From Saccharospirillum sp. (lineage in GTDB: Bacteria > Pseudomonadota > Gammaproteobacteria > Pseudomonadales > Natronospirillaceae): 59,007 bases of DNA. The stretch is from positions 1 through 59,007 of the forward strand of contig JAIUML010000027.1 in assembly GCA_022565595.1 (NCBI GenBank). Direction: 5' to 3'. The notes under the pieces were generated by a model. The model saw only the letters and a list, made by a program, of their open reading frames with translations. It was not told where the DNA came from and made no database searches. Both the position numbers and the translations under genes were made by a program. Of the stretch, positions 1-59,007 are shown piece after piece (the first letter of the stretch is position 1; every line of letters starts with the position of its first letter).

Positions 1-86
1 CCTAGAACTCGAACAGTTGCCGCCGCACTTTTGCCATACTGGATGTACAGCTCAATAGCCTTCACCTGATCAGAATATGAATACAT
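1..86 (-). CDS. IS3-family transposase OrfA, N-terminal fragment (runs off the window)
   Basis: Minus-strand reading from ATG at 86 gives MYSYSDQVKAIELYIQYGKS, then AAATVRVL. This is the typical start of an IS3-family OrfA, the small helix-turn-helix protein that is joined to OrfB by programmed frameshifting to make the transposase. A strong GGAGGT ribosome binding site lies just upstream on the minus strand. Only 28 residues are inside the window. It has the same orientation as the IS end at the right edge. Confidence 0.75.
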   Translation of the reverse strand, partial: MYSYSDQVKAIELYIQYGKSAAATVRVL

Positions 87-156
87 GAACTACCTCCAAA
101 GTAGTCCAAGATTTCCGCCGCACCCTCAATGAGGACAAACTAAACTGGTGTTGACA
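1..156 (-). mobile_element. IS3-family insertion sequence, left end (partial)
   Basis: This is the first part of an IS that continues beyond the left edge of the window. Reading the minus strand, similarity to the UbiA-family gene stops abruptly near 157-159. From there the DNA starts with TGTCAACACC, a plausible IS terminus, followed by a good ribosome binding site and an OrfA start. The IS therefore sits inside a second, partial copy of the UbiA gene. The exact terminal inverted repeat and any target duplication cannot be established because the other end is outside the window. Confidence 0.7.
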
Positions 157-573
157 TTGGCGCGATCCTGATTCAATTTATCGGTGTGCTTGCCGAGTAG
201 CACCGAGGTGGGCCCAATGCCGTAAACCACCGAAACCCAAAGCTGCATTGCGGTGAGCTCGCCGGACACCACATAAGCGGCCCCCAGCACCATCAGGGGC
301 CCCCACACCAGCCAGACGGCGGGTTCGCCCAGGCCGATGTACTTGAGGGGCCAAGTGTAGAACAACACAAAGAAGGCGCCGGCCAGCATTGATGGCATCA
401 AACTGGGCTGCGGTAACGGCCAGCAGCATGCCAATGCCGGCCGAGAACAGCGTCATCACAAAGACGGCTGACCGGGTGGCCACAAACCAGCGTTTTGCCA
501 ACCCCATGGCGCGCCAGTCTTGCGCGTCTAGCCGGGGGATTTTGGTTACAACTTCAGCCCAGGTTGGGATCAT
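157..573 (-). pseudogene. UbiA-family prenyltransferase, truncated second copy with internal deletion
   Basis: This is a near-identical partial duplicate of the intact UbiA-family gene at 3361-4365. It keeps the start (MIPTWAEVVTKIPRLDAQ) through the residues around position 64. It then jumps to the segment corresponding to residues 146 onward (LAGAFFVLFYTWPL), and is cut after NQDRA by the IS end. In the intact gene the two sides of the deletion carry GGCCAGCAT (4173-4181) and GGCGAGCAT (3925-3933), 248 bp apart. The loss therefore looks like recombination between short imperfect repeats, and it shifts the frame. The downstream part survives only as a separate open frame. It cannot encode a working enzyme. 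Confidence 0.85.
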
Positions 574-618
574 GAGGGTGTTGCCACTCCTTTTTAAAAA
601 CGTGGATAGCGCCACGCA

Positions 619-1293
619 CTATCTGGAAACCAGACAACCTCGGATATCTGCAAGGCCAATGGTCAACTCTGTACCGGCATTAAAGGCCAGGGCATCAGAC
701 TCGATACCATCCGAGAATACCACGCCATTCATCGGCATCAATGAGCTGAGTACCAGTTTGCTGCTCGCGGTCACTCTGCCCATAACCAGGTGGGTTCCGG
801 TTGTCTGGCTAGGGAAGGGTTCGCGTACCGAGTAGTAGAGGTAGTCCGCTTCCCAAGGGAAGCCACCGACCAGCTCAGTTGGCGGAGCCCTTCCGGCAAT
901 GCCTGCCGCGCCCGCCAGTATGGACTGGAACCAACCGGTACTGCCCAGACCAGTGGAGACGATAATGCCGGAGGAACTTTGGGTTTCCTGTTCGCCATTC
1001 CAGTTGAGCAGGTAGCGGGCCGAGCTGTGGCTTCGGCGAAGGTCACCGATTTTATCGGTGCTCGTGCTGCCAGGGTTTCCACTATGACCTGTTCGGAGTC
1101 CGTTACCCGGAAGGGCAACAATTGGCTATCCCATCGCGCCGGGTCGGGGTTGATGGCGATGACAGGCTGCCCGTTCAGGTATTTCAGAGAGTTGGCTATC
1201 AGGCCATACCGTACAAGACAACACCCGAGGTTGATGGGTATCGCTTTGTGCGCAACATCGATACTTCATGAACGGGTTGACCATGCTCCTTGA
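619..1293 (-). pseudogene. Decayed NAD-kinase-like gene
   Basis: Minus-strand translation in two frames gives recognisable pieces of an ATP-NAD kinase family protein. The upstream piece (about 1240-1030) reads VRYGLIANSLKYLNGQPVIA, then INPDPARWDSQLLPFRVTD. After a frameshift the downstream piece reads SSSGIIVSTGLGSTGWFQS and then MNGVVFSDGIESDALAFNAG, ending at a stop at 619-621. The family normally has an NDLFIG-like segment between the two pieces; it is missing, so there is an internal deletion as well as the frameshift. The N-terminal region is absent. Motifs such as GSTGW and FSDGIE support the family. The upstream boundary is uncertain. Confidence 0.6.
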
Positions 1294-1393
1294 CATGCGA
1301 TTCTTGGGTTGCATAAATGGATTCATGACGACTGACCTGAATCTTGTTTTCAAGGCGCTCTCTGATCTCTCGGGGCGCCGACTAACATCCTGT

Positions 1394-1435
1394 GTAGCCT
1401 ACATTGTTGGGTGGCGCTTCGCTTACCCAACCTAC
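1394..1435. repeat. Palindromic intergenic repeat
   Basis: GTTGGGT (1406-1412) and ACCCAAC (1425-1431) form the stem of a hairpin with a GC-rich loop, flanked by GTAG and CTAC. The pattern of GTTGGGT followed by GCGCTTCGC and ACCCAAC resembles short palindromic repeats scattered between genes in many Proteobacteria. No second copy was noticed in this window, so repetitive status is inferred. I see no gene in the rest of 1294-1657. Confidence 0.45.
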
Positions 1436-1657
1436 TATATTCCGCGTCTTTGCTTACCGTCCCCATGGGCCAATGCGAGTCAAAGTGGCAGCCCAGCAGG
1501 CTATTAATAAATTGGGAATCTGCTGAGCAACTCAAGAATAATGTTTCTGATTGACCATTAGTGGCTATGGCCAGTCGAAAACCAGTACTGCCAATCGACT
1601 AGTGTGCGAGGTTACCCTCTGACACACTAATGAAACGACTCAGGATCAGGAGATCAT

Positions 1658-2248
1658 ATGAAAACGCTCATCACCGAGTTCATTAGCTTAGACGGCGTCA
1701 TACAAGCGCCAGGGGGAGCTGATGAGGACACCGACGGCGGCTTCCGCCATGGTGGTTGGTCAATGAAGTACTTCGACCCGGACGTTATGGGCAGCCAATT
1801 TGAGGAACTGGCCGCACAGAGTGATGTACTCTTGCAGGGTCGCCGCACCTATCAGGCTTCGGCCGCTGCCTGGCCGGGCCGCTCGGGCGATCCATTCACG
1901 GACTGGATCAACAGTGTCCAGAAATACGTCGTATCCGATACATTCACCGAGAAAGATGCAGCATGGAACCCCACCACCATCATTCGTGGCGCTGACTTTT
2001 TGAAGACTGTATCCAAATTACGCGCGAAGCCCGGCGGCTACATCTATGTGTATGGCAGTGCGACGATGGTCAGGTCATTACTGGAAGCCGATCTTGTAGA
2101 TGAGCTACTGCTCACGATTGAGCCAATCATTCTTGGTGGCGGGAAGACGATCTTTGCCGATAATGGAAAGGCGCTCCCATTCAGACTGGAATCAACAACC
2201 AAGGCCAGCACTGGAGCTCAAGTCTGCCGCTATGTTCGGGATCGGTAA
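1658..2248 (+). CDS. Dihydrofolate reductase family protein (RibD C-terminal domain)
   Basis: The 196-residue protein has the layout of small cytosolic RibD_C/YwjB-like reductases. It shows an N-terminal strand with SLDGVIQAPGG, a central LLQGRRTYQ motif, and a C-terminal VYGSATMVRSLLEADLVDEL followed by EPIILGGGKTIF. These correspond to the NADPH-binding and fold-defining segments of the dihydrofolate-reductase-like superfamily. The family includes riboflavin-pathway reductases and many stand-alone proteins of unknown substrate; the latter fits here because no riboflavin genes are near. The ATG at 1658 follows a GGAGATCAT stretch that serves as ribosome binding site. It appears to be a single-gene unit next to the glutathione transferase gene. 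Confidence 0.8.
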   Translation: MKTLITEFISLDGVIQAPGGADEDTDGGFRHGGWSMKYFDPDVMGSQFEELAAQSDVLLQGRRTYQASAAAWPGRSGDPFTDWINSVQKYVVSDTFTEKDAAWNPTTIIRGADFLKTVSKLRAKPGGYIYVYGSATMVRSLLEADLVDELLLTIEPIILGGGKTIFADNGKALPFRLESTTKASTGAQVCRYVRDR

Positions 2249-2422
2249 ATTCCCTGCTGTGGTTCGACGCATACAGCGCCAGTCATGTACTGGACACCAT
2301 TAAGGGAATAGCAGACATGCTCCAATTGAGGAGGCCTATTCCTGACAGAAAGTTCGAGACAGCCACCGAGCTAGCTGGAGCGGGCTTATGAAAGCACTGT
2401 CCTCATTTTTCGGAGAACAATA

Positions 2423-3076
2423 ATGACCGACTTTATACTCACTACATTCGATTGGGTGCCTGACATCCCTCGCGGTTACGTACGCGACCTGCGCGTGCGC
2501 TGGGCGCTGGAGGAGTCTGGTTTGCCTTACCGGGTCGAAAGCGTCACATTTGGTGAGCGCGGTGAAGACCATTTCGCACACCAACCGTTCGGCCAGGTCC
2601 CATGGCTGACCGATGGGGATACCTCGATATTTGAGAGCGGCGCAATCCTTCTTTATTTGGGAGAGCGCAGTACCGCTCTAATGCCTCACGACCTGGCGGC
2701 ACGGAACAAGGTGATTGGGTGGTTGTTCGCGGCACTCAACTCTGTCGAAATGGCAACCGTTCCCTGGTCTCTCTTCATGTTTTCACAAGATTCTGAGGAC
2801 ACTCCAGGGCGCAGAATGCTGGAAAATTTTCTGGCGAGTAGACTCCGCCATATGGAGAAGGTTCTGTCCGAAAATGAATGGTTGGCTGAGTCGTTTTCTA
2901 TTGCAGATATCGTTATGTCTGATGCGTTGCGCCTGGTCGATCGCTTCGACGGATTAGCGCAACATAAAGCTTGCCGTGAATACATCGCCCGAGCCACGGC
3001 TCGTCCAGCCTTCAAAAAAGCGCATAAGGATCAGTTGGCTTTCTTTGCCGCAGAGGACGCTAGAAGGAATACCTGA
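2423..3076 (+). CDS. Glutathione S-transferase family protein
   Basis: The protein has 217 residues, the normal size for a cytosolic GST. The N-terminal thioredoxin-like half contains GQVPWLTDGD and IFESGAILLYLGE, the cis-proline and Glu/Ser glutathione-binding motifs. The C-terminal half has the all-helical pattern with FSIADIVMSDALR, matching the conserved SIAD capping box. It probably conjugates or isomerises a small electrophile using glutathione, but its substrate cannot be read from sequence. The Dabb-domain gene follows 26 bp downstream, so the two may be co-transcribed. Confidence 0.85.
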   Translation: MTDFILTTFDWVPDIPRGYVRDLRVRWALEESGLPYRVESVTFGERGEDHFAHQPFGQVPWLTDGDTSIFESGAILLYLGERSTALMPHDLAARNKVIGWLFAALNSVEMATVPWSLFMFSQDSEDTPGRRMLENFLASRLRHMEKVLSENEWLAESFSIADIVMSDALRLVDRFDGLAQHKACREYIARATARPAFKKAHKDQLAFFAAEDARRNT

Positions 3077-3102
3077 CTCAATAGCCTCATATGGAGAAAT
3101 AG

Positions 3103-3417
3103 ATGATTCGTCACATACTACTCATCAAATTCAAGGCCTCATCTGAGTTGTCTGAAATAGATAGACTCAGAACGCTATTCGAATCCATGCCACAGAAGGT
3201 AGAAGGTGTGACTTCTGTCGAATGGGGTTTGAATGACAGCCCGGAACACATGAATCAGGGCTACACTCACTGCGTGTTTATGACGTTCGCCAATGAACAA
3301 GGTCGACAGAATTATTTGCCTCACCCTGAACATGAAGCATTGAAGGAAGTATTCAAGCCTTTACTGGAAGACATCGTGGTATTCGATTACCAGGCTAAAC
3401 ACTATCCCCAGCACTAG
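3103..3417 (+). CDS. Dabb (stress-responsive alpha/beta-barrel) domain protein
   Basis: This 104-residue protein has the dimeric alpha-beta-barrel pattern: MIRHILLIKFK at the start, EGVTSVEWGLNDSPE, YTHCVFMTFAN, and a C-terminal HPEHEALKEVFKPLLEDIVVFDY. The His-Pro-x-His and VVFDY segments are typical of Dabb proteins, which act as small enzymes or ligand binders; the role here is unknown. Its 3' end overlaps the tail of the convergent UbiA-family gene by 57 bp, which suggests that the two genes were brought together by rearrangement. Confidence 0.8.
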   Translation: MIRHILLIKFKASSELSEIDRLRTLFESMPQKVEGVTSVEWGLNDSPEHMNQGYTHCVFMTFANEQGRQNYLPHPEHEALKEVFKPLLEDIVVFDYQAKHYPQH

Positions 3418-4365
3418 CATGGCGCTGAACACTTTGTTGTAGTTAAAGGCGAATGCCACCAAGTACAGCGGCCAGACATCTTCCGGCACATCTGCAGGCC
3501 GTTCGGTCGGGCGAGGCTGCCGGAATTTTCTTACGGTAGTAATAAAGCTTGGTAGAGCAAGCCAGACCAGTAAAAACCAGAGACTCAACACGCCAGTCAA
3601 CACGCCCAGCGTCAGTACGCCATATTGCATTACCCACAACACCAGAGTGAGGGTTCGACTACCCTGCTCTCCCAGAATCACTGGCAGGGTATGCACACCC
3701 TTCGCTCGGTCCTGGTTCAACTTGTCGGTATGCTTGCCCAGCAATACCGAGGTAGGCCCGATGCCGTAAACCACCGAAACCCAAAGCTGCATTGCGGTGA
3801 GCTCGCCAGAGACAACATAGGCCGACCCCAGCACCATCAAAGGCCCCCAGACCAGCCAGACGGCGGGTTCGCCCAGGCCGATGTACTTGAGCGGCCAGGT
3901 GTAGAACAACACGAAGAAGGCACCGGCGAGCATGAAATAAAGCGTTGTCAGGTCTGTGCGGAGAACCAGTACGGCTCCAACCGCCAGGGCTGCGGCGCCG
4001 GTGAGTGCTATGTAGCCTAGCATCTGGCGCTCTGTGAGCAGGCCGTCTTCCAGGGGTTGGGGGCCATATTGGGTGCGGAAGTAGTTGTCTTTGTCCACGC
4101 CCTTTTTGCTGTCTGTCCAGTCGTTCAGCAGGTTGTTGGTGGCATGCGCCAGCACCAACCCCAGGCATACCAGGCCAGCATTGATGGCATCAAACTGGGC
4201 TGCGGGAACGGCCAGCAGCATGCCAATACCGGCCGAGAACAGCGTCATCACAAAGACGGCTGACCGGGTGGCCACAAACCAGCGCTTTGCCAACCCCATG
4301 GCGCGCCAGTCTTGCGCGTCAAGCCGGGGGATCTTGGTTACTACTTCAGCCCAGGTTGGGATCAT
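3361..4365 (-). CDS. UbiA/MenA-type prenyltransferase
   Basis: This is a polytopic membrane enzyme of 334 residues. The first Asp-rich prenyl-diphosphate motif is visible as NDWTDSKKGVD (residues 81-91). The second is visible as DKLNQDRAKGVHTLPVILG. About eight hydrophobic segments are present. The spacing resembles MenA-like members (1,4-dihydroxy-2-naphthoate polyprenyltransferase), though the aromatic acceptor cannot be determined. It starts at 4365 after a purine-rich AAAGGCGGG. It lies 80 bp downstream of the citrate synthase gene in the same direction. A damaged partial copy of it lies at 157-573. Confidence 0.8.
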   Translation of the reverse strand: MIPTWAEVVTKIPRLDAQDWRAMGLAKRWFVATRSAVFVMTLFSAGIGMLLAVPAAQFDAINAGLVCLGLVLAHATNNLLNDWTDSKKGVDKDNYFRTQYGPQPLEDGLLTERQMLGYIALTGAAALAVGAVLVLRTDLTTLYFMLAGAFFVLFYTWPLKYIGLGEPAVWLVWGPLMVLGSAYVVSGELTAMQLWVSVVYGIGPTSVLLGKHTDKLNQDRAKGVHTLPVILGEQGSRTLTLVLWVMQYGVLTLGVLTGVLSLWFLLVWLALPSFITTVRKFRQPRPTERPADVPEDVWPLYLVAFAFNYNKVFSAMLVLGIVFSLVIEYHDVFQ

Positions 4366-4445
4366 GCCGGGTTAGCCCGCCTTTCAGATCAGTCGATAAC
4401 ACCTGACTCTATCTGAAAACCGAGCAACCCTGAAGCCCGGGGCGG

Positions 4446-5549
4446 TCAATCGCCGATGTACAGCGCGCGTGGCCGAATCAACCGAGCATCGTTCTGGAAT
4501 TCGTGGTAATGCGAGACCCAGCCGAAGACCCGGCTGCAGGCAAAGAAGGAGGTGAAATACTGCTCCGGGATGCCCAGGGCCAGGTACACAGCGCCTTTGT
4601 AGAACTCCAGGTTGGCATGGATTTCCTTGCCCTTTTCGCTGAATACGGCCTGGCAGGTGTCTTCCACCGCTACCAGGGTTTCCATCAGGTTTTGCCATTC
4701 AGTGCCTTCACAGAACTGGCGCGCCATCGGCTTGAGAATGACGGCACGTGGGTCCAGTGCTTTGTATTCGCGATGGCCCATGCCCATGATCTTGACCTTG
4801 TTCGCCAGCGCATCGCGCACCCAGGCGTCGGCTTTTTCCGGTGAGCCAATTGTTTGCGCCATGATCACAGCAGCTTCGTCGGCACCGCCGTGAAGAGCGC
4901 CAGACAGCGCACCAAGGCTGCCGGCCACACTGGCTTGCAAACTGCCCTGAGTACTGGCGATCACCCGGCCTGCGAAAGTGCCGGCATTGAAGCTGTGGTC
5001 CAGTTGCAGGATCTGGGTCGAGTTGATTGCCTCCAGTGCATCGGCAGAGGGCGCCTTGCCCTGAATGCCATACAGCAGGGTTTCCAGAAAACCCAATCCG
5101 GCGGGCAACACACGAACCTGGCCCAGAGTACAGAGGTTATGCCAGACGCGCACGACGCCGTTCAGCCGGGCGGCCAGTACCAGGCCGTCATGCCATTGTT
5201 CAGCCACGAAGTCTGGCACTGCTTGATTGGGTGTCAGGTTGGCAACGGGTGCCAGGCACTGTAACACCGCCATCGGGTGCAGAGTGCGCGGCAGTTGTTC
5301 CAGCAGGCGCAGTTCGGTCGCGGTCAGTTCAGACTCGGCCGCCAGCCAGAAATCCAGAGCGTTGACCTGCTCTTCGCTGGGGTGCTCACCCGTCATCAGC
5401 CAGTAGGCAACACCGGCGAATGGCTGTTTGACCAGCTCCTCGATGCTTTCGCCGCGGTATGTCAGACGGCCGATCTCGCCTTCTACATTGGACAGGCGCG
5501 TTGCGCCGACGATAACGCCTTCGAGACCTGAATTGATGTCGGTTGTCAT
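4446..5549 (-). CDS. Citrate synthase family protein (citrate or 2-methylcitrate synthase)
   Basis: The 367-residue cytosolic protein carries the family landmarks. These are LYGIQGKAPS, QLDHSFNAGTFAGRVIASTQ, the active-site region LSGALHGGADEAA, MGMGHREYKALDPRA, NLEFYKGAVYLALGIP and the C-terminal FGWVSHYHEFQ with RPRALYIG. It condenses oxaloacetate with acetyl-CoA or propionyl-CoA. At 367 residues it is the short bacterial type shared by PrpC and CitZ, and no prpB or prpD is nearby. The start is supported by AAGGTGA upstream. A LysR gene is divergently transcribed 97 bp away and is a likely regulator. The position between UbiA and LysR does not show a particular pathway. Confidence 0.85.
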   Translation of the reverse strand: MTTDINSGLEGVIVGATRLSNVEGEIGRLTYRGESIEELVKQPFAGVAYWLMTGEHPSEEQVNALDFWLAAESELTATELRLLEQLPRTLHPMAVLQCLAPVANLTPNQAVPDFVAEQWHDGLVLAARLNGVVRVWHNLCTLGQVRVLPAGLGFLETLLYGIQGKAPSADALEAINSTQILQLDHSFNAGTFAGRVIASTQGSLQASVAGSLGALSGALHGGADEAAVIMAQTIGSPEKADAWVRDALANKVKIMGMGHREYKALDPRAVILKPMARQFCEGTEWQNLMETLVAVEDTCQAVFSEKGKEIHANLEFYKGAVYLALGIPEQYFTSFFACSRVFGWVSHYHEFQNDARLIRPRALYIGD

Positions 5550-5646
5550 AGAGTCACCTTCAATACCGTTCGGGATGACTATTAAACGCCCGCTCTTTTG
5601 GTTAATCTAATTAAACTTTATTAATTAACGATAAGCTGAACTGATC

Positions 5647-6573
5647 GTGCGCTTCGAAAACAGTGAACTGCGTATCTTCTTGAGTGTGGCAAGAACCGGA
5701 GGTTTTCGGTCGGCCGCAGCGGACCTGCACCTGACCCAATCGGCGGTCAGCCAGTCGGTAAAACAGCTGGAGACCAAGCTGGGCGTGCCGCTGCTGGTGC
5801 GCGAACGGCCGGTTCGGCTCACCCCGGCGGGTCGGCGGCTGTATCGCTACGCGGATGATCAACGCCAGCAGGAGCAGCAGGTGTTCAGTGACCTGAACCG
5901 TCTGTCTCGCGGGCTGGACCAACGCCTGACCGTAGCGATCGACAGCACCAACAACCGCTTTGCAGGCGCCGAGTTGATCTCGGTGTTCAATCGGCGCTGG
6001 CCGGAGGCGCGCTTGCGCATTATTGAGCAGCCCTCGCGGACGATCGTGCAATCGGTCATCAGTGGAGAAGTCGAGCTGGGGCTGGGACCCTTTCAGACCC
6101 GGATGGATCGGTTCGAACGCATACCGCTGTATCGGGAAAAGCGCTTGTTGATGATCAACCCCAGCAAGCCCATTCACAGCGGCGAGCTGACGCTGGCCGA
6201 TCTGCAGCGCATCCCCCTTTTGGTATCCTCCCTGGACGAACCCGATCAGCGCCCCTATCAGGAAAAGCTGCGCGACCGCTTTCAAATGATCTGGCAGATC
6301 AGCAGCCTGAACGTGCGCCTGAACCTGATCGACCAGGGGCTGGCGGTTGGCTACATCAGTACAGAGGTAACGCGGCAACTGCCGCAAATACAGCACTTCC
6401 GGCCCTTGCTGGAGTTCGATTTTGCCAGCATCGAACGCCAGGTCGGGGTTTTTTACCGATCCGATCGGGAACTGAGCCCGGTTACCAGTGACTTCGTTCG
6501 GGTGTGTCAGGCGTTCTGGCAGGACAGGCGCGCACTGATCTCCAGCGAGGAGGCTCAGGGTTTCCCTGTTTGA
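5647..6573 (+). CDS. LysR-family transcriptional regulator
   Basis: The protein has 308 residues if translation starts at the GTG at 5647. The N-terminal winged helix-turn-helix reads LRIFLSVARTGGFRSAAADL, then TQSAVSQSVKQLE and LLVRERPVRLTPAGRRL. The C-terminal part is the periplasmic-binding-like effector domain. It is divergent from the citrate synthase gene, and the 97-bp AT-rich spacer (5550-5646) probably contains its operator, so it may control that gene. The inducer is unknown. The ribosome binding site is weak, so the start is uncertain. A long antisense frame across this gene is a shadow. Confidence 0.85.
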   Translation: MRFENSELRIFLSVARTGGFRSAAADLHLTQSAVSQSVKQLETKLGVPLLVRERPVRLTPAGRRLYRYADDQRQQEQQVFSDLNRLSRGLDQRLTVAIDSTNNRFAGAELISVFNRRWPEARLRIIEQPSRTIVQSVISGEVELGLGPFQTRMDRFERIPLYREKRLLMINPSKPIHSGELTLADLQRIPLLVSSLDEPDQRPYQEKLRDRFQMIWQISSLNVRLNLIDQGLAVGYISTEVTRQLPQIQHFRPLLEFDFASIERQVGVFYRSDRELSPVTSDFVRVCQAFWQDRRALISSEEAQGFPV

Positions 6574-6684
6574 AACCGGGATGATCAACCTGGCAGAAAC
6601 TTTGCGGAGTTTTCGAATAGAGGGTTCTTGCTGAGCACAGAACAGGTTATGGTGGCGGTTCTTTGCTCAGGTACTCAGACGACC

Positions 6685-7302
6685 ATGCTGATTCGGTTCT
6701 ACCAGAACATTCGTCGCAACATACGCGAAGACGGCCTGATCGTAAGCAGTTCGGGCTTTCTGGTGCGAGCCATGCTGCAACGCATTGATTTCGATCAGGA
6801 CTTGCGGATTCTGGAAATTGGCAGTGGTCGCGGTGCTTTTACCCGCGAGTTGATTGCGAGAATGTCCCCCAATTCCAGCCTGGACATCTGCGAAATCAAG
6901 GCCGAATACAACCCCCTGGTCGAGCAGATCATGGGAGCGAATGCCGACAAGAACGTTCACTTGCACAACTGCTGCGTAACAACCTTGCTGACCAGGCCCG
7001 ATCACTACGATGTTATTCTCTCCTCATTGCCGTTAAAAAGCCTTGAAGACCCGGCAAGCGACAATGCCTTTCTGTATCAGATTCTGACCGCCGTTCAGTT
7101 TGCTTTGAAAGAAGGCGGCTCCTACCTTCAGTATCAGTACTTCAAAAGCAACCAGTCCGACATAGAACTGGTCTTTGGCAAGAATATGGACGCCGTCAGC
7201 TTCGTGCCCTTGAATATTCTGCCTGCTTTTGTCTATCAGATGTCCAAGTCAGTCAGCTCCTCAACCGAGACTTTGCATTCCGGGCGGTCTGGAGCCGCAT
7301 GA
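6685..7302 (+). CDS. Class I SAM-dependent methyltransferase, phospholipid N-methyltransferase-like
   Basis: This is a small class I methyltransferase. The SAM-binding motif EIGSGRGAFTRELI is followed by LDICEIKAEYNPLVEQ. Motif IV-like DVILSSLPLKSL and an FYQNIRRNIREDGLIVSSSGF N-terminus recall phosphatidylethanolamine N-methyltransferases (PmtA-like) and related dimethylases, where the SSSGFL stretch precedes the Rossmann fold. The frame is open from 6628. ATG at 6685 gives 205 residues and an N-terminus matching the conserved part, but 6649 is possible. The stop overlaps the ATG of the membrane protein gene downstream (ATGA), so the two are translationally coupled. Confidence 0.65.
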   Translation: MLIRFYQNIRRNIREDGLIVSSSGFLVRAMLQRIDFDQDLRILEIGSGRGAFTRELIARMSPNSSLDICEIKAEYNPLVEQIMGANADKNVHLHNCCVTTLLTRPDHYDVILSSLPLKSLEDPASDNAFLYQILTAVQFALKEGGSYLQYQYFKSNQSDIELVFGKNMDAVSFVPLNILPAFVYQMSKSVSSSTETLHSGRSGAA

Positions 7303-7901
7303 CAAAAGAGCTCGATGGAAAACTTGAAAAACTGCAGCATCTGAATTTTTTCGGGCTATATCTGTGGCTGGGTTTGATAACCTTTAGCCTGTCGCTGTAT
7401 TTTTTTCGCCCGGATCTGTTCAACCCACAGCATATTCGCCAGTTTTTTACTGAAAATCTGATCAGCGGCCTCTTCATATACTTTGTCATTTCAACGTTGC
7501 GTGGTTTGACGTTAATCCCTTCAACTCCGATCTTGCTCGCTGGCATTCTTGTGTTTCCACCTTTGCCATTGTGGATCGTCAATCAATTTGCCGTCTACTC
7601 TTCCTCCGCCATTGTCTATTACCTGGCGCGCCACCTGGGCTTTGATCGCTACTTCCATGCCCACTATCCGACACAGATATCGCGCCTCAGCCTACTGTTG
7701 AAAAAAGCAGAACTGACGGTTATCTCCACATGGGGATTTTTGCCCTTTGTACCCAGTGACTTGATTGTCTACGTGTGCAGTGTGTTGCGCGTAAGCGTAG
7801 TCAAGACGCTGCTTGGTATATCCATTGGCGAAGGGGTCATCTGTGCTATTTATATTTTTGGTGGTGCGTACAGTATGAATCTCTTGCTTGAACTGCTGTA
7901 A
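7299..7901 (+). CDS. VTT-domain (TVP38/TMEM64/DedA-like) membrane protein
   Basis: The 200-residue integral membrane protein has about five hydrophobic segments. A conserved VTT-type core covers TLRGLTLIPSTPILLAGILVFPPLP, then YYLARHLGFDRYF and WGFLPFVPSDLIVYVCSVLRVS. The paired helical hairpins and the FxPF.PSD motif fit the VTT/DedA superfamily, whose members scramble or translocate lipids. It overlaps the lipid-methyltransferase-like gene by 4 bp, supporting a shared membrane-lipid function; this is an inference. No clear terminator follows. 7902-8145 contains only an inverted repeat (GGGCAG at 8089-8094, CTGCCC at 8107-8112) before the next gene. Confidence 0.75.
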   Translation: MTKELDGKLEKLQHLNFFGLYLWLGLITFSLSLYFFRPDLFNPQHIRQFFTENLISGLFIYFVISTLRGLTLIPSTPILLAGILVFPPLPLWIVNQFAVYSSSAIVYYLARHLGFDRYFHAHYPTQISRLSLLLKKAELTVISTWGFLPFVPSDLIVYVCSVLRVSVVKTLLGISIGEGVICAIYIFGGAYSMNLLLELL

Positions 7902-8145
7902 AAAACCTCACGCAACCATCAACTCAAGTTGGATATCGGCATATTGCCCTATGTGCCTTCGGATGGACGCTTTCACCGTGAAAATCTGATCAAACAGGGA
8001 GTTGTGACGAGACCACAGTTATCCGCAACCCCTGGTCTGGGTTCGTTATCGAACAGACAGTTTGCGACAGCGCCATAAAATCCTTCAAGGGCAGTAGCGT
8101 ATGGCGCTGCCCTGCGATTCACAATCGAATAAGGAAGAGACGACC

Positions 8146-9522
8146 ATGTCGACAATCACCACCATTAACCCTGCGACTGAGAAAGAAATTCAGTCCTACG
8201 ACCTGATGACCGAGAAGGAGGCAACGGATCGGCTCGAAGCTTGCCATGGGGCCTTTCTGGAATGGCGCAAACAGAGTCATCAGGAACGGGGCATCTACCT
8301 CAAGAAAATCGGTCAAATATTGCGTGACAATGCCGATGAGTTAGCCATTTTGATGACCAACGAAACCGGCAAACTGCTGAAAGACGGGCATCTTGAAATC
8401 GAGATCTGTGCGGCGATCTGTGAATACACCGCTGAAAAAGGGCCAGAATTGCTGGCCGATGAAGAGCGCACACACGGAGCAGAAGGAAAGCGCGGCATAG
8501 TCAGCTATCAGCCTATCGGTGTTATCTATTCCATTCAGCCGTGGAATTTCCCTCTCTATCAGCCAATACGTGTTCTGGCCTCCAATCTGATGGCCGGCAA
8601 CGGCTGTGTTTTAAAACACGCCAGCATCTGCACCGGCTCTGGTTTGCGTCTGCGTGAACTGTGCATTGAGGCAGGCTTGCCCGAGGATCTGTTTCAGGTC
8701 GTTGTGATCGACCACAAAACCAGCGACAAGTTGATCGACCATCCAAAAATCCGAGGCGTGACATTGACCGGCAGCGATAAAGCCGGAAGACATGTCGGTG
8801 CGGTTGCCGCCAGAGCCTTGAAGAAGTCGGTACTCGAACTGGGGTCGAACGACGCCTATCTCGTACTTGAAGATGCCGACATCGAAACGGCGGTGAAGTT
8901 CTCTGTCATGGGGCGGCTGTACAACAACGGCCAGACCTGCATTTCCGCAAAACGCTTCATCATGACCGATAAAGTCTATGACGCCTTTGTCGAGGCATTT
9001 GTCACTCAAATGAAAACAATGGTCATGGGCGACCCAAACGATGAGAACAGCCATCTTGGCCCGCTCTCTAGCCAGGATCAATTTGACACGGTAAAAGAAC
9101 AGGTGGATAGCAGCGTCGCCAGAGGGGCAAAGGCCCTGTGCGGCGGCGAAGTGCCTGAGCGCACGGGCTCCTTTTATCCGGCCACGGTGTTGGCAGAGCT
9201 TACGCCCGGCATGCCAGCCTACGACGATGAGATCTTTGGGCCTGTCGCGTCGATCATCCGGGCCACGGATGACGAAGACGCCATGCGACTGGCGAACGAA
9301 AGCCGCTACGGGCTGGGTGGAGGGATCTTTTCCAGGGATGAAAGCCGTGCCGTCAAATTAGCCCGAGAACACTTCGACACAGGCATGGTACGCATCAACT
9401 CGTTCGGGGTCGCCGACCCGGGCATGCCCTTTGGCGGCGTCAAGGATTCGGGCTACGGACGGGAACACGGCGGTTTTGGTATGAAGGAATTCGTCAACGT
9501 AAAGTCGATTTTCCTGCCTTGA
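8146..9522 (+). CDS. NAD(P)-dependent aldehyde dehydrogenase, succinate-semialdehyde dehydrogenase-like
   Basis: The 458-residue cytosolic enzyme shows the ALDH signatures in order: QPWNFPLYQPIRVLASNLMAGN, TLTGSDKAGR for the NAD site, LELGSNDAYLVLEDAD with the general-base Glu, and NNGQTCISAKR with the nucleophilic Cys. The C-terminal PFGGVKDSGYGREHG is also conserved. The length fits the Sad/GabD-like short subclass. ATG 8146 is chosen because AAGGAAGAG lies just before it and the protein then starts MSTITTINPATEKEI, as usual for the family. It is convergent with, and 18 bp from, the creatinase-type hydrolase. In ectoine breakdown a similar enzyme (DoeC) follows a similar hydrolase (DoeA), but the rest of that pathway is absent. 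Confidence 0.85.
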   Translation: MSTITTINPATEKEIQSYDLMTEKEATDRLEACHGAFLEWRKQSHQERGIYLKKIGQILRDNADELAILMTNETGKLLKDGHLEIEICAAICEYTAEKGPELLADEERTHGAEGKRGIVSYQPIGVIYSIQPWNFPLYQPIRVLASNLMAGNGCVLKHASICTGSGLRLRELCIEAGLPEDLFQVVVIDHKTSDKLIDHPKIRGVTLTGSDKAGRHVGAVAARALKKSVLELGSNDAYLVLEDADIETAVKFSVMGRLYNNGQTCISAKRFIMTDKVYDAFVEAFVTQMKTMVMGDPNDENSHLGPLSSQDQFDTVKEQVDSSVARGAKALCGGEVPERTGSFYPATVLAELTPGMPAYDDEIFGPVASIIRATDDEDAMRLANESRYGLGGGIFSRDESRAVKLAREHFDTGMVRINSFGVADPGMPFGGVKDSGYGREHGGFGMKEFVNVKSIFLP

Positions 9523-9540
9523 CCAAGGCGCATCAAAAGC

Positions 9541-10710
9541 TCAGAACTCTGACTTGACGACGAAGTCCTGATCCAGAGTGAAGAAGCTCTCGCAGCCGGT
9601 GGCCGTGACATGAATGGTATCACTGATGCCTACCGTCTTGTCGCCGTCGACGCCCCACATCCAGGGGATAAGATGCAGGGTCATGCCCTCCTTGAGTATT
9701 TGGGGCCCACCCTGCTTGATGCTCAGGATGTGGCCTTCGTCCCAGCTGGGTGTGAAGGCAATGCCGATGGAATAACCGGACCTCGTAATCAACTTCGCCC
9801 CGACATCGTTGTCGCCGATCATCTTGCGAGCCAGATTGTCCAGGTCTGAAACGGTCAGGCCAGGGCGAATCAACTGCTTCATCTCCAGCAAGGTGTGCTT
9901 CATCAGTTCCTGAGCTTTCAGCATGGAAGCGCCTGGCTCCCCCATCACAACGGTGCGCATCATCGCGGTGTGGTAGCGCCGATAACACCCGCCCACTTCC
10001 AGAAACACATGCTCCCCGGGCTGTATGACGCGACCCTCGAAGCTGGCATGAGCGATCATGGTTCTGGGACCGGAGGTGACATAGGGCATCACCGCCGGAG
10101 TTTCGCCGCCAGCGCGGAACATGGCACTGGCAATGGCTGCACCCACCTCGTTCTCGGTGGCACCGGGAACACAGGCTTCCCAGCCGGCTTCCATACCAGC
10201 CTCGGTAGCCCGGGCCGCCTTGGCCATGACATCCAGCTCGACCTCTGACTTGCAGATACGTCCCTCCTCCACGATGCCATAGCAGTCGCATAGTTCACTG
10301 TCCTGGAGGGTGGTATGGATGGCGTCCTGATCATAGGCCGGGAAAAAGTAGCTGTTACGCTCGTAGCCGATCCGTTTGCCAGTCAGGCCGAACTCGTGCA
10401 AAGCACTCACCAGCGTCTGAATGGCGTTCCCTGAATCCGGGTAGGTGCGAGACTTCTCCACCCAGGTGCGAGCGTAAACGTTCGACTCCTCCAGCATTCG
10501 GGTAACCATGAAGGGCTCGTCTTCCAGCGGCACGACCAGTGCCTGAAAGTAGGAATAGCCAGTGGTCTGATAGTCGGTAAGGTACATCTGGTTCGCCGGG
10601 TCTGTGATCACCACTGTATCCAGCAGGCGCTCTTTCATTCTGGTGCGCAGTTCGGTGAGGCGGCGCTTATATTCCTCGAATGGAAAGGTCATGTCATCTC
10701 GTTGCTTCAT
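9541..10710 (-). CDS. M24-family creatinase-type (pita-bread fold) hydrolase without metal ligands
   Basis: The 389-residue protein has an N-terminal creatinase-like domain (DTVVITDPANQMYLTDYQTTGYSYFQ) and a C-terminal pita-bread domain. True M24 aminopeptidases carry two metal-binding Asp residues in a motif like D.GA.Y.GY.SD.TR. The matching segment here is FLEVGGCYRRYHTAMMRTVV, with no Asp. This is the pattern of metal-free creatinase-type enzymes that open amide or cyclic-amidine bonds, including creatinase and ectoine hydrolase (DoeA/EutD). I cannot fix the substrate. The start follows GGGAGAGGG. It points away from the EEP lipoprotein and toward the aldehyde dehydrogenase. Confidence 0.75.
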   Translation of the reverse strand: MKQRDDMTFPFEEYKRRLTELRTRMKERLLDTVVITDPANQMYLTDYQTTGYSYFQALVVPLEDEPFMVTRMLEESNVYARTWVEKSRTYPDSGNAIQTLVSALHEFGLTGKRIGYERNSYFFPAYDQDAIHTTLQDSELCDCYGIVEEGRICKSEVELDVMAKAARATEAGMEAGWEACVPGATENEVGAAIASAMFRAGGETPAVMPYVTSGPRTMIAHASFEGRVIQPGEHVFLEVGGCYRRYHTAMMRTVVMGEPGASMLKAQELMKHTLLEMKQLIRPGLTVSDLDNLARKMIGDNDVGAKLITRSGYSIGIAFTPSWDEGHILSIKQGGPQILKEGMTLHLIPWMWGVDGDKTVGISDTIHVTATGCESFFTLDQDFVVKSEF

Positions 10711-10873
10711 GCCACCCTCTCCCTTGCCTGCGTGTCAGCATGGTTTGACTCCAGATGTTCGATTATTGGCCTCAGCCAATGTTCACCCAGATGATGGCAG
10801 CTGTCTGTGCGGTATCAAACCCTTGGGTCAGGCGAGTTCATCACCCTTCTGAAACCCTCTGCACTGTTGTTTG

Positions 10874-11815
10874 TTATGGGGCTTGCTCCTTAGGCAATCT
10901 ATACAATACTGCATGATGATCAGTGTATTGCCGATTGGTTTTAACAATTCTGAACTCGCCACCCGTCAGGCTGCTTGATTTCAGAATGTGATCTATCAAC
11001 TCACAATTCCCCTGAAAGGTGAAGGAACAATCCGAACTGGTTGCGTTACGGCCATTGGCGTAAAGCGTATTCTTGAGCGTCCCGCTGGAGGTAAGTAACA
11101 TGAGTGGAGTGGAGTCCGGAGAATCGTTAAGGTCACCCATTACCAAACCATGCACAACATTGGGTTGCTGCATGAACCTATAGAAGTTGGTCAACACAGC
11201 ATCAGCCTGGGCGGCGCGTCGTACATCATTATCAGGGTTTGCCCTGGACAATAAATGAGTGGTGATGACAGCCATATTACCATGAGGGGTGTCGAGAACC
11301 GCACCCACTATTTTGGTGGGGCGAACGGATGTGCCCGCATATTGGCCAAAAGTATCAGGAAAGGTGTCTGGCCCATACACCACAGGAAACCGTGAGACAA
11401 TGGCGACGTCCTGGCCTGTATAGGTATCCCTGCCTGGCTGGCAGACTGAGTGCCAACTGTCAGGGCCAAGCTCCGAGCGGATATCTTCAATAATGTGGCA
11501 GCCTTCAATCTCCTGAAAAGCAACAAGGTTGGCTTTGTTTTCGACGATAAGGCCAGCGTAGTATCGAATCTCGGCCCAATATTCATTGAAGTTCGGTATG
11601 TCGCCCGGGCCAAGCACCTCGCCATCTATGTTGTTGTCGTAATCCCATAGCCACTCTGCATTGATGGTCGTTGCGCTGAGCCAATATTCTCCAGCAAGGT
11701 TCGAATCGGAGTCGTTGGCGGCGAGGCGTGAAGGAGCTTCCTGGCATCCAACCAGCAGGATCGCCAAAAGCAGGCCGGGTATGATCCACTTAAATTTTGG
11801 CATTGATGGGTCCAT
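10874..11815 (-). CDS. Endonuclease/exonuclease/phosphatase (EEP) family lipoprotein
   Basis: The 313-residue protein starts with a lipoprotein signal peptide: a positively charged start, a hydrophobic stretch (WIIPGLLLAILL) and a VGC lipobox. It should be anchored in a membrane on the periplasmic side. The mature part has EEP-fold motifs: LVAFQEIEG with the catalytic Glu, VITTHLLSR, GLVMGDLNDSPDS with the Asp-x-Asn pair, and the C-terminal LIDHILKSSS with YTDHHAVLYRL. Members cleave nucleic acids, phosphoesters or sphingolipids; the substrate is not evident. GGAGAG 7 bp upstream supports the start at 11815. It seems to be a single gene. 11816-12102 holds no gene I can recognise. Confidence 0.8.
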   Translation of the reverse strand: MDPSMPKFKWIIPGLLLAILLVGCQEAPSRLAANDSDSNLAGEYWLSATTINAEWLWDYDNNIDGEVLGPGDIPNFNEYWAEIRYYAGLIVENKANLVAFQEIEGCHIIEDIRSELGPDSWHSVCQPGRDTYTGQDVAIVSRFPVVYGPDTFPDTFGQYAGTSVRPTKIVGAVLDTPHGNMAVITTHLLSRANPDNDVRRAAQADAVLTNFYRFMQQPNVVHGLVMGDLNDSPDSTPLMLLTSSGTLKNTLYANGRNATSSDCSFTFQGNCELIDHILKSSSLTGGEFRIVKTNRQYTDHHAVLYRLPKEQAP

Positions 11816-12102
11816 TCTTAAGCTCTCCGACGTGCTAGTTGTGCTTGCTTGAGTGGGAGAGACTTTTACATGTTACCCGGGTATAAGCAACCTGGTCCTG
11901 AATAGGGGGGGCTATGGCATCACAGAAATCTGACTCAAACTACATTACATAAAAAACCGATCATTGTGAGTTATGGTTAGTACTGCTGTGGTTGCTTGAT
12001 TTCAATCACCCAGAACGATACGGGTGTGTTTACCCACTCGCCTGAGGAAATACTGTACAAGATGGCTTTCATACGGCGTGGCGAACTTATAGGCACATCA
12101 GG

Positions 12103-13005
12103 TCAGGGGTTACTCGTTATCGCCCACTCTTCTCTTAACAACTCCAGAAAGGAAACTATGGCAGGATTATTGTCATTCCTGCTCCAGGCGAGGCACAGCT
12201 CAGCCATTGGAGGGGGATCAAGTGCAAGCGGCCTGAGTACAACATCCTCGAGCTGGATACGAGCAGCGGCCTCTGGCACTAGAGCCAACCCAAGCCCCGA
12301 GGAAACCAGTGCCATAACGGTGTGCAACTGAGTCGCTGTTTGCACAGTCAATGGCTGAATGTTGTGCGAATGGAACAGGCTCTCCGCTAATCGATAAAAG
12401 TAAGCAGCTGAAATAGGGTCAAAACGGATAAAGGCTGTTCGATGTAGCTCTTCAACTGGTATCCTGGCGAAGTCCGCCAGGGGGTGTCGCCGGGGAATGG
12501 CCACAACGATAGGTTCTGCCTGGATGGGCATCATATCCAGAATCGTTAGATCAATCGGCGGTCGAACTAACCCTAAATTAATGTCGCTTTGAACCAGAGC
12601 ATCGATTTGCTCTCGTGAAACCAGTTCACGCACATCAACTTGCACCGCAGGGTAACGTTGCTTAAACGTGGCGATCAAACGAGGCAATAGGCTGAGTACC
12701 GAAGCGGATGTCACTGCAATAGTTAGATGACCAGCCTCCCCTCGTGCCGTCAATTGAGCTCGCTGCACAGCGGAATCTGCCTGCCGAATAACCTCCCTAG
12801 CCTGCAACAAAAAAGCCTCACCCGCCGCGGTGAGCGTAATAGGCCGACTGTCTCGCAGGATCAAAGGTACGCCGACTACCTCTTCCAATTGTCTGATCTG
12901 CATACTCAGAGGGGGCTGAGTCATAAAGAGGCGCGCAGCAGCGCGGCCAAAATGCCGTTCTTCAGCGACGGCAATGAAGTACCGGAAATGCCTTAGCTCC
13001 AGCAT
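12103..13005 (-). CDS. LysR-family regulator, probable controller of the bicupin-otn-TRAP operon
   Basis: The 300-residue protein has a classic LysR N-terminus, MLELRHFRYFIAVAEERHFG then RAAARLFMTQPPLSMQIRQLEE, of the CatR/BenM-like subgroup. A type 2 periplasmic-binding-like effector domain follows. An AGGTG ribosome binding site precedes the ATG. It is divergently transcribed from the bicupin gene with 113 bp between. That spacer has a large imperfect inverted repeat, so autoregulation and control of the nine-gene operon at 13119-21360 are likely. The inducer is presumably an intermediate of that pathway. Confidence 0.85.
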   Translation of the reverse strand: MLELRHFRYFIAVAEERHFGRAAARLFMTQPPLSMQIRQLEEVVGVPLILRDSRPITLTAAGEAFLLQAREVIRQADSAVQRAQLTARGEAGHLTIAVTSASVLSLLPRLIATFKQRYPAVQVDVRELVSREQIDALVQSDINLGLVRPPIDLTILDMMPIQAEPIVVAIPRRHPLADFARIPVEELHRTAFIRFDPISAAYFYRLAESLFHSHNIQPLTVQTATQLHTVMALVSSGLGLALVPEAAARIQLEDVVLRPLALDPPPMAELCLAWSRNDNNPAIVSFLELLREEWAITSNP

Positions 13006-13019
13006 GAATAAACACCTTT

Positions 13020-13076
13020 GATACTTTAAAAGAATAATATAATAGCAAAATATATATTAGAAATATTATTTGTATC
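13020..13076. promoter_or_regulatory. AT-rich inverted repeat between LysR and bicupin operon
   Basis: GATAC (13020-13024) and AATAATAT (13033-13040) are mirrored by ATATTATT (13063-13070) and GTATC (13072-13076). This nested inverted repeat spans most of the divergent promoter region. LysR regulators usually bind an extended site of this size, so it is the best candidate operator for the LysR protein encoded at 12103-13005. Confidence 0.5.
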
Positions 13077-13118
13077 TCTTTAAAGTGGAGGACACACAAA
13101 AAAGAAAGGGCTCAGCCA

Positions 13119-14246
13119 ATGACTACCGTTCAACTATCTGAAGCACAACGCAGAACCGTGCGACGTGTCGACCATCAGGGTTGCTCAGAGGCCTTCCTCG
13201 ATTGCCGGCTCCCTGGTTCTATGCCCAAACACAACTATGCCTTTATTGGTGGCGGCGTTTCCCAATCCAAAAAGCAGGTGGTGAATCTACAGGAGCCACA
13301 TGGTTACAACATTGGCGGTGCCGCGATGCCAAACGGCATCACCAACAACTTGCATCTGCATTTTACCGCCGAAGTCTTTATGTGTTTTGCCGGTGAGTGG
13401 ACTTTTCGCTGGGGCGTTAATGGTGAAGAAGGTGAGTTCACCATGGGGGCTGGCAGCATCCTGACCGTACCGACCTGGATTTACCGTGGTTTCACCAACA
13501 CCGGGCCCGATGATGGCTTCCTGTTTACCTGTTTGGGTCAGGACATAACGGGCGGTGTAATCTGGAGCCCTGATGTCATTCGTCGTGCCCGGGAAACCGG
13601 CCTGGCACTCAGTGCTGCCGACACCAAACTGGTCGACTTGAACGAACTGGACGAGCAAGACGTACCCGAGCTGCTGGAGCCTATGCCGCAGCAGGATATT
13701 GACCAGCTCAAGCACTGGTCTGCAGAGGAAATGCGTGCTCGCATTACCCTGGAAGAAGACCTGGTCTGGTCCGATTGCCCCACGCTCGATGCCGTTCTGC
13801 CCGGTGGCCGCAAAAAGCTCGCCAGCGTTATCGGCTATGGGTTAAGTGAAGACCGCAACCAGCAGCCACGCGTTTTCAACCCTCATGGTTTTGCCATGGC
13901 CTGGCTTGAAGCAGAGCCGGGCGAAGGGTTGCTGCAACACCGTCATAACGACAGCCAGGTGTTTCTGGTTCGACATGGCGAGTGGGAGGTCGCCCACAAT
14001 GAGAGCCAGGATGTCCGCATCACGCTCGGCCCGTGGGATTTGATTTCGGTCCCCGCCGGTGCCTGGCGCACTCTTAAAAACATCGGTACCGAGACTGGCC
14101 GAGTACTGGTCATCACCGGTTCTGATGCGCGCACCTGCATCGAGTGGTCAAACGGTGTTATAGACGAGGCTGAAGCCAAGGGTTACGCCCTGGATCCGAA
14201 TGGCTATGTCGCAACCACCAGTACGCTCGCCCTGCGTGCGCGATAA
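13119..14246 (+). CDS. Bicupin protein (gentisate-dioxygenase-like fold), function unknown
   Basis: The 375-residue protein has two cupin domains. The first motif is HLHFTAE (His79, His81, Glu85) followed by a Gly-rich turn. Its second motif, PTWIYRGFTN, has Arg123 where the third metal His usually sits. The second cupin repeats this: HRHNDSQ (His274, His276, Gln280) and PAGAWRTLKN, with Arg317 in the His position. Gentisate and salicylate dioxygenases share the length and bicupin layout, but the missing histidines in both domains argue against assuming a dioxygenase. An isomerase or decarboxylase role is equally possible. It is the first gene of an operon with an aldolase, a hydrolase and the otn trio; the next gene starts 10 bp after its stop. 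Confidence 0.7.
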   Translation: MTTVQLSEAQRRTVRRVDHQGCSEAFLDCRLPGSMPKHNYAFIGGGVSQSKKQVVNLQEPHGYNIGGAAMPNGITNNLHLHFTAEVFMCFAGEWTFRWGVNGEEGEFTMGAGSILTVPTWIYRGFTNTGPDDGFLFTCLGQDITGGVIWSPDVIRRARETGLALSAADTKLVDLNELDEQDVPELLEPMPQQDIDQLKHWSAEEMRARITLEEDLVWSDCPTLDAVLPGGRKKLASVIGYGLSEDRNQQPRVFNPHGFAMAWLEAEPGEGLLQHRHNDSQVFLVRHGEWEVAHNESQDVRITLGPWDLISVPAGAWRTLKNIGTETGRVLVITGSDARTCIEWSNGVIDEAEAKGYALDPNGYVATTSTLALRAR

Positions 14247-14256
14247 GGAGTCCAGG

Positions 14257-15024
14257 ATGCGCCCCAATGGTCTAAAGCAGCTGGCCGCAGCTGGTACCCC
14301 GGCAATCAATGCCTGGCTTTCCAGCGACAGCACCTACATTGCAGAAGTACTCGGACACTGTGGCTTTGATGCAGTAACGGTTGATCTGCAACATGGTCAG
14401 TTCGGTATGGATGCACTGCCCAGCCTGTTGCAAGCCATCTCGGCTACGCCAGCGATGCCCTGGGTTCGCAGCAGCGGAAACAACCTTGCCGAAATCAACA
14501 AACTGTTGGATATGGGCGCGTACGGCATCATTTGCCCGATGATTGAAACCGCTGAGCAAGCACAAGACCTCGTCGATGCAACGCGCTATGCCCCCCTGGG
14601 CCGCCGCAGCTTTGGCCCTGCCCGGGGTTTGCTATACGGTGGATCGGACTACCTGAACAACGCCAATGACACCATTCTGGTACTGGCGATGATCGAGACG
14701 CCCACCGGGCTGGAAAATGCCGACAAGATTCTGCAAGTGCCAGGGTTGGATGGAATTTACATCGGGCCCAATGACCTGGCATTGAGTCTCGGTATTTCTC
14801 CCGCTCTTTCCTGGAAAGAAACGGCTCTGGCCGAGCACATTCCTTCCCTGATTAAGCTCTGTCATCAGCATAACAAGTACTCGGGGATTTTTTGCTCGGA
14901 TGTTGACATGGCCGCTGACATGCAAGCCGCTGGCGCATCTCTGGTAACGCCTGGGAACGACGTACAACTGCTACGGAGTGAAGCCTCGCAGCGAATCATG
15001 CAACTCAAGGAGGCCCGGTCGTGA
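14257..15024 (+). CDS. HpcH/HpaI-family class II pyruvate aldolase
   Basis: The 255-residue cytosolic protein matches the HpaI/RhmA family. It has VTVDLQHGQFGMD with the catalytic His, PWVRSSGNN with the Arg, GIICPMIETAEQA, the metal ligand Glu in LAMIETPTGLENAD and Asp in IYIGPNDLALSLG. These enzymes cleave 2-oxo-acids to pyruvate (or an analogue) and an aldehyde, or run in reverse. The GGAG at 14247-14250 selects ATG 14257 over the upstream in-frame ATG at 14200, which lies inside the bicupin gene. Its stop overlaps the GTG of the hydrolase gene. Its role beside OtnKCI is not explained by the known tetronate routes. Confidence 0.85.
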   Translation: MRPNGLKQLAAAGTPAINAWLSSDSTYIAEVLGHCGFDAVTVDLQHGQFGMDALPSLLQAISATPAMPWVRSSGNNLAEINKLLDMGAYGIICPMIETAEQAQDLVDATRYAPLGRRSFGPARGLLYGGSDYLNNANDTILVLAMIETPTGLENADKILQVPGLDGIYIGPNDLALSLGISPALSWKETALAEHIPSLIKLCHQHNKYSGIFCSDVDMAADMQAAGASLVTPGNDVQLLRSEASQRIMQLKEARS

Positions 15025-15740
15025 GCGCCTTGCCTTTGGTGTTGCTACCGGGAACGCTCTGCGACGACCGACTTTGGGGGTCGCTGCGCACCCGCTTGCC
15101 TGCGGACACAGAGATCATCTGTCCGACTTACACCCAGGGCGACTCCATGAGCGAGGTCGTCGCCTACCTTAAAACGGAGCTGCCAGAGCGTTTTGCATTG
15201 GCCGGGTTTTCGCTTGGTGGATTGGCAGCACTTGAGCTGCTTAGGCAGTTTCCTGATGCGGTCGACCGGCTGGCCTTGATCAGCAGCCACGCCTTTGCCG
15301 ACTCAACGGATTCCACTCAGGTGCGTCTACAGCAACTGGAACAGGCTCGAACCCAGGGTGTTGATGCATTGATCCGTGATCTCTTTATTCCCGCCGGGTT
15401 AATGCCCAGCCACCCTGCCTACCTGCAAAATGCGCATCTGTTACAGGCGATGGCCGCCACATTCGATTTGGCCGACGTAGAGCGACAAACCCTAATGGCT
15501 ACGACTCGGGCAGATCAACACCAATGCCTGGCCAGCTTTACACGACCGACGCTCATACTGGCGAGCCATAACGACAAACTGTGCACCCCCGACAAACCAC
15601 TCGCTGCATCCCAGGCACAACCGAATGCCCGACTGGTTTGGATCGAGGATTCTGGCCATTACCTGCCACTGGAGCAGCCAGTATGGGTAGCCGAGGAACT
15701 GAATAACTGGTTGGAGGCAAAAAGATGGCCGCACTACTAG
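15021..15740 (+). CDS. Alpha/beta-fold hydrolase
   Basis: The 239-residue hydrolase has a nucleophile elbow GFSLGG with Ser, an acid in SHNDKLC and a terminal His in DSGHYLPLEQP, so the catalytic triad appears complete. It starts at GTG 15021, overlapping the aldolase stop, and its own end overlaps the kinase gene by 16 bp. It is therefore tightly embedded in the operon. It could be an esterase or lactonase releasing the acid sugar from a conjugate, or a C-C hydrolase; the substrate is inferred only from context. Size and motifs do not distinguish these. Confidence 0.75.
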   Translation: MSALPLVLLPGTLCDDRLWGSLRTRLPADTEIICPTYTQGDSMSEVVAYLKTELPERFALAGFSLGGLAALELLRQFPDAVDRLALISSHAFADSTDSTQVRLQQLEQARTQGVDALIRDLFIPAGLMPSHPAYLQNAHLLQAMAATFDLADVERQTLMATTRADQHQCLASFTRPTLILASHNDKLCTPDKPLAASQAQPNARLVWIEDSGHYLPLEQPVWVAEELNNWLEAKRWPHY

Positions 15741-17020
15741 GCTGTATCGCCGATGATTACACCGGCGCTTCAGACATTGCCAGCCAATTGGCTGAGCAAG
15801 GGGTTCGAACTGTCCAACTATTTGGCGTGCCCGATGCAACTACTGAGATTGATGCGGATACGCAAGCGATCATCATCGGCCTCAAAACGCGCACGGAAAA
15901 AGTCGATAGCGCCATAAGCGACAGCCTGAAGGCACTGGCCTTTCTGAACCGGCAGGGCTGTGCTCGTTTTTACTTCAAATACTGCTCCACCTTTGACTCA
16001 ACACCCAAGGGCAACATAGGCCCGGTGACGGATGCTTTAGCCGATTCACTTGACGCAGCCTCCGTGTTCTTTTGCCCTGCCTTTCCAAAAAATGGTCGCA
16101 CCCTGTACCAGGGTCACCTGTTCGTCAATGGCGCCTTGTTGAGTGAATCCAGCCTGGCAACGCACCCGCTAACCCCCATGACGGATGCCAACCTCGTGCG
16201 CTGGTTGAGTCAACAAACTCAACAACGGGTGGGACTGCTCAGTTTCGATGCGCTGGATCAAGGCATCGACACCGCCAGGAACAGGCTGAATGATTTGCAG
16301 GCTTCCGATCACAGATACATTCTGACCGACGCCTTGAATGACCATCATCTCGAGCAACTGGGCGAATTGTGTGCCGAGCACACCCTGGTAAGCGGCGGTT
16401 CAGCCCTGGCGCCGGCAATGGCCAAGGCATGGCGTCGGCACGGCCTGTTGCCAGAAAATACAGGCAGTGAGATCGAGGCACACAATCTCGAAGGCCATGC
16501 CCTGATTCTCTCAGGCTCCTGCTCGGAACAATCCAATCGTCAGGTAGAGGTTTGGAAAAACCAGGGTGGCGCTACCATTTTTCTGAATCCTGAAGAATTG
16601 ATGACCCAGGCTAATGCAGTAGAAGACATCATTCACTCAGTAAGGGATCAATTAGCCGATGGGCCAGTTCTGGTCTATGCCACCTCCCCTGCCGTCGTCG
16701 TCAAACAGCTGCAAGCCGACTATGGCCGCGAGCACCTTGGCCACAAAATCGAGCAAGCCTTTGTAGAGATCGCCCGGCAATTAGTGCCTGAAACCACCCA
16801 AACGCTGATTGTTGCCGGAGGAGAAACCTCGGGCGCTGTCGTTTCAGGGCTGAACCTGAAGGCCTTGACGGTCGGCTCAACCATTGCCCCAGGCGTCCCC
16901 TGGATGCATCAGCACGATACGCAGCCATTGGCCATTGCTTTGAAGTCAGGAAACTTCGGATCAGACACCTTCTACCAGGAAGCTCTTCAGCGTCTCCACT
17001 CTGGAGTAGGCCATGAATAA
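15725..17020 (+). CDS. otnK: 3-oxo-tetronate kinase (four-carbon acid sugar kinase, DUF1537)
   Basis: The 431-residue protein has the DUF1537 architecture. An N-terminal substrate domain starts LGCIADDYTGASDIASQLAE and has FKYCSTFDSTPKGNIGPV. The C-terminal nucleotide-binding domain carries VAGGETSGAVVSGL and STIAPGVPWM. OtnK phosphorylates 3-oxo-tetronate (3-dehydro-erythronate or -threonate) at C4. Order and overlap with the class II aldolase (8 bp) and the isomerase match the otnK-otnC-otnI set established for D-erythronate and L-threonate breakdown. The dehydrogenase that normally feeds this set (DenD or LtnD type) is not in the operon. The assignment of family is firm; the stereochemistry of the natural substrate is not. 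Confidence 0.85.
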   Translation: MAALLGCIADDYTGASDIASQLAEQGVRTVQLFGVPDATTEIDADTQAIIIGLKTRTEKVDSAISDSLKALAFLNRQGCARFYFKYCSTFDSTPKGNIGPVTDALADSLDAASVFFCPAFPKNGRTLYQGHLFVNGALLSESSLATHPLTPMTDANLVRWLSQQTQQRVGLLSFDALDQGIDTARNRLNDLQASDHRYILTDALNDHHLEQLGELCAEHTLVSGGSALAPAMAKAWRRHGLLPENTGSEIEAHNLEGHALILSGSCSEQSNRQVEVWKNQGGATIFLNPEELMTQANAVEDIIHSVRDQLADGPVLVYATSPAVVVKQLQADYGREHLGHKIEQAFVEIARQLVPETTQTLIVAGGETSGAVVSGLNLKALTVGSTIAPGVPWMHQHDTQPLAIALKSGNFGSDTFYQEALQRLHSGVGHE

Positions 17021-17654
17021 CAACAGTGCGATCAGAGAACAAATTTGCTTGTTGGGTGCCTCACTCTATGAAAGAGGCTACACCCATGGCTCCACCGGTA
17101 ACATCAGCGTCCAAACAGACGAAGGCTGGATCGTCACACCGACCAATGCCTGCCTGGGCCGTTTGGACCCGAATGAACTGAGCGTTATTCGCCGTGACGG
17201 AAGCCTGTTGAGTGGCCCTGCTCCCACCAAGGAAGTGCCTTTACACCTGGCCATGTATCGAAGTCGCAACAATACCGGAGCCGTCGTTCATCTGCATTCC
17301 TGCCACTCGGTTGCTGTATCCATGCTGGAGGGGGTAGACCCGGAATCAGTCCTGCCACCCTTGACACCCTATCTGGTCATGAAGGTGGGCAAGGTCCCGC
17401 TACTGCCCTACTTCCGACCAGGTGACCTGGCCATTGCGGACGCCATTGAACAACTCAATGGCCGCTACGCGGCCTGTTTGCTGGCCAACCATGGGCCAGT
17501 CATCTCGGGCGTCGACCTGGAGTCTGCAGTCTATGCAGCAGAGGAACTGGAAGAAAACGCTCGACTGTACCTGCTCCTGGCACAGCGCGGTTGCCGCCCT
17601 CTGAACGATCAGCAAGTTCAAGAGTTGCAGCAACATTTTGGCAGTGAATGGTGA
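17013..17654 (+). CDS. otnC: 3-oxo-tetronate 4-phosphate decarboxylase (class II aldolase family)
   Basis: The 213-residue class II aldolase/adducin protein has TGNISVQ, the PTKEVPLHLAMY segment, the zinc site HLHSCHS and the third ligand region ANHGPVISG. In the OtnKCI pathway this enzyme decarboxylates 3-oxo-tetronate 4-phosphate to dihydroxyacetone phosphate. It overlaps the kinase gene by 8 bp, and the isomerase gene starts 5 bp after its stop, so the three are coupled. L-fuculose-phosphate aldolases are close relatives; the neighbours decide the call. Confidence 0.8.
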   Translation: MNNNSAIREQICLLGASLYERGYTHGSTGNISVQTDEGWIVTPTNACLGRLDPNELSVIRRDGSLLSGPAPTKEVPLHLAMYRSRNNTGAVVHLHSCHSVAVSMLEGVDPESVLPPLTPYLVMKVGKVPLLPYFRPGDLAIADAIEQLNGRYAACLLANHGPVISGVDLESAVYAAEELEENARLYLLLAQRGCRPLNDQQVQELQQHFGSEW

Positions 17655-17658
17655 CCCT

Positions 17659-18528
17659 ATGCTGAAGTTTGCTGCAAATATCACCTGGCTTTATCGTGAA
17701 TGGCCCTTCCTCGAAAGGCCCTTGAAAGCCGCTGAAGATGGGTTTGATGGGATCGAATGCTTATTCCCCTATCACTTTCCGGCTGACGATCTGGCAGAGT
17801 CCCTTGGCCAGAGTCGGATGCCACTGGCGTTGATCAATGCCCCTGCTGGTGATTGGGAGCAAGGCGAACGAGGCCTGGCCGGCTTGCCAGGGCGGGAAGT
17901 CGAGTTTGCTCAGTCACTTGAGCAGGCATGGCACTACGCAAGCATTCTCGGCTGCAGCCAAGTGCATGTTATGGCAGGCCTGCAACAGCCTTCGCTAACT
18001 CGAGAGTCGCAACTGGAATGCCTGATCAAGCGGCTGAAACACGCTTGTGATCAGGCAAACAGATTGGGCATAACTGTGATGATCGAAGCCTTGAACGCTC
18101 AGGATGTACCCAACTACCTGGTACCCAATTTGACCACAGCCCTGTCTATCCATGAGCAGGTGGACCGTCCCAACCTGAAAATACAGTTCGACCTGTACCA
18201 TCAGCAACGGACCGATGGCGACCTCTCCCAGAACCTGGCACGACTGGGCAGTGCCCTTGGCCATATTCAGTGCGCCGGTGTACCGGGTCGCCATGAACCG
18301 GACTACGGCGAAATCGACTTCGGATATATTTTCCAGCAACTCACTCGGCTGAACTACAGCGGATGGATTGGTGCTGAATACAGTCCAAGGCAGCGTACTC
18401 GGGATGGGCTGAACTGGCTCAGTGCGGCAAAAAAACTGCGACCGGCTCTATATAGCCGTTTGCGAGGGATACATACACAAGGATCTTTAAATCAAGACTA
18501 CCTCTCAACGGAGAACAACAATGAATAA
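17659..18528 (+). CDS. otnI: 2-oxo-tetronate isomerase (hydroxypyruvate isomerase family)
   Basis: The protein is a TIM barrel of 289 residues beginning MLKFAANITWLYREWPFLER, the typical Hyi/OtnI start. Metal and catalytic motifs are VMIEALNAQD, IQFDLYHQQ, IQCAGVPGRHEPDYGEIDF and WIGAEYSP. It interconverts 2-oxo- and 3-oxo-tetronate, preparing the kinase substrate. ATG 17659 is chosen over the earlier in-frame 17638, which overlaps the decarboxylase coding region. The end overlaps the start of dctP by 8 bp, linking catabolism with uptake. Confidence 0.8.
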   Translation: MLKFAANITWLYREWPFLERPLKAAEDGFDGIECLFPYHFPADDLAESLGQSRMPLALINAPAGDWEQGERGLAGLPGREVEFAQSLEQAWHYASILGCSQVHVMAGLQQPSLTRESQLECLIKRLKHACDQANRLGITVMIEALNAQDVPNYLVPNLTTALSIHEQVDRPNLKIQFDLYHQQRTDGDLSQNLARLGSALGHIQCAGVPGRHEPDYGEIDFGYIFQQLTRLNYSGWIGAEYSPRQRTRDGLNWLSAAKKLRPALYSRLRGIHTQGSLNQDYLSTENNNE

Positions 18529-19513
18529 AACCATCACATCGATAATCCTTGCGACCACCTGCTGGGCAGCGACAGCCGTTCATGCACAGGTCATTCGCAT
18601 CGCTCACGATAATCAACTGGATACGCCACTGCACAAATCGCTGGTTCAGTTCAAAAAGGAATTGGAGAAACAAAGCGACCTGGGCCTGCGAGTAGAAATT
18701 TACGAAGGCGGCCAACTTGGTGGCGTCGCTGAAGTTACCGATATGGTACAAAACAATAACATGCAGATGACGGCGGCGGCATCCGTTCTACTTGCCCCCT
18801 ATATACCGGAATTCAATGTACTCGATCTGTTTTTCCTGTTTGACGACGAGGCACATGCTCACCGGGTATTGGATAGTGACACTGGCGGCAAGGCGCTGCT
18901 CGACGCCATGGCACCACGAGGCTTCAAGGGGCTTGGCTTCGGTGAAGTCGGCTTCCGCCACATGACATCCAACCTCGGCCCAATCAACGACGAGGAAACC
19001 CTGGCTCGGGTGCGCCTGCGTTCAGCGGATAACCCCATGCAAATTGCGGCCTGGCGTTCTGTCGAAGCGACACCCATTCCACTGGCCTGGGGCGAAATTT
19101 ATACATCGCTGCAACAGAACCTGATCAACTCTCAGGAAAGTGCTGCATTCTCCGTATTCTCTGAGCGGTTCTACGAAGTTCAGAGCCACATGACACAATC
19201 CGGCCATATCTACACCAACTTTGTTTGGTTCATGAATGCTGGTTTCTTCAACGGTTTGAATGACGCACAGCAACAAGCGGTACTTGAAGCGGCCGACCGC
19301 GCCATCGACTACCAGCGTGAGTTGGCACTGGAAAGCAACACCAATGTGGTTGGCCAGCTGGAGGAACTGGGCGTCGAAGTTTCAACCATGCCAGATTCAT
19401 TAAAGGCGGTGATGGCTGAAAAAATGAATGGTGCTGTTCGCGATCAGTTGCGCGAAAGAACCGGTCCATCTTTGTTTGATCAAGTCATCGACACTGTTGA
19501 GCGTTTGCGGTAA
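18521..19513 (+). CDS. dctP: TRAP transporter solute-binding protein, DctP family
   Basis: The 330-residue protein has a Sec signal peptide with a likely cut after VHA. The mature part follows the DctP pattern, with EIYEGGQLGG, the carboxylate-binding Arg region VRLRSADNPMQIAAWRSV, TPIPLAWGEIYTSLQQ and a C-terminal long helix. It should bind an organic acid in the periplasm and deliver it to the DctQM proteins encoded downstream. The link to OtnKCI suggests a four-carbon sugar acid or its precursor. A 10-bp hairpin separates it from dctQ. Confidence 0.88.
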   Translation: MNKTITSIILATTCWAATAVHAQVIRIAHDNQLDTPLHKSLVQFKKELEKQSDLGLRVEIYEGGQLGGVAEVTDMVQNNNMQMTAAASVLLAPYIPEFNVLDLFFLFDDEAHAHRVLDSDTGGKALLDAMAPRGFKGLGFGEVGFRHMTSNLGPINDEETLARVRLRSADNPMQIAAWRSVEATPIPLAWGEIYTSLQQNLINSQESAAFSVFSERFYEVQSHMTQSGHIYTNFVWFMNAGFFNGLNDAQQQAVLEAADRAIDYQRELALESNTNVVGQLEELGVEVSTMPDSLKAVMAEKMNGAVRDQLRERTGPSLFDQVIDTVERLR

Positions 19514-19525
19514 TCCCTCAGCAAA

Positions 19526-19548
19526 AAGCGGCCACTCTGTGGCCGCTT
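19526..19548 (+). promoter_or_regulatory. Intercistronic hairpin between dctP and dctQ
   Basis: AAGCGGCCAC (19526-19535) and GTGGCCGCTT (19539-19548) form a perfect 10-bp stem with a 3-base loop. It lies 13 bp after the dctP stop. No long T-run follows, so it probably stabilises the upstream mRNA or attenuates rather than terminates. This would give the higher amount of binding protein that TRAP systems need. Confidence 0.7.
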
Positions 19549-19570
19549 ATTAGAACCCTGGAGGTACGTC

Positions 19571-20080
19571 ATGAAGTTGATGACTCTGATACGCGGCCTT
19601 GATAAACACTTTGAGCCAGTGTTGATTGTTACTGGTGTTGCCCTGATTACCTTTTCAATCTCGCTACAGATTGTATTGCGTTACTTTGACAACCCCATCA
19701 GTTGGGCTGAAGAGCTCGCACGTTATTTGTTTGTCTGGGTCATCTATCTAAGCATCAGCTACGCCATTCGAGATGATCGACACATTCGCATTACTGCCGT
19801 GGTGAAATTGCTGCCACTAACAGGTCAACTTGTCTGCCTGATCATTGCTGACATGATCTTCCTGGCCTATTCGTGCCTGGTCGTCTACTACGGGGCCCAC
19901 ATTATCCAGCGCAGCCTGGAGCTGGGCCAAATTTCATCGGGGCTGGAAATTCCAGTTGCCATACTGTACGGCTCAATCGTACTCGGTGGTGCATTAAACG
20001 TCATCCGCCTGATTCAGCGTACCATTCATCGAATTCAGGAAAGACATACGGTTCCTGTTACTGAAGGGGTCACACCATGA
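19571..20080 (+). CDS. dctQ: TRAP transporter small membrane subunit, DctQ family
   Basis: The 169-residue membrane protein has four hydrophobic helices. It shows the DctQ core FSISLQIVLRYFDNPISWAEELARYLFVWVIYL, where the R.....SW.EE.ARY.F.W pattern is diagnostic, and IRDDRHIRI. It is the small subunit that couples the binding protein to the DctM channel. A GGAG site precedes the ATG and the stop overlaps the dctM ATG (ATGA). Confidence 0.88.
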   Translation: MKLMTLIRGLDKHFEPVLIVTGVALITFSISLQIVLRYFDNPISWAEELARYLFVWVIYLSISYAIRDDRHIRITAVVKLLPLTGQLVCLIIADMIFLAYSCLVVYYGAHIIQRSLELGQISSGLEIPVAILYGSIVLGGALNVIRLIQRTIHRIQERHTVPVTEGVTP

Positions 20081-21360
20081 CCGCTGCCATACTATTTGGA
20101 TCATTCTTTGGGTTACTGATCATTGGCGTCCCCATTGGTATTGCCCTTGGCGTCGCCAGCCTGATTGTTATCTTTACCCTACCGTTCCTGAACCCGGAAT
20201 TTCTGGTGCAAGGGTTGGTTTACGGTCTGAACTCTTTTCCTTTGCTCGCTGTTATACTTTTCACACTGGCGGGCAACATCATGAGCCGTGGCGGCATTGC
20301 CAACCGGCTTATTCGGCTCGCTGAGGTCTTCCTCGGAAGATCGACCGGCGGGCTCGGCATCGTTGCCATCGTAGCCTGCATGGTTGTCGCATCCATATCT
20401 GGAACCGGCTCAGCCACCGTAGCCGCCATAGGGTTGGCCATGATACCGGCCATGGTAAGAAAAGGATATGACCGGGCGTTCTCTGGAGCACTAGTGGCCG
20501 CCGCCGGTGGCATTGGGGTGATCATTCCTCCAAGCGTAGTAATGATTGTTTATGCCGTTACAGCGCAGGTATCTGTTACGGACATGTTTCTGGCCGGGCT
20601 ATTACCTGGCTTGTTGATTGGCATTGCTCTGATGATTTATACCTACATTCAGTCTCGCCGTTATGGCTATAAAGGATCTGATGCGCATTTTTCCACGGCA
20701 GAAATTATTGTCATATTACGGCAGGCGATATTACCACTAATGATGCCAGTCATCATTTTGGGCGGTATTTATTCCGGGCTCTTTACTCCCACGGAATCTG
20801 CCGCTGTCGGCGTTGTATATGGTCTGGTATTAAGTGTAATTATCTATCGTGAAATAAAGCCGAAAGAACTCTACGGCATCATGCTCGAATCCGCACTGCT
20901 GGTCGGAGCTGTATTAGTCATTATTGGGGCTTCGACTGCCTTTGGACGAATTCTTACGATCGAACGAGTACCAACTGAAATCGCTACCTGGGTGTTGAGC
21001 ATAACGGATAGCAAAATCCTGATTTTGCTCGCCATTCTGGTATTGTTGCTGATAGTCGGTACCTTTATGGAAACCCTGGCCGCGATTGTGATATTAACAC
21101 CACTACTACTGCCCATTGTTGTCTCGCTGGGGATGTCGCCTGTCCATTTCGGCATCATCATGATTGTGAACCTGGCAATCGGCTTTGTAACGCCGCCCTT
21201 GGGGGCCAATTTGTTTATGGCGGCTCAGGTGGGGCAAGTAGCCATTGAAAAACTCTCGAGGGCAGTAATCGGATTTATCGTCGCCATGATAATAGCAATG
21301 CTCTTCATAACCTTCGTTCCCTGGTTCTCTCTAGCTATTCCAGAATTGAGAATACGCTAA
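20077..21360 (+). CDS. dctM: TRAP transporter large permease, DctM family
   Basis: The 427-residue protein has about twelve transmembrane helices and the DctM signatures. These include LIIGVPIGIALGVAS, FPLLAVILFTLAGNIMSRGG, ISGTGSATVAAIG, GIGVIIPPSVVMIVYA, FTPTESAAVGVVY and VTPPLGANLFMAAQ. It is the ion-coupled transport subunit working with the DctP and DctQ proteins upstream. It is the last gene of the nine-gene operon and is followed by a strong terminator-like hairpin. Confidence 0.9.
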   Translation: MTAAILFGSFFGLLIIGVPIGIALGVASLIVIFTLPFLNPEFLVQGLVYGLNSFPLLAVILFTLAGNIMSRGGIANRLIRLAEVFLGRSTGGLGIVAIVACMVVASISGTGSATVAAIGLAMIPAMVRKGYDRAFSGALVAAAGGIGVIIPPSVVMIVYAVTAQVSVTDMFLAGLLPGLLIGIALMIYTYIQSRRYGYKGSDAHFSTAEIIVILRQAILPLMMPVIILGGIYSGLFTPTESAAVGVVYGLVLSVIIYREIKPKELYGIMLESALLVGAVLVIIGASTAFGRILTIERVPTEIATWVLSITDSKILILLAILVLLLIVGTFMETLAAIVILTPLLLPIVVSLGMSPVHFGIIMIVNLAIGFVTPPLGANLFMAAQVGQVAIEKLSRAVIGFIVAMIIAMLFITFVPWFSLAIPELRIR

Positions 21361-21382
21361 TTATTTAAAGAGCTTTAAGTAT

Positions 21383-21414
21383 TTTTCTGGTGTTTTTTAA
21401 AGCACCAGAAAAAC
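21383..21414 (+). terminator. Terminator-like hairpin after dctM
   Basis: TTTTTCTGGTG (21383-21393) pairs perfectly with CACCAGAAAAA (21404-21414) across a 10-base T-rich loop. It lies 22 bp after the operon's last stop. The arms carry T and A runs, so it could end transcription from either side. Confidence 0.7.
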
Positions 21415-21420
21415 GCTATA

Positions 21421-21888
21421 GGAGAACCGCAATCTCTGGGTCATTACCTCGCCTCAGTGCCAAGGTGTTAACCTATAACCTTATGCGGAGTGGATGCATG
21501 CTCCCCTTCGAAACAACAAAGCTTCTTTAAAATCCTCTTCGTATTACTGGATTGCTCGAAGCAATTTTACACGAATGAATGAGACCCAGGGGCAGCCTCC
21601 AGAGTAAGGGAGGCTGTAACCTGAAGTCGATCTCGACCGACGCAAGCGAATCTTATGCAAAAAGCCAGCACCTATAGAACGGTGATTTAACCGCCCAGTA
21701 ATGCAAGACAAACCTAGCCGAGCCCAACCGCTGCTGGCGACACCCTTCAAGCTGCCAAACATGTATCGACCTTCAGTCTTTTGAATCGGCGTAAACCCTG
21801 CACAAATTCAGATAGGATTGTTGAAACCGATTATTTGGCCCACTTGAAGTAAACACATAAGTAGCTACATTGACTACGAGGAGTTCAA
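21421..21888. other. Non-coding or decayed stretch
   Basis: No credible gene was found here. Short minus-strand frames (to 72 residues) show no family motif and mixed composition. A hairpin, CAGCCTCC (21593-21600) with GGAGGCTG (21609-21616), and a shorter one at 21551-21565 are present. Together with the adjoining antitoxin pseudogene this looks like remnant DNA between two acquired modules. Confidence 0.4.
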
Positions 21889-22097
21889 ATGCAAAGCGAA
21901 ATATAACGCTAGGGTAATAGCGCTGCTGTAAGGCTTTCCAGCATGATTTTGTACAAGCCAAACCTGGCGTAACCCGTCCGTTCAGTGTGGATGTTAAAGA
22001 ATGCTTCATCGCCAAGGCTAAAAGCAGTGTAATGGATCAGGCTCTGGTTCGCGTTACTCCATTGAACGGGTCGGATATCGCTATCGAGATTTCCTAA
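21889..22097 (+). pseudogene. MazE/AbrB-type antitoxin pseudogene
   Basis: The plus strand from ATG 21889, after a GAGGAG site, reads MQSEI-stop-R-stop-GNSAAVRLSSMIL. If the TAA and TAG are restored to AAA and TGG this becomes MQSEIKRWGNSAAVRL, the hallmark N-terminus of MazE-like swapped-hairpin antitoxins. After a frameshift the sequence continues TRPFSVDVKECFIAKAK, matching the second half of the DNA-binding domain, and ends at a TAA near 22097. Two stops plus a frameshift make it non-functional. No toxin gene is visible downstream; the nadC gene follows on the other strand. Confidence 0.55.
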
Positions 22098-22170
22098 AGA
22101 AAGTAACTCCTGTGGCTGAGATGTATTCGATTCCAGGACATAAACTCAAAACTGAAGTTCAGGCCCTACC

Positions 22171-23031
22171 CTATTCCCCGTCGATTACTTCCAGCCTCAT
22201 GGACAGGTCAATCGCCTGCACGTCCTTGGTCAAGGTTCCCATAGAAATATAATCTACGCCGGTTTTCGCTATTGGTACCAGCGTTTGCTCATTGATCCCG
22301 CCTGATGCTTCAATTTTGGCCTTGCCTTTAGCTCGGATGACGGCCTCCCGGGTTTGCTCCAGGCTGAAGTTATCCAACATGATCACGTCCGCCCTGGCGG
22401 ACAACGCCATATCCAGCTCCTGCAGTGTTTCAACCTCCACTTCCACTGGCTTGCCAGGTGCCAGTTTTCGGGCCGCCAGCACGGCTTCGGTCAGCCCGCC
22501 ACAGGCCGCGATGTGGTTTTCCTTGATTAAAAAGGCATCGTAGAGGCCCATGCGATGACTTTGCCCACCACCACAGGTAACTGCGTACTTTTGCGCCAAT
22601 CGCAATCCGGGCAAAGTTTTACGGGTATCAAGCACATTCACCGCCGTTCCCGTCACTTTCGCGACTACTTCCGCCGTTTTGGTCGCTGTTGCAGACAATA
22701 ATTGCAAAAAATTAAGCGCGACACGCTCACCAGAGAGCAATGCCTGGGCTTTTCCGGTTATCTCAACAAAGGGCTCATTGGGCACCAGCCGGTCGCCGTC
22801 ATTGGCATACCATACGACGTCCACGTCTGTGTCGATCTGGCGAAACACCTCATTACACCAATGGACACCGCAGAGGACGGCCGGTTCGCGGCTGATTACT
22901 GTTGCTCGCGCATAGCTATGCGGAGAAATCAGCGCAGCGTTGATATCACCCGCTCCCAGGTCCTCAGTTAAAGCAGCTGTCACATTGGTTTTAATCGCCT
23001 CAGAGAGTGCGGCCTTGTCAATCTGGTACAT
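22171..23031 (-). CDS. nadC: Quinolinate phosphoribosyltransferase (NadC) within a phthalate cluster
   Basis: The 286-residue protein has all NadC signatures: [100 protein letters not shown], and [12 protein letters not shown] with [10 protein letters not shown]. It converts quinolinate (pyridine-2,3-dicarboxylate) and PRPP to nicotinate mononucleotide. It diverges from the phthalate reductase gene and is far from any nadA or nadB. A nadC-type gene in the phthalate cluster of Burkholderia cepacia DBO1 was proposed to remove quinolinate, a phthalate analogue that the uptake system also imports; the same explanation fits here. Confidence 0.9.
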
Positions 23032-23053
23032 AGGGAATGGTCCTCAGTACTCC

Positions 23054-23077
23054 AGGGTTAAAACCTAGGGTTAAAAC
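23054..23077. promoter_or_regulatory. Tandem 11-bp direct repeat upstream of nadC
   Basis: AGGGTTAAAAC occurs at 23054-23064 and again at 23067-23077, separated by CT. It lies 23-46 bp before the nadC start, in the spacer shared with the divergent pht2 gene. The 13-bp period is close to one helical turn, so it may be a binding site, but no protein can be named. Confidence 0.35.
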
Positions 23078-23170
23078 GGTGTTCCTAATGGTTATCAGCA
23101 GGTGCCTTTTTAATACTGTGCAAAAAGCTGACAATACTTGCAATGATCCACTATTTTGTCCAAACTTCCA

Positions 23171-23190
23171 AATAATCTTAGATATATAAG
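23171..23190 (+). promoter_or_regulatory. Putative pht operator/promoter element upstream of pht2
   Basis: The 20 bp at 23171-23190 read AATAAT-C-TTAGATAT-A-TAAG. An almost identical element on the minus strand lies before the pht3 gene (33298-33317). TTGTCC upstream and TAGATA inside the element can serve as -35 and -10 with 17 bp between them. The near-palindromic TTAGATATaTAA core fits a MarR-type operator, and the MarR gene at 25395 lies in the operon it would control. Confidence 0.6.
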
Positions 23191-23211
23191 TTTTTAGGAG
23201 TAATGGACATC

Positions 23212-24180
23212 ATGGCACAACCATCGCTTGATCTGACGGTACACTTGGCCGCAAAAGAGTCCCTCGCAGAGGGGATCGTCCGCTTTGAGTTCAGACCCGC
23301 TGATGATACCACCCTCCCTGAACCGATGGCCGGCGCCCACATACGCATTCAAGTACCCAACGGCGAACAACGGCAATACTCGCTGTGCCAGGGGCCTGAC
23401 CTGACCGATCGATATGTCATCGTGGTCAAGTATGAAGCTGATGGCAAAGGCGGCTCCAAAAGTCTTATCGACGAGAGCAAAGTGGGAGACATCTTCAAGA
23501 TCTCCGAACCCATCAACGACTTCCCATTAACCGGCAACCCCACACGCTACGTTTTCATCGCTGGCGGCATTGGCATTACGCCGCTGTATTCGATGATAAA
23601 AACGCTGGAGCAAACAGGCGGCAAACCCTGGAAGCTCTACTATCTGAGCCGTCACGCTAAGCAGACTGCTTTTCTCGATGAACTGAGTGCGCCTCACTAC
23701 AAAGGCAAGGTGGTGATTCACCACACTGAAGGCAAACCTGATAGCCAATACGATCTCTGGCCCGTATTTGAACAGCCCAAGGGTGCCTATCTGTATTGTT
23801 GCGGCCCGCGAGGGATGATGGAAGAGGTACGCGACATGACCGGTCACTGGTCGCCCAGCAGCATACACTTCGAGGACTTCGGCGGCGCAGATGCCGCACA
23901 TCATGCCGATGATCAGGCGTTTGAACTCCACCTGGAAGGTCACGACACACCGGTGCCCGTAGCCGCCGACCAAACCATGCTTGAGGCCCTGGAAGCCGCG
24001 GGTTTCGATGCACCCTATTCTTGTGAAAGTGGTACTTGTGGCACCTGCCGTTGCGAGCTTATCGAAGGCGAAGCCGACCACCGAGACCTGGTTCTGAGCG
24101 ACGCCGAGCAGGAACGCTACGTGATGCCTTGTGTTTCACGAGCACAGGGACCTTCGCTGACCATTCGGTTGCCTCAATGA
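23212..24180 (+). CDS. pht2: Phthalate 4,5-dioxygenase reductase component
   Basis: The 322-residue protein has the order FMN domain, NADH domain and C-terminal plant-type [2Fe-2S] ferredoxin, as in phthalate dioxygenase reductase. Motifs are RQYSL (residues 54-58) for FMN, IAGGIGITPLYSMI and YCCGPRGMMEEV for the NAD site, and CESGTCGTC plus a distal Cys near the C-terminus for the cluster. It passes electrons from NADH to the Rieske oxygenase. ATG 23212 is preferred over 23203, because the AGGAG at 23196-23200 is only 2 bp from the earlier ATG. The stop overlaps the pht4 start. Confidence 0.9.
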   Translation: MAQPSLDLTVHLAAKESLAEGIVRFEFRPADDTTLPEPMAGAHIRIQVPNGEQRQYSLCQGPDLTDRYVIVVKYEADGKGGSKSLIDESKVGDIFKISEPINDFPLTGNPTRYVFIAGGIGITPLYSMIKTLEQTGGKPWKLYYLSRHAKQTAFLDELSAPHYKGKVVIHHTEGKPDSQYDLWPVFEQPKGAYLYCCGPRGMMEEVRDMTGHWSPSSIHFEDFGGADAAHHADDQAFELHLEGHDTPVPVAADQTMLEALEAAGFDAPYSCESGTCGTCRCELIEGEADHRDLVLSDAEQERYVMPCVSRAQGPSLTIRLPQ

Positions 24181-25379
24181 ACAGCGCGGTTCAGATTGGC
24201 ATCTCTGGCCTGGGCCGCGGCTTCATGTTGCTGCTCCCTACTTTGGGGGCCCATCCGGACATCAAACTGGTTGCCGCTGCCGACCCACGACCCGATGCGC
24301 GCCTGCGCTTTGAGCAGGATTTTCACGGTAAAACCTATACCGATTTTGAACAGCTGTGCCAGAACCCGGACGTCGAAGCGGTGTACATAGCCTCGCCCCA
24401 CGGGTTGCATCGTGAACAGGTCGAATGTGCTGCGCGATACGGCAAGCATATTCTGGTAGAGAAGCCCATGGCCCTGTCGCTGGACGACTGCCAGGCCATG
24501 ATCGACGCCATGAAAGCCGCGCAGAAAACACTCCTGGTTGGCCACAGCCATAGTTTCGATACGCCCTATTTGCGCGCTGCTCAGATGGTTCACTCAGGAG
24601 ACTTTGGCGCTGTACGAATGATACAGGCGATGAACTTTACCGACTTCCTGTACCGCCCTCGTCGACCCGAAGAACTGGATACCCAACGGGGCGGTGGTGT
24701 GGTGTACAGCCAGGCTGCGCACCAGGTCGACATCGTGCGTTTGCTCGGTGGCGGCGAGGTGACAAAGGTCACGGCACATACTGGCCAGTGGGACCCGGCT
24801 CGGCCAACCGAAGGGGCTTATTCAGCACTGCTCAGCTTTGCCAATGGCGCCGTTGCCACTCTGACTTACAGTGGTTATGCGCATTTCGATACCGATGAAT
24901 TGAACGACTGGAAGGGTGAATTGGGCCAGGCCCGATCCGCATCCGACTATGGCAAAGCACGCCAGGCTCTGCAAAAAATCAGCTCCCCTGAAGCCGAAGC
25001 CGAACTGAAAAATCGCCGAGCCTACGGCGAAACGCTAGGACTTGAAGATACGTCGCTTGAGGGCATTGGCCACAATCACTTCGGTTTTGTTCTGGTCAGT
25101 TGCGATCATGCGGACTTGAGGCCTACGCCCGCCGGTATTCAACTCTATGGCAACACCCGAAAGCATCTTGTACCCTTGCCTGAGCCTGACATCCCCAGAC
25201 GTGAAGTGATCGATGAATGGGTTGCGGCGATTCGAGGCGACAAGGCACCCATCCACTCGGGCGAATGGGGGCTTGCGACAATGGAAGTGTGCTTTGCCAT
25301 TCTGGAATCGGCGCGAACCGGTCAGGCTGTATCACTGAGGCATCAATGTGCCTTGCCAGATACACGTCATGAATGCTGA
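24177..25379 (+). CDS. pht4: 4,5-dihydro-4,5-dihydroxyphthalate dehydrogenase (Gfo/Idh/MocA family)
   Basis: The 400-residue oxidoreductase starts VQIGISGLGRGFMLLLPTL, an N-terminal Rossmann fold. It has ILVEKPMALSLDDCQAMI, with the conserved EKP catalytic Lys, and the DNA-binding-like GGGVVYSQAAHQVDIVRLLGG segment typical of Gfo/Idh/MocA enzymes. Size and context (directly after the reductase gene, ATGA overlap) match Pht4, which oxidises the cis-dihydrodiol formed from phthalate to 4,5-dihydroxyphthalate. The start at 24177 is fixed by this overlap; a longer in-frame version would lie inside the reductase gene. The MarR gene follows after 15 bp. Confidence 0.85.
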   Translation: MNSAVQIGISGLGRGFMLLLPTLGAHPDIKLVAAADPRPDARLRFEQDFHGKTYTDFEQLCQNPDVEAVYIASPHGLHREQVECAARYGKHILVEKPMALSLDDCQAMIDAMKAAQKTLLVGHSHSFDTPYLRAAQMVHSGDFGAVRMIQAMNFTDFLYRPRRPEELDTQRGGGVVYSQAAHQVDIVRLLGGGEVTKVTAHTGQWDPARPTEGAYSALLSFANGAVATLTYSGYAHFDTDELNDWKGELGQARSASDYGKARQALQKISSPEAEAELKNRRAYGETLGLEDTSLEGIGHNHFGFVLVSCDHADLRPTPAGIQLYGNTRKHLVPLPEPDIPRREVIDEWVAAIRGDKAPIHSGEWGLATMEVCFAILESARTGQAVSLRHQCALPDTRHEC

Positions 25380-25394
25380 CCAGGAATTTGACTC

Positions 25395-25913
25395 ATGAGC
25401 AAACATAACCAGAGCGAAACGCTGCGTGTGCTACAGCATTGGCATCGAGATGTACCCAATGATCGGATGGCCCACCTCGTTCGTGACGCCAGCCGGTTGC
25501 TGGCCAAAAGCCTGCAAAGCCGCCTGACCGAACACGACGTCAGCTTTGGCCACTGGACCTTTCTGCGTATTCTCTGGACTCAAGAAGGGCTGACCCAACG
25601 TGAGCTCAGTGAGGAAGCCGGTGTCATGGAGCCAACCACCTTCACGGCGCTGAAAGCCATGGAAGCGAATGGGCTGATCGAACGTCGACACATGAACGGC
25701 AACCGCCGCAAGCTGCATGTCTTCTTGACCAAAAAAGGCCGCAACCTGCGCGATGTGCTCACGCCTCTGGCGGAAGACGTCAACCGCACCTCTCTGCGCG
25801 GGGTGTCGGAGGCCGACCAGAAAGTGACCCGCCAAACGCTGCTGACCATGATCGACAATCTGGCGCGTGACAACGATGTGGATGATAACAGTGTCAATGA
25901 ACAGGATGAATAA
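25395..25913 (+). CDS. MarR-family regulator of the phthalate genes
   Basis: The 172-residue winged-helix protein contains LTQRELSEEAGVMEPTTFTALKAMEANGLIERRHMNGNRRKLHVFLTKKG, the MarR recognition helix and wing. It lies third in the pht2-pht4 operon. It is the best candidate to bind the nearly identical elements before pht2 (23171-23190) and pht3 (33298-33317). The acidic tail DNDVDDNSVNEQDE is unusual but not functionally informative. Repression relieved by phthalate or an intermediate is likely but inferred. Confidence 0.8.
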   Translation: MSKHNQSETLRVLQHWHRDVPNDRMAHLVRDASRLLAKSLQSRLTEHDVSFGHWTFLRILWTQEGLTQRELSEEAGVMEPTTFTALKAMEANGLIERRHMNGNRRKLHVFLTKKGRNLRDVLTPLAEDVNRTSLRGVSEADQKVTRQTLLTMIDNLARDNDVDDNSVNEQDE

Positions 25914-25979
25914 AGCGCCCGTTACGGCCGATCAACGCAATCCATAACGACAAAAATAAATAACGAGGAGCAAGCCCCC

Positions 25980-26729
25980 ATGAAACACCATTCCGACTCC
26001 GTAACCACATTGCTGGACGACCTGGTCGATGCCAACCTGATTCTATTTAACGAGGGCATCGTCGATGCCTTTGGTCATGTCAGTGTTCGCAACCCGGACA
26101 ACCCCGAACACTATTTTCTCTCCAGAAATATGGCACCCGGGTTGGTAACAAGAGAAGACATCATCGAGTTCGACTACGATGGTAATGTTGTTGACGGCGA
26201 TACTCGAAAGGTCTACCTGGAGCGCTATATCCATGGTGAAATTTTTCGTTCCCGGCCGGATGTGATGGCCATTGTTCACAGTCACTCACCCTCGGTTGTG
26301 CCATTCAGTGCGGTTAAATCAAACCCTTTGCGTCCCATGTGTCACATGAGTGGTTTTATCGGGCTGCAGGCGCCGATTTTTGAAATTCGCGACGTCGCCG
26401 GTGACGCAACCGACTTGCTGATTACCAGTCCACAATTGGGCGCGGCACTGTCGGACTCACTCGGTGACAATACCGTTGTATTGATGCGTGGCCACGGCTC
26501 AACGGTTGTGGCGCCTACACTGAAACAGGTGGTTTACCGAGCAGTCTATGTTGAGGTGAATGCCAGGCTTCAGTCCGAAGCCAGCCGCCTTGGACCAATC
26601 GAATTTCTCAGTGCCGGCGAAACCGAAACCACACAGAAAACCATTGAAGGACAGGTCGAGCGCCCCTGGCAATTGTGGAAGATGCGTGCGCGCCACGCCC
26701 AAAAACAATGGATGGATCCAACCGTATAA
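25980..26729 (+). CDS. Class II aldolase/adducin family protein, probable dihydroxyphthalate decarboxylase-type enzyme
   Basis: The 249-residue protein shows DAFGHVSVRNP, the zinc site region IVHSHSPSVVPFSAV, and LMRGHGSTVVAPTL with the third His. The family includes 3,4-dihydroxyphthalate 2-decarboxylase (PhtC of Arthrobacter) as well as sugar-phosphate aldolases. Here it closes the pht2-pht4-marR operon, so a decarboxylase acting on a dihydroxylated benzoate is plausible. This is odd because the cluster also has a Pht5-type decarboxylase, which should suffice. A GAGGAG site precedes the ATG and a good terminator follows. Confidence 0.7.
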   Translation: MKHHSDSVTTLLDDLVDANLILFNEGIVDAFGHVSVRNPDNPEHYFLSRNMAPGLVTREDIIEFDYDGNVVDGDTRKVYLERYIHGEIFRSRPDVMAIVHSHSPSVVPFSAVKSNPLRPMCHMSGFIGLQAPIFEIRDVAGDATDLLITSPQLGAALSDSLGDNTVVLMRGHGSTVVAPTLKQVVYRAVYVEVNARLQSEASRLGPIEFLSAGETETTQKTIEGQVERPWQLWKMRARHAQKQWMDPTV

Positions 26730-26743
26730 GAGCGTCAAAAACA

Positions 26744-26777
26744 GGACATGCTGCGAGGCATGTCCATCTGATTTTTT
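26744..26777 (+). terminator. Rho-independent terminator of the pht2 operon
   Basis: GGACATGC (26744-26751) and GCATGTCC (26758-26765) form an 8-bp stem with a 6-base loop. A T6 run at 26772-26777 follows. It lies 15 bp after the class II aldolase stop and faces the convergent EamA gene. Confidence 0.75.
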
Positions 26778-26808
26778 CCATACGGAGCAGGCATTGACTT
26801 CGCTCTGA

Positions 26809-27702
26809 TTACAGCGCGGTCATGATGCTCACCCCCACGACGGTAACGCAGGTACCGATAAGCACCATACGACTGAACAACTCCTCTTTTCGGAACATCA
26901 CCCAGGTGGCCAATAGCACAAACAGCGGCGTAGTCGCTGCCAAAGGTGCGACGACAATCAAGGTGCCTTGCTGCAGCGCCAGATAGAAAAAAACTGGCCC
27001 CAGACTCGATAATACTCCGGCACCAATCAGATACCTGAGCTCAAAGCCATCGCAGCGAATCGACGCCCACTCAGCCCTGACCAATATATAAAGACTAACG
27101 ACACTCCAGGACGCAAAGGTGGTAACGGCACTGGCCGTCACTGCATCGGTGCCCATATCAATACCAACCTTTCGAAACACCACGGAGATGCCATACGCCA
27201 TGGAAGCTCCAAGGGGGAAAAGTAGATAGGTACGGCTATTTTCGCCCAGTGCGGCGGTCAGGGCAGACGCCGAAGCGCCTTGAGAGCCCACGGCCAAAGA
27301 GCCAAGCAGAACCAGAAAGCCACCGATCAGATTTGCAGCTGTTACCGGTTCATTTAATACAAGGATGGCAATTAAAATGGTTATTAAAGGGTGAGTGAGC
27401 GTCAAGGGCGTGGTGATATTGGCGCCCAATTTCGCCATACCAATAAACTGAAAGAGTCGCCCAAGCAAAGGCGCAAACAAGCCCGCAAGAAAGAAATAGC
27501 GCCACTCCCACCAGCCGGTAAAATCTGGCTCATGCAGCGCCAGGCTCCAGCTCCAAAGCAGGACCACATTCACTGTTAACGTAAGCCATAAAGTGGCCAA
27601 TGTAGTGACCGTCTTGCGGCCCATCTTGACCAGGATAAAGGTTCCAGCAAACATCATCGCCGAAAGCAGCGACCAGATAACCGCCAGCAAGGTACTAGAC
27701 AT
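26809..27702 (-). CDS. EamA/DMT-family membrane transporter
   Basis: The 297-residue protein has ten hydrophobic segments in two repeated EamA halves: FAGTFILVKMG and TTPLTLTHPLITILIAILVLNEPVT in the first, VVFRKVGIDMG and TLIVVAPLAATTPLFVLLATWVMF in the second. DMT carriers export or import small metabolites; this one could handle phthalate or a pathway product. It is transcribed in the same direction as the TAXI-TRAP genes 73 bp upstream, with a perfect inverted repeat between. Confidence 0.8.
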   Translation of the reverse strand: MSSTLLAVIWSLLSAMMFAGTFILVKMGRKTVTTLATLWLTLTVNVVLLWSWSLALHEPDFTGWWEWRYFFLAGLFAPLLGRLFQFIGMAKLGANITTPLTLTHPLITILIAILVLNEPVTAANLIGGFLVLLGSLAVGSQGASASALTAALGENSRTYLLFPLGASMAYGISVVFRKVGIDMGTDAVTASAVTTFASWSVVSLYILVRAEWASIRCDGFELRYLIGAGVLSSLGPVFFYLALQQGTLIVVAPLAATTPLFVLLATWVMFRKEELFSRMVLIGTCVTVVGVSIMTAL

Positions 27703-27724
27703 GGCTCAATCCAAACAGGAGCGA

Positions 27725-27753
27725 GCACGACTCACAATGAAAGTGAGTCGTGC
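27725..27753. terminator. Perfect inverted repeat downstream of the TRAP permease gene
   Basis: GCACGACTCAC (27725-27735) and GTGAGTCGTGC (27743-27753) form an 11-bp stem with a 7-base loop, 22 bp after the TRAP permease stop on the minus strand. There is no T-run, so it may attenuate transcription before the EamA gene rather than stop it fully. Confidence 0.55.
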
Positions 27754-27775
27754 CCTTTAACAGAAAAAGCCGGAA

Positions 27776-29686
27776 CTAGTGCGAGAACTTCATGCCAGCT
27801 CTGAGATGGGGTGTCATTATCATCGAGCCCAACGCCAATACAAGGGCAATAGAAATGGCAAACACACTCGGGAAGATAAACAACAAACCGGCCGCGCCAA
27901 AACCGAGTCGAGGAACCGCACTTAAACGCTCCTTCCAAAAACCCTCTACTCCGATACTCAGCAGCACCACACCAGTGATTGCGGTCACACAGGAAACGAT
28001 AATGTTCATAGTGCTGCCGTTCAACAACAAGCCATCGCCATAAACAAAAGCAAAGGGAATGATGAAAGCGGTAATCGCCAGGCGCACAGCACCGACCGCG
28101 ATTTCCAGCGGTTTGGCATCGGCGATCGCCGCTGCCGCGAATGCGGCAACAGCCACCGGAGGTGTCATGGCTGACAACACGGCAAAATACAGGATGAACA
28201 TGTTGGTTTGAAGAACGCTGAAATCCAGTGCCAACATGGTTGGTCCTACAAGAACAGCCGAAAGAATAAAGGCCGAAGGCGTCGGCATACCCATGCCCAG
28301 GATGATGGCCAGGATCGCCGAGATCACCAGTACCAGGAAGGTGCTGTTACCCGCCAGGATAAAGACCAGATCGGCTACTTTTCCGCCCAAACCTGTCATC
28401 GAAATACCGCCGATCACCAGACCGGCTGCAGCACAAGCAGCCACTACGGCCACCATGCGCAAGGTCGTTTCACCCAACGCCAACCAGATAGCTAGAAGGC
28501 CCATACGAGTGCTTGGCTTGACCGAAGCAACGACTAGAACAACGCCAGTCGCTACGGCCGCGACGTAGGTGGGCGAATACCCCATAATCAGCGCAGCAGA
28601 CAATGCCACTAGCGGAATAATGAACAAGCCACCATTATTCAGCGTTGATTTCAGTTCCGGGGTTTCCTCTTTGCTCAACCCCTTCAAACCAAGCTTTTGA
28701 GAACGAAGGTGTACTTGAGTGTACACGCAAAGGTAATACAACAATGCAGGGACGATGCCTGCGATTACGATATCGCGATAATCGATACCGGTATACTCAG
28801 CCATAATAAAGGCTGCCGACCCCATAACCGGCGGTAGCAGGCTGCCACCCGTTGACGCCGCCACTTCAACGCTGCCTGACAAGGGTTTGCTGTAACCCAA
28901 ACGCTGCATTATTGGAATAGTGATGGATCCTGTTGTGACCACATCGGAAGTTGGACTACCTGACATAGTGCCGTAAAGACCAGATGAAATAACCGAGATT
29001 TTGGCCGGGCCACCGACTTTTCTTCCTGCTAAAGCGGACGCAAAATTGTAGAAAAACTCGGCGCCGCCTGCGCGAGCGAGGAAAGTCCCGAACATCACAA
29101 AAAGAAACGCATAGGTTGCGGCAACACGCAAAGGCACCCCGAACAAACCATCGGTTGTAAACATCATGATGTCGAGAAAGTGGTTGTAATTGACTTGCCG
29201 AAAGCCAAAACCCGCCGGTAGGTTGTGTCCGAAGAGGTTATAAACAACAAAGATCATGACCACACTGGTCAGACCAAAGCCCACCGTACGTCGAGTAGCC
29301 TCAATGGTGAGAATCAACAAAATAGAGGCCATCACCATGTCTGTCATTTCCAGCGGAAACAGCAAGGTAATTCGCTGAACGATACGTCCAGCTTCCATCG
29401 TAAAATAGACACCCACCGCTACGCTGGCGAGTGAAAATACCCAATCGAGAATACTGGGTTTGTCCAGCCGCGAATTCGGGCTAGCGGAATAGATCAAAAA
29501 CAACAGCGCAAGAATTGCCGACAAAAAAATCACGGTCATGAGAAAGAGGTCAATGTAGACAATGGTCGTGGTGTACACCACCGCCACGGCAACCATTGCC
29601 GCAAAACTTTTGACTACTGTACCCAGAATCCCGGACAGAGACCTGCGCACCCCAGTACCGATCAGCGCTCCCAGGAGTGAACTCAT
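27776..29686 (-). CDS. TRAP transporter fused permease (TAXI type)
   Basis: The 636-residue polytopic protein fuses the DctQ-like part (roughly the first 180 residues) with a DctM-like part, the arrangement of TAXI TRAP systems. DctM landmarks are GTMSGSPTSDVVTTGSITIP, STGGSLLPPVMGSAAFIMAEYTG, LGMGMPTPSAFILSAVLVGP and MTPPVAVAAFAAAAIADAKP. It lies downstream of the TAXI receptor gene with a hairpin between. The position between pht5/pht3 and pht2/pht4 suggests uptake of phthalate or a related aromatic acid. GAGGG precedes the ATG. Confidence 0.85.
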   Translation of the reverse strand: MSSLLGALIGTGVRRSLSGILGTVVKSFAAMVAVAVVYTTTIVYIDLFLMTVIFLSAILALLFLIYSASPNSRLDKPSILDWVFSLASVAVGVYFTMEAGRIVQRITLLFPLEMTDMVMASILLILTIEATRRTVGFGLTSVVMIFVVYNLFGHNLPAGFGFRQVNYNHFLDIMMFTTDGLFGVPLRVAATYAFLFVMFGTFLARAGGAEFFYNFASALAGRKVGGPAKISVISSGLYGTMSGSPTSDVVTTGSITIPIMQRLGYSKPLSGSVEVAASTGGSLLPPVMGSAAFIMAEYTGIDYRDIVIAGIVPALLYYLCVYTQVHLRSQKLGLKGLSKEETPELKSTLNNGGLFIIPLVALSAALIMGYSPTYVAAVATGVVLVVASVKPSTRMGLLAIWLALGETTLRMVAVVAACAAAGLVIGGISMTGLGGKVADLVFILAGNSTFLVLVISAILAIILGMGMPTPSAFILSAVLVGPTMLALDFSVLQTNMFILYFAVLSAMTPPVAVAAFAAAAIADAKPLEIAVGAVRLAITAFIIPFAFVYGDGLLLNGSTMNIIVSCVTAITGVVLLSIGVEGFWKERLSAVPRLGFGAAGLLFIFPSVFAISIALVLALGSMIMTPHLRAGMKFSH

Positions 29687-29735
29687 ATACTTTTACCCTC
29701 TCGATGGGCCGTATTGGTTAGTATCTATTGACAAT

Positions 29736-29759
29736 TCTCGGGGCGCATTTGCCCCGAGA
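29736..29759 (-). promoter_or_regulatory. Intercistronic hairpin between TAXI receptor and permease genes
   Basis: TCTCGGGGC (29736-29744) and GCCCCGAGA (29751-29759) form a 9-bp stem with a 6-base loop in the gap between receptor and permease genes. It has the same position and style as the dctP-dctQ hairpin at 19526-19548 and probably gives an excess of receptor mRNA. Confidence 0.65.
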
Positions 29760-29784
29760 GTTGAGTGCTAAGATGAAGGGCTTT

Positions 29785-30780
29785 TTAACGCAACCCGACT
29801 TCATTCAAGTAACGTAGTGCGCCATCGTGGAAAGGCACAACATCAATCGATGCCATTACTTCCCGAGTCAGGTCTCGCATGGCTGGATGCACACTGGCGA
29901 TTTTTTCGTAGTTCTCGAACAACGCTTTTGTCAGGTTGTATGCCGTTTGTTCGTCCATGTCAGCACGTACCGCCAGGGCAGCACCAAGAGATGCTGTAGA
30001 CACTTCGTTGGGCGACCACTCGTAGGTGCCTTCGGGAATAATAAAGGCTATGGTACCGCTAGCTTCGTTCACGGCTTCAATGGTTTCATTGCTGACTGAT
30101 AGCAGCGTCAGGTCCACGCTGTTTCCCGCCTGCATGATCGAGCTGTGACGAACAAACAGGCTGTTCAAAATCATGTCAGCACGACGATCCTGAATCAGGC
30201 TCATTTGCTCATCCGATGCGGCATAAATCACCTGTCCGCCCCAACTACGTATATCAGCTTCAGTTACACCAATAGCATTGAACATTTCATTTGCAACACT
30301 GGAGGCAATATTACCGCGACGGTTAATCGCAATGGTGATCGGTGGCTGAACACGAGCGATGTCTTCAAAGGTTTCAATGCCATAGCGCTCTGCGAAGGCA
30401 TCGCGCATCAATGCTTGCATGGGCGCCCAGGTATACATGTAGGCCAGCACACGAATGGAGTCGACGGGTTCCTGGAAAGGAGCGCCGCCATTTTTTGCCA
30501 ACAGTAATTCCGCGTCGTGAATCAGCGCCATATCGGCCTGGTCGCGTTGCAAAAGTGCAACGTTGGCAATGCCACCACCGGACGTCTGGTAGGTTATGGT
30601 CGAACCCGGATAGGCTTCGCGCACAGCGGAATCGACACCGGCACCGAGCAAGGTCCACAGGCCACCCGGAGATGCACCTGCGATGTTCATGGTGTAAGAC
30701 TGAGCCTGAACGGTCGAAAATGTCAGGAGCGCGCCAGCTGTTGCAATGGCAGCGATAGACTGTTTTATGATGCGTTTCAT
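29785..30780 (-). CDS. TAXI-family TRAP solute receptor
   Basis: The 331-residue protein starts MKRIIKQSIAAIATAGALLT with cleavage likely after VQA. The mature protein has the TAXI pattern: MNIAGASPGGLWTLLGAGVDSAVREAYPGSTITYQTSGGG, ADMALIHDAELLL and a C-terminal HPAMRDLTREVMASID. It is exported and binds a carboxylate for the fused permease. ATG 30780 is chosen because AGAGGTG stands just before it; an in-frame ATG 24 bp upstream has no such site. It follows the pht5 gene in the same direction, so transport and phthalate degradation are likely co-transcribed. Confidence 0.85.
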   Translation of the reverse strand: MKRIIKQSIAAIATAGALLTFSTVQAQSYTMNIAGASPGGLWTLLGAGVDSAVREAYPGSTITYQTSGGGIANVALLQRDQADMALIHDAELLLAKNGGAPFQEPVDSIRVLAYMYTWAPMQALMRDAFAERYGIETFEDIARVQPPITIAINRRGNIASSVANEMFNAIGVTEADIRSWGGQVIYAASDEQMSLIQDRRADMILNSLFVRHSSIMQAGNSVDLTLLSVSNETIEAVNEASGTIAFIIPEGTYEWSPNEVSTASLGAALAVRADMDEQTAYNLTKALFENYEKIASVHPAMRDLTREVMASIDVVPFHDGALRYLNEVGLR

Positions 30781-30906
30781 GGTACACCTCTTATTGTTGT
30801 TCACGTTGGACTTGCACTTTCAGTTTTTATGTCGTTTGTTGAAATCGTACTTTCTACTTGCTTGTTGCATGGTGCTACTGAATCAGGTAATCCACACCAA
30901 ACTACT

Positions 30907-31899
30907 TCAAATTTTGAAACTCTCCATACTTGCCGGGTGAAACAGTTCTTCTGGGGCTACCAGCCGAGAAGACAGCCCCTCGGAGTGATGTTGTGCTAAA
31001 AAACGCTCCAGAGTTGTGCGATTCGCATCGTAACCGTAAGACCAGAAATCCTCACCCATTAATTGCCGGGCTGCGCGAAGTTGGTCCTCCACAAAAGGCA
31101 GCGTGACCTTGGTAGCCGACGTATCGGTTAAGTGAGACAGCGCCTTTTGCTTGGAAGCCTCAAAAGCTTTAAACACGGAAAACGGCAACCAGGGGTGTTG
31201 CTCCACTAGCGTCTTCCGAATACCCAATAAATGCATAATGGGAAACAGCCTGGTGCGCTCGTACCACGCCTTGGCCTCTGCCATTGGATCTTTAAAAAGA
31301 TAGCCAACATTGGGGTGCCCATTGGTAAAACAGCTGGGTGCACGCGGCCCGATCACTGCATCGATCTCACCCTTTGCCAACAGGCTGGAGATGGTCTCAC
31401 CCTCTGGTGCATTCACGACTTCCACGCCATCAGTCAGGTTGAGATTGATTTTCTCGACTCGACCTGCTTCTTCATATCCGCCGCGTACCCAGGTAATCTC
31501 ATTGGGTTTTACACCGTAATCTTCTTCCAGAAACAGACGCACCCAGACATTGGCCGTCAACTGATACTCCGGCACACCGATACGCTTGCCTTTCAAATCC
31601 GCTGGCGACTGAATACCTCTATCGGTTCGGATGTAGATAGAGGTGTGCCGAAACGCCCGAGACGGAAACACCGGTACACCTATATAAGGGCTGCTACCGT
31701 TAGCCGTCTTTACAACGTAACTGCTCATCGACAACTCGGTGATATCGAAGTCAGCATGTCGAAACGCCCGGAAAAAAATCTCTTCTGGATCGTGCAACAT
31801 GAACACCGGGTCAACACCATCAATCTGTACAGCGCCGTCGACCAAAGGCCGCATTCGATCGTAGTTACCTACCGCCACTGACAACTGCAATTTGCTCAT
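30907..31899 (-). CDS. pht5: 4,5-dihydroxyphthalate decarboxylase
   Basis: The 330-residue protein resembles Pht5. It has MSKLQLSVAVGNYDRMRPLV, then GIPVFPSR-like VPVFPSRAFRHTSIYIRTD, GKRIGVPEYQLTANVWVRLFLEEDYGV, WVRGGYEEAGR and IDAVIGPRAPSCF. The fold is that of periplasmic binding proteins, but no signal peptide is present, as expected for this cytosolic decarboxylase. It yields protocatechuate from 4,5-dihydroxyphthalate. It starts 23 bp after the pht3 stop, giving the operon pht3-pht5-TAXI receptor-permease. Confidence 0.85.
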   Translation of the reverse strand: MSKLQLSVAVGNYDRMRPLVDGAVQIDGVDPVFMLHDPEEIFFRAFRHADFDITELSMSSYVVKTANGSSPYIGVPVFPSRAFRHTSIYIRTDRGIQSPADLKGKRIGVPEYQLTANVWVRLFLEEDYGVKPNEITWVRGGYEEAGRVEKINLNLTDGVEVVNAPEGETISSLLAKGEIDAVIGPRAPSCFTNGHPNVGYLFKDPMAEAKAWYERTRLFPIMHLLGIRKTLVEQHPWLPFSVFKAFEASKQKALSHLTDTSATKVTLPFVEDQLRAARQLMGEDFWSYGYDANRTTLERFLAQHHSEGLSSRLVAPEELFHPASMESFKI

Positions 31900-31922
31900 G
31901 ATCTACTCTCTTTATAGATGGG

Positions 31923-33230
31923 TCAGGACGACGCTGATTTGACAGATTCAAGGGCGGGCTCCTCAGGCGCACGGCCGATCTCCCGCCACTCTGTGTCTTT
32001 GGGAACAATGCCCTCGAACGACTGCAGCTTGCTCATTTGAACCCTTGGCTCTGTTGTACCGATTATCGGACCGCCTTCAGCTACAGTCTTGGCTGCTCGT
32101 ACCATTTGCCGACGAAACTCGACAATGGCCAAATCACTGGCGCCAAGGCGATCTTCAGAACGATCAGCAATGGCTCCCATGGTTTCCCACATGGCGATGT
32201 CCTGGTTAGGTATGCCTCGAATGCCAGTAAAGCTTTCACCAGTTTTCATGATGATGCGGTCCTGGCCGTAATTGTTGGCATAGGTGTTAAAGCGATTGAA
32301 TGACGCATCCACGTCAATACCGACCTGCAAGCCCAGAAATTTGCGCCAGGATTCGGTATCCGGCGTGGTTTCCGGGCGACCCCAGGCAATGAAGTGAAAA
32401 TCCGTATGGGTGTCGTCAATCGGTACATGAACAATGGCAATGTTGTAACGATTGTTCGGCGGTATTTGCACGGTATGGGGCGCGATGAAAAGAGTCGTGC
32501 GCACGTAATCGTGCGTTTTCGCGTCCTTGATGGGCCGGCGGATGGCGGCATAGCGAAAGCCAAAGCTGGTCTCTTCAATCTGCAATCTCGGCGCGCGGTC
32601 GGTCGATGGCCGATACCACAAGGAGTCATCCGCCTCGGCTCGGGTCTTTCGTGCCGGCACCATATCGGTTGAGTGCAAGGTCGATGAGTGCGCTGAATCG
32701 ATAGCGCCCTCAAGAATTTGAGCCCAGTTACAAGCTATTTTGGTTTTCGCTATCGAGATCTTTGTATCTGGGTCCGGCTGAAACACAGGTGGCTCAAACT
32801 CTGGCACCTGATCCTGATCACCCATGTACACCCAGATAAAGCCAGCAGCTTCGTGAGTCTTGTAGGCTTTGACCTTCACTTTTTCGGCCAAAGTTGATTC
32901 GGCAGGTTCCGATGGCATTTCCAGCACATTGCCTTCAACATCCACTTTCCAACCGTGATACAGACAACGTAACCCACATTCTTCATTTCGGCCAAGTGCC
33001 AGGGACGCTTTGCGGTGCGGGCACTTTTCATCAATAACACCTACCCTCCCTTCACTGTCTCGGAAGGCCACGAGGTTCTCCCCCAACAGTCTGACTCGGA
33101 CAGGTGTACCGTCCATTTCTGCTACTTCCTCAGATAAACAGGCCGGCATCCAATGGCTGCGCATGATTTTGCCCATAGGCGCATCACCTTCGACGCGGCA
33201 CAACAGTTCATTGTCTTGGTTGGATAACAT
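31923..33230 (-). CDS. pht3: Phthalate 4,5-dioxygenase oxygenase component (Rieske non-haem iron)
   Basis: The 435-residue oxygenase belongs to the phthalate/vanillate group, which has no beta subunit. The Rieske centre is CPH (Cys70, His72) and CLYH (Cys89, His92). The iron site is NWAQILEGAIDSAHSSTLHS, with Asp178 linking the centres and His181/His186 as ligands. Size matches Pht3. It would add O2 at positions 4 and 5 of phthalate using electrons from the pht2 product, whose gene lies in the other pht operon. GGTGAGG precedes the ATG. The promoter region has a MarR-type palindrome and an Anr/FNR box. Confidence 0.9.
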   Translation of the reverse strand: MLSNQDNELLCRVEGDAPMGKIMRSHWMPACLSEEVAEMDGTPVRVRLLGENLVAFRDSEGRVGVIDEKCPHRKASLALGRNEECGLRCLYHGWKVDVEGNVLEMPSEPAESTLAEKVKVKAYKTHEAAGFIWVYMGDQDQVPEFEPPVFQPDPDTKISIAKTKIACNWAQILEGAIDSAHSSTLHSTDMVPARKTRAEADDSLWYRPSTDRAPRLQIEETSFGFRYAAIRRPIKDAKTHDYVRTTLFIAPHTVQIPPNNRYNIAIVHVPIDDTHTDFHFIAWGRPETTPDTESWRKFLGLQVGIDVDASFNRFNTYANNYGQDRIIMKTGESFTGIRGIPNQDIAMWETMGAIADRSEDRLGASDLAIVEFRRQMVRAAKTVAEGGPIIGTTEPRVQMSKLQSFEGIVPKDTEWREIGRAPEEPALESVKSASS

Positions 33231-33274
33231 GAGCCCTCACCTTTTGGTTTTATTATCAGGGTTAGTTCTTAACC

Positions 33275-33288
33275 TTGATCTGGATCAA
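33275..33288. promoter_or_regulatory. Anr/FNR-type box in the pht3 leader
   Basis: TTGATCTGGATCAA is a perfect match to the FNR/Anr consensus TTGAT-N4-ATCAA and is extended by one more paired base on each side. It lies 45-58 bp upstream of the pht3 ATG and just downstream of the probable -10. A regulator bound there would more likely block than activate. No fnr/anr gene is in the window. Confidence 0.65.
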
Positions 33289-33297
33289 GAAAATAAA

Positions 33298-33350
33298 ATT
33301 AGATATCTAATATTATTCTTAAGGTAGGACTTAAGCTGGGGGGTTGTCAA
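33298..33350 (-). promoter_or_regulatory. pht3 promoter with MarR-type palindrome
   Basis: The perfect 14-bp palindrome ATTAGATATCTAAT (33298-33311) is part of a 20-bp element that matches the one before pht2 (23171-23190) at 16-17 of 20 positions. Upstream, CTTAAG occurs twice (33318-33323 and 33330-33335). AAGTCC, 17 bp from TAGATA, parallels the pht2 arrangement; a TTGACA at 33345-33350 (minus strand) is an alternative -35. This is the likely start of the pht3-pht5-TRAP operon. Confidence 0.6.
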
Positions 33351-33758
33351 GCCGAGCTCAGGGAGATTTTGGTTCAGGTTCGATGGGAAAGGCCAATATT
33401 TCGGCAAAGAAGTTACCGCTATTTCAATGCTTTTAACTGATTTTTATGGGTTTTAGAAGCAAATAACCTGATTTATCCAACGACCGCCGGTTGGGTGCTG
33501 AATTTACATCAATAGCCTATCTTTTTAATGAAAACCAATGGTGTTGAACGTCATTCGCAAGGAGCAACACTCCGAAAATGAGAGCATGTTGGTCGCAGTG
33601 ACAACCACCTACCGGGCATATCAAGCGCCTCTGCGGCCATCTGCTTAGTCAGAAATACCCTACTTCACTACCCGCGCTCGGCTCACTTAACCGGATTCCT
33701 TGGTGTTCCACACGGTAGAAGCACATTACCGAAAATGTGCTTCTCGTTAGGGTCGGTT
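33351..33758. other. Intergenic region with hairpin after mobA
   Basis: No gene is recognisable in this 408-bp stretch. GAAGCACATT (33718-33727) and AATGTGCTTC (33734-33743) make a 10-bp stem with a 6-base loop, 15 bp after the mobA stop. It is probably the 3' end of that transcript. Confidence 0.5.
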
Positions 33759-35681
33759 CTATCGTCGCATCATGAAGCGGTTAAAGAATGCAGCGAGCTC
33801 GGCATGCGCTTCTAGAGGCAAAACATGCGCAATGTACTGGTCTGGCCGAACAACAACCAGACACCCCTTCTCACGGTCAATACCGCGAAGGTCATAAATA
33901 TCCTGCTCGGATCTTGAGTCAGGGCAAAAGACCTTCTCGTAGTCGATCAGGCCGAACTGCCCTTTTCGCGGTCGCAATAATGACGGCAAAGTCTCGTCCG
34001 TCACTTCAAGATGGGATTGCTGGAAGATCACGCGACAGTCAAACAAGGCGTCGATGTCTGCACCTTCAGGGTTGTATCGGCTTAGAGGAGACTCAGTGTC
34101 ATTTGCCAAAAAGTCACACAGCTTATGAATTGTCGAAGTGTTATCCGCGCTTGAGTCGTCCGCCCCAGCAAAGGCATACAGACGCCACCGACCATCGGCC
34201 CGGGCCACATGCCCGAGATGCAACACCTTGCCATCCGCCTGTCGTATGACGGGAGCCGAGTGGAAGCGCATTCCGACGATAAACCCCTTGGCCAGGTTCT
34301 GCCAGGTGTCTTCGCCTTGAATCATGGATGGTCGATAGTGGGTTTCCGTGCCCGCTGTAAAACGGCCTTTCTTGATGAAATACTGCTGAAAGGCCTTTGG
34401 ATCCACGCCTTCGCCACTCGCGCTGTCTTTTGGCCGATCGCTGAACATCGCCGCCCATTCCCGATCGAAGTCGATCAAATCCTGTGCCACCACTTGCCGT
34501 TCTTCCGAGTAGGTATGCAGCAACTCCGGGACTGCTTGCCCGCGCAGAACTGCAGCCAATTTCCACCCCAGATTGAACGTATCCTGCATGGAAAAATTCA
34601 TGCCTTGACCGGCCTTTGGACTGTGGGTATGACAAGCATCACCGGCAATAAATACTGAAGGTAGTTGCCGCTCCACATCGGACTCAATGACATTATCGTA
34701 CCTGTCGCAAATACGTTGGCCGATCTCATAGACAGACCACCAGGCAACATCTTTTACCTCCAGGGTGAAGGGCCTCATAATGCGCTTGGCGGCTGCGATC
34801 ACGTGCTCGACAGTGATGTTTTTACTGGCTACCCGTTCGTTTTCGGCCAACTTGTCCATTTCCACATAGAAACGCACCAGGTAGCCGCCCTCTCTCGGGA
34901 TAATCAGTACATTGCCTTCACTCGAAGACTGAATGGCCGATTTCCTGCGAATGTCTGGAAAGTCCGTAATCGCCAGAACATCCATAACACCCCAGGCCTG
35001 GTTAGCAGAATCGCCACGCAATTCTCGGCCTATGGATTTACGCACCACACTGCGCGCACCATCACAACCCACCACATAGCGTGCTACGACCTGCTCAGTC
35101 TGGCCAGCGTGGGCCGGGTCGGTGCGCTCAATCGTCACCAGGGACGGGCCTCCGTCCTTGCCAGTAGTGACTGAGGCCACTCTGCGGGAATAATCCACTT
35201 CCATACGGGAGGGTGAATTGCGCATTTGCTCAAGGTAACGGTCGTGAACCCGGGCCTGGTTGAGGATGACATGTGGAAACTCGGACAGCCCGTCTTCGGT
35301 ATCCTGAACGATGCCATTACGCTCTATATTTTCCGGCTTTTTGGCGTCCGGTTTCCAAAAGGCGACTTCATTGACCCAATAGGCTTCTTGCATAATCTGC
35401 TCAGCGAACCCAAAGGCTTCAAACATTTCCATAGTACGACAGGCTACACCATCTGCTTGACCCAATTCCAAAGGGCCAGATCTCGCTTCAATCAGCCGCG
35501 TCGAAATATCAGGAAACGCAGCCAACTGCGCTGCTAGCGTCAATCCGGCCGGTCCACTGCCGACAATGAGCACATCGACGGACTCAGGCAGTTTGTCATT
35601 CTGAAAGGCGGCTTCTGCACCCGGCGCAGGTGCTTCCCTATGCGGATCGCCCGCACGGAAACCTTCAAGATAAAATTGCAT
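33759..35681 (-). CDS. mobA: 3-hydroxybenzoate 4-monooxygenase (FAD-dependent, phenol hydroxylase family)
   Basis: The 640-residue flavoprotein hydroxylase has the dinucleotide motif VDVLIVGSGPAGLTLAAQLA, the GADGVACRTMEMFEAFGF-like segment, YVVGCDGARSVVRKSIG and FIAGDACHTHSPKAGQGMNFSMQDTFNLGWKLA. A C-terminal thioredoxin-like domain follows (GCLVVVRPDQYIAHVLPLEAHAELAAFF). Length and motifs match MobA of Comamonas testosteroni (about 640 residues), which makes protocatechuate from 3-hydroxybenzoate. GGAGGAG upstream of ATG 35681 selects this start over a longer frame to 35732. A MarR gene is divergent, as in mobA-mobR. Related phenol 2-monooxygenases are the main alternative. Confidence 0.8.
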   Translation of the reverse strand: MQFYLEGFRAGDPHREAPAPGAEAAFQNDKLPESVDVLIVGSGPAGLTLAAQLAAFPDISTRLIEARSGPLELGQADGVACRTMEMFEAFGFAEQIMQEAYWVNEVAFWKPDAKKPENIERNGIVQDTEDGLSEFPHVILNQARVHDRYLEQMRNSPSRMEVDYSRRVASVTTGKDGGPSLVTIERTDPAHAGQTEQVVARYVVGCDGARSVVRKSIGRELRGDSANQAWGVMDVLAITDFPDIRRKSAIQSSSEGNVLIIPREGGYLVRFYVEMDKLAENERVASKNITVEHVIAAAKRIMRPFTLEVKDVAWWSVYEIGQRICDRYDNVIESDVERQLPSVFIAGDACHTHSPKAGQGMNFSMQDTFNLGWKLAAVLRGQAVPELLHTYSEERQVVAQDLIDFDREWAAMFSDRPKDSASGEGVDPKAFQQYFIKKGRFTAGTETHYRPSMIQGEDTWQNLAKGFIVGMRFHSAPVIRQADGKVLHLGHVARADGRWRLYAFAGADDSSADNTSTIHKLCDFLANDTESPLSRYNPEGADIDALFDCRVIFQQSHLEVTDETLPSLLRPRKGQFGLIDYEKVFCPDSRSEQDIYDLRGIDREKGCLVVVRPDQYIAHVLPLEAHAELAAFFNRFMMRR

Positions 35682-35743
35682 AAGATAGTCTCCTCCAGCT
35701 AGCCGACCAACACGGCTTTTATTTTTTTGCAATCACATAATTA

Positions 35744-35757
35744 TTCAGTATGCTGAA
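35744..35757. promoter_or_regulatory. Palindromic operator between mobA and mobR
   Basis: TTCAG-TATG-CTGAA is a palindrome with a 4-bp centre in the 121-bp spacer of the divergent mobA and MarR genes. It differs by one base (TATG versus TATA) from the TCAG-TATA-CTG element found before the picolinate fusion gene. It is the probable binding site of the adjacent MarR protein. Confidence 0.6.
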
Positions 35758-35802
35758 TATTTATATTAACGTCAATTATTGTATGGGAAGAGAAGCACCG
35801 TT

Positions 35803-36267
35803 ATGTTCAACCTCGAAAGCATGCCTGGCCACCTGATTCGGCGATATCACCAAGCCGCAGTTGCCATATTTCACCATGAAACCGCTCAACTTGATTACGA
35901 CATAACCCCTGTACAATTTGCAGCTATGGAGCAATTACAGGCATCACCCGGTATTGACCAGATCACACTAGCCGGTTTAATTGCCTATGACCGCACCACT
36001 ATTACCGGAGTTGTTGATCGGCTGGTTCAGAAGGGGTGGCTAAAGCGACGCATCAGTAGCCAGGACCGGCGAGCTCGAATTCTGCACCTGACTGATGAAG
36101 GCGAGCACGCCCTGTCCGTCATTCGTCCAGCAGTAGAAAAGGCGCAACAGGTGATGCTGCGCGGGCTAAGTAGAGAGGACGCAGAGTCTTTTCTGCGCTT
36201 ATTGAAAGCCGCTACCGAGAGCGTTAATGAGCTGAGCCGAGCGCCACTAAGACTGGATACTCAGTGA
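35803..36267 (+). CDS. mobR: MarR-family regulator, MobR-like
   Basis: The 154-residue protein has the MarR fold: YDITPVQFAAMEQLQASPGIDQITLAGLIAYDRTTITGVVDRLVQKGWLKRRISSQDRRARILHLTDEGE. It is divergent from the 3-hydroxybenzoate hydroxylase gene, as MobR is in Comamonas, where it represses mobA until 3-hydroxybenzoate binds. It is clearly related to the other MarR protein at 43397-43906 (shared FLIRR/LIRRYHQ, LTPVQ and GIDQITL-like motifs). ATG 35803 is chosen for its GGAAGAG site; a TTG at 35779 is possible. Confidence 0.75.
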   Translation: MFNLESMPGHLIRRYHQAAVAIFHHETAQLDYDITPVQFAAMEQLQASPGIDQITLAGLIAYDRTTITGVVDRLVQKGWLKRRISSQDRRARILHLTDEGEHALSVIRPAVEKAQQVMLRGLSREDAESFLRLLKAATESVNELSRAPLRLDTQ

Positions 36268-36653
36268 AAGAAAAATGGGGAGATCACTTCACTCTTTAAT
36301 ACGACTGTTGACTCAGTTGGTTCCACGAGGAGGATAGCCGACAAACATAGATACTATTGTCGACACCAATTACACCTTTGGATATCGGAGTATTACCAAA
36401 CCTTAAAGACCGTGGCAGATTAAAGCATGTGCCGGGCATCATAACAGTCTGAAGGACCCTGTTTTGCAAGATCCTCTGCCATATGAGGGTGAAGGTTGTG
36501 TATGTAACGAAGGCATTGTAACTGCTAACGGCAATGCGAGATAGTACACCTCAAAATGAAAACTCACATTGAAATGCTGGACTTGAGGGCGAACAATATG
36601 AACTTACTAGTGACAACCAACGCTCTGGCTGTCTCTACGACACTCAAACACTA
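36268..36653. other. Intergenic region without a recognised gene
   Basis: No complete gene is visible. One frame gives DPVLQDPLPYEGEGCVCNEG followed by IVTANGNA, faintly like the end of a DJ-1/PfpI-type protein, but it is broken by stops and too short to assign. The promoter of the downstream MocA-like gene should lie here. Confidence 0.3.
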
Positions 36654-37265
36654 ATGATACCAACGACTGCCCGAATCGCTGCGGTGGTGCTCGCCGCAGG
36701 CAGCTCCCGGCGGATGCCTTCCGAAAACAAGCTCTTGTCGAAATGGCGAGGAAAAGCTTTGCTGCGTCAGGTTGCTGAGCAAGCATTGAACAGCAATGCA
36801 GCGACTGTTTGCGTGGTCACCGGGTATGAAGCAGACCAGGTGGCCAGTCTGCTTCAGGGTATGCCAGTTACCTTGATCCACAATCCGGATCACGCGTCCG
36901 GGATGGCGGCGTCACTCAAGCTGGGGGTCCGTTCACTGGACGCCAACATTGACGGTGTGCTCGTCTGCCTGGGAGACATGCCACTGGTCACGTCAAAGGT
37001 CATGAATGCCCTCATAGAGGCCTACTGTCCTGCTCGAGAACTCGATGTCTGCATTCCCACCCACAATGGACAACGCGGCAACCCCATTCTGCTCGGCCGC
37101 CGATTATTCAGCTCGCTGAATAATCTTCAGGGCGACATTGGAGCGCGCCAATTGATCAGGGACAATCCAGATCGAATCGTCGAAGTGCCGGTTTACCAGC
37201 CCGGCATCCTGCTCGATGTTGACACCCCCGAAGCACTTGCAAAGCTCAGACAAGAGCAGCCGTGA
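36654..37265 (+). CDS. mocA: Molybdenum cofactor cytidylyltransferase-like protein (MocA/MobA-type NTP transferase)
   Basis: The 203-residue nucleotidyltransferase has the signature VVLAAGSSRRMPSENKLLSKWRGKALL, the metal-binding CLGDMPLV and GNPILLGRRLF with GDIGARQLI. MocA attaches CMP to molybdopterin to make the cytosine dinucleotide form used by xanthine-oxidase-family hydroxylases. The cluster contains such an enzyme (47656-52023) and an XdhC protein (42294), so this is probably its dedicated maturation factor. The start is weakly supported by ribosome binding signals. Confidence 0.85.
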   Translation: MIPTTARIAAVVLAAGSSRRMPSENKLLSKWRGKALLRQVAEQALNSNAATVCVVTGYEADQVASLLQGMPVTLIHNPDHASGMAASLKLGVRSLDANIDGVLVCLGDMPLVTSKVMNALIEAYCPARELDVCIPTHNGQRGNPILLGRRLFSSLNNLQGDIGARQLIRDNPDRIVEVPVYQPGILLDVDTPEALAKLRQEQP

Positions 37266-37590
37266 CTCTTTCCATTTAAGCGACTGACTACAAGCTCTGC
37301 TTTGATACTAGTGCTTGCTGAAGCGCAGACTGATTCCCTCTTTATTCGCTGAACTATAACCATATCCGGTGGATCGGTCAGTCTCAGATGCTGTACCAGG
37401 AGCCCAGTAATACCCAACACCAGAGAAATTCCTGCGCCAACCACATACGGGATAATTGCCGTCACGCTGGACAATTCCAATTTCATCGAACAACGATCCA
37501 TCGGGCTACCCGCACCGGCAAAGAAGTTGATGTGAAGGCATTCAATGCGATGGAGCCATCAGGGCGATACAGACCAAAAAAAGCGCTTTC
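37266..37590. other. Intergenic region, possible outer-membrane protein remnant
   Basis: No intact gene is seen. A minus-strand frame (37308-37493) reads GVGYYWAPGTASETDRSTGY, then GYSSANKEGISLRFSKH to a stop. The aromatic, Gly/Ser-rich composition and end resemble the last strands of a beta-barrel protein, so it may be the tail of a lost porin-like gene. This is a weak reading. Confidence 0.3.
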
Positions 37591-37599
37591 TTGAAATAG

Positions 37600-37617
37600 G
37601 AAGTATACTGATATAAT
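37600..37617 (+). promoter_or_regulatory. Promoter and MarR-type operator before the nicD (picE) operon
   Basis: GAAG-TATA-CTGA (37600-37611), read on the other strand as TCAG-TATA-CTTC, sits directly before a perfect -10, TATAAT (37612-37617). TTGAAA at 37591-37596 may be the -35, with a short 15-bp spacer. The operator would lie between the two and block RNA polymerase. The nicD start is 145 bp downstream. Confidence 0.6.
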
Positions 37618-37762
37618 ATCGAATTATGGGATGAGCCCTAGCAGTTTGTCTTGTGGAATGGCGAGAAAGCGAACTTGCATCAATTCATTGGCGCAGTGCC
37701 TGACAGAACAAGCACCAAAACAGGCTTGGCGCGATCATCGACAAAAAAAGTAAGGGTACTTT

Positions 37763-38578
37763 ATGAATCAGACCTTCTTGTACGGCGGCCATGTGCATGC
37801 CAACGGAATACGTCAGCACTACCTGCGTTACTGTGCCTCCGATGATCAGTTGCCTGTGTTGATAGTGGTTCCTGGAATTACAAGCCCAGCCATTACCTGG
37901 GAGTTCGTTGCCGAGCGACTTGGACACGTCTTTGATACCTATGTACTGGATGTCCGTGGCCGGGGCCTGTCAGAAACTGGTGATCATCTGGATTACGGGA
38001 TTGATACCTGTGCCGATGACATTATTGCTTTTGCCGAGGCTCTCGACCTGAACAAGTACTCAATCCTCGGGCACTCCATGGGTGCCCGTTTCGCCATTCG
38101 AGCTGCAACCCGCAACGCCGATGGAATCGATAAGCTTGTGCTGGTTGACCCGCCGGTGTCCGGGCCAGGACGTCGCGAATACCCCAGCAAACTTCCCTGG
38201 TATATTGACTCAATGAAGGCCTGTCGACATGGCGCAGACATAGAAACCATGCGCACCTTCTGTCCAACCTGGACCGACGAGCAACTGCGGTTGCGCGCCG
38301 AGTGGCTACACACCTGTAACGAAAAAGCTGTGATCGATACCTTCAATGGTTTTCACGAAGATGACATCCATCAGAACCTGCCATCGCTCAAGGTCCCTGC
38401 TCTGCTGATGGTTGCCGGAAAAGGTGGCGTGATACAGGAAAAGGACGAGAAGGAGATCAGCACTCTCATGCCTTCCATTCAGATTGCACACGTACCGGAT
38501 GCCGGGCACATGATTCCCTGGGATGACTACGAAGGTTTCTTCGCAGCCCTGGGGGATTTCCTGGGCAAGAAAGCTTGA
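37763..38578 (+). CDS. nicD: N-formylmaleamate deformylase
   Basis: The 271-residue alpha/beta hydrolase matches NicD of Pseudomonas putida along its length, including ANGIRQHYLRY, VPGITSPAITW, DTYVLDVRGRGLS, DPPVSGPGRREYPSKLPWY and DAGHMIPWDD. The triad Ser105 (GHSMG), Asp129 and His249 corresponds, with a constant offset of 4, to Ser101, Asp125 and His245 of that enzyme. It hydrolyses N-formylmaleamate, the ring-opened product of 2,5-dihydroxypyridine, to maleamate and formate. PicE is the picolinate-pathway name for the same activity. It leads the operon nicD-maiA-nicF-picC-MFS. Confidence 0.95.
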   Translation: MNQTFLYGGHVHANGIRQHYLRYCASDDQLPVLIVVPGITSPAITWEFVAERLGHVFDTYVLDVRGRGLSETGDHLDYGIDTCADDIIAFAEALDLNKYSILGHSMGARFAIRAATRNADGIDKLVLVDPPVSGPGRREYPSKLPWYIDSMKACRHGADIETMRTFCPTWTDEQLRLRAEWLHTCNEKAVIDTFNGFHEDDIHQNLPSLKVPALLMVAGKGGVIQEKDEKEISTLMPSIQIAHVPDAGHMIPWDDYEGFFAALGDFLGKKA

Positions 38579-38645
38579 TCAGAACTTGCGGCGCTGTGAC
38601 CCAGTCTCTGCAAACAGTCGATAGACATCCCTGGAGAACCAAACC

Positions 38646-39428
38646 ATGAAGAATCCGTATCGTATCGGACAAATTGTGCCCAGCTCGAACACCACCATGG
38701 AAACAGAGATCCCCAGAATGCTGCGCTGGCGTGAGGAGCTGCATCCTGAGCGTTTTACTTTCCACTCCAGCCGCATGCGCATGCATAAGGTCACCAAGGA
38801 AGAGTTGATCGCCATGAATCGTCAGGGACTGCGCTGTGCAGCTGAGTTGGCAGATGCGCGGGTCGACGTGATGAGTACAGCATGCCTGGTTGCCATCATG
38901 GCAATGGGCCCCGGTTACCACCGCGAAGTTGAACGCGAGTTGACAGAAGTGGCTCGGGAGAATGGTTGCCAGGCACCAGTCATGACCTCAGCCGGCGCCT
39001 TGATCGCTGGCCTGAATCTGATGGGCGCCAAGCGCATTGCCCTATTGGCTCCCTATATGCGCCCACTGACCGATACCGTCATCGAGTACATCGAGAGCGA
39101 AGGCATTGAGGTGGTGGATTCCCGCTGCTTCGAAATACCCGACAACCTCGAAGTTGGGAGGCGCGACCCCATGCAGCTGGTTGAGGACGTCAAAAAGCTG
39201 AATACCTCCAACGTTGATGCCGTTGTGTTATCGGCGTGTGTCCAAATGCCCTCCCTACCGGCCATTCAGAAGGTGGAAGATGCTCTGGGCATTCCGGTCA
39301 CTTCAACCGCCATCTGTACCACCCGACTGATGTTGGACAACCTGGGGTTGAAGCCCGAAGTTCCCCATGCAGGTGCTCTGCTCAGCGGGCGTTACCCTGC
39401 TGCCACCCCGAAATCAGCCGGAGGCTGA
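38646..39428 (+). CDS. maiA: Maleate cis-trans isomerase
   Basis: The 260-residue protein belongs to the Asp/Glu racemase superfamily and starts YRIGQIVPSSNTTMETEIPRM, the typical maleate isomerase beginning. The two catalytic Cys are in DVMSTACLVAIM (Cys80) and AVVLSACVQMPSLP (Cys198). These correspond to Cys82 and Cys200 of P. putida maleate isomerase with a constant offset of 2. It turns maleate into fumarate, the last step (NicE/PicG) of the lower pathway. GGAGA precedes the ATG, and nicF starts 4 bp after the stop. Confidence 0.92.
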   Translation: MKNPYRIGQIVPSSNTTMETEIPRMLRWREELHPERFTFHSSRMRMHKVTKEELIAMNRQGLRCAAELADARVDVMSTACLVAIMAMGPGYHREVERELTEVARENGCQAPVMTSAGALIAGLNLMGAKRIALLAPYMRPLTDTVIEYIESEGIEVVDSRCFEIPDNLEVGRRDPMQLVEDVKKLNTSNVDAVVLSACVQMPSLPAIQKVEDALGIPVTSTAICTTRLMLDNLGLKPEVPHAGALLSGRYPAATPKSAGG

Positions 39429-39432
39429 GGAC

Positions 39433-40083
39433 ATGACCGAAAACGCGCAGAAAAACTATCAAGGTGTTTGGGATGGGCGCATCGGTTTTGGCCGCAAAAC
39501 GGCTCTGCTGGTGATTGATTTCATGCAGGGCTACACCACCGAAGGCGCACCCTTGTATGCGCCCGGTGTAGTGGAAGCCATTCCTCATGCGGCGGAAGTT
39601 CTGAACGCCGCCCGCCTGGCGGGTATACCTCTGGTCCACACGAATATTCGCTATCAACCTGATACGTTTCTGGATGGTGGTGTATGGCTAGTGAAGTCCC
39701 CTGTCATGAAAGACATGGTGGCTGGCAATCCGCATGCGGAGTTCTGCCCTGAGACTGCTCCGGCAAAGGGTGAACTGGTGATCAGCAAGCAGTACCCCAG
39801 TTCCTTCTTCGGCACTTCCCTGGCCAGCACCCTGCATGCGCAGGGGATCGATACCATTGTGCTGATCGGCTGTTCCACCAGCGGTTGCATACGCGCAACA
39901 GCCGTCGACGGCCTGCAACATGGTTTTCGCGTACTCGTCATCCGTGAGGGGGTTGGGGACCGTCATCCTGATCCACATGAAGCAAACCTTTTTGATATAG
40001 ACAGCAAATATGGTGACGTCATCTCCAAGACGGACTTTTTCGCCCACCTGAGCGACGGTTCATCGGTCGCGCCCGGTATTTGA
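39433..40083 (+). CDS. nicF: Maleamate amidohydrolase
   Basis: The 216-residue cysteine hydrolase is of the isochorismatase-like family. Catalytic residues are Asp29 in LLVIDFMQG, Lys119 in LVISKQYPSSF and the nucleophile Cys152 in IGCSTSGCIRATAVD. The tail GDRHPDPHEANLFDIDSKYGDV is typical of NicF. It converts maleamate to maleate and ammonia. ATG 39433 is chosen, since earlier in-frame starts lie inside the isomerase gene; GAGG precedes it. Confidence 0.92.
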   Translation: MTENAQKNYQGVWDGRIGFGRKTALLVIDFMQGYTTEGAPLYAPGVVEAIPHAAEVLNAARLAGIPLVHTNIRYQPDTFLDGGVWLVKSPVMKDMVAGNPHAEFCPETAPAKGELVISKQYPSSFFGTSLASTLHAQGIDTIVLIGCSTSGCIRATAVDGLQHGFRVLVIREGVGDRHPDPHEANLFDIDSKYGDVISKTDFFAHLSDGSSVAPGI

Positions 40084-40120
40084 TGAAACAACAAGAAAGA
40101 TCTGCAATGAGGATTTCTAA

Positions 40121-41083
40121 ATGAACCGAGTCAGGAAAATAGCACTTGAAGAACACTTCATGGCGCCCGGATTTGAAAGCTACTCCGAAGTGTTTCTGAA
40201 GAACATACCTGCCAATGTCCGGCAAGAACTCAGCAGCAAGCTGAATGATTTTGATGATCTCCGACTGGCAGACATGGACCAGGCTGGCGTTGAAATGGTG
40301 CTGTTGTCCCAATCCGGCCCCGGTGTTCAGGCAGAACCTGACACGGCACAGGCCATTCGCAAGGCTCGGGAAAATAACGACTTTTTGGCTGAGCGCATTG
40401 CCCGGAACCCAAGCCGATATGCTGGCTTTGCCACATTGCCCATGCAGGATCCAAAGGCTGCAGCGATTGAGCTGGAAAGAGCGGTCAAACAGTTGGGCTT
40501 TAAAGGGTCAATGGTCAATGGTCACACCCTCGGAGTCTATTATGACGATCCGGCTTATGATCCGTTCTGGGAAAAGATGCAGGAATTGGACGTGCCGATG
40601 TATTTGCATCCCGTCAACTTTCATGATGTGCCGCACAACATGAAAGGGCATCCGGTACTGGCCGGAGCCGTCTGGGGCTGGGGTGTTGAAACCGGAACCC
40701 ATGCGCTGCGCCTATTGTTCGGCGGTGTGTTTGACCGGTTCCCCAACCTGAAACTGATTCTTGGCCACATGGGTGAGGGCTTGCCCTTCATGCGCTGGCG
40801 GTTCGATAGCCGTTTCGCTGTCTATTCTCAGGGCATCAACCTTCAGCGCCAACCCTCGGCTTATTTCGGTTCCAATATCCTGATTACCACTTCGGGCGTG
40901 TGCTCTTCACCCACACTGCTGGGGGCAATTGGCGAGATGGGGCCGGAAGGAGTTATGTTTTCCATTGACTACCCCTATGAATCCACCCAACTTGCTGTGG
41001 ATTTCATCGAGCAGGCACCGATGGATGAGCGCACCAGGGCACTGATTTGTTACGACAACGCAAAACGCATTTTCAAGCTCTGA
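40121..41083 (+). CDS. picC: Amidohydrolase-2 family non-oxidative decarboxylase, probable 3,6-dihydroxypicolinate decarboxylase
   Basis: The 320-residue protein belongs to the ACMSD/gamma-resorcylate decarboxylase group. It has KIALEEHFMAPG with the metal-binding E-x-H variant, MYLHPVNFHDVP with His, LILGHMGEGLPFMRWRFDSR, and MFSIDYPYEST with the metal Asp. In Alcaligenes faecalis JQ135 picolinate catabolism, PicC of this family converts 3,6-dihydroxypicolinate to 2,5-dihydroxypyridine. Its place between nicF and a transporter gene, and the absence of NicC in the window, favour picolinate over nicotinate as the growth substrate. Other hydroxybenzoate decarboxylases are related, so specificity is inferred. 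Confidence 0.8.
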   Translation: MNRVRKIALEEHFMAPGFESYSEVFLKNIPANVRQELSSKLNDFDDLRLADMDQAGVEMVLLSQSGPGVQAEPDTAQAIRKARENNDFLAERIARNPSRYAGFATLPMQDPKAAAIELERAVKQLGFKGSMVNGHTLGVYYDDPAYDPFWEKMQELDVPMYLHPVNFHDVPHNMKGHPVLAGAVWGWGVETGTHALRLLFGGVFDRFPNLKLILGHMGEGLPFMRWRFDSRFAVYSQGINLQRQPSAYFGSNILITTSGVCSSPTLLGAIGEMGPEGVMFSIDYPYESTQLAVDFIEQAPMDERTRALICYDNAKRIFKL

Positions 41084-41107
41084 TTCTGTGATCACAAGAG
41101 ATTACAC

Positions 41108-42301
41108 ATGACAACCAGTCCTTGGGTCAAATACGCCCTGCTGTTCTTCATAGGGTTCTACCTGAGACTTGGGGCTTTGATAATCCCGCCATTAATTCCA
41201 AGGCTGGAAGCCATGCTGGGATTTTCCACCAGTCAGTCAGCACTTGCCACCAGTTTGCCGCTGCTCCTTTTGGCTTTCGGTGCTCTGTTCGGTGGGTGGA
41301 TGGTCAATCGTCTTGGTATTCTCAAAACCCTTATTCTGGGGTTACTGGCAATGGCAATAGGAAGTGCCTTTCGCAGTCTGCCCATCGAGTTCTTTCTGTT
41401 TCTCTTCGCTACAGTCATCATGGGCATAGGCATTGCCCTGATGCAGGTGGGGCTGCCTTCTCTGACCCGGGTTTGGCTGCCCGACAATATTGGTCGAGCG
41501 GCTGCGGTTTATACCACGGGGCTATTGGTGGGTGAGTGGATTGCGGCAGGCTTTACCGGTCCTCTGGTCACTCATTTGCTGAAGGATGCATGGCGGCTGT
41601 CATTTACTTTCTGGGTATTGCCAGTCCCGCTAATCATTCTGGCACTCCTGGCCTATGGTGACCGAAGACAGGTGGCGGCGGCACATGCAGCTCACTCTAA
41701 AACGTCAATGATGCCGGACTGGCGTGATCCTTTGCTTTGGCGAGTCTCAATTGTCATGGCAAGCTCCGGAATACTCTATTTTGCGGGAAACATTTTCTTG
41801 CCTCCAATCCTGGTCGAGACTGACCGGGTACACATGCTGGATATGACCTTGAGCGCACTCAATGGGGTCCAGATTCTGTTTTCGGTACTCCTGATCTTCT
41901 ATGCTGATCGTCTGGTTGGCACCAGAGCTCCCTTCTATATTCTCAACAGTCTGGCCTTGCTGACCATACCGGGCCTTCTTTGGGCGCCAGGATATTGGGT
42001 GGTTTTTGTCGCTGGAATATCTGGAGCGCTGACCAGTGCTATCTTGATCCTGGCCCTGGCTCTGCCTGCATGGCTTGTTCCATCCAATCAGGTTGCTCGG
42101 TTGTCGGCTGGCATGCTTTTTATTGGTTACACCCTGGTCTTTTTCGTTCCGGTAGTCGGTGGCTGGCTAAATGACCTTACTGGATTGAGAGCCCTTGCTT
42201 TTCTGCCAACCGTCGTTGTTGCGCTGCTGGCAATGGCATCGGTAGGAGGCATTGAACGTAGGGTACAATCCGAACCTTCAGTATCGTCAACAATCAAGTA
42301 G
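41108..42301 (+). CDS. Major facilitator superfamily transporter (CynX/NimT-like)
   Basis: The 397-residue protein has twelve predicted helices. The MFS loop motif is GGWMVNRLGILK after helix 2, and the N-terminus YALLFFIGFYLRLGALIIPPLI resembles CynX/NimT carriers. As the last gene of the nicD operon it probably imports the pyridine carboxylate or exports an intermediate. Its 3' end overlaps the convergent xdhC gene by 8 bp. Confidence 0.8.
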   Translation: MTTSPWVKYALLFFIGFYLRLGALIIPPLIPRLEAMLGFSTSQSALATSLPLLLLAFGALFGGWMVNRLGILKTLILGLLAMAIGSAFRSLPIEFFLFLFATVIMGIGIALMQVGLPSLTRVWLPDNIGRAAAVYTTGLLVGEWIAAGFTGPLVTHLLKDAWRLSFTFWVLPVPLIILALLAYGDRRQVAAAHAAHSKTSMMPDWRDPLLWRVSIVMASSGILYFAGNIFLPPILVETDRVHMLDMTLSALNGVQILFSVLLIFYADRLVGTRAPFYILNSLALLTIPGLLWAPGYWVVFVAGISGALTSAILILALALPAWLVPSNQVARLSAGMLFIGYTLVFFVPVVGGWLNDLTGLRALAFLPTVVVALLAMASVGGIERRVQSEPSVSSTIK

Positions 42302-43238
42302 CCAGCAAAGGTCTGTTAGTTTGCCGGTAGACTTGTGTCATTTCAGCCAGTATGGAAACAGCAATTTCCACAGGTGTTGCCGCACCAATAGCAAGGCCCA
42401 CGGGGCCATGCAATCTGTCATCTGCCGTTAAAAGCCCGCGCTCGGCCAGGCTATTCAGGCGCTGCTGGTGAGTACGGTGGCTGCCGAGAGCACCGATATA
42501 AAAGCATTGGCTTGCCAGCAGTTTATCAAGCAATTCCGGTTCCCAGTCATGCTCATGAAACATAAGAACGGCTGCAGTCCACTGATCCACTTCTGGAAGC
42601 GTAAACGCGGCTGGAGTCGACAGTAACTGAACATCCGCGCCCTGCCTATCAGCCTCTGCCAGCATGTCACGGTCAGACGAACCCACCAGCACTTCGTAGT
42701 CGCTGACGAGAGCCAGCCGAACCAGAGCCATCATATTGGGTCCCTTACCCAAAATGATTAGCCTTCGCTTGGGGTAGTACCAGCGCCTGAAAACTTCCGG
42801 GGAGGGTGCCGAATTCTGATCGTAAACACAGCGATGGCTGTATTGGGCAATTTTGCTGGTATCAAGAGCGACGGGGACGCGAGCACTGTAGGCACGGTTC
42901 AATTCTGCCAGGATGTGGTCGCCCAAATGAATATCGATGAAAAGATCTATACCAGCCCCACAAGGGAGGGGTATATCGAAATATGGAGACCCTGCACCGA
43001 GTCTTAGCTGCCGATTCTGACCCTCATACAGAGCAGACAGGCTATCTTCAACAATGACATGTTCAGCACATCCACCAGTCAGGTAACCAATACTGCGGCC
43101 ATCTTCACAGACCACCATCTGACTGCCAACCGGGCGGGGTGAGGAACCATCGCTACCGATCTGAGTTACCAGTACGATCCGATGACCTTCACTGCGGAAA
43201 TTCGCTGCAGCCGCCAGCAGATTCTCGAAATCAGTCAA
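42294..43238 (-). CDS. xdhC: XdhC/CoxI-family molybdenum-hydroxylase maturation factor
   Basis: The N-terminal XdhC/CoxI domain is VLVTQIGSDGSSPRPVGSQMVVCEDGRSIGYLTGGCAEHVIVEDS. The C-terminal Rossmann-like part has RLIILGKGPNMMALVRLALVSDYEV, FYIGALGSHRTHQQRL and GPVGLAIGAATPVEIAVSILAEM. XdhC proteins bind and sulfurate the molybdenum cofactor before its insertion in hydroxylases, which fits the Mo enzyme at 47656-52023. TTG 43238 is chosen because AGAGGA lies 9 bp upstream and the protein then starts as in relatives; the frame is open to 43283. It may be translated separately from the regulator gene upstream. Confidence 0.8.
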   Translation of the reverse strand: MTDFENLLAAAANFRSEGHRIVLVTQIGSDGSSPRPVGSQMVVCEDGRSIGYLTGGCAEHVIVEDSLSALYEGQNRQLRLGAGSPYFDIPLPCGAGIDLFIDIHLGDHILAELNRAYSARVPVALDTSKIAQYSHRCVYDQNSAPSPEVFRRWYYPKRRLIILGKGPNMMALVRLALVSDYEVLVGSSDRDMLAEADRQGADVQLLSTPAAFTLPEVDQWTAAVLMFHEHDWEPELLDKLLASQCFYIGALGSHRTHQQRLNSLAERGLLTADDRLHGPVGLAIGAATPVEIAVSILAEMTQVYRQTNRPLLAT

Positions 43239-43309
43239 CTTGTCGATTCCTCTGTCATTCAAAAGGGTTCCACTTCCCGCCAAAGGCCTGTAACAGCTGG
43301 CTTATCAGG

Positions 43310-43337
43310 ATCCGATATAATTCATCCATTATCGGAT
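43310..43337. promoter_or_regulatory. Inverted repeat between xdhC and the MarR gene
   Basis: ATCCGATA (43310-43317) and TATCGGAT (43330-43337) are perfect 8-bp arms with 12 bp between, 72 bp upstream of the xdhC start. It could be a binding site or an mRNA hairpin, possibly separating xdhC expression from that of the upstream gene. Confidence 0.45.
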
Positions 43338-43396
43338 AGGCTGTCCTTGAAGTTCAGAGAGTGATTGGTGGCCCTATGACTTCGAAATCCGATCGT

Positions 43397-43906
43397 TTAA
43401 CTGGGTCGAAAAACAGCTCGTCCGAGATGATTGTTGGCGTGAACCAGTTTCGCCAGCAGCAGGCTAAAAGCCTTTCGCTCCTCTGGCGTGAGCGGCTCAA
43501 GCAAAAGCTCCTGTGCCCGGAGCATGCAGTCATACATACTCTGCGTCACCTGCTCACCCTTTTCGGTCAGACGACTTAGCCTGACACGCTTGTCATTGGG
43601 GCTCGGACTTCGTTTGACCAGCCCCCAGCCTTCCAGGCGCCGGAGAATATCTGCCGTATTGCTCCGATCTATCCCAACTTCCTGCGACAATGTTATCTGA
43701 TCCAGGTCGGGCTGCTCTGCGAGCTTGGTTAATACGCCATACTGTACCGGTGTCAGGTCATACCCTTCGGACTCTCTCAGAAAGAGCGCATAGTGTATCT
43801 GGTTCAATCGTCGAATTAAGAAGCCCGCACGCGACCACAATGGAATTTTACTGCCTGATGCCTTGTCATCCGGCATATCCAGATATATTTCAAGTCGAGA
43901 TAGCAT
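43397..43906 (-). CDS. picR: MarR-family regulator of the pyridine-carboxylate cluster (PicR/NicR-like)
   Basis: The 169-residue protein has the MarR winged helix: GYDLTPVQYGVLTKLAEQPDLDQITLSQEVGIDRSNTADILRRLEGWGLVKRSPSPNDKRVRLSRLTEKGE. It sits inside the cluster between xdhC and the oxygenase genes. It is the obvious reader of the TCAG-TATA-CTGA type palindromes before nicD, the fusion oxygenase and nicX. Both NicR and PicR are MarR repressors of such clusters. It is paralogous to the MobR-like protein at 35803-36267. AAAGG precedes ATG 43906; an ATG 30 bp later is possible. Confidence 0.75.
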   Translation of the reverse strand: MLSRLEIYLDMPDDKASGSKIPLWSRAGFLIRRLNQIHYALFLRESEGYDLTPVQYGVLTKLAEQPDLDQITLSQEVGIDRSNTADILRRLEGWGLVKRSPSPNDKRVRLSRLTEKGEQVTQSMYDCMLRAQELLLEPLTPEERKAFSLLLAKLVHANNHLGRAVFRPS

Positions 43907-44120
43907 TATTTATCTGCCTTTAATGAATTTATTCAAAGCCGCAATCTCCCAGTTATACTACCTTCTTTGACGAAATGACAAAGTGGGTACAGCCTCGCAG
44001 CATGTATGCTGACATAAATCGGGAAGTCCCTGACATGCTGATAATACTTCCAACATCAGATTCCCAAATAAATCCATTAAATTATAAGCCAGGCTGCCAT
44101 ACCTGGCAACGTAACAGGCG

Positions 44121-44636
44121 TCAGACCGGATATACTAGAGAATTCTCCAGCAACAGATTGTCATAGATGCATTGCCTTTCCTTGAGCTTCAGGACACCCT
44201 CCTCATGAACAAATCGATCCACATAGCGCCCAATCTGGTGCATTGTCGCATTGGGCTTATCCATCAAAACTTGGGTCAGAAGATAATTGGATCCAGAATG
44301 AATCTCATCGCCTTCTTTGTAATGCACAAAGGTGTTGGTAACGAAATGACGCAAATATCGAGGTGCGAACATCGAAGTCTCGAGGATTGCTGTCGCTCGA
44401 TCCTCAAGCATTGGCCGCCCTTCGCAATACACTAACCCTACCGGCAGTCCGGCATCAAAATTCTCTCTCGATAATATTATATAACGACAATCTTGAGTAA
44501 AAAAATTCGCCCAGTCATACAAACGCCCTTCATCGAGAGCAAGACAATACTCGACATTGAACTTCTCGATGGTACGCAACAAGGTATCTTCCGCAATACC
44601 CGCTTCGCCTTGATTCGCTTCATTTTCTTTCAGCAT
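44121..44636 (-). CDS. Ring-hydroxylating dioxygenase beta subunit
   Basis: The 171-residue protein of the NTF2-like beta-subunit family shows NVEYCLALDEGRLYDWANFFTQDCRYIILSRENFDAGLPVGLVYCEG and RHFVTNTFVHYKEGDEIHSGSNYLLTQ. It pairs with the alpha subunit encoded just upstream to make an alpha3beta3 oxygenase. AAGGAGG sits 7-8 bp before ATG 44636, so this start is better than the ATG at 44654, which overlaps the alpha stop. In the proposed pathway the enzyme hydroxylates 6-hydroxypicolinate at C3. Confidence 0.85.
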   Translation of the reverse strand: MLKENEANQGEAGIAEDTLLRTIEKFNVEYCLALDEGRLYDWANFFTQDCRYIILSRENFDAGLPVGLVYCEGRPMLEDRATAILETSMFAPRYLRHFVTNTFVHYKEGDEIHSGSNYLLTQVLMDKPNATMHQIGRYVDRFVHEEGVLKLKERQCIYDNLLLENSLVYPV

Positions 44637-44650
44637 TGCTGTTTCCTCCT

Positions 44651-47518
44651 TCAACCGATACCCAGCTCTTTGCGCCAGTATTTGTACATGGCTCGAATCG
44701 CTGCTTCGGAAATCAATGTATCTGCAGTACCGGCCTCCGTATTCGGGTCCATCTCTATCAGATGCTCGCCAGCCAAAGAGTGCTTCATGCCGTCCTGAAC
44801 AAATTTCATCGCCTCATTGTCTTCCATCCCCAGGAAGCCCGCCGGGCCCATGAGGTTGCCTTGACGCAGGCGATGGCGCTGCTGTTCGTCTGTGTCGCCC
44901 TCGAAACCAAACATCGTCCAGTTCATGACAAATTCGTTTGGTCCATTCGGCACGATCTGGCGAACCCCCAAAGTATTCATTTCTCGCTGGACGATCAAAT
45001 TGGGCCAGAGCGTCATCATGGTCACGCTCCACCGCGAGTCAAACTCGTCTTCAAAGTCCAACATTTCAGGTGCCTTCAGCTTTAATTCCGCATTGTAGGC
45101 GCGCATTTCCTTGCTATCTTCTTCGGACACCTTGCCTGCGTCGCTTTTGGCAGAGGCCATAACACCGTGCCGTCCTGTCTCGTCGCAAATCATCTCGGCC
45201 TCGTTTCCGGCAACCAACAAACCGAAGCTCACCAGAAAGGTATGCAGAAGCGTGGCATGATAAGGGTCCTTGAGATTCTCGTGATAAAGCTTCCAGTTGC
45301 CCGGCAGAGTATTCCGGTAGTAGCCCAGCACTTTGAGCTTGCGCCCATTAAAGGTAGCATCGAATTCTTCCGTGATGCGAGGTCCGAGGTAATCTTCCAG
45401 CGGCTCCATATTCAAATCGAAGGAAGCGAAGATGACCCCACCTCGGGTGGTCACTGCCAGTTTCTGTGGGCTATGATCACTGGCGATAAAATTTGATGGA
45501 AGCCCGCCTTTACCTCCGACGCCGCGCCGGAACGGAATGCCGGACAAGTTACCCTTGAGATCGTAAGTCCACTGGTGATAGGGGCATACAAATTCCTTGT
45601 TGTTACCACGCAATTCACGACAGAACTCCGCGGCCCGGTGAGAGCAACGATTGAGAAAGACGTTGATTTCTCCATCCTCGTCGCGACTTACGACAACGGG
45701 AGTAGGGCCCACATTGCTCCTGATAAAATCCCCCGCCTCTGGGATTTCCGCCTCCAGCCCGACATAGTTCCAGGTTGAACCATGGAATATCTTGTCCACT
45801 TCAAGCTGGTAGATCGCTGGATCGGTATAGACCCAGTCCGGAATGCGACGCAGGCCCTTCTCGGGCCAGACATAATATTGTGCCGGGTTATTCATTAACT
45901 TTCTCCTGTTCTCCGGCGACACCCGCGTGTCACCTGCGCTATCCGAGGCTGTCTTCAAAAAACCAAGCAGTGTCGATACCTCAAGTCGCTGAGATACCCA
46001 TATCCGTGCTTTGCGAATAGCAGCCGTATTATCAAAGGCAACAACGCCACTCAGGCGCTCCCCATCATGCAAGTAAATTACTTCACCACCGTCCTGACTG
46101 GCAGGCTGGACGTAGAATTCGTCAGAGGGCGTTGGCAGCCCCAGCATTTGAATGTTGTGGCCGAATTGATCAGACCAGAACCAGGGCACCGTATCGTAGG
46201 CTGTTTCGATTCCCGCCATGGTTTTGGCCGCAGACAACGCCTGCTCTTGTGCGTTGTGCCAGGATTCCAGGCGCAGCTGGGCATTGTTTGAACCGGGCCA
46301 GGTGGCTACATCGCCAGCGGCAAAAACATTATTTGCGGACGTACGACCAAAACGATCAACTAAAATGCCATTCCTGATGGTGATTCCGGCGGCTTCGGCC
46401 AGCTCGCAATTAGGGACCACGCCAATCCCGACAACCACAGTATCGGCCAGCAAGGGTTCGCTGTCCGCCAGGTTCAGCTGTACAACAGAACCGTGCGGCT
46501 CTATTGCGCTGACTCTGGTGCCGGTGCGTACCTCGACACCACTGGCCTCTGCAATTTCATGCAGATACCGTGCAGCGCGCGGATGCAGAGCTCGCGCGCA
46601 GAGCCTGCCCTCGGCTTCAAGCAGCGTCACTTCGCAGCCCAGTTTGCGCGCGGCAGATGCGACCTCCATGCCGATAAAGCCGCCCCCGATAATGGCCACC
46701 TGTCCTCCGCGCTTCAGTGCGCGCTTCAGCGAAATTGCGTCCTCACCGGTTCGCAGTTCGTGTACCTGTGGCAAATCCGCACCGGGTATCGGTAAGGGCC
46801 GCGGACGAGCACCGGTAGCAATCAGTACGCTGTCATACTCGACTGTGCTTTGGTCGGAAAGGGTGATCGTTCTGGTGCCGGTATTCAGTTGCACTGCGGA
46901 CAAGCCGCAGCGCAAATCAATCTTCAAAGTCTCAACGGCCTGGCGATCCAACACCGTCGCTTCCTGGGTACTAGCAGTACCCAGCAGCACATCCTTGGAC
47001 AGGGGAGGTCGTTCATAAGGCAGCTCGAGTTCATCGGCAATCAGCACGATCTCTCCGGTGAAGTTGGCGTCACGCAGTCCGCGCGCAGCACAGGCTGCCG
47101 CCTGCCCCCCACCCAGAATCACAAAACGGCGCCCGTCGCTCTTTTCCAAATCAGCGGAGGGTTTGTCCTCCAGGGCAACCGATTGAGTGTCTGCCAATTC
47201 CGCTTGTCGATCCAGATCGACGTAAAGTTGCCCGTCCTCGACCTTGGTGGCATAGGTGGGGATGTCCTCAGTGACCGGTGATCCCATTGCCTTGCCGGTT
47301 CGAATGTCAAAACGTCCCTGATGCAAGGGACATTCGACACAGCCATCTTCGACAAAGCCGTCATTCAGCAATGCGAACTGATGCGTGCAGACATTCCCAG
47401 TGGCAAAGTATTCATCTTGCACACGGAACACTGCCACGCGCTCGCCACTGATACTCACGGCCATTACACCATGGTCTGCAGGCAGTTCAGTCGCGCCCTC
47501 TACAAGTGTCCAACCCAT
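44651..47518 (-). CDS. Three-domain fusion: Rieske ferredoxin, ferredoxin reductase and Rieske oxygenase alpha subunit
   Basis: One 955-residue frame holds a complete electron chain. Residues 1-104 are a Rieske ferredoxin (Cys44, His46, Cys63, His66). Residues about 131-525 are an FAD/NADH ferredoxin reductase (GGGQAA at 136-141 for FAD, IIGGGFIG near 276-283 for NADH, AGDVA near 401). Residues 542-955 are an oxygenase alpha subunit, with Cys625/His627 and Cys645/His648 in the Rieske centre. The NLKDPYHATLLH stretch carries Asp751, His754 and His759 of the iron site. It resembles the salicylate/anthranilate hydroxylase group. In Alcaligenes pic clusters 6-hydroxypicolinate 3-hydroxylation needs four separate components (PicB1-B4); here three are joined and the beta subunit is separate. 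A vestigial start site lies at residue 542. Confidence 0.88.
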   Translation of the reverse strand: MGWTLVEGATELPADHGVMAVSISGERVAVFRVQDEYFATGNVCTHQFALLNDGFVEDGCVECPLHQGRFDIRTGKAMGSPVTEDIPTYATKVEDGQLYVDLDRQAELADTQSVALEDKPSADLEKSDGRRFVILGGGQAAACAARGLRDANFTGEIVLIADELELPYERPPLSKDVLLGTASTQEATVLDRQAVETLKIDLRCGLSAVQLNTGTRTITLSDQSTVEYDSVLIATGARPRPLPIPGADLPQVHELRTGEDAISLKRALKRGGQVAIIGGGFIGMEVASAARKLGCEVTLLEAEGRLCARALHPRAARYLHEIAEASGVEVRTGTRVSAIEPHGSVVQLNLADSEPLLADTVVVGIGVVPNCELAEAAGITIRNGILVDRFGRTSANNVFAAGDVATWPGSNNAQLRLESWHNAQEQALSAAKTMAGIETAYDTVPWFWSDQFGHNIQMLGLPTPSDEFYVQPASQDGGEVIYLHDGERLSGVVAFDNTAAIRKARIWVSQRLEVSTLLGFLKTASDSAGDTRVSPENRRKLMNNPAQYYVWPEKGLRRIPDWVYTDPAIYQLEVDKIFHGSTWNYVGLEAEIPEAGDFIRSNVGPTPVVVSRDEDGEINVFLNRCSHRAAEFCRELRGNNKEFVCPYHQWTYDLKGNLSGIPFRRGVGGKGGLPSNFIASDHSPQKLAVTTRGGVIFASFDLNMEPLEDYLGPRITEEFDATFNGRKLKVLGYYRNTLPGNWKLYHENLKDPYHATLLHTFLVSFGLLVAGNEAEMICDETGRHGVMASAKSDAGKVSEEDSKEMRAYNAELKLKAPEMLDFEDEFDSRWSVTMMTLWPNLIVQREMNTLGVRQIVPNGPNEFVMNWTMFGFEGDTDEQQRHRLRQGNLMGPAGFLGMEDNEAMKFVQDGMKHSLAGEHLIEMDPNTEAGTADTLISEAAIRAMYKYWRKELGIG
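45893..45907 (-). promoter_or_regulatory. Internal Shine-Dalgarno and ATG at the reductase-oxygenase junction
   Basis: On the minus strand AGGAG (45907-45903) is followed by AAAGTTA and then ATG (45895-45893), in frame at Met542 of the fusion. The next residues, MNNPAQYYVWPEKGLRRIPD, are a normal oxygenase alpha-subunit N-terminus. The signal is as good as those of separate genes in the cluster. It suggests a former gene start and possible independent translation of a 414-residue alpha subunit. Confidence 0.7.
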
Positions 47519-47567
47519 TCAATCACCTCCCAAGCAAGACGCAATCGGCGCATGCCATCCCATATCA

Positions 47568-47579
47568 TCAGTATACTGC
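47568..47579 (-). promoter_or_regulatory. MarR-type operator and promoter before the fusion oxygenase gene
   Basis: TCAG-TATA-CTGC lies 50 bp upstream of the fusion gene. On the minus strand TATACT inside it can be a -10, with TTGTTA 16 bp upstream as -35, so a bound repressor would cover the promoter. This gives the oxygenase its own promoter in addition to read-through from the Mo-hydroxylase genes. Confidence 0.6.
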
Positions 47580-47655
47580 GTTTTTATATCATAACAAATT
47601 CGAGAAATCACCTTTGGGTCGATTTCTCATCCATTTACACTGATAAAAACGATAG

Positions 47656-48825
47656 TCATTTCCGCCCGATTAGTGCCCGAAACCAGCCTTTCGCAACCGT
47701 CAGAAGCAACTGGAATACGCTGAGATTGGGCGTGGATCCAGCGGATGCTTCGCCACCGGACAGAACCTTCTGCACATTGTCCGCAAACATGCGCGCAATG
47801 GCGCCAACAAAACTCTTGACCAGTCCGCCTCGGCTGAATTGCGACAGTGCACCGGTAATGGTGTAGGACGCCAGTATGTTTATCCGACATTGATTCTCGT
47901 TGTCACCGGGCACGACACTGAACTCCATAACTCCGGTCGCATCGGATCCACTGCGCACATCTCGGCCTTTCCCTTCAAAACGTCCGGTGCGGTTGCTGTC
48001 ATCAAAAGTAAAGCGCCCGCTACCCTGAAAGCGAACACGAATGGCGCCGAGGGAGATCTCCATCTCGATTGCCAGGTCTTCACCGTCTACGCTGAGAATA
48101 CTGGCACCCGGCACGCAGGGTACTACCTTCTCGACATCGCGCAGGAATTGCCAAACTTCTTCGACCGGTTTAGCTACGACCACCTGCTCTCTCAGGGTCT
48201 GATCACCATCCGAGTCTTCCCCACCTGCGCTGGTAGCGACTTGATCCACCTGTCCGCTGGTGCGCTTGAAGGTAGGCAAGGGTTGAGACGTCATCTGCTC
48301 TAATGCCGGAGCTACACTATTTCCAGCGCTGTCATCAAGCAGCTCTGAACGCCGCTCGAAAACCGACATGACCGCACCGACAATGCCCACATATCCGGTA
48401 CAGCGACATAAATTGCCACCGAGCGCCACTCTGATCGCCTTTTCATCAAGATGCTCATGGCGTATCACCATATCGCGGCATGCGATCAACATGCCGGGCG
48501 TGCAAAAGCCGCACTGCAGACCATGATGGTCCATGAAAGCCTCTCGCAAGGCCGCCATAACAGGATCATCATCGTATCCCTCTATGGTTCTGATCCGACT
48601 TCCCGTGCACGCCTGGGCCAGGGTGATGCAGGATCTTACCATTTGTCCGTCTACTTCCACCGAGCAGGCACCGCAAACACCATGCTCACAACCCAGGTGT
48701 GTCCCAGTGAGATTCAAGTCATCACGCAGAAAATCTGCCAGGCTGGTACGCGGCTCCGGGAATCCCTGGACCTGTTCACCGTTCACTTCAAAATGAGCCA
48801 CCTTAGGGGCGATCGTTTCAGTCAT
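47656..48825 (-). CDS. Molybdenum hydroxylase [2Fe-2S] subunit fused to a CoxG-type domain
   Basis: The 389-residue protein joins two units. Residues 1 to about 165 are the small subunit of a xanthine-oxidase-family hydroxylase, with the plant-type cluster GCEHGVCGAC plus SC and the second cluster QCGFCTPGM and LCRCTGY. Residues about 205-350 are an SRPBCC/CoxG domain (REQVVVAKPVEEVWQFLRDVEKVVPCVPGA), ending with an amphipathic tail FQLLLTVAKGWFRALI. CoxG helps carbon monoxide dehydrogenase maturation and membrane attachment, so the fusion may tether the enzyme near the membrane. The linker is about 40 residues. Its start overlaps the stop of the FAD-subunit gene. Confidence 0.88.
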   Translation of the reverse strand: MTETIAPKVAHFEVNGEQVQGFPEPRTSLADFLRDDLNLTGTHLGCEHGVCGACSVEVDGQMVRSCITLAQACTGSRIRTIEGYDDDPVMAALREAFMDHHGLQCGFCTPGMLIACRDMVIRHEHLDEKAIRVALGGNLCRCTGYVGIVGAVMSVFERRSELLDDSAGNSVAPALEQMTSQPLPTFKRTSGQVDQVATSAGGEDSDGDQTLREQVVVAKPVEEVWQFLRDVEKVVPCVPGASILSVDGEDLAIEMEISLGAIRVRFQGSGRFTFDDSNRTGRFEGKGRDVRSGSDATGVMEFSVVPGDNENQCRINILASYTITGALSQFSRGGLVKSFVGAIARMFADNVQKVLSGGEASAGSTPNLSVFQLLLTVAKGWFRALIGRK

Positions 48826-49652
48826 TGCTTTTCTCCGATCTGTTCCAGGGCACGTCGGACCACCACTGTGAAAAGCTGGCGTTTTGCATCCGAATAGCCT
48901 GCTAGCATTTCATTGACCGCCTCGCCCGTGCAGGCAATGGCTTCATCAACACCCTTCTCCGCAAGGGCGTTGGCAACCTGTTCAAGCGCAACAGGGGGAA
49001 TATCAAGGGCACCGAGCACGACACGACAATAGCCGCGTTCCGGATCGGCAACCACGATTCCAGTAGCCTCGGAAAAGCCTGACGATTTTCGGCTGTACCG
49101 ATAGTACCCCCAGCGTGCCGCCTTACTCAGTCGCGGCACACTGATGCCGCACAGTATTTCCCCTGCACCCAACCTGGTCATGAAGGCCGCCGACATGAAC
49201 TCGGTTGACGACACCTCTCGCAGTCCATCCGCGCCCAGCAACCGATAGGTAGCATCAAGCCCCACCATGACGCCGATCCAGTCTGCAGCTGGGTCGGCAT
49301 GCGCGATGCTTCCGCCAAGGGTGCCCCTGTTGCGGATGGCACGGTAGGCAAGGCGCGACGCAACTGTTCGCAACAGGCCATTCGTCGCATCGGGCACCAG
49401 GCCGTCCTCAAATTCGGCATGCCGCTGCGTGCTGCCGTAGACGATGGAGTCGGATCTTTGTTCCGTGAGACGGAGGTCCTCAGCCCGATGCAGATCAACC
49501 AGCACTGAAGGACGCGCCAGACGCAAATTCAGCATCGGCCCGAGAGACTGACCACCGGCAATACACTTGGCCTCATCACCGTGCTGCCTCAACAACTGTA
49601 CGGCTTCTGCACTGTCTCTGGCCGCTACATAGTCAAACCGCACGGGCTTCAT
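48822..49652 (-). CDS. Molybdenum hydroxylase FAD-binding subunit
   Basis: The 276-residue medium subunit has KPVRFDYVAARDSAEAVQLL, the FAD loop AGGQSLGPMLNLRLARPSVLVDL and the second FAD motif RNRGTLGGSIAHADPAADW. A C-terminal CO-dehydrogenase flavoprotein domain follows (KKSS-like RKSSGFSEATGIV). It moves electrons from the iron-sulfur clusters onward. GAGGAG precedes ATG 49652, which overlaps the end of the large-subunit gene by 20 bp. Confidence 0.9.
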   Translation of the reverse strand: MKPVRFDYVAARDSAEAVQLLRQHGDEAKCIAGGQSLGPMLNLRLARPSVLVDLHRAEDLRLTEQRSDSIVYGSTQRHAEFEDGLVPDATNGLLRTVASRLAYRAIRNRGTLGGSIAHADPAADWIGVMVGLDATYRLLGADGLREVSSTEFMSAAFMTRLGAGEILCGISVPRLSKAARWGYYRYSRKSSGFSEATGIVVADPERGYCRVVLGALDIPPVALEQVANALAEKGVDEAIACTGEAVNEMLAGYSDAKRQLFTVVVRRALEQIGEKQ

Positions 49653-52023
49653 TCTGCTGCTCCTCGCTGCTGTGCTGTGATGTCAATGTTTTCTGTGTTT
49701 TTCTTCTTTCGATGGCTTGCAGAACATGATCAGCCGTGGCCGGTATGCGGCTGATTTCAACACCCATTGCACTCAGAGCATCATTGATGGCATTGATAAC
49801 CGCCCCGCCGGGGGCGATGGCACCACCTTCGCCCACGCCCTTGATGCCATGCGCCGTGTGGGGTGATAGTGTTTCCATATGCTGAACACGTATGTGCGGT
49901 ACTTCCGCCGCTCCGGGCAGATGATAATCGGCCAGAGTGGAATTCAACGGCTGTCCCCTCTCGTCGTAAATCACTTCCTCGTAAAGCGCTGACCCGATGC
50001 CCTGTGCCGTACCGCCAATGGCCTGCCCGTCAACAATCATCGGATTGACGATTCGACCACAGTCCTCAGTGATGGCGTAGTCCAGCAGCTCTGTCTTGCC
50101 GGTTTGGGGATCGACAGACACCACGACTGCATGGGTGGCATAAGAAAACACGCCCGTATCCACCCGCGGTTTGTAGAAGGCGGTGTATTCTAGTCCGGTA
50201 TTACCATCCCCGGCCGGCAACTGATCAGGACGCCGGTACCAACTGATAGCTAGTTCGTTGAAGCCCAGTGTCCCATTGGGGCCGTGGATCTCTCCATCCT
50301 CCAAGCGAATTTCGGAGGCATTGCATTCCAAACGATGCGCAGCCAGGGTGCGTATACGCTCGGCCAGCCCTTCTGCCGCACGGGACACTGCCCCCCCAGA
50401 CATGACGATCCCACGAGAAGCATAGGCTCCAGTCGAAAAAGGTGTGGTTGTGGTATCGCCCAGACTGACCCTTATTCGGTCAGTCGGAATACTCAGAATC
50501 TCAGACGCTATCTGCGCCAGCGTTGTCTGGATGCCCTGGCCAATGTTGGCAATACCGGCAGCAACCTCGACTCCGCCATCCGGAGTAAGCTTGATCCGAG
50601 CCTCGTCATAACCGGGAACCAGTGGCAAGCCCCATTGTGCAAATACCTGCGTACCGTGAGCCGACTGCTCAGTGAAAGTGGCAAAACCGACGCCTATCAA
50701 GCGGCCGTCCGGCTCAGGCGTCTTCTGACGCTGGCGAACCTCATCAAACCGAATCGCGTCCTTGGCCAGACGAAGAGATTCGGGATAATTACCGCTGTCA
50801 TACTGCTTGTTTGTTACATTCTGATAAGGCATGGACGCAGCAGGAACAAGATTCTCCGCACGAACTTCCCAGGCCTCTCGGCCCACCGCTCTGGCGATCG
50901 CATCAATGGTTAGCTCCATGGCGAAGCAAACACCCGGGCGAGCCACACCGCGATAGGGGGTGAACGGAGGCTTGTTTGACGCCGTGGCCATCACATGGCA
51001 ACGGTAATGATCAAATGCATAGGGACCGGGAAGATTGCCTCCGGCCTGCGCCGCTTCAAGCCCAGCAGTAAAGGGCCAGACAGAGTAGGCACCGACGTTA
51101 ACAGTGACTTCCGCGTCCAGCCCCAGCAAACGACCTCGCTTGTCTGCATAAGCCGTTACTGAATAATGATGTTCCCGGGTATTGGCACCTGCGGTCAGGT
51201 GCTCCCGGCGATCCTCGAGCCAACGAAAGGCACCCCGACGCTCATAGGCAAGCCAGGCCACCAGAATTTCTTCAGGCTGCAATACACACTTGTAGCCAAA
51301 TCCACCACCCACCTCTGGGGTGATGACTCGAACAAGGTCAGGAGACAATCCAAGACAGTCGGCCAGACCACTGCGTATAAGGTGAGGAACCTGAGTCGAC
51401 GTATTGACGATTAACTGCTCTGCCTGACTGTCCCACCAGGCAACCACACCCTTTCCTTCCATGGGGTTCATAACCTGCCGACCGGTATCGTACTCCCGTT
51501 TGACGACCACATCAGCCCGATCGCGAATATCTGGCATATCCTTACCGATGGTGAAGTCCAAAAACATGTTGTCCGGCCAATGCTCATGCAGACGATCGCC
51601 TTTGTTATCCTTGGCTTGATCCGGCGTGATCACCGGCGACAGTGCTTCGAGGTCGACCTCAACCAGTTCGACCAGATCTTCTGCCTCAGCACGGTTCCGT
51701 GCAATGCACATCACAATCGGCTCACCGGCGAAACGAACCTTTTCTTTTGCCAAGGGCCATTGTTCTGAGTTGCGAAAACTCGGCAGTGTCGATTCCGCCC
51801 TGATCGGCCTGACGCCATTCAGATCCTCAGCACAAATGACCTGATTCTCATATCCTGCAGGCTTCTTGACACCCTTGATTAACGCATGCGCCAACGGGCT
51901 TCGCAGGAAGGCAACATCACGCATACCGGCGACTTTAATATCGCCTATGTAACGGCTCTTTCCATGAACCAAACGAGGATCTTCCAAACGCCTGACCCGC
52001 TGACCAATACCTGTTTTGTTCAT
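49633..52023 (-). CDS. Molybdopterin-binding large subunit of a pyridine-carboxylate (probably picolinate) dehydrogenase
   Basis: The 796-residue protein has the xanthine dehydrogenase aldehyde-oxidase fold in its first third (RRLEDPRLVHGKSRYIGDI). Mo-binding motifs are PEVGGGFGYK, TPYRGVARPGVCFAMEL, IGQGIQTTLAQIASE, SGGAVSRAAEGL and GVGEGGAIAPGGAVINAI with the catalytic Glu. It would hydroxylate picolinate at C6 with water, the first step of the pathway. ATG 52023 is chosen because AGGAG lies 7 bp before it; the frame is open to 52050. Nicotinate or another heterocycle is an alternative substrate that sequence alone cannot exclude. Confidence 0.85.
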   Translation of the reverse strand: MNKTGIGQRVRRLEDPRLVHGKSRYIGDIKVAGMRDVAFLRSPLAHALIKGVKKPAGYENQVICAEDLNGVRPIRAESTLPSFRNSEQWPLAKEKVRFAGEPIVMCIARNRAEAEDLVELVEVDLEALSPVITPDQAKDNKGDRLHEHWPDNMFLDFTIGKDMPDIRDRADVVVKREYDTGRQVMNPMEGKGVVAWWDSQAEQLIVNTSTQVPHLIRSGLADCLGLSPDLVRVITPEVGGGFGYKCVLQPEEILVAWLAYERRGAFRWLEDRREHLTAGANTREHHYSVTAYADKRGRLLGLDAEVTVNVGAYSVWPFTAGLEAAQAGGNLPGPYAFDHYRCHVMATASNKPPFTPYRGVARPGVCFAMELTIDAIARAVGREAWEVRAENLVPAASMPYQNVTNKQYDSGNYPESLRLAKDAIRFDEVRQRQKTPEPDGRLIGVGFATFTEQSAHGTQVFAQWGLPLVPGYDEARIKLTPDGGVEVAAGIANIGQGIQTTLAQIASEILSIPTDRIRVSLGDTTTTPFSTGAYASRGIVMSGGAVSRAAEGLAERIRTLAAHRLECNASEIRLEDGEIHGPNGTLGFNELAISWYRRPDQLPAGDGNTGLEYTAFYKPRVDTGVFSYATHAVVVSVDPQTGKTELLDYAITEDCGRIVNPMIVDGQAIGGTAQGIGSALYEEVIYDERGQPLNSTLADYHLPGAAEVPHIRVQHMETLSPHTAHGIKGVGEGGAIAPGGAVINAINDALSAMGVEISRIPATADHVLQAIERRKTQKTLTSQHSSEEQQNEARAV

Positions 52024-52110
52024 GTAGTCTCCTGTAGACAGAGCTGGCAAAACTGAAAATGCAGCAACAGGACGTTGCTACATTTTTTCAAGCTAACCCA
52101 TAGCCGTCGT

Positions 52111-53196
52111 TCAAACACCCAATGAGCGAGCAGCCATAAAGTCACGTTCGGTGATCTCGGAGTATGGCCGTACAACGCTGGTAAACTCGTTGATCGAGTT
52201 ATTGATCCGAGTTGCCAATGCATTTCCTGCCGCAGCCTCAGAGACGACCTGCATGGATGCCTTATACATATCCCTCAGGAAATCATTGTTGAAACTGGCC
52301 ACGGTTACATTCGGATGATTTTCCCGAAGATCCTTGAGCGCCATTGCGTTTTTGGCGACAAACTCGCTCAGCACCATCTGGTTAGCATAGATATTGGCAC
52401 CGCGCACGATCTCCTTTAGATCGTCATCGAGTTCGTTCCACGAACGCTCATTGACGAAACAATCCAGGACACCGTTTGGCTCCAACCAACCAGGCCAGTA
52501 ATAATGACTCGCCACCCGATGCAGACCAAACGCCATATCATTGAAAGGTCCAACAAAATCGAGACCATCCAGGGTTCCGTTTTCCAGCGCCTGGGGCACC
52601 TCGCCAAGCGCCATTTGTACCGGCACCGCACCGAAAGTCTGAATAGCACGACCGGCCAAGCCACCGATGCGCACCCGAAGACCCTGTAAATCACTGGAAG
52701 AGTTGATTTCCCGGTTGAACCAGGTGCCCTGCACGGAAGTATTCCCGCTGGGGAAGAACTTCAGGCCGAACTCAGCATAGAGTTCATCGATGACTTCCTG
52801 ACCGCCCCCCCACTGGAACCAGGCATTCTGTTCCTGGGAGGTCATGCCAAATGGCAGCGGGGCAAGAAATTGAAAACCGGGATGCTTGCCACCCCAGTAG
52901 GCAGGGTAGCCATGGCCCATGTCCAGCGTTCCATCCGAGACCGCATCGAAGACTTCCAACGGACCGACAACGTCACCCGCATTGAATACCCGTACGGTCA
53001 ATCGTCCGTTGGAGGCCTTATTGATGTAGTCGGCAACCAATTGAGGCCCAGTGGACAACAGTGGAGAATTACGGGCCCAGGTACTCTGCATTCGCCATTG
53101 TTTCGCTCCGGATGCAATTGCAGGTGCACTTATCACTGACGCACTTGCTCCGACAAGTCCGGCCCCGGTATAGCCAAGAAATTCACGTCTTTTCAT
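52111..53196 (-). CDS. dctP: TRAP transporter solute-binding protein with Tat signal
   Basis: The 361-residue protein begins MKRREFLGYTGAGLVGASAS, a twin-arginine signal peptide (RREFL) likely cut after IASG or nearby. The mature part is of the DctP group that binds 2-oxo or other monocarboxylates, with WARNSPLLSTGPQLVADYIN, DLQGLRVRIGGLAGRAIQTFGAVPVQM, GEVPQALENGTLDGLDFVGPFND and SYYW-like ASHYYWPGW. Tat export of folded DctP proteins is known. The gene lies 87 bp upstream of the Mo-hydroxylase gene in the same direction, so the ligand is probably the pathway substrate. Confidence 0.85.
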   Translation of the reverse strand: MKRREFLGYTGAGLVGASASVISAPAIASGAKQWRMQSTWARNSPLLSTGPQLVADYINKASNGRLTVRVFNAGDVVGPLEVFDAVSDGTLDMGHGYPAYWGGKHPGFQFLAPLPFGMTSQEQNAWFQWGGGQEVIDELYAEFGLKFFPSGNTSVQGTWFNREINSSSDLQGLRVRIGGLAGRAIQTFGAVPVQMALGEVPQALENGTLDGLDFVGPFNDMAFGLHRVASHYYWPGWLEPNGVLDCFVNERSWNELDDDLKEIVRGANIYANQMVLSEFVAKNAMALKDLRENHPNVTVASFNNDFLRDMYKASMQVVSEAAAGNALATRINNSINEFTSVVRPYSEITERDFMAARSLGV

Positions 53197-53264
53197 TGCG
53201 ACACTCCTCCCGATTACAACTCTGCGTTATGCAAGAGTTTGATTAACCGTGATACACGGTTTTA

Positions 53265-54632
53265 TTATAAAAATGCGGGTAACCACAAAGCTAAATTTGG
53301 CCAAACCCATATCAGCACCACACAGAGCAACTGAAGTCCAACAAATGGGACAACACCACGGTAGACCGCTTTCAGGTCAAGCCCTGAAACAGCGCCCTGC
53401 AAATAGAAAATGGCGTAACCAAAGGGTGGGGTCAGGTAGCTGGTTTGCAGCACGATTGCAGCCACCACACCGAACCACAGCGGATCGACACCCAGAATGA
53501 TTAGCGGTGGCACGAAAACGGGTACTATGATGAAAATGATCTCGAAAGTGTCGAGCATGAACCCCAGAATAAACATCACGAATAGAACCAGCAGTGTGGC
53601 ACCAAACAGCCCCCCGGGTATGGCTTCCATAACATTCAGAATGACGTCTTCACCGCCCATTTGCCTGAAAACCAACGACATGATTGTCGCGCCGATCAGG
53701 ATGGTAAAAATCATTACACTGATATTCAGAGCAGATTGCGCAGCTTCCCGCAGGACACGCCAGGAGAATTGACGCCCGAGCACTGCAAGAATACAGGCCC
53801 CGACACCCCCAAGCGCGGCTGATTCAGTGGCCGTTGCAATACCGGCCAGAATAGAGCCCAATACCAGCACAATAAGAACAAGAGGCGGCAACATGGTCAG
53901 GGCGACACGCTTTAATAACGTTCGCCGTTCTTCGACATTCATGCGAATCGGCGGGCATGATGTCGGCTTGAAAAGCGCCCAGATACCCATGGTAACAAGG
54001 TACAAAACAACCAGAAGCACCCCGGGTATCAGCGCAGCTGCAAATAGATCGGTAATACTGAAGCTGGCACCGCTGAAAATGCCCTGTGACAGCATCGCCT
54101 GCGTATTGGCGTCCTGAAGCATCACGCCTAGCAGGATTAAAACGGTTGAAGGTGGGATGATCTGGGCTGTCGAGCCAGAAGCACAGATCAATCCGCTTGA
54201 CAACTCCTGGCTATAGCCCGCCCTGCGCATTACCGGCAAGCTAATCAACCCCATTGCCACAACAGTAGCACCAACTACGCCGGTAGAAGCAGCGAGCAAG
54301 GCACCCACAACGATAACCGCCACGCCTAGCCCGCCGGGCAAGGAGCCAAACAAATGGGACATTGTTGTCAGCAGGTTCTCCGCAATGCGTGAGCGTTCAA
54401 GCACAGCGCCCATAAACACGAACAGTGGTATGGCCACCAAAGTTTCATTGGTCATAACCGAATAGATGCGTCCCGGAATGGCACCCATCATCACCATGTC
54501 GTAAACCCCGAAATAGGAGGCAATGGTTGCTACCAGAAACGCTGACCCACCAATGGCAAGGGCAACCGGAAACCCGCTCAATAGAGCCAGGATCAGACAG
54601 ACGAATAGAAGTAAAATAAATAACTCAACCAT
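53265..54632 (-). CDS. dctM: TRAP transporter large permease, DctM family
   Basis: The 455-residue membrane protein has DctM motifs: LLSGFPVALAIGGSAFLVA, ETLVAIPLFVFMGAVLERSRIAENLL, ASTGVVGATVVAMGLISLPVM, GSTAQIIPPSTVLILLGVML, GIATATESAALGGVGACI and TPPFGYAIFYLQG. It overlaps the dctQ gene by 8 bp and precedes dctP. It is a different lineage from the dctM at 20077, being longer and with the inserted region around residue 180-215. Confidence 0.9.
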   Translation of the reverse strand: MVELFILLLFVCLILALLSGFPVALAIGGSAFLVATIASYFGVYDMVMMGAIPGRIYSVMTNETLVAIPLFVFMGAVLERSRIAENLLTTMSHLFGSLPGGLGVAVIVVGALLAASTGVVGATVVAMGLISLPVMRRAGYSQELSSGLICASGSTAQIIPPSTVLILLGVMLQDANTQAMLSQGIFSGASFSITDLFAAALIPGVLLVVLYLVTMGIWALFKPTSCPPIRMNVEERRTLLKRVALTMLPPLVLIVLVLGSILAGIATATESAALGGVGACILAVLGRQFSWRVLREAAQSALNISVMIFTILIGATIMSLVFRQMGGEDVILNVMEAIPGGLFGATLLVLFVMFILGFMLDTFEIIFIIVPVFVPPLIILGVDPLWFGVVAAIVLQTSYLTPPFGYAIFYLQGAVSGLDLKAVYRGVVPFVGLQLLCVVLIWVWPNLALWLPAFL

Positions 54633-55146
54633 GTGACTGCTCTTCCGTGGTTGGATTTCGAAGGGTAATGATTGAGCGGATGACGAGGCTTAAACCCTGC
54701 AAGGCAAGCAGTATACAGAACGCCAGAAGGCAGGATTTAAGCAAGTACATAAAAGGCAAACCGCCGAGGGTCGGTGATTGCTCAAGCACACGCCATGATC
54801 TTGAAATACCGGGCAACGACTTGATGGCAATGACGTACAGCATGGGCCACAGCAACACGACAGTGCCCACAATATTGACGATAGCCTGCCCTCCCTTGGA
54901 CAACTTACCGTAAAGAAAATCAACTCGGACATGCTTGTCGACGCACAGCAAATAAGGTGCAGCAAGCATGAAAGCTGCGCCATTCAGCCACACGTAGATT
55001 TCCGACAGCCACGGATAGCCTACTCCAAAGCCATATCGCAGTACTGCCACCAATGCACAGACAAACACCACGATCGGCATAGCCCATTTCAAGGCATCGC
55101 CTATCATTAGGTTTAGCTTGTCAATGAGATCAGCAATAACTTTCAT
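54625..55146 (-). CDS. dctQ: TRAP transporter small membrane subunit, DctQ family
   Basis: The 173-residue protein has four helices with the DctQ core AVLRYGFGVGYPWLSEIYVWLNGAAFMLAAPYLLCVDKHVRVDFLYGKLS. AAAGGGGGC precedes the ATG. It is the first gene of the long minus-strand unit dctQ-dctM-dctP-three Mo-hydroxylase genes, which may read through to the oxygenase genes. Confidence 0.88.
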   Translation of the reverse strand: MKVIADLIDKLNLMIGDALKWAMPIVVFVCALVAVLRYGFGVGYPWLSEIYVWLNGAAFMLAAPYLLCVDKHVRVDFLYGKLSKGGQAIVNIVGTVVLLWPMLYVIAIKSLPGISRSWRVLEQSPTLGGLPFMYLLKSCLLAFCILLALQGLSLVIRSIITLRNPTTEEQSHG

Positions 55147-55656
55147 AAGCCCCCTTTAAAACAATTGAATTTGAACAGTAGGTCGCCGGTAGGGTTGTCG
55201 CCCATCAAACGGCCTGATCGCAACCTTCAGCTTTTTGGACTACACCAAACGCGACTTCTAACCCAGGCACTCGTCGGGAGCCAGTAATTGCACCAAGGAA
55301 TTTCCCAAAAGTGTCCGAATGTTTTTTAAGTTATCAGTACACCAATGATTTAAACGTATCTCAACATCCCTGCAGTTGCAAGACTGATTTTTCAGCATCA
55401 CTTGAAAGTGTAGTTAAATTGCACTCTTCCCGATGATTAATGCAAGTAACATTCCAGCAAATCAGGAAAATGCGTTCAGGCTCGACAACTAATGGAGACT
55501 GCGAGAATCAGAATACAAACCGACCCCCTTAAGATCCAAGAGTACCAGGCATATGCGCACCATAATCATGCATGAATGCGCCATTTTCGCTCGACTACAA
55601 CAGATTGACAGCGACGGCGAGACACAGGTTAGTAAGGCCAGGAACTCACGCTCTCT
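55147..55656. other. Intergenic region upstream of the TRAP/Mo-hydroxylase operon
   Basis: No gene was recognised in these 510 bp. The promoter of the dctQ operon should lie here, but I saw no TCAG-TATA-CTGA palindrome, so this unit may be controlled differently from the nicD, oxygenase and nicX units. Confidence 0.4.
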
Positions 55657-56541
55657 TTAAACTTGCTCAGAGCCCGAAAAACGCATCATGCACCACCCCC
55701 ATACGGCATCCGCCGCCTTGTTGTAGACGGTTTGTCGTTTGCGAACCAGGTAATAACTGGATTCCAGTCTCATGACAACATCGGTAACCTGCAAAAGTCG
55801 ACCTGACTCAAGATCTTTTGCCACGAAAGGCCGACAAGCTAATGCTACCCCCTGACCCGCCATAGCGGCATCCAGAGCCAGCGTAGTTTGGTTGAACACC
55901 GGCCCCGGCAAACCGTTCTCAACACCCAGAAACCTGGGCCATTGATTGAGCGCATCATGAAGCAATGGCAACCGCAAAAGTTGTTCCGCAGAAAGCGGCT
56001 GAGGCAAATCCGTAACCAGCAGCGGGCTTGCCACCGCGACCAGATCCTGACTAAACAGCAACTGGAAATCGAGCGAAGGCGGAAAAGGCGGGCGGGTCAG
56101 TCGAACCGCAATATCGACCTGATCACGATCAAAATCAGACAACGCCTCTGTGGCCACCGTGCGCAGCTCCACATCAGGCAATACTGCATTCAGCTCCGCC
56201 AGGGCGGGGATAAGCATGCGAGCGGCAACTGTAGGCGTCACACTGATGGTCACTGCCTCGGGGCTGTCGAGGAACCTGCCTGTCGCCTCCCCAAGAATAT
56301 CGAAGGCGCGTGTCACTTCAGCCAGATAAACGGCACCGTGAGCAGTGAGTTTCAGCCCCCTGGGCAGGCGCTGAAAGAGTGCAGTTCCCAACCGTTCTTC
56401 CAGGGCCCTAACCTGCTGCGCAACAGCACCCTGAGTCACTCCCAGTTCTTCTGCAGCAACCCTGAAATTGAGTCGGCGGCCAGACACTTCAAAGGCCCGA
56501 ATGGCATTGAGTGGCGGCAGTTTCCGACGTGAGTGCACCAT
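55657..56541 (-). CDS. LysR-family regulator, GcvA-like
   Basis: The 294-residue protein begins RRKLPPLNAIRAFEVSGRRLN, then FRVAAEELGVTQGAVAQQVRALEERLGTALFQRLPRGLKLTAHG, the GcvA/AmpR subgroup helix-turn-helix. The effector domain follows. It is divergent from the short-chain dehydrogenase gene, 86 bp away, and is probably its regulator; it may also act on the TRAP operon downstream. The intergenic GTAG-TTTTT-CTAC hairpin near 56550 could be part of the site. Confidence 0.85.
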   Translation of the reverse strand: MVHSRRKLPPLNAIRAFEVSGRRLNFRVAAEELGVTQGAVAQQVRALEERLGTALFQRLPRGLKLTAHGAVYLAEVTRAFDILGEATGRFLDSPEAVTISVTPTVAARMLIPALAELNAVLPDVELRTVATEALSDFDRDQVDIAVRLTRPPFPPSLDFQLLFSQDLVAVASPLLVTDLPQPLSAEQLLRLPLLHDALNQWPRFLGVENGLPGPVFNQTTLALDAAMAGQGVALACRPFVAKDLESGRLLQVTDVVMRLESSYYLVRKRQTVYNKAADAVWGWCMMRFSGSEQV

Positions 56542-56627
56542 GATATAGCCTGTAGTTTTTCTACATTATGACATGTTTATTTATCGCTCGAAAGTTAAAG
56601 GTTTTCCGGCCAGAATAAGGGCAAATC

Positions 56628-57350
56628 ATGGCAAAGGCGTCGGAAATGTCCACACAGAAAGTAGCAATCATCACAGCAGGGGGCTCCGGAATCGGAGCGG
56701 CGGCTGCTCGCAAACTGGCCGAAGAGGGTTACCATGTGGCCATTCTTTCTTCGTCCGGCAAGGGCGAAGCCCTGGCCAAGGAATTGGGTGGCATTGGCGT
56801 GACCGGATCCAATTTGGAAAACGACGATGTGCGCCGACTGGTGGACATGACCATGGACAAGTGGGGTCGTGTTGATGCACTGGTAAACTCAGCCGGTCAC
56901 GGTCCGCGCGCCCCCCTGATGGGCCTTACTGACGACGACTGGCATCAGGGCATGGAGGTCTATTTCCTGAGCGCAGTCAGATCGATTCGTCTCGTCGCGC
57001 CAATTATGGAATCTCAGGGCTCGGGTGCAATCGTTAATATATCTACTGCATGGACTGTCCAACCAGCAAGCATTTTCCCGACGTCAGTCGTATTCAGAGC
57101 TGGCCTGGCAAATTTCGCCAAACTTTTCGCGGAAGAGTTTGCACCCAAAAACATTCGCATCAACTCGGTGCTACCTGGCTGGATTGACAGCCTGCCTACT
57201 TTGGACGAGCGACGTGACAGCGTGCCGATGGCGCGTTACGGAACAACCGAGGAGATGGCCGCCACCATTGCGTTCCTGCTCTCCGAGGGAGCCGGTTACA
57301 TCACCGGGCAAAACATTCGCGTCGATGGCGGCGTGGTGAGGTCAATCTGA
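56628..57350 (+). CDS. Short-chain dehydrogenase/reductase fold protein lacking the catalytic Tyr
   Basis: The 240-residue SDR-fold protein has the cofactor motif VAIITAGGSGIGAAAARKLAEEG, VDALVNSAGHGPRAPL and IVNISTAWTV with a Ser, and the C-terminal LPGWIDSLPT and GYITGQNIRVDGGVV. In the active-site helix, where YxxxK is expected, it reads PTSVVFRAGLANFAK: Ser occupies the Tyr position and Arg the Lys position. The enzyme is therefore atypical, possibly a dehydratase-like or non-catalytic member. AAGGG precedes the ATG. It is convergent with nicX and divergent from LysR; its part in pyridine degradation is unclear. Confidence 0.75.
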   Translation: MAKASEMSTQKVAIITAGGSGIGAAAARKLAEEGYHVAILSSSGKGEALAKELGGIGVTGSNLENDDVRRLVDMTMDKWGRVDALVNSAGHGPRAPLMGLTDDDWHQGMEVYFLSAVRSIRLVAPIMESQGSGAIVNISTAWTVQPASIFPTSVVFRAGLANFAKLFAEEFAPKNIRINSVLPGWIDSLPTLDERRDSVPMARYGTTEEMAATIAFLLSEGAGYITGQNIRVDGGVVRSI

Positions 57351-57358
57351 TGACCGTA

Positions 57359-57390
57359 GAACAAGTTGGAAGGGACCTCACAACCTGTTC
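57359..57390. terminator. Inverted repeat between convergent SDR and nicX genes
   Basis: GAACAAGTTG (57359-57368) and CAACCTGTTC (57381-57390) pair at nine of ten positions across a 12-base loop in the 61-bp gap of two convergent genes. It may serve as a two-way terminator, though there is no T-run. Confidence 0.4.
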
Positions 57391-57411
57391 TTCCGTTCGC
57401 GTTCGCCAACG

Positions 57412-58443
57412 TTACTTTGCCGGTATGATGATTTCCTTTTTCACTATGTCTCCATCTACGACGATAGGCTCATCATCCAGAAACAGTGAACAATTTCTCA
57501 TGGGGATGTCCAGGTGGCAGGCCGTGTCATTGGTTCCGCCCAACTCGCTATTTGGACCCGTTGAAAACATGACGTTGCCATAGAAGCTCCGGGGCTCCAT
57601 GCCCATACCGCCAGGGAACTCGCCTGGAACCATCCGGTGCCATTTGGCATCTCTGTTCATGCCCCACCCCACATGGCTCATTCCAAAGCCGCGCTTGTCA
57701 TCAAAGCTGGCCATGTACGACTTGACGAGATCAGCTTCCAGTCCGCCCCGAATATCCGTAATCCAGCCCTTTTCGATGGTGTAGGTAATGGGCTCGCGAA
57801 CATAGATGTTCTGCGGCAGCAGAATATCGCCTGGTCCTACCACGATGGTGCCATCGACTCCGTCATCGTCACCGCCTGTAAAAACAAAGCCTGATGGCCA
57901 GTGATCCCAGCGCCCTGGTTCATCGGTGCAGGCGTATTCAGTGATCGTCGGATAAGTGTTCATCTTGTAGACGACGTCGGTGCCATTCGGCGAAGTAATC
58001 CTCATCTCTTTTGCTCTGGCAAGAATCTCCCCGGCAGCCTCTACCTTCTCTCGCAGCAGCGGGTTGGGCATCATTCTCGCTAACAACTCCGGTGGCTCTA
58101 CAACGGTAAGAACACGAGTTCCAGCCGCCTGTATGGCCATTTGTTCTGGAGAGAACAAAAGAAACATGCAGTCAATCAGCATGTCGCACTGCTTAAGCGC
58201 CTCTACCGCCTCAGGCATGGAAGCCAACCCATTAACACCCACAGCCCAGCCTCCAGATGGCGGAGGAGCAGGCAGGCGCATATGATACATGTTGGCCTTG
58301 AGTTGCTGTCCGGCGGCCAGAAAGGCATCAGCGTAATCCAGTCTTTCATTGCCTTGCGTGAGTACTATCAGGCGCTCTCCTTCACGCACCCCGGACATTT
58401 TCAACTGCTGCAGGCAGATCTCAATAAAGCTCGCGTGATCCAT
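57412..58443 (-). CDS. nicX: 2,5-dihydroxypyridine 5,6-dioxygenase
   Basis: The 343-residue protein resembles NicX of Pseudomonas putida, an Fe(II) extradiol-type dioxygenase with a leucyl-aminopeptidase-like fold. The three iron ligands are visible as His257 (GMSHVGWGMN), His310 and Asp312 (DTACHLDIPM). All three sit at a constant offset of 8 from His265, His318 and Asp320 of the P. putida enzyme. It opens the pyridine ring to N-formylmaleamate, the substrate of NicD. PicD is the picolinate-pathway name. ATG 58443 is chosen for its AGGAG site; the frame is open to 58488. It stands alone with its own promoter, apart from the other lower-pathway genes. Confidence 0.93.
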   Translation of the reverse strand: MDHASFIEICLQQLKMSGVREGERLIVLTQGNERLDYADAFLAAGQQLKANMYHMRLPAPPPSGGWAVGVNGLASMPEAVEALKQCDMLIDCMFLLFSPEQMAIQAAGTRVLTVVEPPELLARMMPNPLLREKVEAAGEILARAKEMRITSPNGTDVVYKMNTYPTITEYACTDEPGRWDHWPSGFVFTGGDDDGVDGTIVVGPGDILLPQNIYVREPITYTIEKGWITDIRGGLEADLVKSYMASFDDKRGFGMSHVGWGMNRDAKWHRMVPGEFPGGMGMEPRSFYGNVMFSTGPNSELGGTNDTACHLDIPMRNCSLFLDDEPIVVDGDIVKKEIIIPAK

Positions 58444-58464
58444 GACTGTTCTCCTGTAAAATAG

Positions 58465-58476
58465 GAAGTATACTTC
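58465..58476. promoter_or_regulatory. Palindromic operator before nicX
   Basis: GAAGTATACTTC is a perfect 12-bp palindrome, 22 bp upstream of the nicX ATG. It shares the AGTATACT core with the elements at 37600 and 47568, and GAAG-TATA matches the half-site before nicD. It is probably bound by the MarR protein at 43397-43906. Confidence 0.6.
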
Positions 58477-58500
58477 TCTTTTTAACAATAATAGCCGTAA

Positions 58501-58882
58501 TTGATGGGTAATTGCGAATCTGATGTGGTTTTTTTTGTTACACAGCAGTTCGAGAAGGCTGTGTCCGCTCGCTTCGCGGCGCTTTGCCTATGGATGCCTT
58601 GCCTTTCGCAAAGACTTGGCCAAATGGTCAACATTCCGTCCCAATGCGGTGAAAACGAGTACGATTCAGGATTTGACGCACTAAAATGAAAAATCTTCGC
58701 ACTGTCCTGGCGCTAACGCGATGCAGGGATGCAGGGATGCACTACCAAAATCAAGTCCCTGTGTTCCTGACTTTGCAGACCAGGAAATAACCTATTTTTT
58801 CTGAGCGACCTACATAAATGGCAGGAAGCCATTTACCAATGAAAACTATCTATTAGAGTGTATAAAGCTGGATGTTGATACC
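58501..58882. other. Intergenic region next to the right IS
   Basis: No convincing gene is present; the one short frame (62 residues) has no recognisable motif. There is a short tandem repeat, GATGCAG-GGATGCAG-GGATGCA, around 58718-58742 and a hairpin AAATGGC/GCCATTT near 58817-58835. The IS end begins at 58883. Confidence 0.4.
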
Positions 58883-59007
58883 TGTAGTTGCCCCCGCTAA
58901 ACCGGACACCACCTCATTCATTTGATACAAGGTCAGCCCGATACTCCCAGGGCGACTTCATCCTCAGCCCTTTATGTGGATGGCTTCGATTATAGTCTTC
59001 TATCCAC
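58883..59007 (-). mobile_element. IS3-family insertion sequence, right end (partial)
   Basis: Beginning at 58883 with TGTAGTTGCCCCCGCTAAAC, a plausible IS3-type terminus, the DNA continues into the end of an OrfB gene on the minus strand and runs off the window. Its orientation equals that of the IS at 1-156. Whether the two are copies of the same element cannot be tested, because one shows the left end and the other the right end. Confidence 0.7.
58914..59006 (-). CDS. IS3-family transposase OrfB, C-terminal fragment
   Basis: The minus strand reads WIEDYNRSHPHKGLRMKSPW, then EYRADLVSNE, to a TGA at 58914-58916. The W...YN..RPH..L...P.E..-type pattern is the conserved end of the IS3-family DDE integrase domain. 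Only 30 residues are inside the window; the catalytic residues are not visible. Confidence 0.8.
   Translation of the reverse strand, partial: WIEDYNRSHPHKGLRMKSPWEYRADLVSNE

Follow-up and report, generated by a model that had tools for sequence, protein, structure and literature searches.

Does a block of catabolic genes lying between two IS3-family ends of the same orientation form a unit able to move, or is this bracket a product of assembly? The question is raised by the window, the whole 59,007-nt stretch that was analysed (positions 1–59007). A sequence-only reading had noted the start of an OrfA at the left edge and the end of an OrfB at the right edge, both on the minus strand, and had offered two explanations: a composite-transposon-like island excising by recombination of its two insertion sequence (IS) copies, or a contig interrupted where the assembly met repeated ISs. 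We found the window to be the entire contig C27 of a 66-contig draft assembly, almost certainly broken at two unlike multi-copy ISs (here IS-L at the left and IS-R at the right), with the bracket arising from the assembly rather than from a transposon. Features are collected in Table 1.

Table 1. Features of contig C27, with the evidence for each.
Feature	Position	Strand	Evidence
IS-L 5' end (ISKpn38/ISAtu3-like, IS3 family)	1–127	-	exact 127-bp match to C3 end
29-bp tip TGTCAACACC...TTGTCCTCATT, like an IS21-family end, just outside IS-L	128–156	-	similar tips beside other IS-L copies
ubiA-like remnant, truncated at 157, with internal deletion; paralogue of 3361–4365	157–593	-	blastn
General genes: RibD_C, GST, Dabb, UbiA, citrate synthase, LysR, methyltransferase-like, VTT, aldehyde dehydrogenase, M24 peptidase, Exo_endo_phos	1658–11815		Pfam
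otn-like module (presumed name): LysR, cupin, HpaI-type aldolase, alpha/beta hydrolase, SBD_N/NBD_C kinase, class II aldolase, TIM-barrel isomerase, DctPQM TRAP transporter	12103–21360		Pfam
nadC (quinolinate phosphoribosyltransferase)	22171–23031	-	TIGR00078, 305.7 bits (cut-off 198.4)
Phthalate-like module: reductase, dehydrogenase, MarR, class II aldolase/decarboxylase, EamA-like, fused TRAP permease and TAXI protein, pht5-like, pht3-like	23203–33230		NCBIfam
mobA-like flavin aromatic hydroxylase (presumed name)	33759–35732	-	NF006144 (phenol 2-monooxygenase), 1049.7 bits (cut-off 560)
pic module (predicted): MocA-like, PicE/G/F/C-like, MFS, XdhC-like, MarR, PicB small subunit, fused 955-aa PicB, three PicA subunits, TRAP, LysR, SDR, PicD/NicX-like	36654–58488		NCBIfam/Pfam, except TRAP and SDR
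TRAP of pic module	52111–55146		by eye
SDR of pic module	56628–57350		by eye
IS-R 3' end (IS3 family)	58883–59007	-	exact 125-/124-bp matches to C8/C9 ends

Contig Ends and Their Recurrence

Both C27 ends were found again, exactly, at further contig ends within the same genome, and the bracket is therefore more than chance. The longest exact end overlap between C27 and C3 is 127 bp. IS-L 3' ends (CCGCACCCTC) occur at the C8 start, C39 start and C65 end, with exact overlaps of 127 bp (C8/C39) and 126 bp (C8/C65 and C39/C65), while IS-R 3' ends overlap exactly over 125 bp (C27/C8), 124 bp (C27/C9) and 123 bp (C8/C9); each of these overlaps stops no more than 4 bp short of the contig ends. Three of the four kinds of shared contig end thus overlap exactly by 123–127 bp, lengths from which we infer an assembly k of 127. 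The exception is the IS-R 5' ends, at the C39 and C46 ends, where the exact overlap is just 76 bp and is offset by 51 bp from the C39 end, so that a simple k-mer picture fails to cover that pair. No contig of the genome held a close match to the body of IS-L or IS-R, the nearest being a distant IS3-type gene on C59 (26%). A short-read assembler would halt at both C27 ends on meeting a multi-copy IS, the contig reaching an ISKpn38/ISAtu3-like element by its 5' end at the left and another IS3-family element by its 3' end at the right. The assembly break proposed by the sequence-only reading is accordingly what the other contigs, halting at identical IS ends, bear out.

At the left edge, the minus-strand OrfA leaves the window from a start codon at 86 (MYSYSDQVKAIELYIQYGKSAAATVRVLG), and the IS-L terminal repeat GAGGGTGCGG reads inward from 127, the element being cut by the contig end. 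Pieced together from this genome's contigs, the IS-L protein runs from MYSY... to ...WYNEARIKMSLGGISPIEYR, between ends GAGGGTGCGG and CCGCACCCTC. A terminus at 156, considered since ubiA-like sequence restarts at 157, was rejected because other copies in the genome place it at 127. Relatives of IS-L are annotated as IS3 family, and the assignment combines rve and HTH_21 domains read in a relative (P0001) with inverted terminal repeats read in this genome, where the body of the element is unassembled. The copy joining C3 and C39 is a simple insertion, with the short target duplication of the IS3 family (TCA) and flanks that join into one 939-codon frame. The C27 copy shares no 3-bp target duplication with C8, C39 or C65; the C27 left end and C8 have just 2 bp (TT) in common. 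Searches for IS-L relatives matched two of 369 genomes of the class at E ≤ 1e-60, one of them at full length, and none of the 34 genomes behind the compared loci at E ≤ 1e-100.

At the right edge, the C-terminus of OrfB comes in on the minus strand, with its stop at 58914–58916 (WIEDYNRSHPHKGLRMKSPWEYRADLVSNE) and the end sequence TGTAGTTGCCCCCGCTAAACCGGACACC; IS-R too is cut by the contig end. Its protein, pieced together in the same way, runs from ERRRRYSAQEKA... to ...YNRSHPHKGLRMKSPWEYR, with ends TGTAGT(A/T)GCCCCC. Relatives of IS-R are likewise annotated as IS3 family, rve and HTH_21 domains being present in relative P0002 and inverted repeats (TGTAGTAGCCCCC, TGTAGTTGCCCCC) in this genome. 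The family and strand originally proposed for both edges are upheld. None of six pairs of IS-R ends showed a target duplication of 2–8 bp, and the contigs are not linkable in this way. Given the duplications missing at the C27 left end and in the IS-R pairs, the C27 IS copies may have a rearranged history.

Gene Content Between the Ends

Pfam and NCBIfam matches agree with the earlier observation that catabolic modules and their transporters occupy the stretch between the IS ends. Next to IS-L, the ubiA-like remnant aligns in two parts (blastn), 157–389 with 3701–3933 (88%) and 381–593 with 4173–4384 (94%). A minus-strand gene at 5611–6588 was discarded, as the plus strand there encodes a LysR regulator. 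In the phthalate-like module, the fused TRAP and TAXI models alone exceed NCBIfam cut-offs, and the pht names used for it are tentative, some of them given on weak similarity. Homologues of PicA, PicB, PicC and the lower-pathway PicDEFG lie together at 37763–58488, which suggests a picolinate cluster by similarity; among the pic-like proteins scanned, none reached a curated NCBIfam cut-off, the PicC-like protein had no NCBIfam match and the PicD-like protein had no Pfam match. Similar homologues are also grouped in other genomes, including those of distant bacteria.

The catabolic part (12–58.8 kb, comprising the otn-like, pht-like, mobA-like and pic modules) was not found as a unit among 23 relatives, five of them from the same genus. 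The citrate synthase/LysR stretch among the general genes, by contrast, is present in all five same-genus genomes (71–85%), one of which is a single contig; in G004, four matched stretches lie at separate places. The catabolic part is accessory, with no sign of movement as one piece.

Weighing the Explanations

In a composite transposon, paired copies of one IS would flank the catabolic genes and be responsible for their movement or excision. The shared IS3 family and like orientation of the two ends fit this idea, as does the failure to find the block as a unit in the 23 relatives, but we consider it scarcely credible. Where such a transposon has like or closely related ISs at both ends, those of C27 are of unlike types, differing in their proteins and terminal repeats, and no IS-L end matches an IS-R end exactly over more than 10 bp. 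IS-L and IS-R are insertions of different elements, not transposon arms. Because the sequenced ends, which are what was compared (the bodies being unassembled), share at most 10 bp exactly, the two would not be expected to recombine and excise the block. The sequence-only reading had asked whether the copies were identical and had named different IS types as the outcome that would count against its island, and this is the outcome obtained. A larger unit built on one IS is improbable as well: C27 and C8 would be joined via IS-L into a unit of about 232 kb, flanked on either side by IS-R copies in inverted orientation. The C27 right end and the C8 end both halt at an IS-R 3' end, and a 29-bp TGTCA tip stands beside IS-L at both the C27 left end and the C8 start; however, the join has no target duplication beyond the 2 bp noted above, and inverted IS copies are expected to invert the intervening stretch rather than excise it. 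No movement was seen.

That a genomic island or plasmid carried the block in by some other mechanism, with the ISs arriving later, is conceivable but doubtful. The failure to find 12–58.8 kb as a unit in the 23 relatives and the grouping of pic genes in distant bacteria are in its favour. Against it, a family scan of 48 of 52 chosen ORFs found no integrase, relaxase, replication gene or transposase, a plasmid search with positions 1–25000 gave one match covering 5%, and the citrate synthase of the left part belongs to the stretch present in all five same-genus genomes. We therefore retain the assembly break at two unlike ISs, between which lies accessory, probably chromosomal DNA whose catabolic modules were presumably gathered by separate events. 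A mobile setting for the pht, mob and pic genes had been drawn from either explanation, but a contig that merely ends in ISs does not imply one; what stands of it is the weaker result that the catabolic unit was not found in the 23 relatives. This removes a false lead, as ISs at both contig ends are the usual look of a draft contig, and an IS-flanked draft contig is no proof of joint transfer of the catabolic genes on it. In kind, the modules themselves (pic, pht-like and mobA-like) are ordinary.

IS21-Like Tips Beside IS-L

A 29-bp tip similar to that at the C27 left edge adjoins IS-L at the C8 start, in G004 and in G011. The C27 tip is a looser TGTCAAC form that falls short of a strict IS21-like motif, and no istA or istB was seen in the contig. 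In 21 of 33 copies, IS-L-group elements lie 26–29 or 37–40 bp inside stricter IS21-like tips. The count enters C27, C8 and C65 separately (two may be both ends of one copy), sets aside three G016 ends, a G055 fragment, L148 and L149, and uses a regular expression composed after the flanks had been inspected. The strict motif is absent from every readable flank of 11 of the 33 (L133, L134, L144, L147, L158, C27, C3/C39, C8, C65, G004 and G011), and L145 has it at 70 bp. Among the 11, a looser tip is visible by eye in C27, C8, G004, G011 and L147, L144 has a TGAGCC-like end, and neither C3/C39, the proven insertion into a gene, nor C65 has any tip whatever. Outside the count, L148 lacks a tip and L149 shows one of TGT type at 29, short of the strict motif. 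Two pattern scans of viral contigs gave two matches and none.

IS3-family elements are generally rather unspecific in their targets. We lean slightly towards a preference of the ISKpn38/ISAtu3/ISBmu11 (presumably IS1353-like) group for IS21-family terminal repeats, with insertion at fixed points, some 29 or 40 bp in from the tip, and the C27 left edge as one such nested insertion. The two insertion points would be one helical turn apart, and insertion at 29 bp would fall between L1 and L2, repeats needed by IstA, crippling the host element. If true, IS3-family elements would gain a clear, bench-testable target, and the repeated nesting of ISs on plasmids would be accounted for.

Comparison With Known Systems

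IS-L resembles the ISKpn38/ISAtu3/ISBmu11 group, which we take to be IS150-like and IS1353-like, in its MYSY-type OrfA start, its OrfB end (YNE.RIK.SLG..SPIEYR) and the TGCGG...TTGGAC of its ends, the window supplying just the first 127 bp for this comparison. Over its first 28–29 residues, identity is 61–62% with the protein of A. larrymoorei and 69% with a copy from Pandoraea. We assume L146 to be IS1353, although the record itself says IS3 family only. IS-R, presumably IS2-like, shares with the IS3 element of a Klebsiella pneumoniae J1 plasmid (WP_187106155.1), presumably likewise IS2-like, an OrfB end EDYN..HPHKGL.M.SP.EYR and ends with GCCCCCGTTTAAACCGGACAC; their identity is about 68% over 28 residues, from the 125 bp of IS-R in the window. 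A Marinobacter plasmid fragment is closer (83% over 30 residues).

The predicted pic cluster resembles that of Alcaligenes faecalis JQ135 and Bordetella bronchiseptica RB50 in its homologues of the PicA subunits, PicB, PicC, PicD, PicE, PicF, PicG and a MarR regulator, a likeness drawn via homologues. The picolinate pathway has been described with picB1B2B3B4 listed (PMC10142695), whereas in C27 a single 955-aa PicB protein combines ferredoxin, reductase and the large subunit of the oxygenase. Unlike the cluster of A. faecalis JQ135 and B. bronchiseptica RB50, that of C27 also has an internal TRAP transporter.

Two Different Insertion Sequences at the Contig Ends

The sequence confirms that the window starts and stops in IS3-family ends of the same orientation and carries catabolic modules in its interior, and a search of its own genome (a draft of 4,767,865 bp in 66 contigs, 99.94% complete) identified the window as the entire 59,007-bp contig C27.

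Features of contig C27
Feature	Position	Strand	Remarks
Left edge, with a looser 29-bp tip	1-156
OrfA start codon (IS-L, the left element)	86, runs off the left end	minus	seen in sequence
Truncated, internally deleted ubiA-like paralogue	157-593		about 3 kb from the intact gene
Intact ubiA-like gene	3361-4365
Citrate synthase/LysR stretch	about 4.4-6.6 kb
otn-like module with TRAP transporter	12.1-21.4 kb
nadC (quinolinate phosphoribosyltransferase)	22171-23031		adjoins the phthalate-like module
Phthalate-like module	23.2-33.2 kb		only TRAP and TAXI models above cut-offs
Flavin hydroxylase, phenol 2-monooxygenase group	33.8-35.7 kb
pic-like set	36.7-58.5 kb		predicted picolinate to fumarate; reference pathway as in PMC10142695
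Single 955-aa protein fusing ferredoxin, reductase and ring-hydroxylating oxygenase large subunit	44651-47518
OrfB C-terminus (IS-R, the right element)	stop 58914-58916, enters from the right end	minus	seen in sequence

Both ends of each element were taken from contigs of the window's own genome. IS-L 5' ends lie at the left of C27 and the end of C3, and its 3' ends at the starts of C8 and C39 and the end of C65; IS-R 3' ends lie at the right of C27 and the ends of C8 and C9, and its 5' ends at the ends of C39 and C46. IS-L starts with GAGGGTGCGG and finishes with CCGCACCCTC, and its protein runs from MYSYSDQVKAIELYIQ to WYNEARIKMSLGGISPIEYR (last part translated by eye). The ends of IS-R read TGTAGT(A/T)GCCCCC, and its protein terminates in YNRSHPHKGLRMKSPWEYRADLVSNE. 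Exact matches between the ends of IS-L and those of IS-R are at most 10 bp long. With ends and proteins so different, the suggestion in the sequence-only reading of a composite-transposon-like island that excises or amplifies by recombination of its two IS copies is not supported.

Its other suggestion, an assembly broken at repeated ISs, was borne out, as other contigs stop at the same IS ends with exact overlaps. The first 127 bp of C27 are identical to the last 127 bp of C3, and its last 125 bp match the end of C8 and 124 bp that of C9; C8 likewise overlaps C39 (127 bp), C65 (126 bp) and C9 (123 bp), and C39 overlaps C65 (126 bp). Shared contig ends are of four sorts, and three of them show such overlaps of 123-127 bp, all lying no more than 4 bp from where the contigs stop. 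The fourth sort, the IS-R 5' ends on C39 and C46, overlaps exactly for only 76 bp, set 51 bp in from the C39 terminus, as the two IS-R copies concerned differ. The inner part of either IS had no close match on any contig of the genome, the nearest being a distant IS3-type gene on C59 (26%). Taken with the exact overlaps of C27, this absence fits an assembler of k-mer 127, a value we infer from the overlap lengths, stopping at a repeat. What looks like a bracket was produced by the assembly at two unlike ISs, and it is ordinary.

Insertion Sites

Between C3 and C39, IS-L is flanked by a target duplication of 3 bp (TCA), and its flanks, once joined, form one 939-codon frame, by eye like a PAS-GGDEF-EAL gene; duplication and single frame together indicate that IS-L makes simple insertions in its own genome. 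The interruption of this frame also links C3 (the end of locus L125) to C39 (the start of L123). The left end of C27 had no 3-bp duplication in common with C8, C39 or C65 (2 bp with C8), and no common target duplication was seen in the six pairs of IS-R ends compared.

By eye, IS-R ends adjoin a 2-oxoacid dehydrogenase E2-like gene on C8 (end of L126), an NHL-repeat-like gene on C9 (end of L127) and an hsdM-like gene on C46 (end of L130). In the relative G001, locus L020 on contig C79 retains part of an IS-R-like 3' end (89%) at about 1349-1439, where a frame resembling, by eye, a tyrosine recombinase ends.

Conservation of the Catabolic Block

Three DNA searches covered the own genome and 23 relatives, five of them of the same genus; at most 12 candidates per genome were scored, so weak matches may be missed. 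The citrate synthase/LysR stretch was found in all five same-genus genomes (71-85%), one of which (G005) is a single contig. In G004, four stretches of the left part were matched, each far from the others on contig C1 (about 0.18, 0.51, 1.70 and 2.50 Mb). Among the matches listed, those to 20-40 kb were scattered; examples are the mobA-like gene in G001 (68%) and G004 (71%), nic-type genes in G027 (67-69%) and, in G004, a pht5-like gene (73%). Outside the own genome, the top-scoring match listed for 40-58.9 kb came from G010 (948 bp at 65%), while G028 had the longest (1,063 bp at 63%).

Conservation of the region at a fixed place in related species, which would have spoken against the sequence-only reading, was not seen in the 23 relatives. 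By this comparison of sequences, the catabolic block is accessory and without a conserved place, but movement as one piece does not follow from the pattern of matches. Family scans of 48 of the 52 selected window proteins turned up no transposase, integrase or relaxase; the other four resemble, by eye, TRAP components and an SDR.

Eighty loci selected by PicB similarity were scored for 15 pic markers. At least nine were present in 12 of the 80, so the pic module is already known in kind. Three of these 12 (L030, L031 and L035) also carry homologues of all three TRAP genes. These three are from metagenome-assembled genomes, and the homologues of the window's pic-module TRAP genes sit inside their pic clusters (47-61%). 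The 955-aa fusion has a nearly full-length match in at least 20 of the best 80 loci in genome contigs, with 64% in Alloalcanivorax.

IS21-Like Tips Beside IS-L-Group Copies

The 29 bp directly outside IS-L at the left of C27 read TGTCAACACCAGTTTAGTTTGTCCTCATT, and ubiA-like sequence restarts at 157. The two ubiA paralogues are 88% and 94% identical in two pieces. Comparable 29-bp tips adjoin IS-L at the start of C8, in G004 and in G011.

We assembled 33 IS-L-group copies with 58 readable flanks, from 26 plasmid loci, locus L139, the four own copies, G004 and G011. A strict IS21-like tip motif, TGT-N17-TG(A/T)(C/G)C, occurred in 25 of the 58 flanks and 22 of the 33 copies, which are only partly independent, several Rhizobiaceae tips being nearly alike; shuffled flanks gave 0.17 motif flanks on average. 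The distance from tip to IS was 26-29 bp in 15 motif flanks, 37-40 bp in nine and 70 bp in one, and we attribute the variation inside each class to G runs at the boundary. The two main classes account for 21 of the 33 copies (L022, L023, L135-L138, L139, L142, L143, L146, L150-L157 and L159-L161). Among the last 12 plasmid loci, chosen with flanks unseen, 11 fit and L158 did not, the strict motif having been formulated only after these flanks were viewed. istA or istB was annotated beside the IS in five of the 26 plasmid loci (L143, L146, L150, L157 and L161). The motif was absent from all seven IS-R-type flanks and failed in the four own copies, G004 and G011; the own copy between C3 and C39 had no tip at all.

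According to PMC10122671, IS21 ends carry two direct repeats per side, both needed by IstA. Insertion at about 29 bp would land after the first repeat, and in L143 a second repeat-like stretch lies beyond the IS, on its far side. A target preference would be the simplest mechanism for the tip pattern; alternatively, tip and IS may travel together as a unit. Searches of open-literature listings and passages of PMC3281130 yielded no report of such a pattern, which is weak evidence of absence. Of the whole analysis, only the tip pattern may be new.

Comparison with Known Elements

Relatives bear out the presence of two IS types. ISKpn38, ISAtu3 and ISBmu11 are among the annotated full-length relatives of IS-L, and the IS-R relative on a Klebsiella plasmid has a different OrfA and OrfB. 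Relatives of both IS-L and IS-R contain rve and HTH_21 domains. IS-L may be IS150-like and IS-R IS2-like. IS1353 sits in IS1326, and the two are named together in the literature.

Follow-up and report, generated by a model that had tools for sequence, protein, structure and literature searches.

The window, by which we mean the whole 59,007-nucleotide stretch of the Saccharospirillum sp. contig JAIUML010000027.1 that was analysed, encodes a fusion of a Rieske ferredoxin, an NADH:ferredoxin reductase and an oxygenase alpha subunit, surrounded by genes that resemble those of the picolinate (pic) pathway. The features are as follows.

37763..40083, plus strand: PicE-like hydrolase, PicG-like isomerase and PicF-like amidase (homology and position)
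40121..41083, plus strand: amidohydrolase, PicC-like decarboxylase (Pfam Amidohydro_2)
43397..43906, minus strand: MarR-looking regulator, named by eye, with a counterpart in many pic loci
44121..44636, minus strand: oxygenase beta subunit (Pfam Ring_hydroxyl_B)
44651..47518 including the stop, minus strand: fused ferredoxin-reductase-oxygenase alpha gene, 955 aa, an open frame free of internal stops
44654..45895, minus strand: oxygenase alpha module, residues 542-955 (Pfam Rieske and Ring_hydroxyl_A)
45893..45895, minus strand: in-frame ATG inside the fused gene (Met542), from which free alpha is proposed to start, read from the junction sequence
45896..45973, minus strand: linker 2, residues 516-541, variable, low-confidence at 523-542
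45903..45907, minus strand: internal Shine-Dalgarno AGGAG, 7 nt upstream of the internal ATG
45957..45962, minus strand: six consecutive T where the reductase would naturally end, read from the junction sequence
45974..47128, minus strand: GR-type NADH:ferredoxin reductase domain, residues 131-515 (Pfam Pyr_redox_2 and Reductase_C)
47132..47203, minus strand: linker 1, residues 106-129, variable, low-confidence at 109-126, without an internal ATG start
47219..47512, minus strand: Rieske ferredoxin domain, residues 3-100 (Pfam Rieske_2)
47656..48825, minus strand: PicA-like molybdenum hydroxylase [2Fe-2S] subunit that also carries a fused CoxG domain
48822..49652, minus strand: PicA-like molybdenum hydroxylase FAD subunit
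49633..52050, minus strand: PicA-like molybdenum hydroxylase large subunit
57412..58488, minus strand: PicD-like 2,5-dihydroxypyridine dioxygenase (homology and position in pic loci)

The initial annotation had described the 955-residue uninterrupted frame at 44651-47518, which exists and lies on the minus strand, a detail left unstated there. Within this frame, Pfam places Pyr_redox_2 at residues 131-427, Reductase_C at 446-515, the alpha Rieske domain at 582-664 and Ring_hydroxyl_A at 732-950. The cofactor residues and the two dinucleotide motifs named in the initial annotation are all present and occupy invariant columns in an alignment of 29 fused proteins including that of the window: Cys44, His46, Cys63 and His66 of the ferredoxin, the reductase motifs around G136-G138 and G278-G283, Cys625, His627, Cys645 and His648 of the alpha Rieske centre, and the alpha iron site D751-x2-H754-x4-H759. 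The combination of a CxH...CxxH motif with a Ring_hydroxyl_A domain that carries D-x2-H-x4-H marks the protein as a Rieske non-heme iron oxygenase. A beta gene had been claimed to adjoin the fused gene, and a Ring_hydroxyl_B match at 44121-44654 bears this out; the listed frame starts at a TTG at 44654, and the likelier start is the ATG at 44636, which is preceded by AGGAGG. Such a match lies directly 3' of alpha in 29/29 fused loci, which identifies the enzyme as alpha/beta-type. Three-component Rieske oxygenases have reductase and ferredoxin on separate polypeptides, whereas here both share a single frame with alpha; the fused protein would function like such a system without consisting of separate chains.

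One explanation of this arrangement is an assembly or sequencing error, in which two or three genes were joined through a miscounted T in the six-T run. Five T's would yield TTT TGA, and a -1 shift would yield a TAG 15 nt further on, at the natural reductase end, which would fit an error. However, the same stop-free three-module frame was found by one scan in 28 further genomes, with different linkers and no six-T run in the junction stretch (L036 has five), and seven fused copies sit on single-contig genomes. Based on the shared frame and on these single-contig copies, we reject an assembly error for the family and consider it extremely improbable as an account of the locus. The same 28 genomes also answer the concern, raised with the original claim, that homologues might always be two proteins. 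Slippage at T TTT TTG was considered separately as a family mechanism and was discarded, given that the other fused members do not have the run.

Other searches added 11 more non-identical fused copies, for a total of 40 (29 + 11). In this count, L016-L018 are represented once because their sequence is that of L026, L028 and L029, and the 11 new copies exclude L112, L116, L129, L130, L136 and L138, which share a 250-residue stretch with earlier loci; near-identical copies may persist among the 11, e.g., L137 beside L045. Caballeronia (L107) and Variovorax (L108) had appeared to be betaproteobacterial fusions when joined by tblastn, but stops between the modules indicate separate genes, and they are not counted. 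In a tree of alpha that omits L080, L083 and L085 (short alpha matches), all 29 fused rows form one clade with support of 100/99. In seven loci outside this clade (L061-L066 and L068), the order of the components is unchanged but each of the four has its own gene. Six loci encode ferredoxin-alpha fusions without a reductase (L052, L053, L054, L056, L140 and L143), a count that leaves out L139, L141 and L142 as duplicates of L052, L053 and L054 and L144-L146 as alpha-only frames; the four that were placed in the tree (L052, L053, L054 and L056) nest within the fused clade. A gene table for a Paracoccus seriniphilus plasmid, which describes itself as incomplete, lists the alpha part alone, beginning at the internal ATG, and thus illustrates that annotation can conceal a fused gene.

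The surroundings of the fused gene match the picolinate pathway published for Alcaligenes and Bordetella, which comprises the PicA dehydrogenase, a PicC-type decarboxylase and the PicD-G lower pathway (PMC10142695). This match suggests that the gene is most likely a fused PicB, i.e., a PicB-type 6-hydroxypicolinate hydroxylase, with orthology to Alcaligenes PicB resting on context. Molybdenum hydroxylase and/or PicC-type genes are found in 23/28 fused relatives within the examined stretch of each locus, and the PicC-like copies in related loci that hold one are mostly 60-71% identical. The lower-pathway assignments are by homology and position; every NCBIfam match of the PicE-, PicG- and PicF-like genes is under cut-off, and the PicD-like gene has no match in Pfam or NCBIfam. 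We judge it unlikely that the enzyme acts on a related but different substrate. The top NCBIfam match, anthranilate dioxygenase AndAc, would fit a different substrate, but it falls under cut-off (377 vs 750 bits); neither a molybdenum hydroxylase nor a PicC-type gene was seen in the examined stretches, some of them short, of 5/28 fused relatives, which also points that way. Against these points, molybdenum hydroxylase, PicC-, PicE-, PicF-, PicG- and PicD-like genes lie nearby here and in many relatives, a set that fits the Alcaligenes and Bordetella pathway (PMC10142695). The closest solved alpha, salicylate 5-hydroxylase, is an aromatic-acid monooxygenase, which we count in favour of the PicB assignment.

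We also investigated the junction between the reductase and alpha modules. What is new here is that a start signal seems to be kept inside the otherwise unconserved reductase-alpha linker, as judged from sequence comparison. Across the fused family, linker 2 shows a mean pairwise identity of 0.19 with 46% gaps, compared with approximately 0.80 for alpha. For each locus, the start was taken as the top-scoring ATG or GTG from 26 codons before to 6 codons after the aligned alpha start. Using an E cut of -6 kcal/mol, one of four cut-offs tabulated, a Shine-Dalgarno with an in-frame start near the alpha start was found in 29/29 fused loci, with ATG in 22. A joint test that also asked for low local mRNA structure was passed by 27/29 fused loci and 9/738 control tiles; its structure-rank cut of 0.2 was picked after the ranks had been seen and was then left unchanged for the 11 new copies, of which 10/11 had an E <= -6 start and 10/11 had one with low structure. 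In the ferredoxin-alpha fusions without a reductase, the internal start is weak or structured, and the joint test gave 0/6. The site in the window has the Shine-Dalgarno and ATG but failed the low-structure criterion (rank 0.38). Base composition accounts for part of the low structure (G+C of 0.58 at the start and 0.64 in the gene), and same-base shuffles gave a mean z of +0.59 (p 0.003 for n=29; p 0.09 for 18 representatives). Because rows share ancestry, the p-values here and below, which ignore kinship, are nominal. Taken as a family, the fused genes have a conserved start, a Shine-Dalgarno and open mRNA at a module boundary, which are the marks of an internal translation start.

These features are consistent with a conserved internal ribosome-binding site that would yield free alpha from the fused gene. 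Alternatively, the Shine-Dalgarno and start may be a dead relic of an ancestral alpha gene, with the full chain as sole product. The site lies where separate alpha genes begin, so common descent alone suffices to place it there, and the synonymous-codon test yields a modest signal (Fisher p 0.0066 for 18 representatives that are not fully independent), with many individual linkers non-significant. A relic would also fit L035, for which the best start is 23 codons upstream of the aligned alpha start, and two of the six ferredoxin-alpha fusions (L054 and L056) that still reach E <= -6. However, the signal has persisted in a linker that has otherwise diverged, low-structure starts separate the fused genes from both the control tiles and the ferredoxin-alpha fusions, and the four placed fusions of the latter type nest in the fused clade, which leads us to regard a relic as possible though doubtful. 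Ribosome pausing at Shine-Dalgarno-like stretches has been proposed, and the location of this stretch at a domain boundary would suit a role in slowing ribosomes between modules for folding, without initiating translation. We find this role quite improbable, as an in-frame ATG or GTG stands at start spacing in 29/29 loci, the other domain boundary (ferredoxin-reductase) has an ATG with such a site in 0/29 loci (ATG or GTG in 14/29), and in the joint test the internal site outscores the approximately located beta starts (27 vs 14 of 29). On balance, we favour the interpretation that one gene gives the full chain as well as free alpha, which would assemble into a mixed alpha3beta3 hexamer with redox modules on one or few chains. 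Hexamers would thus probably combine full chains with free alpha, and one or few full chains would supply electrons to all three active sites. If so, this would be a self-sufficient Rieske oxygenase whose stoichiometry is fixed at translation.

An AlphaFold2 model from a 60-sequence alignment (mean pLDDT 80.5, pTM 0.51) joins the modules by two low-confidence linkers and improves on an earlier model from 29 sequences (pLDDT 67.9, pTM 0.49). The model matches reductase folds and the terephthalate dioxygenase fold; with a pTM of 0.51, it speaks to the modules and not to their relative placement, including ferredoxin docking on alpha. Among the closest solved sequences and folds to the middle domain are TodA, BphA4 and putidaredoxin reductase, and for the alpha module salicylate 5-hydroxylase (7c8z) ranks first among solved sequences and is one of the nearest folds. 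The protein would convert 6-hydroxypicolinate to 3,6-dihydroxypicolinate. Electrons from NADH are predicted to enter at the FAD of the middle domain and to pass on through two Rieske clusters, first that of the tethered N-terminal ferredoxin and then that of alpha; in the alpha/beta hexamer, they would finally reach the mononuclear iron of the adjacent alpha. The conserved fusion, pic context and cofactor residues make a self-contained NADH-to-oxygenase chain with a beta partner the natural reading, as the initial annotation had proposed. This proposal is partly supported: the fused protein may run on NADH without other redox proteins, and the 955-residue chain is probably not the sole product, given that the fused genes as a family retain an internal start from which free alpha could be made. 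Taken together, we think it quite probable that the locus encodes a natural one-chain PicB, for which we infer the substrate, electron path, hexamer and free alpha.

The initial annotation knew of no such arrangement in characterised systems. According to a 2025 review, self-sufficient Rieske oxygenases had yet to be identified, and fused systems still suffered from lower activity and coupling, a problem awaiting a solution (PMC12445004). Among the titles and abstract openings listed by our searches of open PubMed Central papers, none reports a natural one. The fused family would represent a natural, widely kept solution, with linkers that evolution has already tested. Should the internal start be functional, the redox module may be held below the oxygenase subunit number in nature, which might hint at why one-to-one artificial fusions do poorly. 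A reductase-oxygenase fusion may have been reported among phthalate dioxygenases. TodA, BphA4 and putidaredoxin reductase share the fold of the middle domain but are free-standing proteins. Salicylate 5-hydroxylase NagGH (7c8z) and AndAc-type alphas resemble the alpha module but differ in substrate, and in those systems ferredoxin and reductase are separate. The ferredoxin-alpha fusions L052, L053, L054 and L056 belong to the same alpha clade, but their chain is without the reductase module. PicB of Alcaligenes faecalis JQ135 and Bordetella bronchiseptica RB50 shares the pathway context found here; consistent with the four components that had been noted for the JQ135 enzyme, both organisms have four separate genes, picB1B2B3B4, whereas the version in the window has three of the parts on one chain (PMC10142695). 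Self-sufficient P450s (CYP116B) likewise carry their redox partners on the same polypeptide (PMC7260179), but their oxygenase is unrelated, and that of the fused protein is a Rieske/non-heme iron enzyme with a separate beta subunit.

The initial annotation had proposed that a ferredoxin, a reductase and an oxygenase alpha subunit share one frame beside a beta-subunit gene. We found an uninterrupted frame of 955 codons on the minus strand at window 44651-47518, which runs from an ATG (preceded by GGAGGTGA) to a TGA and encodes five Pfam domains in that order, with beta as the next gene. The ligand and dinucleotide residues that it had named are all there and are invariant across 29 aligned fused proteins, from the window and 28 relatives.

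Pfam domains of the fused protein
Residues 3-100: Rieske_2
Residues 131-427: Pyr_redox_2
Residues 446-515: Reductase_C
Residues 582-664: Rieske
Residues 732-950: Ring_hydroxyl_A

Where the reductase module ends, six T's at window 45957-45962 (T TTT TTG) form a possible slippery site; none of the other fused members has six T's at this place.

The second AlphaFold2 model of the fused protein, built on 60 sequences (mean pLDDT 80.5, pTM 0.51), fell below pLDDT 50 at residues 109-126 and 523-542, which are the ferredoxin-reductase and reductase-alpha linkers, and at 910-925 and 927-936 within alpha. Foldseek matched ferredoxin reductases and terephthalate and salicylate oxygenases, and the AlphaFold2 model leaves the relative placement of the modules unpredicted.

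We also investigated whether related genomes always encode two proteins, as an assembly error in the window would predict. Within the window's own genome, no second module-spanning match was seen, and the runner-up alpha match was a frame of 469 residues. Among 57 near relatives, own genome included, no module-spanning match (E <= 1e-60) was found besides the window's. Across 390 genomes of the same order, the fused frame occurred without a stop in three others of a single genus, Alloalcanivorax by sequence identity (64-65% identity), and among 369 genomes of the class none besides the window's passed E 1e-125. Two further genomes of 398 from the phylum were fused. In the class of the relative G1004 (385 genomes), 18 passed the cut and 6 were fused, and in its family (295 genomes) 20 passed and 11 were fused; the phylum, class and family samples share a few genomes. 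Scanning contigs gave at least 80 loci, at least 28 of them with a stop-free ferredoxin-reductase-alpha frame, and single-contig genomes carry seven fused copies (G1004, G1443, G1515, G1517, G1537, G1538 and G1646). Among the matches listed, the hosts of the stop-free frame are Alloalcanivorax and Alcanivorax, Azospirillum, Oceanibaculum, Ferrovibrio, Bradyrhizobium, Rhodopseudomonas, Xanthobacter, Pseudolabrys, Enterovirga, Rhodovarius, a MAG titled Mesoflavibacter and less precisely named MAGs. With at least 28 other genomes sharing the stop-free frame, the fused frame is no artefact. On a Paracoccus seriniphilus plasmid (NZ_CP067132.1; L106:8806-11775), no stop interrupts the ferredoxin and reductase part of the frame, yet the gene table, incomplete by its own description, lists alpha only, begun at the internal ATG.

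When 61 alpha sequences were placed in a maximum-likelihood tree, a single clade of 35 rows (support 100/99) takes in all 29 fused rows. The remaining six rows, nested among these, comprise two lone alphas and four fusions of ferredoxin to alpha that lack reductase, and the fused label requires at least five changes on this tree. Our own reading, of which the tree gives no proof, is a single fusion with later losses. Outside the clade, seven loci (L061-L066 and L068, from Variovorax, Comamonadaceae, Pseudomonas fluorescens and proteobacterial MAGs) have a separate gene for each of ferredoxin, reductase, alpha and beta, the four lying side by side in unchanged order; the fusion thus joined neighbours. 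L079 has the four genes in a different order, and the remaining outside rows have alpha, usually with beta, with no full four-gene set seen. Because the window and Alcanivoracaceae are gammaproteobacterial rows in a clade that is otherwise mostly alphaproteobacterial, the tree suggests transfer of the fused gene. Support for the branch that unites the window with Alloalcanivorax is low (85/52), and the window's terminal branch is among the long ones.

At the window's reductase-alpha junction, AGGAG lies 7 bases before an in-frame ATG (Met542). We scored in-frame ATG and GTG codons by pairing of upstream bases with the 16S tail (cut E <= -6 kcal/mol), from 26 codons upstream to 6 downstream of alpha's aligned start. 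A start passing the cut was present in all 29 fused genes (ATG in 22), whereas 20% of 33-codon stretches from other parts of these genes had one (ATG in 8.6%); the ferredoxin-reductase junction had ATG starts in 0/29 and ATG or GTG in 14/29. Apart from this start, the reductase-alpha linker is not conserved (identity averages 0.19 between pairs, with 46% gaps, versus about 0.80 in alpha). Local mRNA structure had a mean rank (0, least structured) of 0.10 at the junction start; the first linker averaged 0.52 and the remainder of the second 0.42. Control tiles had a start with E <= -6 in 156/738, these 156 having a mean rank of 0.57, and adding a structure rank cut of 0.2 left 27/29 junctions versus 9/738 tiles. 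As a yardstick, the beta starts of these loci, whose positions are approximate, passed in 22/29 on E and 14/29 jointly. With the cuts unchanged, 10 of 11 further non-identical fused genes passed on E and 10 jointly; the eleventh reached -5.9. When the seven codons upstream were resampled synonymously, the mean was -6.7 versus the observed -9.2 (18 representatives, Fisher p 0.0066); much of the signal comes from which amino acids are used and not from codon choice alone. Counting against an internal start are the structure ranks of the window's own site (0.38, despite E -7.4) and of the L030 site (0.47), and the position of the L035 start 23 codons upstream, as does openness relative to same-base shuffles, with p 0.003 over 29 genes but 0.09 over 18 representatives. 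The fused gene is probably a two-product gene.

A second unusual architecture joins ferredoxin straight to alpha with no in-chain reductase (L052, L053, L054, L056 and L139-L143); the short stretches fetched for L052-L054 and L056 showed no reductase match. Distinct ferredoxin-alpha fusions had E <= -6 in 2/6 and passed the joint test in 0/6, versus 37/40 fused genes (Fisher p ~9e-6, kinship ignored).

The fused gene has the following neighbours.

Window 47656-52050: three molybdenum-hydroxylase subunits, upstream of the fused gene
Beyond these subunits: TRAP-transporter-like genes (named by eye)
Near the fused gene: XdhC-type factor
Near the fused gene: MarR-like regulator (named by eye)
Near the fused gene: amidohydrolase
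Near the fused gene: lower-pathway hydrolase, isomerase and amidase genes
Window 57412-58488: PicD-like gene

Molybdenum-hydroxylase and/or PicC-type (decarboxylase) genes were present in the fetched stretches of 23/28 fused relatives and were not seen in those, some short, of L028, L034, L047, L050 and L051. The small [2Fe-2S] hydroxylase subunit (window 47656-48825) is fused with a CoxG domain, matched in 24 of 29 loci with a small-subunit match, the window's own counted. The PicD-like protein (window 57412-58488) had no Pfam match; its best local match, at a Bradyrhizobium acaciae locus (L057:2608-3777), is 82% identical, and those in other related loci are about 40-43% identical. Elsewhere, window 31923-36267 may hold a separate aromatic pathway: it encodes another Rieske oxygenase, of LigXa_C type, and a flavoprotein resembling phenol 2-monooxygenase, with a gene that looks MarR-like by eye beside them. 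A partial, internally shortened gene copy lies at 157-593, its pieces 88-95% identical to 3361-4384, where the source gene (3361-4365) is UbiA-type prenyltransferase-like by eye.

The single frame carries every redox site from NADH to the oxygenase iron, with two variable linkers between modules. NADH would reduce FAD, and FAD the tethered ferredoxin, which the linkers would allow to contact the alpha Rieske centre. From there, electrons would pass to the neighbouring alpha's iron, as a review describes for other Rieske oxygenases (PMC12445004). An internal start would provide additional alpha, leaving some subunits without reductase.

The gene's surroundings match the pic pathway as described in A. 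faecalis JQ135 and B. bronchiseptica RB50, in which PicA yields 6-hydroxypicolinate and PicB, encoded there by four genes, yields 3,6-dihydroxypicolinate (PMC10142695). Because that August 2025 review states that self-sufficient Rieske oxygenase systems had not been identified to date (PMC12445004), and a natural one is not reported in the open literature searched on picolinate and Rieske systems, we rate the fused protein as a Rieske hydroxylase whose architecture is new.
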